Shown: piece by piece, positions 1-64,000 of the stretch
Position numbering within the stretch: the stretch's first letter is position 1
Layout: each line of letters opens with the position of its first letter
Assembly (NCBI GenBank): GCA_963924555.1
Contig: OZ004583.1
Coordinates: 1,335,501 to 1,399,500, forward strand
Reading direction: 5' to 3'
Origin: Crambe crambe
Taxonomy: Eukaryota > Porifera > Demospongiae > Poecilosclerida > Crambeidae
Length of the DNA: 64,000 bases
Made by a program: the position numbers and the translations under genes
The notes under the pieces: generated by a model
Database searches by the model: none
Told to the model about the DNA's origin: nothing
Seen by the model: the letters and a program-made list of their open reading frames with translations, nothing else

Positions 1-25
1 TGTTGTTGTTAAAGTAACCTCAAAG

Positions 26-8600
<8,575 letters not shown>

Positions 8601-9389
8601 TTTGGAACCTAACTTGTATAATTTGGAATCTAACCAAGCATTGTTATTAATTTGGAACCTAAACAAACATTAGAATAATAGTTATATATATCATGATTAA
8701 TTTTTGAGCAATGCACTCAACGACAGGGCTATAAGGCTAGACCATGTGATGTCTATATAGTCACTGCAAGGAATGATGCGGAATTGGTGATCCAAGTAAG
8801 ATAATCACTGGGAGTCTTCCCTTATTACTTGACATATCAGCTGTGGAGGACTCACTCCAGCACTCTCACTAAGGCTACAAATGGGAGTGTCATAAAATTA
8901 GTTAGGGTGGATGGCTAGTGAACTCATATCTAGCATTACCTGCACACTAAACACCAAAAAGGTTAAAAGTGTAAAAGCTGATTACAAAATTTAATAGCAT
9001 AATGGCTAATCAATAGTGCTCCCTAAAGCCTTGGGTAGCCATGCTTTAAATATAAACTAGTAATAACTAGAGATGCTCGTATAGCATTAGTTGGGCAAGC
9101 AAGCAGCCAGTGGTCATTTCAATGTGCTCCTCCCTCACTTATGATTATATAGCCCCAACAGTGACTTTCGATATCTAGCTATTCAGGTTGTTAACTGACT
9201 TGGTGCATTCCCAGTTAGCTAGCATTGAGTGATTTCTGTAAGCGTTTTTTAATTGTTGTTTCTTCGCTCGCCGCCAATTATTATTGTAATAGTAACATAA
9301 ACATGAGGGAAAGTTCAGTATGATGAGAGATCGAATTTCTTTAGCTACCTATACATTAATAATGCATAGGCTGCATGACACAGTAATTT
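8601..9389. other. Gene 1 / gene Y convergent intergenic region
   Basis: This stretch lies between the gene 1 stop codon and the convergent gene Y stop codon. I see no open frame or known motif. It is AT-rich, contains TAGCTAGC-type words, and related sequence recurs between the same two genes in the downstream cassettes. Confidence 0.6.
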
Positions 9390-9942
9390 TTATACAATCT
9401 CAGAGGTTGCATCAATGTTAGTCTCTTGAATTGGAATGACCATCATACGAACCGTGACTGGCATTGCAGGGGGTCTTTGAGGTATCAGAAGGGGTTTATA
9501 GGAAGGTAGCACTAGCTCACTTTTATCTGGTAGAGCTGTGATCACTTGCTCCGTCACACAGATCAGAGCTGCTGCTGCTGGAATGGGCATAGAGTAGATA
9601 GCTAGTTATGGGAGTTATTCATCGTACTTGTGAATGGAATAATAATTAACCTAAACAATTTTAGGGGATGTAGCTAGTTCCCATGTGTTGGTAGACAGGA
9701 GCAGAATTATGAGACGAAAGGTATGTATTATGAGTCACCAGGGGCATAGGTAAAGGGGAGCAGGAGCGTAGGAAAGGGGGGGTGGGGCCACTTTTTTACT
9801 ACTAACTTCGAAAACATGTACATATCTGTAGCATCACTGCTGAGCTTTGCCATAGTAGGTACAGACTATTATCTACTCTAGCGTTAATACCATGTTCATG
9901 CCTGCCTTTCTCTTGAACAGCAACTCCAAAAGCTGATTCCAT
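9390..9942 (-). CDS. Gene Y, copy A: two-exon small protein of 79 aa
   Basis: I do not recognise this protein. Exon 1 (9942-9891) starts with ATG, encodes MESAFGVAVQEKGRHEH and ends at a GT donor in phase 1. The intron ends at CCATTCCAG and exon 2 (9577-9390) encodes an Ala-rich start, [19 protein letters not shown], a Pro-rich middle and [13 protein letters not shown] before TAA. The two exons total 240 nt, exactly 80 codons. There is no signal peptide or clear membrane segment. The same gene structure occurs six times in the window, always between gene 1 3' sequence and SIN1 5' sequence. The last copy (52440-52954) shares an upstream region with intact SIN1. Consistent phase and splice sites in all six copies support a real gene. 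Confidence 0.65.
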
Positions 9943-10053
9943 CTTAATTAACTGCTCGATTGAATGGTTAGTACAACAGACGACACTCTAGACGACTGAT
10001 AGATATATTATAAGCACGGATTATTACTTGATATTGCAATGCACCAAATACTA

Positions 10054-10226
10054 CAGTGGAACTTCCAAGTTAAGGACACTTTGGGATCAGCCACTTTGTC
10101 CTTTGTAGAGAGGTTGTCCTTTTCTCATGGGCTAAAATTGTATTATATGCTATGGGAAAGGGGCCCGAAAGAGTATCCTTTGTCAGGAGGTTGTTGGAGG
10201 GTCCAAGGTTCCACATTTTATAGAAA
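10054..10226. mobile_element. pogo/Tigger-type MITE next to gene Y
   Basis: The sequence begins TACAGTGGAACTTCC and ends GGTTCCACATTTTA, imperfect inverted termini of the CAGTGGAACC type known from pogo/Tigger elements, which target TA. It has no coding capacity. Related copies occur in the same relative place at about 29175, 32450, 37705 and 44870, so it was present before the cassette was duplicated. Confidence 0.5.
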
Positions 10227-10701
10227 AACAAATGCACTGATTCACTATTACATCCTCTCCCTGAAATAACTAATGACTTGAGAAAGAGACTGCAGATTTA
10301 CTGCAGTGCTAGAGATAATATAACTACGTCAGCCAATACAAAAACTGACAATTCCATGTAGCTAATGTTTATAGCTATGCCGTTTAAGGGAACAAATATT
10401 GGTTCTATGAAGTGTGAGAAGGATTACAGTCCTATTAGCCACTACAGTCATATTTGTAGAAATAAACTTTAATTTTCATACAGTAATTTTATGCCCTAGT
10501 ATATTTCACTGTCATTAGCACAAGTCTTACCTCACGGATATTGTCAAAACAAGCAACCGTCTTTATTGCAGTGATGATGAGATCAGTTTTACAGGCCGAT
10601 CGTAACTTAGCCACTACAGTAGTACTTTGAACTAATCTCTAGGATTTTTTTAATAGGATCTGGAGCGCGCGTGGGAAATTGAATGCACCAACGTGACCTG
10701 A

Positions 10702-11679
10702 ATGGGGGGCCCGCGGGTGGGCCGGGTCTCGCGTAGCCGACCCTTTACCAACCGCGAAGGAAGGGCTAGACTAGACTTGGATAAGGAGATCAAGACAGAT
10801 CACAAGTTTTCCAAGGGTTCACTCAGGCTAAATCAAAGATAGTAAGTATGTTGCAGCTAACGAAAAGCTTTAGCTAGGTACGTGTTATTCTGGAGAAGAA
10901 ATGACCTGACCAAACAACATGAACTGACTGTATTAAAGCTGTGATGGGGAATTGTATCCACAGAGTACTGGCATCAGGGTCTATCATTCAAGCTTCCAAA
11001 TGAAGCTTTGTGAATGATTTTCTTTGTAGCAATCCATCTGCAGAGCATTTCCCCCGCCATGTAGCCAAGTCATATGACATCTATGCCAGCCCTTCCCTGC
11101 CAAGACGACCGCCACTCAAAAACAATGCTAGCATGTTCGAACTAAAAAAGTGAGTAACACAATGTCAAGTTATCAATATCTGTCCTTCATGTTGGCTGTC
11201 TTTCATGTTTATTCCTCTCTTGGTTCTTTTAGACGGTCGAAAAGAAGTCAAATGAAGAGTGTGGTTTTGGAATAATGATCAGAACGAAACCTGTAAGATA
11301 TCATTGTCTCTTTCATTCTACCTCGTGGTGACCACACCCCTATCTTGATCTGCAGCTGACCCTGAAGTCTTCACTCATCGGGAGATGGTGAAGAGACCGA
11401 AGAAAATGGGACCTTCCTTTCTCTCCATTCTCTTGGAGTATAACAAAATCCCATTCTTTGAGTATGGAAAATTCAACGGAGAAGTGAGTTTTATGAATAA
11501 ACCCTTTCCTTCTCTTGTTTCTCACTCTCCCCACCTCCTCCACTTCCTCCTTCTGCAGCATCCTCTATTCATTCTGCTCCACTCCTTTGCACCCCCAATT
11601 TGCAACTATTAATAGCTTTAGGCTAAAACACTACCAAAACAATTTTCTCATATCTGCAGAATCATGGAGTGGCTGTGAC
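10702..11679 (+). pseudogene. Truncated SIN1 copy 1 (exons 2-6, frameshifted)
   Basis: From 10774 this copies SIN1 exons 2 to 5 and the first 20 or so bases of exon 6, with splice sites kept. The normal first exon is missing. It is replaced by unrelated GC-rich sequence with an ATG at 10702 that reads in frame into [12 protein letters not shown]. In the fourth exon a T run at 11265-11268 has one extra T compared with intact SIN1 (GTGGTTTTGG versus GTGGTTTGG). This gives an immediate stop. At about 11679 the SIN1 exon 6 start is joined directly to gene 1 exon sequence, out of frame. The CRIM, Ras-binding and PH parts of SIN1 are absent. I read it as a duplication-derived pseudogene; transcription cannot be excluded. 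Confidence 0.85.
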
Positions 11680-13555
11680 AATGAACAGATCAATTCAGAC
11701 ATGGATAATGATGAGATGCCCAAACTCTCAATGCTGGACCGCAGCAACAGTGTCCCGCTGATTGAAGTAACATCATGCTCCTCCAATGAGGACAGAAGGA
11801 GGTGCCAAGTGAAGAGAATGCTGAAGGAGAAGGCAAGTACATCAAATAACAAACGTAATGATGCAAGATGCAACTCTAATACACTAAGCTGACTAGATGA
11901 ACTACGTATAGCTACTGTATACATTACGCAGCTACTTACTTCTGGATGAAATACTGCTGTCACTGGAGCCAGAACTAACTGAACTGATTTCAGACAGAGA
12001 TGGATACATCGGTGACACTACAGCAGGGGTCTACGTGGTTACAAGAAGGTACAAGGGAAGATGAAGAGGTAACATTAGAATGGGTATTCACTCTCGATCA
12101 TTACCTCATAATATGCATCACTTGATGAATATTTGCCACCAGCAATGATTTCTCCTACTCTCCTGCGAACCTTTTTCTGTAGATTCGATGGAAATAAAGA
12201 AGTAATGAAGGATTGTATTATTATTGTATCTCCTGAGGAAGGCCTGAGCACCAGGCCAAAATGTTGGACGTGAAAAGAATTTTTTAAAACTAGTATAATA
12301 GAGAAGTTTTATGTATTATTATAGTGGATCTAATTTTCCTGTCATCATGACAGACACTGTTTAGGACACCACTTTAATAAGGACACCTTTTTTTTCTGGT
12401 TGGATCAAGAGATTCCACTTTTATAGCACTGAGTTACTACTGTCTTCTAATAGACACTGATTGATTAAGGGGGCACTCTATTAAAGGGGCACTCTATTAA
12501 GGGGGCACTCTATTAAGAGGGCACTCTATTAAGAGGGCACTCTATTAAGAGGGCACTCTGTTAAGAGGGCACTCTATTAAGAGGGCACTCTGTTAAGGGG
12601 GCACTCTATTAAGAAGACACGGGACACTCCTTAAGTGAATGTACTCTCATTATATTGAGAGTGATTCTGTATGAGATTCTTACCTGTGGGTGGCCTGCTC
12701 CACCTTCTGAAAGAGGCTGAGAATTATATTTGTCAGTATAGTGTGGATTTCATGGTTTTGAAAAATTATTATCATACATGCAAAAAAATCTTTGTCAGGT
12801 ATGTGATAGGTAGTGTGGATTTCATGGCTAATAATACACAAAAACATATGCAGTAGCTAGCCCATCTGATTGTCTCAGATTGTTGCATTGACGTTGTAGC
12901 TACGAGTCAGCGTGACCTTTTTGACCCTCTGCAGGTCACAGAGACTCATACAAGACAGTAACCATGGGTTCAAAGTGGAAAAGAGTAAGACTGAGATGCA
13001 GTAACTAGCAGAGTATAGTATATTATTAAATATGAGAAAAGAGGAGATTCAAAGCTGAGTCATGTACATTTTTATTATATACATAGTAGCTAGCTTGAGA
13101 CTTACAAGGTAGCTAGGTCAACACATACCAATGAGGTTGTAGACTTTCAAGGTAGCTAGGTCAACACGTACCAATGAGGTTGTAGATTTACAAGGTCAAC
13201 ACATACCAATGAGGTTGCTTACTTATAAACTACTCTCCCTGCCCTTTTTCAGACACAATTATCTATAAGAGTTGCATAATCCTACGATACAATAGCTGAT
13301 TTAACTATTCAAATGTGCTTGCATTGCATTGTAATAATTCTTATAGTCTTATTGTGTATTAGTATATTAGCCAATGTCAGTCTTTCTCACTGTCCCACTT
13401 GAATGTGCAGGGCATGAACGTGTTGAAGAAAGTCACTACAAAAGGTGACGGATCCAATTCATCACAGAAGCCTCCCAGAACTTTCCGCCGCTACAATACT
13501 ACTAAAAAACCACGCCCACATTCAGATGACGACGAATTTGGCACATTCCCATAGT
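11680..13555 (+). pseudogene. Gene 1 3'-end copy B, broken by an internal inversion
   Basis: The sequence repeats gene 1 from exon 6524-6814 through the last exon (13411-13554), beginning at ACAATGAACAGATCAATTC. The middle of the copy, 11880-12736, is turned around. It carries the end of exon 5 and all of exons 6 and 7 on the wrong strand. Exon 8 (12930 onwards) has lost its central part but stays in frame. The final exon is nearly identical to the native one, including the DDDEFGTFP terminus. With three exons inverted the copy cannot encode the native C-terminus. Confidence 0.85.
11880..12736 (-). other. Clean 0.86-kb inversion inside gene 1 copy B
   Basis: This segment is the reverse complement of native gene 1 sequence at about 6766-7660, including the minisatellite (here 12470-12615, read as GGGCACTCTATTAAG) and exons 6 and 7. 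Sequence on both sides continues in the normal orientation from the matching native points, so little or nothing was lost at the breakpoints. Confidence 0.88.
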
Positions 13556-13849
13556 TTGGAACCTAACTTGTATAATTTGGAATCTAACCAAGCATTGTTA
13601 TTAATTTGGAACCTAAACAAACATTAGAATAATAGTTATATTATTATCATGATTAATTTCATCTCTCTTTTGAGCAATGCACTCAACGACAGTGCTAAGG
13701 CTAGACCATGTAATGTCTATATACAGCTTCCAAGTCACTGCAAGGAATGATGTGATCCAAGTGAGATAATCACTGGGAGTCTCCCCTTGTTACCTGACAT
13801 ACATCAGGTGTGGAGGACTTACTCCAGCAGTTACTAGTTACATTCTTAT

Positions 13850-14345
13850 CTATACATAGTAGCTAGCTTGTAAATTTACAGGCCTTTACAACAGGTAGCT
13901 AGGTCAACACACAGTGTTTACTTACACCCCCTTTCTGACACAATTACCTGATAATAATCCTAGATACAATACTTTAACTATTCAAATGTGTATGCTTGCA
14001 TTAAAGTAATAATTCTTATTGCCACTATGTGACATAATCAGCTATTAACTGTTCAAATGTGTATGCTTGCATAGTAAATTCTTATTACCAATTAATTAGT
14101 CACTATGATAGACAATAGTGTGTGCTTGCATTCTTATTGCCTTATTGTATTAACCAATGTCAGTCTCTCTCACTGTCCCACTTGAATGTGCAGGGCATGA
14201 ACATGTTGAAGAAAGTTGATGGATCCAATAAATTCATCACAGAAGCCTTTCTGCCACTAAAAAACCATGCACACATTCAGATGACGATGAATTTGGCACA
14301 TTCCAATAATTTGGAACCTAACTTGAATCTAACCAAGCATTGTTA
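13850..14345 (+). pseudogene. Remnant of gene 1 last intron and last exon
   Basis: A second, more decayed copy of the region at 13080-13600 follows immediately. The last-exon part (14190-14310) begins with the conserved GTGCAGGGCATGAAC acceptor context but has internal deletions that destroy the frame. It ends near a poly-A run at 14390-14406. Confidence 0.75.
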
Positions 14346-14859
14346 TTAATTTGGAACCAAAGCAAACATTCATCTCTCTTTTTGTTATAAAAAAAAAAAA
14401 AAAAAAGGAGCTATGCATATGCATTAAAGAAAGTGTAGCTAGTTATAGGAGTCGTGCATTCCACAATTAAAATGGCGGACTATACAAGGGCTAGGAAAGA
14501 GTACTGTATTTTATGTGTAACTTCCTGCCGGTACTCTAGTCACAGCGTAAAAAAATTAAAAAAAAGCCAAGTAGCTATCTGGCAGGGCATACAATAGTAT
14601 AATAATTAGCTCTACTAAATGAATGCACCATTGGTGGGTAGGGTCATTCGGTACTATTGGGCAAACCTCTAATAAGGCTGCTACAAAAGTATCACTGTTC
14701 ATGCAGAATGTATAACTATAGTACTGGATTATTGTAGCTAAATTTTTTTGTCATATTTAGGGGTAGAGCATCTTTTGGCATGCATGTTATTGCAATATGA
14801 TGGAAATGAGAAAAAAATGTTCAGGTTAGACCCTACAAATAATGGTCTGCTTACTGAAC

Positions 14860-15390
14860 CATCTCAGTTGCTTTCTTTCAAATTCTTGGCTGCTTTCTTG
14901 CAATCTTCTTGCTCAATGTCTCGGTAAAGGTGTGTCCTATATCCTAGCACATTCTCATAGCCTCATAGTTCAATACTTGCAGTAGTAAAAAGGTTTTCCC
15001 AATGACCCTACGTACCCAGGTTTGAACCTACCACAGGTATCAAATAATGGTCTGTGATCTGGAGCTTACTGAACCATCTTGGCTGCTTTCTTGCAATCTT
15101 CTTGCTCAATGTCCCAGTAAAGGTGTGTCCTATATCCTAGCAACACATCCTCGTAGCAAATACTTGCAGTAGTAAAAAGGTTTGCCCAATAGTACCAAAA
15201 TGATCCTACGGTACCCAGGTTTGAACCTACCACAGGTATCAAATAATCTGGAGCTTACTGAACCATCTTGGCTGCTTTCTTGCAATCTTCTTGTTCAATG
15301 TCTCGGTAAAGGTGTGTCCTATATCCTAGCAACACATTCTCGTAGCCTCCTAGTTTAATGCTTGCAGTAGTAAATCTATGATACTTGTAG
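14860..15390. repeat. Three tandem copies of a 180-bp unit
   Basis: The unit contains GCTGCTTTCTTGCAATCTTC followed by a CGGTAAAGGTGTGTCCTATATCC stretch, and occurs at about 14890, 15070 and 15260. Cassette E carries only one copy, at about 43690-43770. The amplification is therefore local to cassette B. Confidence 0.8.
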
Positions 15391-15831
15391 CTAATCCTGT
15401 TTAATGTAGCTATAGTAGTACTTGTACTGTAGTCATGTGTTGAACCCGAATAGGTTTTGACTCTGTTGCTTCTTGGACTCGCTAGCTATACTTAAAGTAA
15501 GCACCACAGCTTTCCCATGGCCAGTCTCCTGCTAATCTCTGTATTGTGCATATCTGGATATCTATTCCATGCAGGTAGCTTCAGGTTCATCTTTCTGTGC
15601 TCATGCAGCTGAATTCCAGCTGAACCCAAACCATAAAGGTATTCAGCTATAAATATATATGCTGATTTCCTAATGGCTTAGTGGCATTCATTGGTCGATT
15701 TTTGTATTAATTATATGAACCATAGCATCTATATACAGTACTCGGGATACATATTAATGCTGTATGCAATTCTCTTAAAAGCAATAGCTAATTGATAGCT
15801 AGCTATGTAAAACCCAGTTAACTAAGTATTT

Positions 15832-18800
15832 TTATACGACTTCAGAGGTAGCATCAATGTTAGTCTCTTGTATTGGAAAGACCATCATATAAACTGTGGC
15901 AGTGTTACTTGGCATTGCATGGATTCTTTGAGGTATCAGAAGGGGTTTGTAGGAAGGTAGCACTAGCTCACTTTTATCTGGTAGAGCTATAATCACTTGC
16001 TCTGTCACACATATCAGAACTGCTGCTGCTGGAACGGACATAAGTAGATAGCTATGGGAGTTATATGACACTATTTTGTTCATCGTACTATTGAATGGAA
16101 TAACAATATTTTAGGGCATGTACGTAGCTAGTTCCCATGTGTTGGTAGACAAGAGCAGAATTATGAGACAAAGGTAGCTATGTATTACGAGTCACCAGGA
16201 GGTCCAATATCATATAGGAGGTCCAGGAGGTCCAATATATGATATAGGAGGTCCGATATGATATAGCTAGTACGTAGGTCTGATTGATATGATATAGGGC
16301 ATAGGCATGGAGGGGGAGGGGGGGGGGGGGGGCACTTGCCCCTTACTTTTGTCGAGTAGTAGATAGACAGGAACCAATGTTAATAGTAAATAGAGAGCTA
16401 GCTAGTTGCACAACTCGAACTACTAACATGTCACATGGTGATACAACTGGTAAGGGATAACAGTTACACAAAACAATAATAATGATGTCTGGTAAAGTGT
16501 GTCCACCACATCACTCCCCTCCCAGTGACCCATTAGGGAACGAAATTTTCAAGATGCTGGGGCCAGCAGACACGACGTCCTGAACGAGTGGAACGACAAG
16601 GGCTGGTGGGTCCAGCAGATGGTGGGGAGAGATTGACTGGCTGTTGAGGGGAAACAGAGGACTGTTGTTCACTGGGGGGAGGAGTGGATTGCTCGGTGTG
16701 GGCTGGCTTGAGCCGGTCGAGAGAAACGGTATCATGTCGACCATTAATGTCCACGACATAGTACTTGTTTGTTCGTTGGAGCACCTTGTATGGCCCGTTG
16801 TAAGGCTGCTGCAGTGGTTTGCGAGTGGCGTCGTGTCGAATAAACACATGAGTACATGTAGACAGGGCTGGGCTGACATATGCTGGGCGCTGTGAAGTGC
16901 GAGAAGGTATGGCTTGCAACTGCTGCATTGCCGACTTCAGCTGTGTGATGAAGCTGGAGGGGTCTTCTGGGTCTTTTGACGGAGTGAAGAACTCGCCAGG
17001 GAGACGCAGACTGGTGCCATACACAAGCTCAGCAGCTGTGCAGTGGAGGTCTTCTTTCAAGGCAGTGCGTATGCCAAGTAACACCATGGGAAGTGAAATT
17101 GTCCACTGCTGGGAGTTGGTGTAAGTTTTCAGGGCTGCCTTCAGCTGGCGATGAAATCGCTCAATCAAACCATTTGCAATTGGATGATAGGCAGTGGTTC
17201 TGATTCGCTGGATGCCAAGGAGGCGTGTCAGCTGGTCCTAGAGGGCAGATTCAAACTGACGGCCACGATCAGTAGTCACCGTGGATGGGACGCCAAATCT
17301 AGAAATCCAACCACTCACGAAGGCATTGGCCACTGTTTCAGCGGTGATGTCTGAGATTGGGATGACTTCTGGCCAACGAGTGAAGCGGTCGATGCATGTA
17401 AGCATGTAGGTGAAGCCTTTGGATGGTGGGAGAGGGCCAACAATGTCGATGTGGATGCGGTCGAAACGAGCAGTGGGGGTGAGAAAGGTGGAGAGAGGTG
17501 TGACAGTGTGACGCTGTACTTTGGACGTCTGACATTGAAGACAAGAACGAGTCCACTTGCGTGAATCAGCTTTGATGTTTGGCCACACATAGCGAGCTGT
17601 TAGGAGCCGTTGTGTGGCACGGATCCCTGGATGAGAGAGGAAGTGGAGAGACTCAAAGACGGCATGGCGGAATTCTTTTGGGACAAGTGGGCGTGCGACT
17701 CCTGTTGAGGTGTCACATAAGATGGTTGAATCGGACATCGTCAGGGGGACGGCTTCAATCTTCAAGGATGAAGGTGAAGATCGCAGGCGGATGATGTCAT
17801 CATCTGTGTGCTGAGCTGCTGCCATGGCTCTGAAGTCGATCACAGGAGGAGAGCTGTCTAGGAGTGCATTGGTCTCAATCCTTGATAAGGTGTCAGCTGG
17901 GGTGTTGGCACTGCCCTTCACATGTCGGATGTCAGAAGTGAACTGGGTGATAAAGTCCAGGTGCCGTGCCTGACGAGGAGAATGCTTGTCTGAGCGAGTA
18001 TGCAAGGCGTAAGTCAGAGGTTTATGATCTGTGAGCACGTGAAAGTGACGTCCTTCGATGAAGTATCGGAAGTGTTTCACGGCCAGATACACTGCGAGGA
18101 GTTCACGGTCGAAAGTGCTATACCTCATTTCGGCTGGCTTGAGGACCTTGGAGAAGTAAGCAATTGGATGCCAGTGACCGTCAATAAATTGCTGCAGAAC
18201 AGCACCAACAGCAACATCAGAAGCATCTGTCATGATGCAGGTGGGTGCATCCAGTTTGGGGTGTGTTAGAAGCGTAGCATCAGCAAGAGCATCCTTGGTC
18301 TTGTTGAATGCTGACACAGCCTCGTCTGTCCATGTAAGGGTTGTGGACTTGTCCTTGGGATGTGAGAGCAGTTGGTTGAGGGGTTGCATGATGGCTGCGC
18401 AGTCTGGCAGGAACCGGCGGTAGAAATTCACCAGACCAATGAATTGGCGAAGTTTTCGCTGGGAGGTTGGCTGAGGAAAGGTGCGGATGGCCTGGACATT
18501 GTCCTCCAGGGGCTGGATACCATCGCTGCTGACATGATGGCCAAGAAAATCAAGTGAGGGAACACCAAAGATGCACTTGGTTGGGTTGATGGAGAGACCA
18601 TGGGTGGCCAAACGTTCCAGGACAAGACGTAAGTGCTGGACATGCTCCTCTGGACTGGTGCTGGCAACCAGGAGGTCATCTATATATCCAAAACAGAAAT
18701 CAAGGCCACGCAGAACCTGATCCATGAAACGTTGAAATGACTGACCTGCATTCCTGAGGCCAAATGGCATCCGTAGGAATTCAAATAACCCAAAGGGAGT

Positions 18801-21800
18801 GATGACAGCAGTTTTTGGAATGTCGTCAGGCTCCACAGGGATCTGGTGATATGCACGCACAAGGTCGATCTTGCTGAAGATTGTGGGACCATGAAGAGAG
18901 GCGGTGAAGTCCTGTATGTGAGGGATAGGATAACGGTCAGGGATGGTGCAGTTGTTGAGAGCACGATAGTCGCCACAGGGACGCCAGTCTCCTGGTGTTT
19001 TCTTTGGAACCATGTGCAGCGGAGATGCCCAGCAGCTTGAGGATGGACGGACTATACCCAGTTGGAGCATGTGCTCAAACTCACGCCGAGCTATCTTGAG
19101 ACGTTCTGGTGCAAGGCGACGAGCACGTGCAGACACAGGTGGTCCGGTGGTCCTGATGTGGTGGGTGACATTGTGCTGCACAGGGTGGTCTGTGATGTGT
19201 ACTTGTGTGACTGAAGGAAAATCACGGAGTATGGCGGCAAACTTGTCATCCGTGTCTCGGGGACATAGGGTAGGTCTGAGAGGAGGGTCAAGTGTAACAA
19301 TGCCCTGAATGCGGAGGTGGGTGACACTATCCAGGAGCTGGTGGTTCTTGACGTCCACCAGTAGACTGAAGTGGTGCAGGAAGTCAGCACCGAGGATGGG
19401 TCTCCGAACATCAGCTATGATGAAAGCCCAACAGAAAGTACGGCGGAGGCCGAGATTGAGAGTGAGAGACCGTGTGCCGAATGTAGGAATGGATGTGTTG
19501 TTGACAGCTTCAAGACGAAGACTGTGCTGGTGTTTACGATCAGTGCGTGAGGGGGGGGACAACACTAACATCAGCACCTGTGTCAACGAGAAAACGTAGG
19601 CCAGATATGCGGTCAGTGACATAGAAAAGCCGGCTGGGTGTTGAGCCAACAGTATTCGTTGCTGCTATTGTGTGAGCAGATCCCATGTCACAGGGAGGTT
19701 TGCACTTCCGGGCCGCATCACCATACTTTGAGTGGTACCAGCAGAGTGTCCTGGCAGTGGGAGAGGGAGAGGAGCGAGGTGTAGGAGAATGTCGAATGGG
19801 AGTGCGGGGTCTTTTTTTAAAAGACAAGGATTTTACCACTTCCTGGAGACGAGTGACCTCAGCACGCAGCTGGTCTACCTCTGAACTGAGTTGTGGTGAA
19901 GAGTTCTTGACAGCTGAGACTGATGGTGCAGCTACTTCCACAACCTTGTCAGCCAGTTGAGCGAGATTCTCTAAGCTGGTAGTGTCAGAAGTGGAGGCTA
20001 GAACCATGCGAACATTGCCTGGTAAACGTTGGAGGAAGAGCTCACGCAAAAATGCACTATCAGTTGTCTCTGCTCGTTCCCCTAAGAGTTGTTGCATCCT
20101 ACGTAGGAGCTGGGTGGGCTTTCGGTCACCCAACTCTTCTGTATTGAACAGCTGCTGGAGCTTCCGCTGTTCAGAGGCGGTGGTTCTTTTGATGAGCTGC
20201 TCCCGCAGGGAGTCATAAGGTCTGTCAGCAGGTGGCCGAAGGATCAGATCACGAACCTCAGTAGCAAACTCTGGTGCAAGGGAGGCAACAATGTAGTCGA
20301 ATTTTGTTCGTTGAACTGTGATGCCACGAGTGGTAAACTGTGCCTCAACTTGGGCAAACCACACCTCCGGATCAGCTGGCCAAAATGGCGGTAGTTTTAC
20401 ATTGACTGCTGCGACGGCTGTGGCTCGAGGAGGGGGGGTAGCGTCGTGCTCTGTGTCTGACATAGTTCGCTAACGTCGGGGGTCACCAATGTCGAGTAGT
20501 AGATAGACAGGAACCAATGTTAATAGTAAATAGAGAGCTAGCTAGTTGCACAACTCGAACAAGTATTATTTGGATAAAAAATTAGGCTAGGACCCATTTC
20601 TAAGGACCTAAATGACGTCATCTTTAATTGATTTAACCCCATACATTCGGATTAAACGAGCTACTTGCAGTGCTACTTGCAGCTACTCAATAAGCTACTG
20701 GACTAAAATCTAGCTAAGTGGCATGGATCCAGGCAAGTGTAATATATCTAATACATTGAGGAAGGAGTATGAAGTAACCTCAGAGCATCTCACTTACTTC
20801 CATCAATGTAAAAGAGTAATATAATATTCAAGAAGAAGAATGGTCAAAAAAAATTAAGGATCCATGGCCATTACTGTCCTAAACGATAAGGTGCATTCTG
20901 TTCCAATGGTCACCAGTATCCTCTATGCTAGTACAAACTATATATAATTTATATCACTATTCCTAGTTGAGGAACATTGTTTTCTAGAAGAGGAGTTGAT
21001 TAAGGACCCATAGCCGTTACTCTCCAAATAGATAAGGTGCGTTCTGTTCCAATGGTCACCAGTATCCTCTATGCTAGTACTAACTATATCTGCACTTGAT
21101 GATGTATATCTCTATTCCTAGTTGAGGAACATTGTTTACTAGAAGAGGGGCTGATTAAGGACCCATGGCTGTTACTCTTTGAAAAGATAAGGTGCATTCT
21201 GTTCCAATGGTCACCAGTATTCTCTATGCTAGTTAAAACTATATCTGCATTTGACGATTTATATCTCTATTCCTAGTTGAGGAACATTGTTTTCTAGAAG
21301 AGGGGTTGATTAAGGATCCATGGGCCGTTACTCTCCAAAAAGATAAGGTGTGTTCTGTTCAAATGGTCACCATTATCCTCTATGCTAGTACAAACTATAT
21401 CTGCACTTGATGATCTATATCTCTATTCCTAGTTGAGGAACATTGTTTACTAGAAGAGGGGTTGATTAAGGACCCATGGCTGTTACTATTCGAAAAGATA
21501 AGGTGCGTTCTGTTCCAATCGTCACCAGTATTCTCTATGCTAGTTAAAACCATATCTGCACTTGACGATTTATATTTCTATTCCTAGTTGAGGAACATTG
21601 TTTTCTAGAAGAGGAGTTGATTAAGGACCCATGGCCGTTACTCTCTAAAAAGATAAGGTGCGTTCTGTTCCAATGGTCAAACTATATCTGCATTTTAATG
21701 ATCTATGATCTATATCTCTATTCCTAGTTGAGGAACATTGTTTTCTATAAGAGGGGTTGATTAAGGACCCATGGCCGTTACTCTCCAAAAAGATAAGGTG

Positions 21801-24800
21801 TGTTTTGTTCAAATGGTCACCAGTACCGTCTTTGCTAGTACAAACTATATCTGCACTTGGTGATCTATATCTCTATTCCTAGTTGAGGAACATTGTTTTC
21901 TAGAAGAGGAGTTGATTAAGGACCCATGGCCGTTACTCTCCAAAAGGATAAGGTGTGTTCTGTTCAAATGGTCACCAGTATCCTCCATACCATATCTGCA
22001 CTTGATGATCTATATCTCTATTCCTAGTTGAGGAACATTGTTTTCTAGAAGAGGAGTTGATTAAGGACCCATGGCCGTTACTCTCCAAAAGGATAAGGTG
22101 TGTTCTGTTCAAATGGTCAGCAGTATCCTCCATACCATATCTGCACTTGATGATCTATATCTCTATTCCTAGTTGAGGAACATTGTTTTCTAGAAGAGGA
22201 GTTGATTAAGGACCCATGGCCGTTACTCTCCAAAAGGATAAGGTGTGTTCTGTTCAAATGGTCACCAGTATCCTCCATACCATATCTGCACTTGATGATC
22301 TATATCTCTATTCCTAGTTGAGGAACATTGTTTTCTAGAAGGAGTTGATTAAGGACCTATGGCTGTTACTCTCCAAAAAGATAAGGTATATTCTGTTTAA
22401 ATGGTCACCATTATCCTCTATGCTATATCTGCACTTGATGATCTATATTTCTATTCCTAGTTGAGGAACATTGTTTTCTAGAAGAGGAGTTGATTAAGGA
22501 CCCATGGCCGTTACTCTCCAAAAAGATAAGGTGCGTTCTGTTCAAATGGGCACCAGTACCCTCTATGCTAGTACGAATTATATCTGCACTTGATGATCTA
22601 TATCTCTCTTCCTAGTTAAGGAACATTGTTTTCTAGAAGAAGGGTTGATTAAGGACCCATGGTTGTTACTCTCCAAAAAGATAAGGTGTGTTTCGTTCGA
22701 ATGGTCACCATTATCCTCTTTGCTAGTACAAACTATATCTGCACTTGGTGATCTATATCTCTATTCCTAGTTGAGGAACATTGTTTTCTAGAAGAGGGGT
22801 TGATTAAGGACCCATGACCGTTATGTTCAGGTATGCTTGGTCACCAGTATCCTCTATGTTAGTACAAATCATCTGCACTTCATGATCTATCTTTCTATAT
22901 ATCTAGTTGAGGAACTCATGGCTGTTTTACTACTGAGCAGTGAGATGAGTGAATTCTTTGCCGCCTGATTGAAAAACTTCTGCCACTTCTGTGAAACTGG
23001 ATGCTGTTCATTTTTTTCTATGATTACTTGCTAGCAAGCAAATTCTATATCATGACTTCTTATTAATTCATCATGAAATTTAAGGAGTGATGTACATCAA
23101 GTAATGGGGTGGAAACATGTATGGTATTCTGGTGCCCTGAACTCTGGTTGGTAGCATCCAACGTCCCTGAACTCTGGTTGGTAGCATCCAACGTTCAGCA
23201 TGAAATGTGCAAGTAATGGGGTGGAAACGTGTATGGTAGTCTGGTGCCCTGAACTCTGGTTGGTAGCATCATGAAATGTAGCATTCAGCAGGTAATGGGG
23301 TGGAAACGTGTGGTGCCCTGAACTCTGGTTGGTAGCATCCAACGTTCAGCATGAAATGTAGCATTCAGCAAGTAATGGGGTGGAAACGTGTATGGTAGTC
23401 TGGTGCCCTGAACTCTGGTTGGTAGCATCCAACGTTCAGCATGAAATGTAGCATTCAGCAGGTGATGGGGTGGAAGCGTGTATGGTAGTCTGGTGCCCTG
23501 GTAGCATCCAACGTTCAGCATGAAATGTAGCATTCAGCAGGTGATGGGGTGGAAACGTGTATGGTAGTCTGGTGCCCTGAACTCTGGTTGGTAGCATCCA
23601 ACGTTCAGCATGAAATGTAGCATTCAGCAGGTGATGGGGTGGAAACGTGTATGGTAGTCTGGTGCCCTGGTAGCATCCAACGTTCAGCATGAAATGTAGC
23701 ATTCAGCAGGTGATGGGGTGGAAACGTGTATGGTAGTCTGGTGCCCTGGTAGCATCCAACGTTCAGCATGAAATGTAGCATTCAGCAGGTGATGGGGTGG
23801 AAACGTGTATGGTAGTCTGGTGCCCTGAACTCTGGTTGGTAGCATCCAACGTTCAGCATGAAATGTAGCATTCAGCAGGTAATGGGGTGGAAACGTGTAT
23901 GGTAGTCTGGTGCCCTGAACTCTGGTTGGTAGCATCCAATGTAGTCAGCATTCAAGTGCATGGGTACACCATGTATTCATCAAAGGTATGTAATTAAGAG
24001 TACATTTCTGCTGTTAATTAACATAATCATTTTGTGTGTGTGTGTTTTTTTGTTGTTGTTTTTTTTTGGAGTCAGATTTCTCAGTAGCTGGTGGTAGAGA
24101 AGTTCTCTTCAGGGATAATTTCTGAATCAGCAAGTCTTGATCATTGTAGCATTTTATACGATTGTACCTCCTCCTATTATTGCACATACAGGGAAGCTCA
24201 ACTCCATCTGAGTGTCCTGGGCACGAGAAAGAGATATAGATCATCAAGTGCAGATATGGTTTGTACTAGCATAGAGGATACTGGTGACCATTGGAACAGA
24301 ACACACCTTATCTTTTTGGAGAGTAATGGCCATGGGTCCTTAATCAACTCCTTTTCTAGAAAACAATGTTCCTCAACTAGGAATAGAGATATAGATCATC
24401 AAGTGCAGATATAGTTTGTACTAGCGTATAGGATACTGGTGACCATTTGAACAGAACACACCTTATCTTTTTGGAGAGTAACGGCCATGGGTCCTTAATC
24501 TTTTAGAAATAATGTTCCTCAACTAGAAATAGAGATATAGATCATCAAGTGCAGATATAGTTTGTACTAGCGTAGAGGATACTGGTGACCATTTGAACAG
24601 AACACACCTTATCTTTTTGGAGAGTAACAGCCATGGGTCCTTAATCAACCCATCTTCTAGAAAACAATATTCCTCAACTAGGAATAGAGATATAGATCAT
24701 CAAGTGCAGATATGGTTTTAACTAGCATAGAAAACACTGGTGACAATTGGAACACAACACACCTCATCTTTTTGGAGAGTAACAGCCATGGGTCCTTAAT

Positions 24801-27092
24801 CAACCCATCTTCTAGAAAACAATGTTCCTCAACTAGGAATAGAGATATAGATCATCAAGTGCAGATATGGTTTTAACTAGCATAGAAAACACTGGTGACA
24901 ATTGGAACATAACACACCTTATCTTTTTGGAGAGTAACGGCCATGGGTCCTTAATCAACCCCTCTTCTAGAAAATAATGTTCCTCAACTAGGAATAGAGA
25001 TATAGATCATCAAGTGCAGATATGATTTGTACTAGCATAGAGGATACTGGTGACCATTGGAACAGAACACACCTTATCTTTTTGGAGAGTAATAACCATG
25101 GGTCCTTAATCAACCCTTCTTCTAGAAAACAATGTTCCTCAACTAGGAATAGAGATATAGATCATCAAGTGCAGATATACTTCGTACTAGCATAAAGGAT
25201 AATGGTGACCATTGGAACAGAACGCACCTTATCTTTTTGGAGAGTAACGGCCATGGGTCCTTAATCAACTCCTCTTCTAGAAAACAATGTTCCTCAACTA
25301 GGAATAGAGATATAGATCATCAAGTGCAGATATGATTTGTACTAGCATAGAGGATACTGGTGACCATTGGAACAGAACACACCTTATCTTTTTGGAGAGT
25401 AATAACCATGGGTCCTTAATCAACCCTTCTTCTAGAAAACAATGTTCCTCAACTAGGAATAGAGATATAGATCATCAAGTGCAGATATACTTCGTACTAG
25501 CATAGAGGATAATGGTGACCATTGGAACAGAATGCACCTTATCTTTTGGGGGAGTAACGGCCATGGGTCCTTACTCGACTCCTCTTCTAGAAAACAATGT
25601 TCATATAGTTTGTACTAGCATAGAGGATAATGGTGACCATTGGAACAGAATGCACCTTATCTTTCGGAGAGTAACGGCCATGGGTCTTTAATCAACTCCT
25701 CTTCTAGAAAACAATGTTCCTCAACTAGGAATAGAGATATAGATCATCAAGTGCAGATATAGTTTGTACTAGCATGGAGGGTACTGGTGACCATTGGAAC
25801 AGAACACACCTTATCTTTTTGGAGAGTAACAACCATGGGTCCTTAATCAACCCTTCTTCTAGGAAACAATGTTCCTCAACTAGGAATAGAGATATAGATC
25901 ATCAAGTGCAGATATACTTCGTACTAGCATAGAGGATACTGGTGACCATTGGAACAGAACACACCTTATCTTTTTGGAGAGTAACAACCATGGGTCCTTA
26001 ATCAACCCTTCTTCTAGAAAACAATGTTCCTCAACTAGGAATAGAGATATAGATCATCAAGTGCAGATATACTTCGTACTAGCATAGAGGATAATGGTGA
26101 CTATTGGAACAGAACGCACCTTATCTCTTTGGAGAGTAACGGCCATGGGTCCTTAATCAACTCCTCTTCTAGAAAACAATGTTCCTCAACTAGGAATAGA
26201 GATATAGATCATCAAGTGCAGATATAGTTTGTACTAGCATAGAGGATACTGGTGACCATTGGAACAGAACACACCTTATCTTTTTGGAGAGTAACAACCA
26301 TGGGTCCTTAATCAACCCTTCTTCTAGAAAACAATGTTCCTCAACTAGGAATAGAGATACAGATCATCAAGTACAGATATACTTCGTACTAGCATAGAGG
26401 ATACTGGTAACAATTGGAACATAACGCACCTTATCTTTTTGGATAGTAATGGCCATGGGTCCTTAATCAACCCCTCTTCTAGAAAATAATGTTCCTCATA
26501 GAGATATAGATCATCAAGTGCAGATATAGCTTATACTAGCATAGAGGATACCGGTGACCATTTGAACAGAACACACCTTACATTGATGGAAGTAAGTGAG
26601 ATGCTCTGAGGTTACTTCATACTCCTTCCTCAATGTATTAGATATATTACACTTGCCTGGCTCCATGCCACTTAGCTAGATTTTCATCCAGTAGCTTATT
26701 GAGTAGCTGTAAGTAGCACTGAGTAGGACTGAGTAGCTCGTTTAATCCGAATGTATGGGGTTAAATCAATTAAAGATGACGTCATTTAGGTCCTTAGAAA
26801 TGGGTCCTAGCCTAAAATTCTATCAGTATAGTACCTGACTCGAACTACTAACATGTCACATGGTGATACAACTGGTAAGGGATAACAGTTACACAAAACA
26901 ATAATAATGATGTCTGGTAAAGTGTGTCCACCACACTTTTTTACTACTAAAAACTGTATGCAGCATCACTGCTTTGTCATTGATATAAAGTTGTCAATCC
27001 ATAATTATTATATAATTATATATATAATTATCTTCCCTAGCATTAATACCATGTCCTTTCTCTTGAACAGCAACTCTGAAAGCTGATTCCAT
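15832..27092 (-). CDS. Gene Y, copy B: intact frame with an 11-kb transposon-filled intron
   Basis: Exon 1 (27092-27050) encodes [14 protein letters not shown] and ends in phase 1. Exon 2 (16028-15832) encodes the Ala-rich start, [18 protein letters not shown] and the end [12 protein letters not shown] before TAA. Together they make 240 nt, an intact 79-aa frame despite a 9-nt deletion in exon 1 and a 9-nt net gain in exon 2 relative to copy A. A Gypsy element (16350-26935), itself carrying a foldback element, lies in the intron, which is about 0.3 to 0.6 kb in the sister copies. Whether so large an intron is still spliced cannot be judged from sequence. Confidence 0.55.
16350..16510 (-). repeat. 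3' LTR of the Gypsy-type element, 161 bp
   Basis: The LTR begins TGTCGAGTAGTAG and ends GTCCACCACA on the plus strand and matches the 5' LTR base for base. It is unusually short for a Gypsy-type LTR. Confidence 0.95.
16511..16524 (-). promoter_or_regulatory. Polypurine tract of the Gypsy-type element
   Basis: On the minus strand the sequence immediately before the 3' LTR reads CTGGGAGGGGAGTGA, a purine run in the position expected for the plus-strand primer. Confidence 0.7.
16533..19649 (-). CDS. pol: pol of the Gypsy-type element, with an in-frame stop in integrase
   Basis: The frame runs from 19649 to an in-frame TAG at 17240-17238 and resumes in the same frame to 16533, about 1040 codons. 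In order it shows the downstream half of the aspartic protease, reverse transcriptase ([21 protein letters not shown] with the YIDD active site), RNase H ([29 protein letters not shown]), the HHCC zinc module of integrase (HPGIRATQ, then CLQCQTSK) and the integrase core ([18 protein letters not shown]). The TAG falls between the second catalytic Asp and the catalytic Glu of the DD35E triad, so the core is cut. The C-terminal part ([10 protein letters not shown] onward) is otherwise open. The element probably cannot integrate by its own integrase, although its LTRs look recent. Confidence 0.93.
19540..20463 (-). CDS. gag: gag of the Gypsy-type element, running into the protease
   Basis: A 307-codon frame begins 27 bp inside the 5' LTR. 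It contains a Gag-like core ([28 protein letters not shown]), a coiled stretch near residue 200, a basic region and a CCHC-like knuckle ([18 protein letters not shown]). It ends in the start of the aspartic protease with [13 protein letters not shown]. The frame is then lost at a run of eight C (plus-strand G run at 19550-19560), and protease continues in the pol frame. A +1 shift, or loss of one C, would join the two. This may be programmed frameshifting or a homopolymer indel. Confidence 0.92.
20474..20489 (-). promoter_or_regulatory. Primer binding site, tRNA-Trp-like
   Basis: Directly inside the 5' LTR the minus strand reads TTGGTGACCCCCGACG. Its complement, CGTCGGGGGTCACCA, matches the 3' end of animal tRNA-Trp plus CCA as I recall it, apart from one extra G in the G run. 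The tRNA assignment rests on memory of that tRNA. Confidence 0.6.
20960..22920 (+). repeat. Left-arm tandem array, unit about 155 bp
   Basis: About 13 copies of a 155-bp unit, each beginning near GTTGAGGAACATTG and including TTAAGGACCCATGGCCGTTAC and GATAAGGTGCGTTCTGTTC. Copies differ by substitutions and by loss of the GCTAGTACAAAC segment. The array is mirrored in the right arm. Confidence 0.93.
23080..23945 (+). repeat. Central tandem array, units of about 79 and 91 bp
   Basis: Roughly ten units contain ATGGGGTGGAAACGTGTATG and TTCAGCATGAAATGTAGC. The long form carries AACTCTGGTTG and the short form lacks it. Both forms alternate, which suggests unequal exchange. The reverse strand gives repetitive but meaningless open frames. 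Confidence 0.92.
24235..26590 (-). repeat. Right-arm tandem array, reverse complement of the left array
   Basis: About 15 units of the same 155-bp repeat as the left arm, in opposite orientation (TCAACTAGGAATAGAGATAT, then GCAGATATAGTTTG). Some neighbouring units form higher-order pairs, for example around 25010-25500, which points to duplication of blocks of two units. Confidence 0.93.
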
Positions 27093-27143
27093 CTTGACTG
27101 CTTGATTGAATAATTTACCACAGGTGATCACACTCTAGTTGAC

Positions 27144-29120
27144 TATGGTGGCTGTTTCGGGCCATTTCCTTCTGCCGTTTTTCCATTCTAATACGATATT
27201 TCCACTTCAATTCCAACCTACTTCCACCTCTATTCCACTCTAATGTGATATTTCCACTTCAATTCCAATCTACTTCCACCCCTATTCCACTCAAATACAA
27301 TATTTCCACTTCAATTCCAACCTAATTCCGAGTTCAGTTTCATGCAACATGTAGCACATTAAGTGCATGCATGCATCTTATTGATATCATGTGACATTAC
27401 ACATGCGACACATATCATCACACATGAAATTGCAACATGGATTCTGATTTGAAGATCAGGCTTGTCAAGCTATAGCTACTTTGAAGCTGGGTATTCCTAC
27501 AAACTGATTTTAAGATTTTTAGCTTATCTCCATGGAATATTTTTGTCACTGAGAACCTTGAAACTACTATACTACGTTGAGAAGAAGAGGCTGTGGTAGT
27601 GACATCAGACTAGTGATTGATTCTGTTGAGGTTTGTTAGCTGTAATCATGATTAACCTTTTTTCCCCATGTAGTCTGAACTTTCTCAATCTAGTTTTCTC
27701 CTTGGTTACCATGTTATGCATCTCAGATTGCTACAAAGATATGGGCTTTGAGTATCAAGGATTTATAGATTGATATAGCTTTAGAATTGTTTCCTTTGGT
27801 GCAAAAATAATAGGGAGAAAGTTACTGTCATTCATGGATCCCGAAGGTGTGGCATTGGGGAAACAATAGGAGATTGTATTCATCCAAGGGAAATAGCCTC
27901 CTATAACAGAATAGTGCATAATATCATACTCCTCTTGTATATAATAAAGGGCCCGAACGCCCAAACTATTGCTGGCATATCGATGGCAATGACAAATTGG
28001 ATTTGGAATCCATGGTGGCATTGATGGGTGAGTATTGAATCATAAAATATAATGTTCCAACTTTATCTAACAGCTATTCATGAAAGATTTGTGGCTAGAA
28101 ATTTCTCCTACAATTGCAGGATAGCTACTATATTTAAAAGCTGTACAAAGATATGGTAGATTGCTCTAATCAATGTCACCTATTTTTCATAGGATGTCCT
28201 AAAATACTACACTAGCTAATATTATCCACAGGTACGTACTTATTGCATAGCTGTGATTAGCTGTGCACTATCAATTCGGATTGTTTGAAGTATGCGAGTA
28301 TGCATTTATGAATGTTATCCAAGCTGATCTAGACAGGACAAAAAGAATGTGGAATGGACCAACGTAGTTCATAAAATGGAATTCCTGACGAGTTGTATTT
28401 ATACTTACATGAAGAGAGAGGTAAAGCTATACATGAAATTTCCTCCTTTTTTGCTATTAGCTAACCTCCTTCATTCAGCTAGGTTATGAAGATTCACAAT
28501 TGTGTAATAATGCTGATCTGCAGTTATGTAAGTTAGTGAAATGCCACAGTCCAATCATCAAAATTTATAAAGTTTTGGTAAAGGAGGAAAACCTTATAAT
28601 ACCTATCCATCAACCTTAGAAGAAGCATTATCACTGTATATTTAATTCACCACATTAGCATGATATGAGAAGTACAGAACTGTTGAAATGTTTAATGAAT
28701 GATAGGGGGGAAAATCAGTTACCAAATTAGAACAATAGAGCCTTTAAAAGGGATGCTGCTGTAGCCCTTCTTTCGGCAGGAACAAAACACATGCTTGTGA
28801 TCTTATTGGGGAGATGGGAAAACTTCCCCCTGCTACCTTCAAAATGATGGTGCTTTACACAAAGATACGCACAGGCATGACTGTTGGAGATTAGAAGTAG
28901 GCTGGAAATGAAGTGGAAATACCTTGAATAGAGTGGAAGTGGGTTGGAATTGAAGTGGAAATACCACATTAGAGTAGAATAGAGGTGGAGGTTGGTCGGA
29001 ATTGAAGTGGAAATACCGCATTAGAGTGGAATAGAGGTGGAAGTAGGTTGGAATTGAAGTGGAAATACCGTATTAGAATGGAAAAACGGTGGAAGGAAAT
29101 GGCCCGAAACAGCCACCATA
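27144..29120. mobile_element. 2-kb TIR element with TATGGTGGCTGTTTCGGGCC ends
   Basis: The two ends are inverted copies: TATGGTGGCTGTTTCGGGCC on the left and its complement at 29101-29120. Inverted homology extends about 200 bp inward through a short tandem repeat of TTCCACTTCAATTCC type. AGTTGAC is duplicated on both sides (7 bp, or 8 if AGTTGACT is counted). The empty site exists in cassette D at about 37650 (CTAGTTGACTGATAG). The interior (27400-28850) has no convincing gene; one 88-codon minus-strand frame at 28021-27755 is unassigned. It is probably non-autonomous. Confidence 0.88.
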
Positions 29121-29584
29121 AGTTGACTGATAGATATAAGCATGGATTGTTACTTGGCGTTGTAACACACCAAATACTATAGTGGAACCTCCAAGTAAAG
29201 GACTCTTTGGGATCAGCCACTTTGTCCTTTGTAGAGTCCTTTTCTCAGAGGTTAAAATTAGCTATATGGGAAATAATCATATACACCTTTTGATGGTACA
29301 CTGACTATAACAGAAGGACCAAAGAATAGCTATCACTCGTGAGGAAGGTGACACTGCAGATTTTCCTATTTTTATACGGGCACATTCAACATTCCCATAT
29401 GGTTGATAAATGATATTCCTAACTTGTTATTTCAACTACCAAGTAGACAGCTATCTATAAAAATCAGACACTAACAATATATCAGAAAAGTCAGTTTAGT
29501 GAGTCGGTTCAACAATGAATGGAGTCAGTATGATGAGAGATCAAGTTTCTTTAGCTACCTAAATGCATAGACTCAATCAACCAA

Positions 29585-29660
29585 GCATGACACACAGGAA
29601 TTTTTATACAATCTCAGAGATTGCATCAATGTTAGTTTCTTGAATTGGAATGACCATCAA
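29585..29660 (-). pseudogene. Fragment of gene Y exon 2
   Basis: TTTTTATACAATCTCAGAGATTGCATCAATG and the following bases match the 3' end of gene Y exon 2, and the homology stops after about 55 bp. A second fragment of the same kind lies at 38065-38115. Both mark places where duplicated blocks were joined by deletion. Confidence 0.75.
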
Positions 29661-29794
29661 ATGTAACCATTACAGTCCTATTAGCCACTACAGTCGTATT
29701 TGTAGAAACATTTTTCATACAGTAATTTTATGCCCTATAGTAAAATACTGTCATTAGCACAAGTCTTACCTCACAGATATTGTCAAAATTCTCA

Positions 29795-31141
29795 AACATT
29801 TTGGCCTGGTGCTCAGGCCTTCCTCAGGAGATACAACAATCCTTCATTACTTCTTTATTTCTACAGAAAAAGGTTCGCAGGAGAGTATAGGAGAAATCAT
29901 TGCTGGTGGCAAATATTCATCAAGTGATGCATATTATGAGGTAATGATCGAGAGTGAATACCCACAAGTGTTTGATTCTAATGTTACTGCTTCATCTTCC
30001 CTTGTACCTTCTTGCTGCTGTAGTGTCACCGATGTATCCATCTCTGTCTGAAATCAGTTCGGTTAGTTCTGGCTCCAGCCACAGCAGTAATTCATCCACA
30101 AGTAAGTAGCTGTATAGTGTGTGCAGTAGCTAGTTCATTTGATGAACTGACTCATTCATTCTTGCAGTTATTTTAGTCAGCTTAATGTATTATGCATGGG
30201 TAGTGTGGATTTCACTGTTTTGAAAAATCATTAATACATGCAAAAAAAATTTGCAGTCATTTTTGTCAGCTATATGATGGATAGTGTGGATTTCATGGTT
30301 AATAATACACAAAAACATTAGCCCATCTGATTGTCTCAGACTTTATACGTACATCTCACAGTTAACTTGAGCTCCTGTCATGAACACTTGTCCTTCATAT
30401 AATTATAGAGATATCAATTGTTGCATTGTAGCTACAGGGACTCAGGGAGTCATGCAACATGACCTTTTTGACCCTCTACTGCAGGTCACAGAGACTCAGA
30501 TGATGCACGTATATTGACTACGGAGTCAAGTTCTGATGATGGAATATATTACAAGACAGTAACCATGGGTTCAAAGTGGAAAAGAGTAAGACTGACTAGC
30601 AGAGTATAGAAGCTATAGTGATTAAAGAGAAAAAAAGGAAATTCAAAGCTTCATTTTTATACATACATTGTAGCTAGCTTGAAATTTACAAGGTAGCTAG
30701 GTCAACACACAGTGCCAATAAGATATACCAATGAGGTTGTTTACTTACAAACTACTCTCCCTGCCCTTTTTCAGACATAAGAGTTACATAATAATCCTAC
30801 GATACAATAGCTAATTTAACCATTCAAGTGTGTGTGCTTGCATTGTAAGAATTCTTATTGCCTTATTGTGTATTAGCATATTATCCAATGTCAGTCTTTC
30901 TCACTGTCCCACTTGAATGTGCAGGGCATGAACGGTTTGAAGAAAGTCACTACAAAAGGTGACGGATCCAATTCATCACAGAAGCCTCCCAGAACTTTCC
31001 GCCGCTACAGCACTACTAAAAACCATGCCCACATTCAGATGACGACAAATTTGGCACATTTCCATAGTTTGGAACCTAACTTGTATAATTTGGAATCTAA
31101 CCAAGCATCGTTATTAATTTGGAACCTAAACAAACATTAGA
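29795..31141 (+). pseudogene. Gene 1 3'-end copy C (exons 6-9)
   Basis: Homology to gene 1 starts abruptly in intron 5 (AAACATTTTGGCCTGGTGC), joined to sequence that elsewhere lies upstream of the SIN1 copies. Exon 6 (29869 onwards) has an inserted TA. Exon 8 (30484-30585) looks intact. In the last exon (30925 onwards) one A is missing from the AAAAAA run, so the usual C-terminus is replaced by a longer one ending LLIWNLNKH. No upstream exons are available, so this is most likely a dead fragment. Confidence 0.8.
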
Positions 31142-31821
31142 ATAATAGTTATATTATATCATGATTAATTTCATTTCTCTTTTGAGCAATGCACTCAACA
31201 AAGGCTAGACCATATGATGTCTACAGTTTCCAAGTCACTGCAAGGAATGATGCTGTATCTTAGTGTTATATCTTCACGCAGGTAGTCGTGCAAAGAGGAG
31301 TTTAGTTAAAACACTTTTTCTTAGAATACATAAGACAGACTGAAAAATGAGCATGCTCAGTATAAAAATGATTACGTAATTTACAAGTCAAGATACCACA
31401 CTTAGTTAGAGAGCACTCTCTCGCTAAGGCCAATGGGAGTATCATAAAGTTAGTTAGGGAGGATGGCTAGTAAACTGCAACATTAAACACATTGATATGG
31501 AGCAGAATCAGTGTCAAAATTAGCTTTAGTGTCTTTTATCTTTTTGGTATTATTATTTGCATTTTTGTAGTGCAGTGATAATATGATTAGCTACTGCAGT
31601 GGGATCATTCTAAAAACGTGGCACATAAAGGAAATCTCTTGTTTTCATAGTGCAATGTAACATAAACATGACAGCAAAATTTCAATATGATAAGATGAGG
31701 TGAGTTCAAGTCTCTTACCTAAACTACACATGTTAAGTTTAAATCAGGAAAGACTTTTACCTAAACTATGGATACATTAATAATGCATAGACTCAATTAG
31801 CCAAGCATGACACAGTAATTT

Positions 31822-32341
31822 TTATACAATCTCAGAGGTTGCATCAATGTTAGTTTCTTGAACTGGAATGACCATCATACGAACCAGAAGGGGTTTGTAG
31901 GAAGGTAACACTAGCTCACTTTTATCTGGTAGAGCTGTGATCACTTGCTCCGTCACACAGATCAGAGCTGCTGGTGCTGGAATGGGCATAGAGTAGATAG
32001 CTAGTTATGGGAGTTATTCATCGTACTTGTGAATGGAATAATAATTAACCTAAACAATTTTAGGGGATGTAGCTAGTTCCCATGTGTTGGTAGACAGGAG
32101 CAGAATTATGAGACAAAAGGTATGTATTATGAGTCACCAGGGGCATAGGTAAAGGGGAGCAGGAGCGTAGGAAAGGGGGGGTGGGGCCACTTTTTTACTA
32201 CTAACTTCGAAAACATGTATATATCTGTAGCATCACTGCTGAGCTTTGCCATAATAGGTACAGACTATTATCTACTCTAGCGTTAATACCATGTTCATGC
32301 CTGCCTTTCTCTTGAACAGCAACTCCAAAAGCTGATTCCAT
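31822..32341 (-). CDS. Gene Y, copy C: 68 aa
   Basis: Exon 1 (32341-32290) is like copy A. Exon 2 (31976-31822) has lost 33 nt encoding the Pro-rich middle, exactly 11 codons, so the total of 207 nt stays in frame and ends before the same TAA. Donor and acceptor match the other copies. The surrounding 9300-10560 sequence is closely copied here (9390-10380 against 31822-32780), so this is the nearest relative of copy A. Confidence 0.55.
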
Positions 32342-32783
32342 CTTAATTAACTGCTCGATTGAATGGTTAGTATAACAGACGACACTCTAGACGACTGATA
32401 GATATATTATAAGCACGGATTATTACTTGATATTGCAATGCACGAAATACTACAGTGGAACTTCCAAGTAAAGGACACTTTGGGATCAGCCACTTTTGTC
32501 CTTTGTAGAGAGGTTGTCCTTTTCTCATGGGCTAAAATTGTATTATAGCTATGCTATGGGAAAGGGGCCCGAAAGAGTATCCTTTGTCAGGAGGTTGTTG
32601 GAGGGTCCAAGGTTCCACATTTTATAGAAAAACAAATGCACTGATTCACTATTACATCCTCTCCCTGAAATAACTAATGACTTGAGAAAGGGACTGCAGT
32701 TTTACTGTAGTGCTAGAGATAATATAACTACATCAGCCAATACAAAAATTGACAATGTTTATAGCTATGCCGTTTAAGGGAAC

Positions 32784-33332
32784 TGTCACATGAAAAATGG
32801 TCCTCCGTGAAAAATGGTCCGGCGGACCATTTCTCGCAATAAAAGCACCCGGACAAAAACTTGTGATGAAATTGGTCCCCCCATGCGAAGTTTGGTCCGG
32901 CCCACGTTAGAAGTCTATGTAGTCTACCGTACGTGTATCTATATACTGGAAGCGGTGTACTGGTGGCTAGCCCTTCCCCTAGCCCCTACCCTAGCCCTAG
33001 CCCTAGCCAAGCCCTTTGACCATACAACACTATAGCCTTGGAGTTATGAAATGCACACCAGTAACTCCATACACCTAGGTGTGGTCACAATACCGAGTGA
33101 AAACAACCTCCGTACCCCTAGCTGTGGTCACATGACCACTCTAGCCCTAGCCCTAGCCCTAGCCAAGCCCTTTGGCCGTACAACCCTAGCCTTGGAGTTA
33201 CAAAATCCACACCACCAGTAGCTACCATTGACGGACCACTTTTATCAGTGAAGGACCATTTTTATCGATAAAAAAAATCTGACCGGATAGTCTGGGTGGA
33301 CCAATTTTGGCCGGACCAAATTTTTTGTGACA
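32784..33332. mobile_element. 549-bp Ginger-like MITE
   Basis: Ends are TGTCACA on the left and TGTGACA on the right, with weaker inverted similarity further in (AAATGGTCC against GGACCAAATTT). The target GAAC is duplicated, and the uninterrupted site is at 10380-10400 (AAGGGAACAAATATTGG). TGT ends, a 4-bp duplication and GGTCC-rich terminal repeats are shared with the element at 38504-40049, so it may be moved by the same machinery. Inside are short CCCTAG repeats. There is no coding frame. Confidence 0.85.
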
Positions 33333-33584
33333 GAACAAATATTAGTTCTATGAAGTGTAAGAAGGATTACAGTCCTATTAGCCACTACAGTCATATTAAT
33401 TTTCATACAGTAATTTTATGCCCTAGTATATTTCACTGTCATTAGCACAAGTCTTACCTCACGGATATTGTCAAAACAAGCAACCGTCTTTATTGCAGTG
33501 ATGAGATCAGTTTTACAGGCCGATCGTAACTTGAACTAATCTCTAGGATCTAGGAGCACGATCGTACGAAGCGTGGGAAATTAG

Positions 33585-34664
33585 ATGAGATCTAGGAGCG
33601 CGAGCACGAGCGTGGGAAATATAGATGAGGTGCAGGGAAATATAGATGAGGTGCAGGGAAATATAGATGAGGTGCAGGGAAATATAGATGAGGTGCAGGT
33701 AGGAGGGTCTCGCCGACCCTTTACCAACCGCGAAGGAAGGGCTAGACTAGACTTGGATAAGGAGATCAAGACAGATCACAAGTTTTCCAAGCGTTCACTC
33801 AGGCTAAATCAAAGATAGTAAGTATGTTGCAGCTAACGAAAAGCTTTAGCTAGGTACGTGTTATTCTGGAGAAGAAATGACCTGACCAAACAGCATGAAC
33901 TGACTGTATTAAAGCTGTGATGGGGAATTGATCCACAGAGTACTGGCATCAGGGTCTATCATTCAAGCTTCCAAATGAAGCTTTGTGAATGATTTTCTTT
34001 GTAGCAATCCATCTGCAGAGCATTTCCCCCGCCATGTAGCCAAGTCATATGACATCTATGCCAGCCCTTCCCTGGCAAGACGACCGCCACTCAAAAACAA
34101 TGCTAGCATGTTCGAACTAATGGAAAAAAGTGAGTAACACAATGTCAAGTTATCAATATCTGTCCTTCATGTTGGCTGTCTTTCATGTTTATTCCTCTCT
34201 TGGTTCTTTTAGACGGTCGAAAAGTAGTCAAATGAAGAGTGTGGTTTTGGAATAATGATCAGAACGAAACCTGTAAGATATCATTGTCTCTTTCATTCTA
34301 CCTCGTGGTGACCACACCCCTATCTTGATCTCCAGCTGACCCTGAAGTCTTCACTCATCAGGAGATGGTGAAGAGACCGAAGAAAATGGGACCTTCCTTT
34401 CTCTCCATTCTCTTGGAGTATAACAAAATCCCATTCTTTGAGTATGGAAAATTCAACGGAGAAGTGAGTTTTATGAATAAACCCTTTCCTTCTCTTGTTT
34501 CTCACTCTCCCCACCTCCTCCACCTCTTCCTTCTGCAGCATCCTCTATTCATTCTGCTCACTCCTTTGCACCCCCAATTTGCAACTATTAATAGCTTTAG
34601 GCTAAAACACTACTTTAACAAAACAATTTTCTCATATCTGCAGAATCATGGAGTGGCTGTGACA
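33585..34664 (+). pseudogene. Truncated SIN1 copy 2 with a new 21-bp-repeat start
   Basis: From 33750 the sequence follows SIN1 exons 2-5 and the start of exon 6, as in copy 1. It has the same extra T in the fourth exon (34245-34248) and the same out-of-frame join to gene 1 at about 34664. Copies 1 and 2 therefore descend from one fusion event. The substituted 5' end differs: four 21-bp repeats (33618-33700) encode VQGNIDE units, and an ATG at 33585 reads through them in frame into [12 protein letters not shown]. The shared frameshift still ends translation early, so the copy is a pseudogene. Confidence 0.85.
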
Positions 34665-36556
34665 ATGAACAGATCAATTCAGACATGGATAATGATGAGA
34701 TGGCCAAACTCTCAATGCTGGACCGCAGCAACAGTGTCCCGCTGATTGAAGTGACACCATGCTCCTCCAATGAGGACAGAAGGAGGTGCCAAGTGAAGAG
34801 AACGCTGAAGGAGAAGGCAAGTACATCAAATGACAAATGTATTGATGCAAGATGCAACTCTGACAAATATAATTCTCAGCCTCCTTCAGAAGGTGGAGCA
34901 GGCCACCCACTGGTAAGATTGTGCATCTTATAATCTCATTCTCATGAGAGTACATTCACTTAAGGAGTGTCCCGTGTCTTCTTAATGGAGTGCCCCCTTA
35001 ATAGAGTGCCCCTTTAATAGAGTGCCCCCTTAATTAATCAGTGTCTATTAGAAGACAGTAGTAACTCAATACTATAAAAGTGGAATCTCTTGATCCAACC
35101 AGAAAAAAAGGTGTCCTTATTAAAGTGGTGTCCTAAACAGTGTCTGTCATGATGACAGGAAATTAGATCCACTATAATAATACGTAAAACTTCTCTATTA
35201 TACTAGTTTTAAAAAATTCTTTTCACATCCAATATTTCAGCCTGGTGCTCAGGCCTTCCTCAGGAGATACAATAATAATAATATCATCCTTCATTACTTC
35301 TTTATTTCCATCGAATCTACAGAAAAAGGTTCGCAGGAGAGTAGGAGAAATCATTGCTGGTGGCAAATATTCATCAAGTGATGCATATTATGAGGTAATG
35401 ATCGAGAGTGAATACCCACAAGTGTTTGATTCTAATGTTACCTCTTCATCTTCCCTTGTACCTTCTTGTAACCACGTAGACCCCTGCTGTAGTGTCACCA
35501 ATGTATCCATCTCTGTCTGAAATCAGTTCAGTTAGTTCTGGCTCCAGCCACAGCAGTATTTCATCCAGAAGTAAGTAGCTGCGTAATGTGTACAGTAGCT
35601 AGTTCATCTGATGAACTGACTCATTCATTCTTGCAGTCATTTTAGTCAGCTTGGTGTATTAGGCATGGGTATAGTGTGGATTTCATGATTTTGAAAAATT
35701 ATTAATACATGCAAAAAAAAATCTTTGTCAGGTATGTGATAGGTAGTAGCTATGGATTTCATGGTTGATAATACACAAAAATATATGCAGTAGCTAGCCC
35801 ATCTGATTGTCTCAGACTTTATACATCTTGGAGTTAACTTGAGCTCCTGTCATGAACACTTGTCCTTCATATAACTATAGAGATATTAATTGTTGCATTG
35901 ATGTTGTAGCTACAGGGACTCAGGGAGTCAGCGTGACCTTTTTTGATCCTCTACTGCAGGTCACAGAGACTCAGATATGCACGTATATTGACTACGGAGT
36001 CAAGTTCCGATGACGGAAGATATTACAAGACAGTAACCATGGGTTCAAAGTGGAAAAGAGTAAGACTGACATGCAGTAACTAGCAGAGTACAGTATAGTG
36101 ATTAAATGTGAGAAAAAAGGAAATTCAAAGCTGAGTCATGTACATCTTTATATATACATAGTAGCTAGCTTGAGACTTACAAGGTAGCTAGGTTAACACA
36201 CAGTGCTGATAACCAATGAGGTTGTTTACTTACAAACTACTCTCCCTGCCCTCTTTCAGACACAAGAGTTGCGCATAATAATCCTACGGTACAATAGCTG
36301 TTTAACTATTCAAATGTACTTGCATTGCATTGTAAGAATTCTTATTGGCTTATTGTGTATTAGCATATTAGCCAATGCAGTCTCTCTCACTGTCCCACTT
36401 GAATGTGCAGGGCATGAACGTGTTGAAGAAAGTCACTACAAAAGGTGACGGATCCAATTCGTCACAGAAGCCTCCCAGAACTTTCCGCCGCTACAACACT
36501 ACTAAAAAAACACGCCCACATTCAGATGACGATGAATTTGGCACATTCCCATAGTT
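34665..36556 (+). pseudogene. Gene 1 3'-end copy D
   Basis: This copies gene 1 from within exon 5 to the stop codon in normal orientation, with only three minisatellite units at 34985-35035. Exon 5 is close to native except for ASTSNDKCIDAR in place of ASTSNNKRNDAR. Exon 8 has a one-base deletion (CAGATATGC for CAGATGATGC) that leads to an early stop. The last exon (36411-36554) is in frame and ends DDDEFGTFP. Confidence 0.82.
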
Positions 36557-36898
36557 TGGAACCTAACTTGTATAATTTGGAATCTAACCAAGCATTGTTA
36601 TTAATTTGGAACCTAAACAAACATTAGAATAATAGTCATTATATCATGATTAATTTCATCTCTCTTTTGAGCAATGCACTCAGTGACACGGCTAAGACAG
36701 ACCATGTGATGTCTACAGCTTCCAAGTCACTGCCAGGAATGATGCTGGAATTGGTGATCCAATTGAGATAATCACTGTTATTATTGTAAACAAAACAATG
36801 GTAACATAAACATGAGGAAAATTCACTTTAGCTACCTAAACTATGGAGACATTAATAATACATAGACTCAATCAGCCAATCATGACACACAGTAATTT

Positions 36899-37604
36899 TT
36901 ATACAATCTCTGAGGTTGCATCAATGTTAGTTTCTTGAATTGGAGTGACTATCATATGAACCAGAAGGGGTTTGTAGGAAGGTAGCACTAGCTCACTTTT
37001 GTCTGGTAGAGCTGTGATCACTCGTTTTGTCACACAGATCAGAGCTGCTGCTACTGCTGGAATGGACATAGAGTAGATATGGGAGTTACTGTATACGACA
37101 CTTAATTTTATTTGTTCATTGTATTTGTGAGTGCATGGAATAACGATTAACCTAAACAATTTTAGGGCATGTACGTAGCTAGTTCCCATGTGTTGGTAGA
37201 CAAGAGCAGAATTATGAGACAAAGGTAGCTATGTATTACGAGTCACCAGGAGGTCCAATATCATATAGGAGGTCCAATATGATATAGGAGGTCCGATATG
37301 ATATAGTACGTAGGTCTGATTGATATGATATAGGGCATAGGCATGGGGGCAGGGGGGGCACTTGCCCCTCACTTTTTTACTACTAACTTCGAAAACTGTA
37401 TGTAGCATCACTGCTTTGTTGTTGATATGAAGTTGTCAACCCATAATTATAGGTACAGACTTAGCCTCGTTCCCAGGCCTATTTTTTTTTTACAGACTAT
37501 ATAATTATATGCATATTATCTACCCTAGCATTAATACCATGTCCTTCCTCTTGAACAGCATTAATACCATGTCCTTCCTCTTGAACTCTGAAAGCTGATT
37601 CCAT
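36899..37604 (-). CDS. Gene Y, copy D: about 64-74 aa
   Basis: Exon 1 starts at 37604 (MESAFRVQEEGH). A 30-bp tandem duplication here gives two alternative GT donors, ending the exon at 37568 or 37538. Both keep phase with exon 2 (37056-36899). Exon 2 lacks the same 33 nt as copy C and carries one extra codon. The stop codon is unchanged. All changes are multiples of three. Confidence 0.5.
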
Positions 37605-38217
37605 CTTGACTGCTTGATTGAATAATTTACCACAGGTGATCACACTCTAGTTGACTGATAGATATAAGCATGGATTGTTACTTGGTGTTGTAACACACCA
37701 AATACTACAGTGGAACCTCCGAGTAAAGGACTCTTTGGGATCAGCCACTTTGTCCAGTTCTTTTCTTAGAGGTTAAAATTATATGGAAAATAATCATATA
37801 TACTACACCTTTTGATGGTACACTGACTATAACAGAAGGACCAAAAGAATATCACTCATGAGGAAGGTGGCACTGTTTTTATACGGGCACATTTGATATT
37901 CCCATAATGGTTGATAGATGATATTCCTAACTTATTATTTCAACTACCAAGTAGACATATCTAATATCAGAAAAGTCGATTCAACAATGAATGGAAGTAC
38001 TTACCAGTCAGTTTCTTTAGCTACTTAAATGCATAGACTCAATTAGCCAGCATGACACACAGTAATTTTTATACAATCTCAGAGATTGCATCAATATTAG
38101 TTTCTTGAATTGGAGAACCATTACAGTCCTATTAGCCACTACAGTCGTATTTGTAGAAACATTTTTCATACGGTAATTTTATGCCCTAGTAGCTATAGCT
38201 AGTATAATCATTAGCGT

Positions 38218-38375
38218 AAGTCTTACCTCACGGATATTGTCAAAATTGACTTTATTGCAGATCCGTTCGGATTATCAAAACGGATTGTCAAAAGTGTCAA
38301 AATGGTGTCAAAATTGACTTTATTGCAGATCCGTTCGGATTATCAAAAAGGATTGTCAAAATTACACTGATTACG
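38218..38375. repeat. Short tandem duplication upstream of SIN1 copy 3
   Basis: The segment TTGACTTTATTGCAGATCCG, with GATTATCAAAA following, occurs twice about 70 bp apart. Related single-copy sequence lies in the same position in the other cassettes (about 10545 and 33470). Confidence 0.75.
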
Positions 38376-38503
38376 TCCAAATGGTCAAAACATTTGGAGG
38401 CTGAGACTAGACTGCTCGGCCGATCGGGCGTTAGGGTCTCGCGCGCGCGCTGCTCAACAAAAAATGTAAATGATTACCGACACTCTTTTATCGCCAGTTG
38501 GCT

Positions 38504-40049
38504 TGTCACGCAAAATCCGGTCCCCCACCAAAAGTGGTCCCCCCGGACCAAAAGTAGCTGCCAAAAACCGTCCCCCCTTGCAAAAATTGGTCCCCTTGCG
38601 CAACCGTGCGCAATAATACAGCGTGCTCGGCTAGTTCTCTGTCATTTTTGGTGTCTGGCTGTGTCATGGATTCATGCTCTGAGACTGAAGAAGATAGAGA
38701 AGCTGTATTGGTGAGGGATGCGGTGCAATACCTTCAGAATGCTATTTACCCTCCAGGTAATGCAACTACTAACTAGAGTCTATTGCTAGCCATACAGTAC
38801 AGCCAGTAGTAAATCAGCTTGAGATTGTAGATACCTATATCACCACCCTTGCTAACGTTCTTTGTAGGAGCTACTAAGAATGAAAAGAGGGTCATTTATA
38901 GAAAGGCAGAGAGAATTATTGTGAGAAAGGGTGAAGTATTTTTCAAGAAGAAAGGTGGAGAGCAAGTGAGTTATACTGTAAATCTGCATGCATAGCTACC
39001 TGCAATAAAAATGTTAAAATATAAATATGTGTAGTTACTATCTCAAGTTGCATTTTGCTACAGGTGCATTATATCTCAGAGGGAAGAAAGATTGAGAATT
39101 TTGGAGTCTTGCCACTCAGAGCCAACTTCTGGACACCTAAGGTTGAAGAAAACAGTGGCACGTATTAATGAGAGATTCATTTGGCCTGGAATCATAAAAG
39201 ATGTTAATGAATTTGTGAGTTATAATTCTGTCTATATAATTTATTCTGTGCTACCAGCATGCAAGCAATGGTCATAATTATTAGCTATATCATTTTGGTG
39301 ATGGCATAGGTTGACAAATGTGACGCTTGCCAGAGGTATCGGCACAACCATGCAAAATTAGAAATGACCACTCAAATTAGCCAGTGCATGCAAGGCCATG
39401 GTGACCAGACATTTTGAGATTGTTATTTTGAACCCTGTAGGTGGGTACGATTGTGGACTTTTTGCGTGTACAATGGCCAGGACCCCTCGACTATCAGATT
39501 TGACCAGGCAATGATGCAGCAACATTTGATAGATGGGTTGTCAAACAAACTGTTAATGCCATTCCCTGGGAAAATTAAAAGGCGTGTGAAGAAGCTTGTA
39601 CCAGCAAGAACAGAGATGGTCAAGGTGTACTGCACATGCAGACTGCCGGATGATGGACACAAGATGATTGAGTGTTACCAATGTAAAGAATGGTACCACA
39701 CAAGTTGTGTTAAGATTCCCAGAACATATATAGACAATCGGAAGAAGTGGAACTGTGGTAGATGTATAATAGATGTAGCTATAATAATTTTAATAATAAT
39801 TATAGTGAGACCATGCCCTATACTGTATAATTTTTTTTTCTCTTAGCTGTGTTGAGATTATGAGTTGGGGGACTTACTTCAGTATGGAGGGGGGACCATT
39901 TTTTGCTGCCAATTTTGGTCCGGGAGGGGGACCATAATTTGCTTGGGGGGACTGTATTTGGCAGCCAATTTTGGTCCGGGGGACTGATTTTGGCAGCTAC
40001 TTTTGGTCCGGGGGGACCGCTTTTGGGGGGGACCGAATTTCGCGTGACA
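38504..40049 (+). mobile_element. Ginger-like DNA transposon with Ulp1 protease and PHD finger, integrase core deleted
   Basis: The termini are inverted: TGTCACGCAAAATCCGGTCC on the left, complementary to the right end GCGTGACA, with GGTCCCCCC-rich subterminal repeats. GGCT is duplicated at 38500-38503 and 40050-40053. The uninterrupted target is in intact SIN1 intron 1 at about 53140 (AGTTGGCTAGCTATC). TGT termini, a 4-bp duplication and a Gypsy-like integrase zinc module are hallmarks described for Ginger transposons, some of which also carry Ulp1-type protease and PHD domains. The rve catalytic core is missing, so this copy is non-autonomous. Confidence 0.88.
38666..39790 (+). pseudogene. 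Ginger-like transposase gene remnant: H2C2 - (deleted core) - Ulp1 C-terminus - PHD
   Basis: Exons are small with good splice sites. 38666-38756 gives an acidic start. 38875-38965 encodes KNEKRVIYRKAERIIVRKG. 39064-39213 encodes the integrase zinc module (ILESCHSEPTSGHLRLKKT, then FIWPGIIKDVNEF), which follows a one-base insertion. 39310 onward gives VDKCDACQRYRHNHAKL. The integrase core that should follow is absent. At 39441 the sequence resumes in a Ulp1/C48-type protease end with the catalytic-Cys motif GYDCGLFAC. This is frameshifted from the remaining GQDPSTIRFDQ tail. A PHD finger follows (VYCTCRLPDDGHKMIEC, CKEWYHTSCV, CGRC). The catalytic His and Asp of the protease are also gone. Confidence 0.82.
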
Positions 40050-40053
40050 GGCT

Positions 40054-41310
40054 AGCTATCACTTGAAGACTTGGATAAGGATAAGGAGATCAAGACAGAT
40101 CACAAGTTTTCCAAGCGTTCACTCAGGCTAAATCAAAGATAGTAAGTATGTTGCAGCTAACAAAAAGCATTAGCTAGGTACGTGGCCAAAACATGATGTA
40201 AAGAACTGACTGTATTAAAGCTGTGATGGGGAATTGTACCCACAGAGTACTGGCATCAGGGTCTATCATTCAAGCTCCCAGTTTAGTCCTTAGTGAATGA
40301 TTTTCTTTGTAGCAATCCATCTGCAGAGCATTTCCCCGCCATGCAGCCAAGTCATATGACATCTAGACAACCGCCACTCAAAAACGATACCAACATGTTT
40401 GAACTAATGGAAAAAAAGTGGAAACACAATGTCACTCATTATCAAGTTATCAATGGCTGTCCTTCATGTTTATTCCTTCTTTAGATGGTCAAAAAGCAGT
40501 CAAGTGAAGAGTGTGGTTCAGAACGAAACCTGTAAGATATCATTATCTCTTTCATTCCACCTTGGTAACCACACCCCCTCCTATTTTGACCTGCAGTTGA
40601 CCCTGAAGTCTTTTGCTCATCAGGAGGTGATGAAGAGACCGAAGGAAACGGGACCTTCCCTTCTCTCTACTCTCTTGGCAGAGTATAACAAAATCTACAC
40701 CAAATTCAACGGAGGAGTGGGTTATTTCTCTCCCCACTATTCATTCTGCTCCACTCCTTCGTACTTCCCTGCTCCCCCCTCCCCCTAATATGCAACTGTA
40801 GCTTTAGGCTAAACAAAACAAACAAAAACAAAATCATGTGATCTTTCTCGTATCTGCAGAATCATGGAGTGGCTGTAACCAACACGTACTACATATTCCT
40901 TTCAGTATCAAAGGTCAGTCAGTTGATGGGTTTTGAAAGTTGAATTCAAAAGTGAAAGTGAATACAATTAGACTTCACATCTGCTAAGCTGTCATTCTAA
41001 ATGTTCTGTTGTTCTTAGACTCCCCAGCAGCCCTTGAAAATTACAGTTATCTGTAAGTTCATCATCTCACTCTTTTTTTTCTTTCTTTTTTTTTTTGCAT
41101 CAGATACAGCCACTGTGAGTGATCTGATAGGACTCACTCTGTGGAAGTACATCGAAGAGACGAAAGAACTGTCAAGAAGGTAAGTTTAATCACAAGGGGC
41201 AAATCCTCTAGATCCTAGATGGCTGCAAGATGTGACAATGGCATCAACCCCCCAAAACAACAACAAATAAACAAACAAATAAGCTATGTATTTTGCACCT
41301 TTGACCCTTC
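40054..41310 (+). pseudogene. Truncated SIN1 copy 3 (exons 2-8)
   Basis: This copy extends further into SIN1 than copies 1 and 2. It contains exons 2 to 8 and the start of intron 8, before joining gene 1 sequence at about 41332. A trace of exon 1 (GACACTCTTTTATC, 38480-38493) survives on the far side of the Ginger-like insertion, so that element landed in intron 1. Exon 2 has a 6-bp duplication (GGATAAGGATAAGG). Exon 4 lacks 15 nt in frame. Exon 8 lacks one A (AAAGAACTGTC), which shifts the frame inside the CRIM-coding region. The fusion point differs from copies 1 and 2, so it arose separately. Confidence 0.85.
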
Positions 41311-41331
41311 GACCCTCCTGATGCTGTACAG

Positions 41332-43461
41332 CAGCTGCTGATTGAAGTGACACTGTGATCCTTCAATGAGGACAGAAGGAGGTGCCAAGTGAAGAGAACG
41401 CTGAAGGAGAAGGCAAGTACATCAAATGACAAACGTAATGATGCAAAATACAACTCTGACAAATATAATTCCAGTCTCCTTCAGAAGGTGGAGCAGGCCA
41501 CCCACTGGTAAGATTGTGCATCTCATACTCAATAATGCGAATATATTCACTTAAGGAGTGTCCCGTGTCTTCTTAATAGAGTGCCCTCTTAATAGAGTGC
41601 CCCCTTAATCAATCAGTGTCTATTAGAAGACAGTAGTAACTCAGTACTATAAAAGTGGAATCTCTTGATCCAACCAGAAAAAAAGATTGTCAGGAATTAA
41701 GTGTCCTTTAATATCAAGGAATTAGATCCATGATATAAGGAATTAAGTGTCCTTTAATATCAAGGAATTAGATCCACTATACTTTCTTTTCACATCCAAC
41801 ATTTCGGCCTGGTGCTCAGGCCTTCCTCAGGAGGTACAATAATAATACAATCCTTCATTACTTCTTCAAATCTACAGATGCAGGAGAGTAGGAGAAATCA
41901 TTATTGCTGGTGGCAAATATTCATCAAGTGATGGATAATGAGAGTGAATACCCACAAGTGTTTGATTCTAATGTTACCTCTTCATCTTCCCTTGTACCTT
42001 CTTGTAACCACGTAGACCCCTGCTGTAGTGTCACCGATGTATCCATCTCTGTCTGAAATCAGTTCGGTTAGTTCTGGCTCCAGCCACAGCAGTAATTCAT
42101 CCAGAAGTAAGTAGCTGTGTAGTGTGTACAGTAGCTAGTTCATCTGATGAACTGACTCATTCATTCTTGCAGTCATTTTTGTCAGGTATGTGATGGGTAG
42201 TATAGATTCCATGGTTAATAATATATGCAGTAGCTAGCCCATCTGATTGTCTCAGACTTTATACATCTTGCAGTTAACTTGAGCTCCTGTCATGAACACT
42301 TGTCCTTCATATTAATTGTTGCATTGACGTTGTAGCTACAGGGACTTAGGGAGTCAGTGTGACCTTTTTGATCCTCTGCAGGTCAGATGATGCATGTATA
42401 TTGACTACGGAATCAAGTTCCAATGATGGAAGATATTATAAGACAGTAACCATGGGTTCAAAGTGGAAAAGAGTAAGACTGACATGCAGTAATTATTCTC
42501 CATGCATGCAGAGTATAGCAGCTATATATTAAATGTGAGAAAAGAGGAGATTCAAAGTTAATTTCATTTACATTTACATACAGTGGAACCTCCGAATAGA
42601 AAAGACCTTTGTCCTTATCTCGGAGGTTGCCTTATCTTGGAGGTTTTACAAACAAAGTATTATTTCCATGCAAAAAAGTGTCTGATGTATTGTTTAGAAA
42701 AGTAGTCATAAATGAGTGCTTTCCTTAAGGTGGATTTAGCAGGTATTACTGTCTCTCTAAAGCTATAATTATAATATCCAAATGTTTATCTGCCTCTAAG
42801 ATCTGCTACTGGACAGCTCAAGACTTAGCTAGCTATGTCATTATAATAATTTCATTCGCGCGCTCATTTAGAAAGTAATCTATGGGTGTGGCTTGTGTGT
42901 GTGGCTTAATGGCCACTTTTCAGTTTATATTGATTCTGATTGCTTTGGATATCGAGCAGTGTCCGCTGTCCAGAGTTCGGAGGTAGTCCGTTTCTCAGAC
43001 ACTAGTTCTATGGTAAATTCAATCGGTACTTTGATGGTTGTCCGTTTTATGGAGGTCATCTGCTTCTGGGAGGGTTTGCTAGCCAGCTTGTAAATTTACA
43101 AGCCTTTACAACAGGTAGCTAGGTCAACACACAGTATTTCAATAAGATTATACCAATGAGATTGTACTTACAAGCTACTCAGAGTCCCCGCCCTCTTTCA
43201 GACACAATTATCTATAAGAGTTGCATTGATTTAACTATTCAAATGTGTTTGCATTGCATTGTTATTGTGTATTAGTATATTAGCCAATGTCAGTCTCTCT
43301 CACTGGTCCCACTTGAATGTGCAGGGCATAAACGTGTTGAAGTCACTACAAAAGGTGACGGATCCAATTCATCACAGAAGCCTCCCAGAACTTTCTGCCG
43401 CTACAGCACTACTAAAAACCACGCCCACATTCAGATGACGACGAATTTGGCACATTCCCAT
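41332..43461 (+). pseudogene. Gene 1 3'-end copy E
   Basis: Gene 1 homology begins inside exon 5 (GCTGATTGAAGTGACACTGTG, including a TGA). It runs through exon 6 (degraded, with the splice-site region changed), exon 7, exon 8 and the last exon (43325 onward). Exon 8 has a 10-nt deletion after its acceptor, which leads to a stop. The last exon lacks the AAG AAA codons and has the shortened A run seen in copy C. It is clearly non-functional. An insertion interrupts the last intron at about 42585-43080. Confidence 0.82.
42585..43080. mobile_element. Probable pogo/Tigger-type non-autonomous insertion
   Basis: About 500 bp are present here but absent at the equivalent place in copies A-D. The left end TACAGTGGAACCTCCGAATAG has the CAGTGGAACCTC form of pogo-like termini. 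The right end is less clear, with GTCCGTTTTATGGAGGTC near 43042-43059. No transposase frame is present. Confidence 0.45.
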
Positions 43462-44240
43462 AGTTTGGAACCTAACTTGTATAATTTGGAATCTAACCAA
43501 GCATGTTATTTATTTGGAACGAATTAGAATAATATTAATTTCATCTCTCTTTTTGTTATAAAATAAAATTTTTAAAAAAATTAAAAGAAAATTGGAGCGC
43601 TGGCAGACTATACATCAAATTAATACTATGCCTGTGATCTGGAGCTTACTGAACCATATACACATGTGTCATCTGAATCCAAACCGCCTTTCTTGGCTGC
43701 TTTCTTGCAATCTTCTTGCTTAATATTTCGGTAAAATATCCTAGCAACACGTTCTTGTAGCCTCCTAGTTTAATGCTTGCAGTAGTAAATCTATGATACT
43801 TGTAGCTAATCATGTTTAATGTAGCTACTGTAATACTTGTACTGTATGTGTTGAACCCGAATAAGTTCTGACTCAGTTAATTGCTCGGACTCGCTAGCTA
43901 TTCTTAAAGTAAACACCACAGCTTTCCAGTCTCCTGCTAATCTCTGTATTGTGCATATCTGGATAGCAGGTAGGTTCATCTATTCTGCATTTATGCAGCT
44001 GAACTCCAGCTGAGCCCAAACCATAATGGTATTCATTAAAACAGCTATTAATATATACTAATTTCCTAATGGCTTAATGGCATTCATTGGTCAATTTTTG
44101 TATTGGGATGAACCATAGCATCTCTATACAGTACTTGGGATACATATTAATGCTGAGGATAAAAATATGCACTTATATAATAAAGCAATAGGTAATTGAT
44201 AACTAGCTATGTAAAAACCCGGCCAGTTAGCTAAGTATTT

Positions 44241-44757
44241 TTATACGACTTCAGAGGTAGCATCAATGTCAGTCTCTTGTATTGGAAAGACCATCATATG
44301 AACTGTGATAGTGTTACTTGGCATTGCATGGGGTCTTTGAGGTATCGGAAGGGTGTTGGAAGGTAGGACTAGCTCACTTTTATCTGGTAGAGCTGTGATC
44401 ACTTGCTCTGTCACACATATCAGAGCTGCTGCTGCTGGAATAGAGTGGATATAGCTATGGGAATTTTGTTCATCTTACTTGTGAATGGAATAACAATATT
44501 TTAGGGCATGTATATATAACTAGTTCCCATGTGTTGGTAGACAGGAGCAGAATAATGAGACGAAGGTATGGATTATGAGTCACCAGGGGCATAGGAAAAG
44601 GGGGGTGGGGGGATTGCCATTGATATAAAGTGGTCAACCCATAATAGGTACAGACTATTATTATCTATACCCTAGCATTAATACCATGTCCTTCCTCTTG
44701 AGCAGCATTAATACCATGTCCTTCCTCTTGAACAGCAACTCCAAAAGCTAATTCCAT
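44241..44757 (-). CDS. Gene Y, copy E: 78 aa
   Basis: Exon 1 (44757-44715) encodes MELAFGVAVQEEGH. A duplicated donor segment lies just downstream, as in copy D. Exon 2 (44434-44241) encodes the Ala-rich start, [12 protein letters not shown] and the end NIDATSEVV before TAA. The total is 237 nt, in frame. The copy lies left of the large transposon mosaic. Confidence 0.55.
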
Positions 44758-45539
44758 CTTGACTGCTCGATTAAATGGCTCCTCCAAATTTACTACTGCA
44801 GATGACACTCTATAGTTGACTGATAGATATATAAGCATGGATTATTTATACTTGGTGTTGCAATGCACAGTGGAACCTCCGAGTAAAGGACTCTTTGGGA
44901 TCAGTCACTTCGTCCTTTGTAGAGTCCTTTTCTCAGAGGTTAAAAATTGTATTATAAGTAGAGCGTTTGCAGTGACGTCACGAAATGTAGCCACGTGGAC
45001 GTGGGTAATTAATTTTTCTGAGTAATTAAGTTTTCTGGGCAATGAATGACACACATCACGGATGTTTTATTCAATGTGCTAGCGGCAATTAAGTCAGACC
45101 GGATGTAGTGTAAAAAAAATTGTAATTGTATCCAGTCTAACATGACACGTCAAGATTGGTACGGAAATAGCGCTATATCAACTGACCTTTGTGCTAATAT
45201 AAACAATGCTGGAGTCACCTTTACCACGTGCTACAGTACATAAGGTCTAGAACAACAGGTTAGCGTTTGTCCTGTTTCTTCATTGTACTCTGGAGTGAAG
45301 ATACAGGAGTTTTAACTGAGGTACTTCATAACAAGGCACGCAAAGGGGTGAGAGAAAAGGATGTCTGGAGGAGAGGCTAGAGTTTTTGAAGAGGTGAGAC
45401 TTACTGGTTAAGTAGATCAAGGAATGGTGTATCTGGTTCTGTTACAGCTATCTACTGTCTATTTTTTTTCTTTCTGTTATACGGGTACCTAGTAGACATA
45501 ATATTTAGGACCTGTAAGTATGATGATATGAAGTTTATG

Positions 45540-46085
45540 ATGTAGATTTTTTCCTTTTCTTAATTTTAGGCCTGGCATCAATGTTAGAGGGTGCAATATG
45601 AAGCAAGTGCTCCTTCATGGTGTACTTTAGTCGATCAACTGGATCAGAAATCCCCCTATAGATCCTTCCAAGCGAGTTAAAGTACGCATGGATACTCTCG
45701 GCTCCTTGTTCTCCGTAACCTGAACCCTGCATGCCATCTGTGGAGCCATGCCACGACATGCTCTTCTAACATGTTCATTTTTGGGAGCACAGTTGCTTTG
45801 GGGAAGGTCTCTCGGTAGTCTGCCTCCACGCTGAATCACTGTGTAGTGCTCACAAACAGTACAAGAACTGTCATCATGCCTACACCACCCCTCAATAATC
45901 ACTGTTCTATGTTGGCAGGTAGTGATAGCTCTGTGACAAGTTTGCAAGCATGGCAAAAAGTGCATGTTTGGGTTATCAGATTCTGCCGACACCCCAAAGA
46001 CGTTGAGTAGATCATCCAGATGATTGCTGCAAAGATGCCCTGATTTTGTGGCTATAAGCTTGCCACAAACCCTGCACAGCTTCTC
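45540..46085 (-). pseudogene. Transposase-like fragment: Cys/His zinc module and EQG-ESxHA tail
   Basis: Reading down the minus strand, 46085-45750 encodes a Cys/His-rich module (LCRVCGKLIATKSGHLC, LLNVFGVSAESDNPNMH, CLQTCH, CTVCEHY). After a frameshift near 45760 it encodes GYGEQGAESIHAYFNSLGR and DRLKYTMKEHLLHIAPSNI with a basic tail. I associate both parts with one family of uncharacterised transposon proteins common in cnidarian genomes, where a long central region lies between them. That region is deleted here. The family assignment is from memory. Confidence 0.6.
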
Positions 46086-47439
46086 CAGGATAACTCTGTG
46101 ATCTTATTTGTATACTCACTTATATTATCTAGCTACATGTATTGTTATAATTCAAATTTTGTTGAACTGTTGTTAGAATTTATGCTACATTTAATGCTCA
46201 TTTATTCAGAGAGAAAAAATAGACAGTGTACCTTTCCTGTGAAACTATGTAGTGGAATGATCATGCTTCTGTCTGGACTAGATCTGATAACCGTGAAAAC
46301 TTCCTGTTCGTGGTTATATGAATTTCATTCAAACCGCTTTCTCGTCTTCTTCAATTAGCCAGCTGTACCTTCCGCTTTTATACATGCTCAGTACTCTATG
46401 TAATAGTTATTAACCAAGCGCTAGGTTTGTAGTCGAATTATAAGCACGAGGCCCGAGGGCGAAGCCCGAGGGGCGAGTGCTTATAATTCACTACAAACCG
46501 CACGCGCGCGGTTAATAACTATTTTATAGCCCGCGCGAGTGTACTACGCATGCTCAGTGCTTCTGTCTCTATAGCGATGTAGCTACTTTATGGCGAATAT
46601 GGCCATCCCACTTCAACGTCGTGATTCATACGGTACAGTACCGAACTATCTTTCACTCTATAACCCACCCACTCGCTGTGCTTTAACTTGCTCACGTAAG
46701 GTAGGGGCACAGCGTCATAATTATGGTTGGACGCTGAATGGGAAGTAGGGCAGCTAGTGCGGGTGTGTATAAACTTCGGACCGGACCGGACCAACGGACC
46801 GTGACCGATCTGCGTGCGCGGAGCGAGGCGGACCATGATTTGCCCGCTGCTGTTCTTTTTTGCCAGCTAAAGGATGGAAGCAATGAAGAACTAAAGTTTA
46901 CTGATGTTTTGAAGTATTTTAAGCAAAATACAAATCTTAACCCCACTTATCCTCCTAGGAATGCAAACCTCCTAGGAATGCAAATGGTCGAGAAGTAAAT
47001 CTTTACTTAATCCAGTTTTTTTGAAGTGAGCTTCCTTAACTTCTTTTCATACCACCATACTTATTCTGTAGATGACGATGGTTATCACTTGTACCAGAAT
47101 GGGACCAAATTGATTCCTAGCGGTGATCTAAAATTTATTTTTCAATTTTTTTTCCCTCACGAAGAGATCTGAGATTTAAGCATCATGCCACATTTACTTT
47201 TGGATTCTACCAAGGTTTAACTACATAGGAGATGAAAGTGTTGCTATAAACTTTCCTCATGGACATTCCAAGTCTGAAAACTGCATATTTCATCAGCTAA
47301 TGTCCCTCTGTTCTGCTTCTGTTCCTCTAATGTGTATAAGAATTCTATTTTGTCCTTTATCAAAGATTTGTCCTCTTTTGGAGTCTCCTTTATTGAGGTT
47401 CCAAGATAGTTTGCTTTTGCCTTTCACTCATACAATGTC

Positions 47440-47813
47440 CATGCATACATACGTAGGTCAATGTTCTCAAATACAAAAAGAGTACCAATCAACAGAGGTG
47501 CACACTGGTGTCTAGCTATTGTAGACACTATACTATGCAGGAATTGCGTTACTATGACTCCGAATACATCAGATACTTGGAAACAATCAGGTATAGCTAA
47601 ACATATACGTTATTATTACAACATTGAGTTTCATTGTCTGCTTTTCTGATTCAGAAATTACCTAAGCAAGGCAAATCCCAATGTAGACTTCTCCAGAAGA
47701 TGCTATGCCCAAAAGTATTAAGAATTTATTCAAGTTATTTATTATATTTTTGTTATTAGGATAATACCTATATGCAAACAAATGGTTATGACTGTGGTGT
47801 ATTCACATGCATG
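47440..47813 (+). pseudogene. SENP/Ulp1-like cysteine protease fragment (C48)
   Basis: Exon 47440-47595 encodes VPINRGAHWCLAIVD, with the catalytic His at codon 47503-47505 in the HW..A.VD context of SENP proteases. After a one-base frame change comes YYDSEYIRYLETI, matching the family's YYDS strand. A second exon ending at the donor after 47813 encodes QTNGYDCGVFTCM with the catalytic Cys at 47793-47795. Gln and Asp positions look right. Known family members deconjugate SUMO-like proteins. The frameshift and the poorly defined N-terminus suggest a decayed gene. An upstream open stretch (46850-46995) is unassigned. Confidence 0.65.
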
Positions 47814-48292
47814 GTAAAAATACTTCAATTAATATCAATATAAAACTAGCTAATTTTTTTGTATAGTATGCAAGATATCAAGTGTTTTATCAGCCTTTTT
47901 CTTTCAGTCAGGTCAGATATACCATAATGTTGTGTTTTTTTTGTTTTTTAGTTATTCCTTCCCTGCAGGATCTAGGAACACAAAGAATATCAGAAAAATA
48001 ATGATTTTAGAGTTAAAAGAACAATCATTAATTGACTAACTAAAATAGCCTATAGTCAATGTTCTAGAAAAATTAATAGTGAACCAGATGCAAGTGGTCT
48101 ATCAGACTAGCTAGTTACCAATATTTAGACAAATATAACAGTTTAGCTAGCTAGCTATCTAACTGGGCTTCTAGGCATGAGGTATGAATTATCATTTGCT
48201 CAGGTAGCTACATTCTTCAGCGCAGCGCAATGGTCCGTCTTGCTCCGCCCACGCAGATCGTACACGGTCCGGTCCGAAGTTTATACACACCC

Positions 48293-48385
48293 GCTAGTGC
48301 AGAATACCAGCCACGCTGTAGGGCAGCTAGTGCAGAATACCAGCCACGCTGTAGGGCAGCTAGTGCAGAATACCAGCCGCGCTGT
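48293..48385 (+). repeat. 33-bp tandem repeat, three copies
   Basis: The unit GCTAGTGCAGAATACCAGCC followed by ACGCTGTAGGGCA occurs three times. The mirrored arm at about 49000-49020 holds only one partial copy, so it expanded after the palindrome formed. Confidence 0.85.
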
Positions 48386-49020
48386 TACACAGCTCGCAAG
48401 TTCTGCCTTTTATGCTGGCTACTTTCTTAAAAGCTTGTTGGGTTTGAAATGTGGAATGTGGTCAATGAATATCATTATAGCGTGCGCACCGTGTTCAATG
48501 ATAAAATTCTTTTCTGAGAGTAGTTAGTATAAGGACAGAACTCTATACTGTCACAACTCCTTAAAGTGCAATATCAACTTTGCAGAATCTATATCTAACT
48601 TTTCCCTGTAAACACCACCCCAGGCTATGATTACATGCACTGTATCACATTTATAAATCCATTTATAGCCCGTTGCCATGGTAACGGGCCGATTTACATG
48701 GATTTATAAATGTGATACAGTGCATGTAATCATAGCCTGGGGTGGTGTTTACAGGGAAAAGTTAGATATAGATTCTGCAAAGTTGATATTGCACTTTTAA
48801 AGAGTTGTGACTAGACTGAAAGGTGAGTATGTGACAGTATAGAGTTCTGTCCTTATACTAACTACTCTCAGAAAAGAATTTTATCATTGAACACGGTGCG
48901 CACAGCTATAATGATATTCATTGACCACATTCCACATTTCAAACCCAACAAGCTTTTTAGAAAGTAGCCAGCATAAAAGGCAGAACTTGCGAGCTGTGTA
49001 ACAGCGTGGCTGGTAAGCTG
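48366..49020. repeat. Large near-perfect palindrome, arms about 300 bp
   Basis: The two arms are reverse complements around a CCATGG centre at 48678-48683, with nearly no spacer. The right arm has about 30 extra bases near 48810-48840. Spacer-free palindromes of this size are normally unstable, so it should be recent or polymorphic. An AACGGGC palindrome like that at its centre recurs just outside the element at 49383-49411. Confidence 0.9.
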
Positions 49021-49679
49021 CCCTACTTGCCATTCAGGGTCCAATCATAATTATGACGCTGTGCCCCTACCTTACGTGAGCAAGTTAAAGCACAGCGAGT
49101 GGGTGGGTTATAGAGTGAAAGATAGTTCGGGTACCGTATGAATCACGACGTTGAAGTGGGATGGCCATATTCTTGTAAGCAGCCAAAAAGTAGCTACATC
49201 GCTATAGAGACAGAAGCACTGAGCATGCGTAGTACACTCGCGCGGGCTATAAAATAGTTATTAACCGCGCGCGTGCGGTTTGTAGTGAATTATAAGCACT
49301 CGCCCCTCGGGCTTCGCCCTCGGGCCTCGTGCTTATAATTCGACTACAAACCTAGCGCTTGGTTAATAACTATTACGTAAATCGGCCCGTTACCATGGAA
49401 ACGGGCTATAATTTATATTATTGTTATTGCGCAGTGCATCTCTATGGTATTATCTGGAATGGATTTATATTGGAACCAAAGCTCTAGGCTCCAGCAGGAA
49501 TAGTTTCCATTCCACAACTCCAGGAAGTTGTGCATGAGTTGCTATGTACAAGCATTGTGGTTGCTATGGTTGACACGCCCCTACCGTATAATTATGTTAA
49601 ATTAAACGACTAAGTTGTGATCAAAAAACATCCGTGACATGACATCAAATTTTGTAGGTGTGGCTTAGTTGAGAAAGCA

Positions 49680-50245
49680 TGCATCGAGCAACAATGGACA
49701 ATCTTCCCATCGCTCTAAGAAGAGGAAAAAGGAAGTGAACTATCGTGAAGCAGATCATTTGAAGCTGCCCAGAGCTACTAGAATCAGTACGAGGATGAAA
49801 TAGAAGACTTAGAGCCTGAATGTAGTCCTGCTACATCTTCTGTGTATCACCCTTACTCACTCTACAACAACTTGCGTATTAAAGTGAAACAGGCACTTAC
49901 TTGTGGACGTAAGAGTTCACCTCTAGTTAAGATCGTCATGGCCTTTGACTTAGTTCAGTTCAATGGTGGATTGAAAACTGTAGGTATGCCAAGGTTCAGG
50001 GTATTCAACACTATAGCACTACAAAGATTTAATTCCATGGCTTGGAAGCTACTGGCACTTTCGCGGATTAAATGCCAATGGTGATTATGGATTTGTGGAA
50101 TTGGACACAGTCGACTTTTCTCTGCAAAAGTCAAGATCACTGATAGAGTACCTTCCATCAAGTGATGAACAGTCTTGCAAATTGTCAACCGACACTGGAT
50201 TTAGTCTTTCTTTTTGGTTTGTATGTTGTTATGGAACAGCTGCTT
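49680..50245 (+). pseudogene. Possible coding remnant, unassigned
   Basis: Three short open stretches follow each other in different frames: KKRKKEVNYREADHLKL, then EDEIEDLEPECSPATSSVYH to about 50083, then VELDTVDFSLQKSRSLIEYL to a TAA near 50247. Composition looks protein-like, and the basic-then-acidic start resembles a DNA-binding N-terminus, but I recognise no family and cannot define splice sites. It could equally be chance. Confidence 0.25.
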
Positions 50246-50304
50246 AATTCATTTGGAAAAGATCAGAAATTTTTTTATGAAAGATAAGAAACACTGAACA
50301 ACAA

Positions 50305-50314
50305 TGAATTGTGT

Positions 50315-50345
<31 letters not shown>

Positions 50346-50350
50346 TGGGG
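50305..50350. repeat. (GT)n followed by a long G run
   Basis: A short GTGTGT run leads into about 18 G with one T. Similar G runs occur at 309-322, 16315-16332 and 54451-54467. This is a likely slippage site and prone to sequencing error. Confidence 0.85.
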
Positions 50351-50719
50351 TGGAGAAGTTGGGTGGCTTCATCTCAAAAATGCAACTAAACGGTGGTGGT
50401 GTGGGAGAGGGACATTGTTCTTGCAGAGTATGGCATGCATGGTGTGGTATAGTAACAGACATCGTAACAGTTATCTATTATGTAATCATTTATTGTTATG
50501 TAACACCGGTATAATTATTGTTTGTGGTTTATTATCTTTGTATAAAAGCTAGTGTGTGTTCATTTTTAAGTATTGAGATAGTATTCATGTTTGATAATAA
50601 GTTCTATTGAGGTTACTACATTTGAGATTACTACACATGGATACATTAACTTGAAGTGTTGACGTCAGCAGTATTATCAGTATTGGATTCCTTCAAAAAT
50701 ATGGCAGGATTGCTTGTTG

Positions 50720-52230
50720 TGCCCAATCTGCTTACAAACACTGCATGTGTGTACATTCTTATATTCTTCGAGGTCATCCAGATGGTTTCATTTTTCCAAT
50801 AGCTGCTTCAATGCCTCCTGCTCCCTGTGGTTAGATGCATGCTGAAAGTGTATCGTTGTCAGGTCATTCAATTTTTCAAGACCTTGTTGCGAAAACTTCG
50901 AAATGTTACCATATAACGTCAAAAATTCAGAAAGGTGCATAGCAAAAGCATGCATATAGGGCGTTACATCTTTTGTTTGATAGATTGAAGTAAATGATCT
51001 TTACTAGCTACGACAATCAAAATCAGCACTCAGATTTTCCAAGCTCTTTATCAAATCAAAAAATTCCTTCCATAATTTTTGAAGTTGAACTCTCGTCTGT
51101 AAGTCAGGAAATAACACAATATTCTGGAACAGTCTATTCTTTTCAGGTCCAGTAAGATCTCGCCATGTAACACTCTTTGATGCATACCATTTAAATCGGA
51201 TTTTACACTTAAAATCGACATATGCATCCACATTTTTCCCACTCTCTTCTGTACCTTTTTTCCTCACCACAGTTTGAATGCCGTCTAATGTCCTCAAATC
51301 CCTAGTCAATAAATTGATAAGCACATCTGCAATTCTCAAAAATAAATGGAGAGTGTCGATCACCACATGATCTAGCGGAATGAAGGAAAAGAGTGGAGGT
51401 TAGCAACAATTGTAGTGATTTTTGCTTGTTTTAGCAAGCTGACATTTCTGAGAAATTTCCTTGACAGTCCTCGCTCCTTTCTCTAAGTCAGTCAATGACC
51501 ATATCATGCTCATGTTCCAGCGTTGACTCCTAGGGCACTTACACCAAATACAAGCGAAGTCACATGTAGCTGCCTCTATTCCACTAACACACGCAAGAAA
51601 TTTCCAGTCTCCCCCAAGGAAGTATTCTATTTTGTACACTCTGTCTTCAACAGTAATGACTTCCAAATCCTTAGCTTCCTCAATTATATCTTTTAGGCCT
51701 GCTGCAAGATCATTATAATCTTCAGAAACCTTTAAAATTGTGATCGTATGATTTCCTTTCACAGAGCATTCTTGCCCACCCTCTTCAAGAATAGTGAAAG
51801 CGAAATTTACAACACTAAGTCCTCTGGCAATTTGTGTGCCATCACCTTTTAACTTCACCCGGATAGTACTTGGAATTGGCTTCTGTGACTTACTGCACAA
51901 CTTAGAAAGCTCAGCAATATGAAAGGCTAGACGCTTTCGCAATTTTTGTTGTACTCCTACAATATTATTGGGAGAATTTGATATTTCATACTGTGAATTG
52001 AAAGTACGAACCACCTTATTTACTTGAAAGGAGGAGGGGAGATTGGACAACATGCTCATTTCATGGTAAGCTTCATTGGACACACAGAACTTATCTTTTA
52101 CATACAGAGCAGAGTGAACAGGCATTTGTGGTGCATCAGAGGTTCTATCCTTCCCATAGTAATTATGGCTGTTGTCCCCTGTATCAACATTTTCTAGTTC
52201 AACTGTATGAGGTTTAACGTTCAACTTCAC
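50720..52230 (-). pseudogene. Decayed transposase-like gene (GGDWKFLA / CIWCKCP family)
   Basis: On the minus strand one frame runs from the ATG at 52230 to about 50720, broken only by in-frame stops (about 51400, a double stop near 51004, and one near 50790). It contains MLSNLPSSFQVNK, KLKGDGTQIARGLSVVNFAF, YFLGGDWKFLACVSGIE, CDFACIWCKCPRSQRW, HVVIDTLHLFLRIADVLINL, LTGPEKNRLFQNI, KFSQQGLEKLND and a terminal CSVCKQIGHNKQSC knuckle. I recall uncharacterised proteins with the same motif order in cnidarian genomes. The conserved Asp (GDG), Asp (VID) and Glu (GLE) could be a DDE triad, which is inference. Decay by point mutations only suggests it is fairly recent. Confidence 0.7.
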
Positions 52231-52439
52231 AAAAACTCAATGCACCATGAATTCTTTCAGCGAGAACCTTTTTTTGTTATGCTGCTGTTGCCTGCTATAA
52301 TCAGTCCAAGATTTTGAAGCTGAGCCTCTACTATTTTCCGAACAACCGGTTTTCATTCTGACTATAGCTTTAGATTGCTCCTTGGTTACCTAAACTACAG
52401 TATGGATACATAGACCCAACATGACACACAGTAATTTAG

Positions 52440-52954
52440 CTATACAACCTCAGAGGTTGCATCAATGTTAGTCTCCTGAATTGGAATGACCATCATACGA
52501 ACCATGGCTGGCATTGCAGGGGGTCTTTGAGGTATCAGAAGGGGTTTGTAGGAAGGTAGCACTAGCTCACTTTTATCTGGTAGAGCTGTGATCACTTGCT
52601 CTCGATCTCTCACACAGATTAGAGCTGCTGCTGCTGGAATGGACATACATAGCTATGGGATTATATGACACTTAATTTTATTTGTTCATGGTACTTGTGA
52701 ATGGAATAAAAAGGTATGTATTATGAGTCACTGAGCAGGGGCAAAGGAAAAGGGGGGGGGCAGGGGGAAGTCCCCACTTTTTACTACTAACTTTGAAAAC
52801 TGTATACAATCTGTAGCATCACTGTTTTACTGAGCTTTGTCATTGATATAAAGTGGTCAACCCATAATAGGTACAGACTGTATTATTATCTACTCTTAAT
52901 ACCATGTCCATGCCTGCCTTCCTCTTGAACAGCAACTCCGAAAGTTGATTCCAT
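52440..52954 (-). CDS. Gene Y, copy F: 81 aa, head-to-head with intact SIN1
   Basis: Exon 1 (52954-52903) encodes MESTFGVAVQEEGRHGH and exon 2 (52633-52440) the Ala-rich start, [20 protein letters not shown], the Pro-rich middle and NIDATSEVV. The total is 246 nt, 82 codons with the stop. It has a 6-nt in-frame insertion (the RD pair) relative to copy A. Its ATG is 79 bp from the SIN1 ATG on the other strand. Because it adjoins the only full SIN1, this may represent the ancestral neighbour relation. Function unknown. Confidence 0.65.
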
Positions 52955-53033
52955 CTTGATTGCCATTGCGCATCGGCCCACGCGCCACGCGCATGCTCTA
53001 AGCTGGACAAAGCCACACCCCTCAAGGAAAAAA
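52955..53033. promoter_or_regulatory. Shared divergent promoter region of gene Y-F and SIN1
   Basis: Only 79 bp separate the two opposed start codons. The stretch is GC-richer than its surroundings (GCGCATCGGCCCACGCGCCA) and lacks a TATA box, as expected for a bidirectional housekeeping promoter. The 5' untranslated ends must be very short, overlap, or begin inside the neighbour gene. Earlier SIN1 copies have lost this part together with exon 1. Confidence 0.5.
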
Positions 53034-56000
53034 ATGGCTTTCTTTGATGACCCTAAGATTCTGACAGCACACCTAAGACACTCTTTTATCACCAGCGATG
53101 ACACAGGTCAGTATAACCAACACCACAGTTCAGAGTTGGCTAGCTATCTACGTCCTCTCTGTTCTGAATTTCATACCACCAGGGATGTGCGAGCTGATCA
53201 TGATCAATGAAGACTTGGATAAGGAGATCAAGACAGATCACAAGTTTTCCAAGCGTTCACTCAGGCTAAATCAAAGATAGTAAGTATGTTGCAGCTAACA
53301 AAAAGCTTTAGCTAGGTACGTGTTTAATATTCTGGAGGAGAAATGACCTGACCAAACAACATGTGTAAAGAATTAGAACTGACTGTATTAAAGCTGTGAT
53401 GGGGAATTGTACCCACAGAGTACTGGCATCAGGGTCTATCATTCAAGCTCCTAAATGAAGTTTAGTCCTTAGTGAATAATTTTCTTTGTAGCAATCCATC
53501 TGCAGAGCATTTCCCCCGCCATGCAGCCAAGTCATATGACATCTATGCCAGCCCCTCCCTGCCAAGACGACCGCCACTCAAAAACGATGCCAACATGTTT
53601 GAACTAATGGAAAAAAAGTGAGAAACACAATGTCACTCATTATCATATCAACGGCTTCCTTCCTTCCTTGATTCTTTTAGACGGTCGAAAAGTAGTCAAG
53701 TCAAGAGTGTGGTTTGGAATAATGATCAGAACGAAACCTGTAAGATATCATTATCTCTTTCATTCCACCTTGTGGTAACCACACTCCCTCCTATCTTGAC
53801 CTGAAGTTGACCCTGAAGTCTTTGCTCGTCGGGAGGTGGTGAAGAGACCAAAGGAAACTGGACCTTCCCTTCTCTCCACTCTCTTGGCAGAGTATAACAA
53901 AATCTCCGCCAATCCATTCTTTGAGTATGGAAAATTCAACGGAGAAGTGAGTTTTATGAATAAACCCTCTCCTTCTTTTGTTCCTCACTCTCCCCACCTC
54001 CTCCTCCTAATTTGCAACTGTTAATCATTTTAGCTTTAGGCTAAACAAAACAAAAACAAAATCATGTGATCTTTCATATCTGCAGAATCATGGAGTGGCT
54101 GTAACCAACACGTACTACATATTCCTTTCAGTATCAAAGGTCAGTCAGTTATGGGTTTTTGAAAATGTAATTAGACTTCACATCTGCTAAGCTGTCATTC
54201 TAAATGTTGTTCTGTTGTTCTTAGACTCCCCAGCAGCCCTTGAAAATTACAGTTCTCCGTAAGTTGGGGGGGAGGGCATATTCATCATCTCACTCTTTTT
54301 TTCTTTTCTTTTTTTGCATCAGATACAGCCACTGTGAGTGATCTGATAGGACTCACTCTGTGGAAGTACATTGAAGAGACAAAAGAAACTGTCAAGCAGG
54401 TAAGTTTAATCGTGAGGGACATCCTCACAATATCTGACGTACCTTGGATTGGGGGGGGGGGGGGGGGAAGGACTTGTTGGCACCCACCCCTAGTCACTTC
54501 AGCTACTAGCATATGAGGTCAAAATCCTATAGATCCTAGATGGCTGTGAGATGTGACTATGGCATTAATACCCCCCAAAACAACAACAACAGTTACAACA
54601 ACAACAAATAAACAAGCTAACAAAAAAACTATGTACTTTGAGCCTTAATGTTTGTTTCTGGTTGTAGAAATCAATCAAGAACTATTCTGTCAGAATTGCT
54701 GAAGAAGATGGAGATATAGATACTGACCTTCCAGGTATGTACACAAGTGGTCTCCATTTCTCCTCCTTAACTGGTCTTCCTCCACCCTCTCTCCCCCTCC
54801 ATCCCCTCTCCCCCTCCACCCCTCTCCCCTCCTACGTACCTCTTCTATCAACACAGAATTGGAAAAGGATGACAGAATAGCTAAGTTTAGATTCAAGTAC
54901 CTTGGCATCGTGGAGCGGATACGACGTGCCAAATTGCCCACAGTATCGCCAGCAACACAACAGAGACAAGTCGTCAAAGTGTGAGTGGGAAGATCCTCAT
55001 TATTGTTGTTTTTGTTGTTATTGTTGTTGTTGTTGTTACCTTTGCAGTTACTATGAAGTGGGTGGGTTTTCGACACTGGCCATAGATGACTTCAGCACTG
55101 ATATGGGAGAAATATTGAGCAAGGTCATACGAAAGAGACGCCTCCAGATCCATGGTAACCCCAACCTTTTAATTATTTCACACCTCAACCCTCCACTCCA
55201 ACCCTCTTACCTTCTCCTTCCCCTTCCTTCCCCTCTCCTCCCCTCCCCTTCCCCCCTCCCCCTTCCCCTTCCTTCCCCTCTCTTCCCCTTCCCCTCTCCC
55301 CCCTTCCCCTTCCTTCCCCTCTCCTCCCCTTCCCCTCTCCTCTCCTCCCCCTTCCTTCCCCTCTCCTCCCCTCCCCCCTTCCCCTTCCTTCCCCTCACCT
55401 TCCCCTCCCCTCCCCCTTCTCCTCTCCCCCCTTCCCCTCTCCTCCCCTCCCCCTTCCTTCCCCTCTCCTCCCCTCCCCCTTCCCCTCTCCTCCCCTCTCC
55501 CTTCCCCTTCCTTCCCCTCTCCTCCCCTCCCCCTTCCCCTTCCTTCCCCTCACCTTCCCCTCCTCCTTATTTCTTTGGTACTCGAGGAAAATACACACTA
55601 GTCATAATCCTACAACGGAAATTACTTGTTGGGATATTCTGTGCATACACATAATTATAGGGTACGAGCTGGAACGAAAGGACAACCCTGGCTTTGCAGT
55701 GGACCTCAACAGCACTCTAGAAAGTCAGAAGACGCTGGACTTTGTCCTGGTCAAGAATCAAGGTACATATTGTATTGTGGGTACAATGTAAAGAGAAAGA
55801 AGAGAAGTTCCTTATGATATCCATCCATAGAACTGAAGGCTATACATGCCACAGCATCAAGTGATTTGTTATGTTTGTTTGTTTACTACATATGTATACT
55901 CCTACACAATGTGGCCACCTAAATTAGGTCATTGTTTTACATGTATTCGATTCTGGTACGACAGGTCGGCCCAGATCGACTACAGATATGGGCAGAGAAG

Positions 56001-57353
56001 ATGCTACCGACCTTCCTGATGTTACAGATGAGCTCACTTTTTACCAATACAAGGTACATATCCGATAGTCATCAATTACAGGGTTTCCCCCTCAATACAA
56101 GGTACATATCCAATAGTGAAGTGTCCTTACTGATTACAGGGTTTCCCTCTTTATATTATATCACTATGTTGTTGTTGTTGTTATCATCGTTATTGTTTAT
56201 TTGTTTATTCATTCAGTCTTACAATGTCATCATGATCAACAAAGTCAGGTCTAATTCAGAGGTCATTCTAGGTCAGTACTGTACAAGGGTGTGTATTGTA
56301 GAGGCATGAGCTTAAAATCCCCAAATTTATGCCAAATTTTTTCCAAGACCAGCAAGACTTTTAAATCAGCAGACTCATTTTAAGGTGCCTGTTGCTCAGA
56401 AGTGTGGTAATGGTCCATGGATCATTGCTTCATCTCCTTTATAGTACATTTTCTGCTCCCTTTTTCTTAGTGTGATATGGTAATGGTCACCAAAGGTATA
56501 AACTAGTAATGGTCATTTAAAACATAAACTAGGAGTGGGTGGTAATCCCCATGAACTCTGTACTTTTATAGGTGTGTCTGGAGACAGGGTGGAAGTGGAA
56601 CCCGTTGGTCATTCTCGTTCCTTTTTTCCTCGATCATCAAAATCACAAAAACCAGTAAATTTATTGGTCAAAGTCAAGATCATACCTTTTCTACTGGCCC
56701 CTTTATTAAGGACCTTTCCACTGGCCCCTTCACTAATAACCTTTTCCTTTCACAAATGACTTTTTCACTGAGCCCCTTCATTACCATTACTAACTTTTTC
56801 CACTGGCTTTTAAAGACCTTTTCCACTGGCCCCTTCATTAATTTTTGACTTGTTTTCTTTCCAGATGACTTATGAAGTGAAGAAGATCTGTGCATGTGAA
56901 ATTCTGGATGACAAGAATGTCTCACGGACGGTGTTCAGGATAGTTCGACTGGGCAAGGATAACAGCTACAGGAACTTAGACTTTGAGGCACCTCATGTCA
57001 TAACAAGTGAGAGACATTGGCTAGCTGGAAATCATATGGACCTAAGGCTTGAGCACTTTAAAAAGCATGAGTATAATCATGAACATTTTAAAGGGAAATT
57101 TGGGAAAGCAGTAAAAATTAATGTGGTCTAGTCATAAGTCTCTTGTTTTTATTTTTGTTGTTGTTATTGTTTGTTTTGCCTTTGATTATGTTCTCAGGAA
57201 GTTAGATCATTGCTTTTATTTGATGTTCTGTTCTCTGATGTAGAGGAGATAGTGCGTAAACTGAATCTGATCCTTGACGGGGTCTCAGGTGGTGCCAGGT
57301 CTGACTACATAGAGTGGAGAGAGCAGAACAGAGCAAAGAAAGGACAAAAGTAG
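53034..57353 (+). CDS. MAPKAP1: SIN1 / MAPKAP1, TORC2 subunit, complete 17-exon gene
   Basis: SIN1 is a core subunit of TORC2 and recruits substrates such as Akt and SGK. Exons: 53034-53106, 53183-53279, 53492-53617, 53681-53739, 53807-53946, 54086-54139, 54225-54258, 54323-54399, 54668-54734, 54857-54980, 55048-55154, 55661-55762, 55965-56053, 56217-56271, 56572-56654, 56865-57006, 57244-57353. They sum to 1539 nt, 512 aa plus stop (human 522), with all phases agreeing. The N-terminus [13 protein letters not shown] and [12 protein letters not shown] match the family start. The CRIM region (about residues 125-265) has [23 protein letters not shown] and [16 protein letters not shown] Ras-binding-like region follows, with [15 protein letters not shown]-like C-terminus follows (about 365-505; [22 protein letters not shown]). 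The exon 15 donor is the weakest call. Confidence 0.96.
55195..55570. repeat. C/T polypyrimidine tract in SIN1 intron 11
   Basis: Nearly 380 bp consist of irregular CCCCTTCC and CCCCTCTCCTCC words, with almost no purine on the plus strand. It fills most of the intron between exons 55048-55154 and 55661-55762. Such tracts can adopt triplex structure. Open frames across it (Ser-Pro-Leu and Arg-Gly-Glu-rich) are artefacts. Confidence 0.95.
56040..56150. repeat. Partial duplication across the SIN1 exon 13 donor
   Basis: AATACAAGGTACATATCC occurs at 56047 and again at 56094. Each copy is followed by an ATTACAGGGTTTCCC segment. The first copy is the true exon 13 end and donor; the second makes a decoy donor about 47 bp downstream. 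Confidence 0.8.
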
Positions 57354-60300
57354 CAACATTTCTTTGAGAGAATGTGACTAAGCAATGACATTCATTTTAA
57401 TTGCAGTATTTATATGTGACTATTCACTACTGAGCATGTGCAGCAGAAAGGGGGAGGGTCTCGATCTGACGGGAACGCCCCTTAAATACACACACCCCCA
57501 AATTTCACGATGCATTTAGCATTGCAGATCGTTCTAGGATGTCTCGTTCTAGACAATTGCATTTTTGCCGAATGTGCTCGATGAAGGCTAGAAGACGTGC
57601 AGAGGACTGTTTTCTCCTTAAGATCTTCTTTTCCGGGTGGAGAATCAGCTGAAATGATGCCCGAAGGAGACTGCAGCTACTGAGCCCCACCCCCTTTTGT
57701 TCGAGGTGAAATATAAGCCTTCTTTCGGTCAATAAATGAAGGTAAGGTGTTTAACATCAGTAATTAAGATGAAAGAAATCTTAGGTATCTGGTTAGTGTG
57801 GAAAATGGCCTATTTTTTTTTATCTGGTTGATGCATATGAATGAGAACTGAGTTGCAAGTTAATCTTATTCATGCTTAGCAGCCCTGGCCACAGTCCTAT
57901 GAATAATGCGCATGTACTGAAGTGCAAGCCACTCCCCTCTGATCCCGCCCACACCCAAATAAGGCAGTGGACTGTATGCATAAATTCAGGTGGAATCATG
58001 TGTGGTGTAATAATTATTCATTACCTTTGAGAGAGGAATTTGATTTAGAGTCTGTCTCACCTCCCACCATGCTGTGCCTGCCTTCTCATCATATAATACA
58101 AATCCAGTGAGAATGAAACTGTGTTATCGCAATGTAAGATTTTAAATTTGGCCATCATGACCTTCGTAAGACCTAGCGTCATTATGACATTAATTTAAGT
58201 GTGTGCATTTTTTGGGGAGATGTCCCCAGGGCCCTATACATCATGGCTTATGCATGTGATCTGACTTTGCCAGATGAAGGGGGGGGGGGCCTTTACGATG
58301 ATGACACTACAGCATCAATGAGTTCATCTCGTACTGGAGTGCAATCTCACATCAAAGAGAAAGCACCTGCCTATCAAGGGTGCTGCCTACACGGTTAAAC
58401 CTGTGGTCATTTGTAATTTACTTCCATCAGAAATATGTTTGACAGTTGTCAACAAGCATTTCTATTTTTTCGCAACTCTCCAAAAAAGCAAGATGATGCA
58501 GTTGAAGCATGCAAAATAAATGGACCTGGAAAAAAAGGCAATGTCTGACTTTAAATTATTGGCCACAAAAATGGATGTTCTCATTAACTCATCATGAGCT
58601 TCAAATTCCACTCCTAAGCATTCAATGTAATATCCTGCAACATTCATAGACAGGTATACATGCCATTAATAGCTTCCGATACTTTAGATTCTCACAAGCC
58701 ATGACTAAATCAGTAAACATTATAGCCAGAATGTAAATATACGAGGCACCAAAAGGTCAAGTCACACGCTAAAACCATTATTCATCACTACCAATGAAGA
58801 CTACACTTGCAGCCATCACACAAGATGATAATCAGATACCATGGATATGGCTGCTGTATTAAAAATTTCTGTGTGGCATTAATTTATCTAGTTTTATTCA
58901 TGGTGGTACATGCATCATCAACACAAGGGGATGAATAGCGTTTGAGAATACCTGTTATCAGACTTAGCTACTTCCAAAAAGAACAATGATTATAATTTAA
59001 AACACCAGGCCAGATGCTTGTATTAGATTCTAGCTCTCTGTGGTTGCATTTATGGTCAGAGAAGCTCGCTGAAAACATGTTGATGCTTGCTTCAGTGTTA
59101 TAGGTATGTTAAACATTCCCATGCTGAATAATATAGTAGCCATTATGTGTTACTACATGGTCTGTATGGAGTGAACCTAACGACTTCTTCTCAAGCTTAA
59201 ACATTCGATTGATCGATGAATTTATGATGTGTATTGATGGTGTTTTGTATAAATGGTTGAATTAAGTGCTTTCTTGGTAAGAACATATTTGGTATAACAG
59301 AGAGAGGTCAAAATAAGAGTAAGATCCTGAAGAGAAGAAGAAGAAGAAGAAAACAGGTGGCACCATGGAAGTAAAAGTCAGCCACTACTCAAGTAAAACT
59401 ATTGTAGGTGCCCAAAAAAGCAGACTATGCACCATTTCTACAATACTATCCTATTGAGAGTATGGCTTCCCTTCCCCAATTGCACCACAAAGTGGTTCTT
59501 AAGAACTGCACACCAGAGTACTGTAATGTAAACATGGTCTAGTACTAAACGCTGGGAATGCACTCCCTACAAAGCATCTTGTGACCAACTCAAGGACCGC
59601 AGTTTATTCAATAGTGATTTCATAAAGTATTGCTTAATAAGAGACCTTCTATTGGTGTAATGTATTTAATTAATAGTGAAATGGAGGTGAGGCTACTTCT
59701 CAGGAGAATGTTTCCCCTTTCCTTCACGAGGATAAAAACCTCTCTTGAGGTCAATCTGATTCTGCATGCAGACAGACTATTATGTAATGGTTAGCTGTAA
59801 ACTTCATCCAGCCTATACACAATTTGAAATCTCGCCTTGAATAGCTAAATAGTCCTCAGCCTCATACAGTAATCACATCTGAATCTCATCTATCACCTCC
59901 CAACAAACTGGAATCATTGTTCTCCCAAAGAATGTTAAGTGTATTCACTACGTGATTGGGCAGTGCCAGTGATGGACTGATCTGTTTTATCGATCAATCA
60001 TCCCTTCTAATCTCTGGTACCATGGCAGCAATCTGGTAGCAAATGGCTATTATAGAGTTAATTATTATTTTTTTACAAAATGACTTGGAAATTAGCTATT
60101 ACATGCTGCTGATCAGCTGAAAATTCTTTATGCTAGACAGCTACGAGCGATAATGAAACTTAAATCATTATCAGTTAGGCTAAAATAGACCGTGATGTTT
60201 GACTCGGTTAAAAGGCCAGAATATCTCGCAAATTACGTTTTAAAATAGCCAAACTTGATACATAACATCATACAAAGCAAATTATTATCAATGAAGTGAA

Positions 60301-60897
60301 TCGGGTTCATAAAAAATAATCATTAATAATAATAATAACTGGTTTGTGGAGATTGCAAAGGTATGGGAGATCATGTATTAATAAAGAAGAAATAGAGGGA
60401 AAAAAGTGATACAATAGAGTCAGCTAAAAATTGCGTAAAATTTTAAAATGGCTAAAAAAATAATAAAAGTGATGAAGGTTGCAATGCTTAAGAGATAGCC
60501 AGTTACACGTCCAATTTTTCAAAAATAAAAGTTAGTATGATCAGGCTGCCGTCAGTGTAACAAATTTTTAAAAAAGCACCTAGCAATCAAGTTAAAAAAA
60601 TAAGTTGGCTAGAAATTAAAATTACAAAACAAAAACACAGTAACAACAACAAATGTAAAACCTGTGAGATTGATTCCGTGCATACAAAAAGAGCACATTT
60701 CCGTAAAAGAATTAATTATTGTCTGTCCGATTGTGAGTTGTACGTTTGTTCTTATAAAGCAAGGTGCATTCGATAGCCGTCTTACACACTGTCATAATCT
60801 CGTATTCACCTGTAAATCTGTCTCACTATGTAAAAATGAATTGTGTGTCATTATAATAAAGCAGTACCTGTGGGGATTGTTAAAAAGGAGACAACAT
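57354..60897. other. Intergenic region between SIN1 and KLF
   Basis: The two genes are convergent, so both 3' untranslated regions should lie here. I find no convincing exon. Small open frames at 57505-57732 (minus), 57540-57656 (plus) and 58201-58398 (plus) show no recognisable motif. The half nearer the KLF gene (60050-60660) is strongly AT-rich with many A runs. Confidence 0.6.
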
Positions 60898-62067
60898 TTA
60901 GCTGCTCTCTGGTCCCGAAAAGGAGGAGAGAGGAGAGGAACACTCATCGAGACTCGAGATCGAGCTGATTCTCCTTCCACGGGATCGTCCCTCGCCACGA
61001 GGCTTTCGAGGTTTCAAATGAATCTTCACATGCTTTGAAAGATGATCGGATCGAGTGAACTTCTTACCACAGATTGTACAACCAAATGGCTTGACTCCAG
61101 TGTGTTTGCGTTCGTGTCGGGCCAACTCATCTGACCTAGAGAATCTCCATTCGCATCCTGGCCAATTACAAGCGAAGGGTCGTTCACCCGTGTGACGTCT
61201 CAGATGAGCTTTAAGGTGAGAGCTCTTGGAGTATGCCTTGTCACACTCAGAATAGGTGCAGTAATAGATCTTATTAGGCTCATTGATGGTGGAAGCAGTA
61301 GTTGAGTCTGCACCCTCACCATCAACAACTTCAGCATCTCCACTATCAGACTTGCCAGCAATCTTTACATGCTTCACCAAATTGCTCATCCGTCGACCAG
61401 TAGGTGCTGACTTCCTCCTGGGCTTGCTTTCTCCATTCTTCTTTGTGTTCCGTCTCTTTGGGGGCGGTTTGATGAGTGGTGGTGGTGGCGGAGGATTGTT
61501 CCCGATTTCAGTTTCAGCTCCGATTGGTGGAGGAGGCATGAGGAAAGCTTCTGGAGTGTGAGATGCAAGATTGAAAGCTTCTTGTGTCAATTTCTGTTGC
61601 TCACTCTCCATAGTGCCATCAAAATCCATCTCCAAGTGCAGAGAATCCAATATGTTGTTGCTGCTCCCATAGAGCTTATTGCTAGCTTCACTGATTGGTG
61701 GAAAATCGTCGAAAACGTCTTCAGATAGATCCGCTAGGAGATCCACGCCGGGACTGAATGGAGTGGTACTTGAACTCGAACAACTGCTGCTGCGGTAGGT
61801 CGCGTGGTGGTAGTGATCCACGACTCCAAAAGGATCAGGGCTTGGAACTGGACTGAGTTCATTCGCCATTGGGTGAGGGTGGTGGTGGGGAGAGTACGGA
61901 TGGTAGCTTCTTATGGGAAGATCCAACGGTCTGCTGTTCACGATGACGGATACTTGTTGCTGTGAGATCGAGGTGGAATCCATATTATACGTGTCGCTGC
62001 AAACAGGTAGTAGAGTACAATGGACGTTTTGACAACTCATGTGCATAGGCTCAAGTTTTAACGCCAT
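60898..62067 (-). CDS. Kruppel-like transcription factor, single exon, 389 aa
   Basis: Three C-terminal C2H2 zinc fingers with TGERPFA and TGVKPFG linkers define the SP/KLF superfamily: finger 1 at about residues 270-292 ([19 protein letters not shown]), finger 2 at 300-322 ([19 protein letters not shown]) and finger 3 at 330-350 ([17 protein letters not shown]). The 23-23-21 spacing is canonical, and such fingers bind GC or CACCC boxes. No Sp-type buttonhead box precedes finger 1, so KLF is preferred over Sp. The N-terminus is Ser/Pro-rich with His-rich ([12 protein letters not shown]) and Pro-rich segments and an acidic stretch, typical of a regulatory region. A basic patch ([10 protein letters not shown]) may aid nuclear import. 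An in-frame TAG lies two codons before the ATG, which fixes the start. The subgroup cannot be set by eye. Confidence 0.93.
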
Positions 62068-62239
62068 CAGCTAGATAATGTTCTTTTTCTCTCTGCAATA
62101 ACTTAGCTTTTTTTGTAGTCGGGCGTTTGGTAGTGAATATTGTTCTCAACTAGCTAGAAAGCTTGGAGCTTAAAACTGTGAGAACTTCGCAGCGAGGATT
62201 CCAAGATTGTAAAGCATAAAATACCACACGCACGTCCTT

Positions 62240-62300
62240 TTTATTCACGGCGGTATATATGGCGCATGGCCTCTGGCCCGACCAATCACAGCGCCGGAAG
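62240..62300 (-). promoter_or_regulatory. Core promoter candidate of the KLF gene
   Basis: On the minus strand a CCAAT-type box (GCTGTGATTGGTCGG) is followed about 20 bp later by CCATATATACCGCCG, a TATA-like or CArG-like element, some 180 bp before the ATG. The stretch is GC-richer than its surroundings. Order and spacing fit a core promoter, but the start of transcription is unknown. Confidence 0.5.
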
Positions 62301-62623
62301 GGATTTCCTGATTTGCATAATTAACCATCAACGACATACGGCAATACTAGTCCCACATCAAAAGCCCAGCCAGATACAACATTGCTATTGGATGAGATTG
62401 TCCACAGGCCTTTGGCCATTTTGACAGCTGCAGTGGTTATTTGTGGCTAACCCTTTAAGCCTTTAATAGTGCAGATAATAAATGCGAGGGCTTCAATTTC
62501 GTGTGGTATAATAATAACTACAACATTATTATGTGCTCAGAAATTAAATCATTGTGGTTGTACAGAGATGTGAAAAATGAAATGAAAATCAAATTGTTTT
62601 TGATGCTAAAATTAGAAATTTCC

Positions 62624-62758
62624 CTAAAAGTTCAGATCTTCAATATCACCAGTGAACTCACATATGTCATCAAAGTCCATATTCACCACTTCTTTGCTAT
62701 TATTCAATTGGATCACTGCCGCTGCTTTTGATCTGTCTTGCTCGATAATAGTTGCTAA
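62624..62758 (-). CDS. Probable last exon of an unidentified minus-strand gene
   Basis: After a good acceptor (CTTTGTTTTCAG) the minus strand reads 44 codons to TAG, including LATIIEQDRSKAAAVIQL and a very acidic end (MDFDDICEFTGDIEDLNF). Length, composition and acceptor look like a genuine terminal exon. Earlier exons would lie upstream, beyond 62758. I could not find them before the window ends, so the gene is unidentified. It would be transcribed in the same direction as KLF. Confidence 0.4.
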   Translation of the reverse strand, partial: LATIIEQDRSKAAAVIQLNNSKEVVNMDFDDICEFTGDIEDLNF

Positions 62759-64000
62759 CTGAAAACAAAGACGATAATACTAATTGATAAGAATAAGATA
62801 AGATTAACTATAAGTAGGAGAGGGAAGGAACTTGGAAACTTGACATCACTTTGCCATTTTTTATTTAACAGGCTTGTAGTTAATGCAATGGACCAAGTAA
62901 TCTACTTATTATAGGGACAAAATGCCCTTTATGAACACAATGGATTTTGTGATAATAACATGCCAGATGTATACACTTGGTTGCTGGACTTTAGGCTACA
63001 GTAGTGAATACTTTTTATCGATGTCGCTTTTGGTGGTTATTTTATAGTGTACATACTTAGATATCTCTTGTCAAGAGGAGAGGTTTGTCCTCTATTCTTT
63101 ATCAGAGGTTGCACTCTGAGCTCGTTCAATACAGAGCGAGGTTATATGTGCCCGATGGGGAAAAAAAAGCATTCATTCATTCAAGATAGTCTCAAAGTCT
63201 TGACCAGTCTTGACCAGGTTCACTCATCCATGCACGTACACCAATACCATAACACAATTAAGGTCACGACAGTACCTCTATAATACCCAGTGCAAAAAAA
63301 CCGTTAACCAAACTGGAGTGAAATTTACTCAACTACAAATCCTGGTTCACAGCTGAGCGTACAAGAGTCGACCTCTTATGTGTGGACAAGGGCCAGGAAG
63401 AGGATGGGGTTCGGTCACTGTGGTGTGGAGGAACACCAGGGAGTTAAATAGGCACCCCCGGTCAAGTCCAGGAGTCACCGATGCGTGTCCCAATGCTATT
63501 CATGAAACCAATGGAAGCTCTTGAAGTTTTTCTTCCCACTCTTAACAAATCACCATGTGACACGATGTATTAGTCCTTACACATAATAAGGGAAGCAGCT
63601 AGCCGTGATTGCAGTGTCTTCCTGTTAACACGGGAAGTAGAGCTAGCCATGATTACAGTGTCTTCCTGTTATTAAAGTGGCTAGTATTCTTCTGGTAGTT
63701 CTATGTAGTCATTTCCACAGCAGCTGAACAAACTGGTAGTTAAGGATGCATATTGGATCACTTCTTTTCATGAAATGCAGGGCAATAATGTCTTCAATGC
63801 ACAGAGTAAGCACCAATAAGAGATCCTGGTTTATTCAGTGCACTATTCAATTGGTCATAAGTATGATTTAGGTCAGACTATGCTGGTATACGCCACTTCC
63901 TTGAAATGGTCAATTATTTCTGGACTTCACAATATGAAATATGTGATATCATCAGACCAAAATGACCAACCAATTTTTAGTTGTTGGCAAATCCTGGCTA
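62759..64000. other. No gene recognised
   Basis: This end of the window is AT-rich with no convincing frame or splice pair. A short imperfect duplication (AAGCAGCTAGCCGTGATTGC and AGTAGAGCTAGCCATGATTAC, each followed by AGTGTCTTCCTGTTA) lies at 63590-63672. It may be an intron of the gene ending at 62624. Confidence 0.5.

Follow-up and report, generated by a model that had tools for sequence, protein, structure and literature searches.

A candidate young gene in six open copies beside SIN1 in the sponge Crambe crambe

RESULTS AND DISCUSSION

Six open copies of a small two-exon frame

The window (a 64,000-nucleotide stretch of Crambe crambe contig OZ004583.1) carries on its minus strand six copies of an open two-exon frame, here called Y, of 68 to 88 aa, a length corrected from the 64 to 81 aa first claimed (Table 1). 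With moderate confidence, we regard Y as a gene or proto-gene of recent origin, restricted to one species and situated next to the promoter of SIN1. Taxonomically restricted (orphan) genes and proto-genes are a known category, which Y resembles in its short frame, its lack of relatives found beyond the species, its weak selection signal, and the existing promoter adjoining it; compared with a single orphan frame, six local copies with in-frame-only indels offer more. In the proposed mechanism, Y6 would be transcribed away from SIN1 out of a common 79-nt promoter region, segments bearing Y together with pieces of SIN1 and gene 1 would have been duplicated locally, and an exon 1 of 43 to 73 nt would be spliced to an exon 2 of 155 to 197 nt, yielding a peptide that is probably disordered and shows no obvious signal sequence. 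Selection acting weakly against frame loss would then keep the six copies open while the truncated SIN1 and gene 1 passengers decay. Transcription, splicing, translation and selection, any function, and a parental copy are what we infer for Y, and the narrower proposal, that a species-specific small protein is being born by divergent transcription at the SIN1 promoter and was amplified locally to six open copies, is offered only tentatively. If Y is translated, the array brings its own controls, combining open copies with damaged passengers that were duplicated along with them and with one copy at a recognisable promoter, and would be well suited to studying the onset of selection on a newborn frame; if it is not, the array cautions that selection can be mimicked by a frame that is open in all copies next to broken neighbours.

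TABLE 1 Coordinates of Y copies, SIN1 and related features in the window
Feature	Positions	Strand	Remark
Y1 exon 2 (stop included)	9390..9577	-	
Y1 intron stretch from conserved segment	9672..9738	-	mostly missing in Y6
Y1 exon 1 (proposed)	9891..9942	-	
SIN1 fragment copy	10773..11541	+	1-nt insertion, TAA in exon 4
Y2 exon 2	15832..16028	-	
Y2 exon 1	27050..27092	-	
Truncated seventh Y fragment, exon 2 3' end	29580..29670	-	
Y3 exon 2	31822..31976	-	33-nt loss relative to Y1
Y3 exon 1	32290..32341	-	start of database protein P0001
Further SIN1 fragment copies	33755-34525; 40079-40879		
Y4 exon 2	36899..37056	-	33-nt loss, 3-nt gain
Y4 exon 1	37538..37604	-	30-nt duplication with second donor; 6-nt loss
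Truncated eighth Y fragment, exon 2 3' end	38047..38114	-	
Y5 exon 2	44241..44434	-	3-nt loss
Y5 exon 1	44685..44757	-	30-nt duplication
Y6 exon 2	52440..52633	-	6-nt gain
Y6 exon 1	52903..52954	-	head-to-head with SIN1
Gap between Y6 and SIN1 start codons	52955..53033	.	
SIN1 (mTORC2 subunit) gene	53034..57131	+	end given is the open-frame end, not a mapped gene end

Proposed gene structure

The starts given for the six copies in the preliminary description (9390, 15832, 31822, 36899, 44241, and 52440) were borne out on the minus strand, and the ATG, the phase-1 donor (CATG/GTATTAA), the acceptor (TTCCAG), and the stop, all described there as preserved, were each found in 6/6 full copies, the two truncated fragments being left out of this count. 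In Y2, exon 1 sits 11,021 nt upstream of exon 2, separated from it by satellite arrays and an element identified by eye as Gypsy-like; the preferred gene model requires an 11-kb intron in this copy, which counts against it. No AATAAA was found within 600 nt of the stop in any of the six copies, and ATTAAA occurs within that distance in three, close to the background expectation.

The splice of exon 1 to exon 2 may be questioned. The G found at +5 in five SIN1 donors (picked by eye) is missing from the donor GTATTA. Two proteins in the databases, P0001 and P0002, seem to come from the species of the window. Their start at an ATG of the exon 1 type speaks for the gene model, but they run through the proposed donor and are not joined to exon 2. 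It is conceivable, albeit improbable, that exon 2 alone codes, as an unspliced frame of 55 to 69 aa from an ATG[C/T]CC that shortly precedes the acceptor, with exon 1 unjoined. Such an ATG is in frame in 5/6 copies, and the joint open frame does reach upstream past the acceptor; however, this in-frame start is lacking in Y5, and the indels of exon 1 are in frame as well (3/3).

At the other end of the frame, GTATA[A/G] stands at the stop in all six copies, so that this "stop" could be read as a splice donor (GTATAA/GTATAG) and the two exons as the 5' part of a longer gene. This we consider very unlikely, as most copy pairs lose similarity within ∼110 nt past the stop (with the exception of Y2 and Y5, which are alike for ∼550 nt), changes per site climb to 1.2 to 1.6 just past it, and no third exon common to the copies was seen, the next common block being gene 1, whose apparent frames lie on the other strand.

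In-frame indels beside damaged neighbours

The length differences of 9, 33, 3, and 6 nt and the 30-nt duplication originally described among the copies are real and all multiples of three. Altogether, 8/8 coding indels of Y were multiples of three, compared with 12/41 in the adjoining non-coding DNA (Fisher p 2.8e-4, uncorrected for the choice of this frame). The leading 3-nt gap of Y4 was added by hand, since end gaps were skipped by the script, and 7/7 coding indels remained in frame when it was left out (p 6.8e-4). If Y is read as a gene being born, it is possible, though rather doubtful, that these indels are the sole strong mark of selection so far.

When four duplicated blocks were scanned on both strands, no stretch open in all copies was longer than that of exon 2 (168 to 210 nt), the next reaching 114 to 135 nt. 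In neutral look-elsewhere simulations at the exon's own rate, a joint frame of at least 168 nt arose in 16/400 and 20/276 runs (36/676), and in 4/676 when at least five indels were also demanded; at 1.9 times the exon rate, approximately that of the intron, the count was 0/300; runs with more indels gave 2/300. The open frames of Y thus probably represent a modest excess over chance.

SIN1 (MAPKAP1), which adjoins Y6 on the opposite strand and is apparently the intact parent, has travelled as a passenger in the duplications, and its copies are damaged. A 1-nt insertion common to the fragments at 10.8 and 33.8 kb leads to the TAA stop in exon 4, and in the latter fragment exon 3 has additionally lost 1 nt at its end. 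In the fragment at 40.1 kb, exon 3 has losses of 1 and 20 nt, jointly in frame, and exon 5 carries a 1-nt insertion. In the fragments at 10.8 and 33.8 kb, however, nearly all of exons 3 and 5 is open, with losses of 6, 3, and 9 nt that keep the frame, and 6/11 indel events in the SIN1 exon copies (counted by eye) are multiples of three. In exon b of gene 1, read in its putative frame, 3/5 aligned copies carry indels whose lengths are not divisible by three. Hence, the decay first reported around Y held for the frameshifts in SIN1 and gene 1 copies and for a stop in SIN1, although long parts of the SIN1 exon copies are still open. A CAG>TAG change considered as a stop in two SIN1 copies was discarded, being a missense change in the SIN1 frame. 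Taken together, the in-frame-only indels and the damaged neighbour copies favour maintenance of the Y frame.

Substitution patterns

Across the Y copies, the codon-model omega, obtained with our own codon likelihood, was 0.61 to 0.66 (p 0.08 to 0.15 against 1; 0.66 with p 0.14 on one other tree), so that the dN/dS comparison initially suggested gave point estimates below 1 that were not significantly so. By a counting method, dN/dS was 0.21 to 0.55 in 14/15 pairs and 1.52 in one. Exon 2 had no third-position excess (14, 12, and 18 changes by codon position, chi-square p 0.53), nor was a codon-position bias seen over the whole frame (21, 16, and 22, p 0.59). Exon 2 accumulated 0.23 to 0.28 changes per site versus 0.35 to 0.37 in the intron (tree lengths 0.26 and 0.50). 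Nevertheless, conservation in part of the intron equals or exceeds that of exon 2, one segment having 3 to 5 changes per 40 columns compared with 5 to 12 in exon 2. In addition, the exon and intron trees disagree, and the copies therefore look mosaic.

These patterns lend weight to an appreciable possibility that Y makes no protein and is non-coding DNA recently duplicated with its neighbours, open by recency, exchange between copies and luck, and noticed because it is open; in Y6, it would then perhaps be transcribed antisense and upstream from the SIN1 promoter. The even codon positions, the omega values, the conserved intron segment, and the mosaic copies all agree with this, as do the neutral exon-rate runs that reached such a joint length, whereas the uniformly in-frame coding indels, the scarcity of runs combining length with indels or reaching it at the higher rate, and the damage to SIN1 and gene 1 in the same duplications are harder to accommodate. 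Selection on Y, as originally suggested, is accordingly weakly supported: it retains the in-frame indels and the neighbour damage in its favour, and has against it omega, the codon positions, the conserved intron part, the blunter contrast with SIN1, and a profile search that went no further than proteins seemingly of this species.

Searches for relatives

Y was searched against 5.8 billion proteins both as a single sequence and as a profile, the latter as advised in the preliminary description, and the only entries listed were P0001 and P0002 (E 0.29 to 6.9), apparently both from the species of the window. In a control with the KLF of the window, 61 proteins were listed, 60 besides one identical to it. 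The protein search needs shared 5-residue words, and short diverged relatives can therefore be missed. No homologue outside a narrow lineage was thus found in the databases searched, as expected of an orphan, and Y may, as first proposed, represent a novel protein family. A Pfam scan of Y gave only Talin_VBS2 at chance level (E 0.19) and indicated no relation of Y to SIN1, a mixed query including Y found no match among PDB sequences, and a resemblance to ligand-gated channels was without support in either. A tblastn search of phage records returned nothing, which says little about an animal genome. The structure predicted for the exon 2 frame from six sequences was poor (pLDDT 51.5).

An RNA element was considered and set aside, since the whole window had no Rfam match at gathering thresholds and the folding of five pieces gave no clear gain in stability over shuffled sequences (z -1.6 to +1.1). 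A repeat or mobile element was likewise rejected: in a genome search that scores the best candidates only, matches to Y were confined to the window and five loci on the same contig, and Y thus does not have the appearance of a high-copy family. These five distant loci share 72 to 88 bp with exon 2, with a core corresponding to 9413-9493 in Y1. They were not accepted as members of a Y gene family, given a 10-nt deletion in the shared frame in 1/5 and an unbiased distribution of core changes over codon positions (12, 19, and 18), the latter also being compatible with the absence of a protein.

The region between Y6 and SIN1

The predicted starts of translation of Y6 and SIN1 are divergent and 79 nt apart, forming a candidate bidirectional pair, for which divergent transcription starts would lie within 1 kb. 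The gap contains GCGCATGC at 52989, which we take to be an NRF-1-like motif. Among the genome matches found, there was no second copy of this gap; the four matches to the promoter side of Y6 end shortly before the start codon of Y, with none at Y4, and the failure to find this promoter beside the other copies counts against the gene reading. Head-to-head genes with bidirectional promoters are described from the sponge Amphimedon queenslandica (PMC4773876). The putative pair of Y6 and SIN1 would resemble these, its start codons being separated by 79 nt that include the NRF-1-like motif.

Structure and setting of the six Y copies

On the minus strand, the two-exon Y frame was uninterrupted in all six copies (Y1 to Y6; 79, 79, 68, 74, 88, and 81 amino acids, respectively), as the preliminary description had held, each keeping the start context AAGATGG, the donor CATG/GTATTAA, and the acceptor TTCCAG. 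The Y2 frame requires an exon 1 at 27.05 kb, 11,021 nt from its exon 2, and a Gypsy-like element (identified by eye via its open frames) and a 155-nt satellite lie within this would-be intron.

Features discussed in the text (window coordinates unless stated otherwise)
Feature	Coordinates	Remark
Gene 1	6560-6823, 7222-7551	and copies
Y1 exon 2	9390-9577	
Conserved Y intron segment	9672-9738	and equivalents
Gypsy-like element	16.5-20.5 kb	
155-nt satellite	20789-26581	two inverted arrays
Y2 exon 1	27050-27092	
Truncated Y piece	29,580-29,670	
Y3 exon 2	31822-31976	
Y3 stretch compared with P0001	32250-32341	
Truncated Y piece	38,047-38,114	
Y6 exon 2	52440-52633	
Distal loci with Y exon 2 core	contig 4538322-4599049 and 5226198-5231459	five loci (4.54, 4.595, 4.599, 5.226, and 5.231 Mb), 3-4 Mb from Y

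The window carries SIN1, the gene of an mTORC2 subunit, and a C2H2 zinc-finger gene of KLF type. Y6 stands head to head with an apparently intact SIN1, with start codons 79 nt apart and GCGCATGC in the gap; the Pfam Ras-binding profile matched the SIN1 frames above its cutoff, and the CRIM and PH profiles matched below theirs. No second match to the stretch from this gap through SIN1 exon 1 was found in the genome (143 Mb, 119 contigs), and the similarity of Y1, Y2 exon 1, Y3, and Y5 to Y6 extended only several nucleotides upstream beyond the Y ATG, with no match from Y4 in that search. The duplicated segments comprise Y, SIN1 exons ~2 to 5 (our numbering), and gene 1, for which neither a convincing Pfam match nor an intact parent was recognized and whose exon a matched the genome only within the window.

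Neighboring copies had been described as decaying while Y stays open, and such a contrast exists: two SIN1 fragments (10.8 kb and 33.8 kb) have in common a 1-nt insertion bringing TAA into exon 4, and in the one at 33.8 kb a further nucleotide is missing from the end of exon 3; in the 40.1-kb fragment, exon 5 has a 1-nt insertion and exon 3 has losses of 1 and 20 nt that jointly keep the frame; and three of the five gene 1 exon b copies have indels not divisible by three. However, exons 3 and 5 are open almost throughout in the fragments at 10.8 and 33.8 kb, with in-frame losses of 6, 3, and 9 nt, and 6 of 11 SIN1 indel events (counted by eye) are divisible by three; the contrast with SIN1 is therefore less sharp than stated.

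Frame preservation and substitution pattern

The claim that Y exon length differences are all multiples of three was borne out by 8/8 indel events, versus 12/41 in the intron and in the DNA flanking the gene on both sides (P = 2.8e-4). One of the eight, a leading gap, was added by hand, and P is 6.8e-4 without it; this gap is one triplet long and sits at a CAG run, so slippage by itself might account for its length. Across four duplicated blocks (6, 4, 5, and 4 copies) scanned on both strands, the longest joint open frame was Y exon 2 (168 to 210 nt, five in-frame indels), followed by frames of 114 to 135 nt. In substitution-only simulations of the whole coding sequence at the exon rate, all six copies were stop free in 330/2,000 (kappa 2) and 496/2,000 (kappa 5) runs, and on the non-coding tree in 78/2,000 and 128/2,000, respectively. 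With indels included and 3.2 kb searched on both strands, the exon rate produced joint frames of 168 nt or more in 16/400 and 20/276 runs (4/676 with at least five indels); such frames appeared in 0/300 runs at 1.9 times that rate and in 2/300 with more indels per substitution, the longest indels being omitted from the simulated length list, which favors the null. Preservation of the Y frame probably exceeds chance.

Selection on a small protein, also proposed previously, was not established at the protein level. In a codon model, omega across the six copies was 0.66 with kappa free (P = 0.15), 0.61 to 0.64 with kappa fixed at 1.5 to 3 (P = 0.08 to 0.12), 0.66 on one other tree (P = 0.14), 0.65 and 0.59 from the first alignment, and 0.58 to 0.60 for exon 2 alone (P = 0.09 to 0.11); by pairwise counting, 14 pairs fell between 0.21 and 0.55, and the remaining pair reached 1.52. 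Parsimony changes at codon positions 1, 2, and 3 numbered 7, 4, and 4 in exon 1 and 14, 12, and 18 in exon 2. The coding and non-coding trees differ, Y2 being closest to Y5 in exon 2 and to Y4 in the intron, which makes exchange between copies likely and tree-based tests approximate. Changes per aligned site were 0.23 to 0.28 in exon 2 versus 0.35 to 0.37 in the intron, whereas one intron segment showed 3 to 5 changes per 40 columns versus 5 to 12 inside exon 2. Among the five copies that contain it, conservation of this intron segment equals or exceeds that of exon 2; from Y6 it is mostly missing.

The five distal loci, on the same contig as the window, have 72 to 88 bp of exon 2 in common with Y (74 to 84% identity, up to 95% over the last 42 to 46 bp), with a sharp edge at AACATTG; in four of the five, similarity to one another continues far into the flanks, which have no counterpart at Y. 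Four of the five keep the frame, and the fifth has a 10-nt deletion. Core changes across all 11 copies numbered 12, 19, and 18 by codon position, and the core therefore bears no mark of coding constraint; duplication of a piece of DNA would account for this. Two of the long-flank loci are arranged in tandem. We give a probability of about one half to Y being a real small gene and about a third to its being a non-coding stretch. As a gene, Y would be of an ordinary kind, a young orphan, in an unusually informative setting.

Database proteins resembling Y

Two protein searches with Y listed, outside this genome, only P0001 and P0002 (E values 0.29 to 6.9), apparently from the same species. A KLF control search found relatives of up to 62% identity, and Y is therefore missing from the database or too short and diverged for detection; one database protein was 100% identical to the window KLF over the compared part. 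Both P0001 and P0002 begin like Y exon 1, where P0001 equals Y3, and read through the proposed donor. Read by eye, P0001 fits Y3 only with 8 nt omitted after AATAGTCT, a stretch too short for an intron and seemingly without a counterpart in P0002. The latter (MEPAFGV...) reaches at most 75 to 78% identity with any of this genome's copies, perhaps reflecting a copy-number or haplotype difference.
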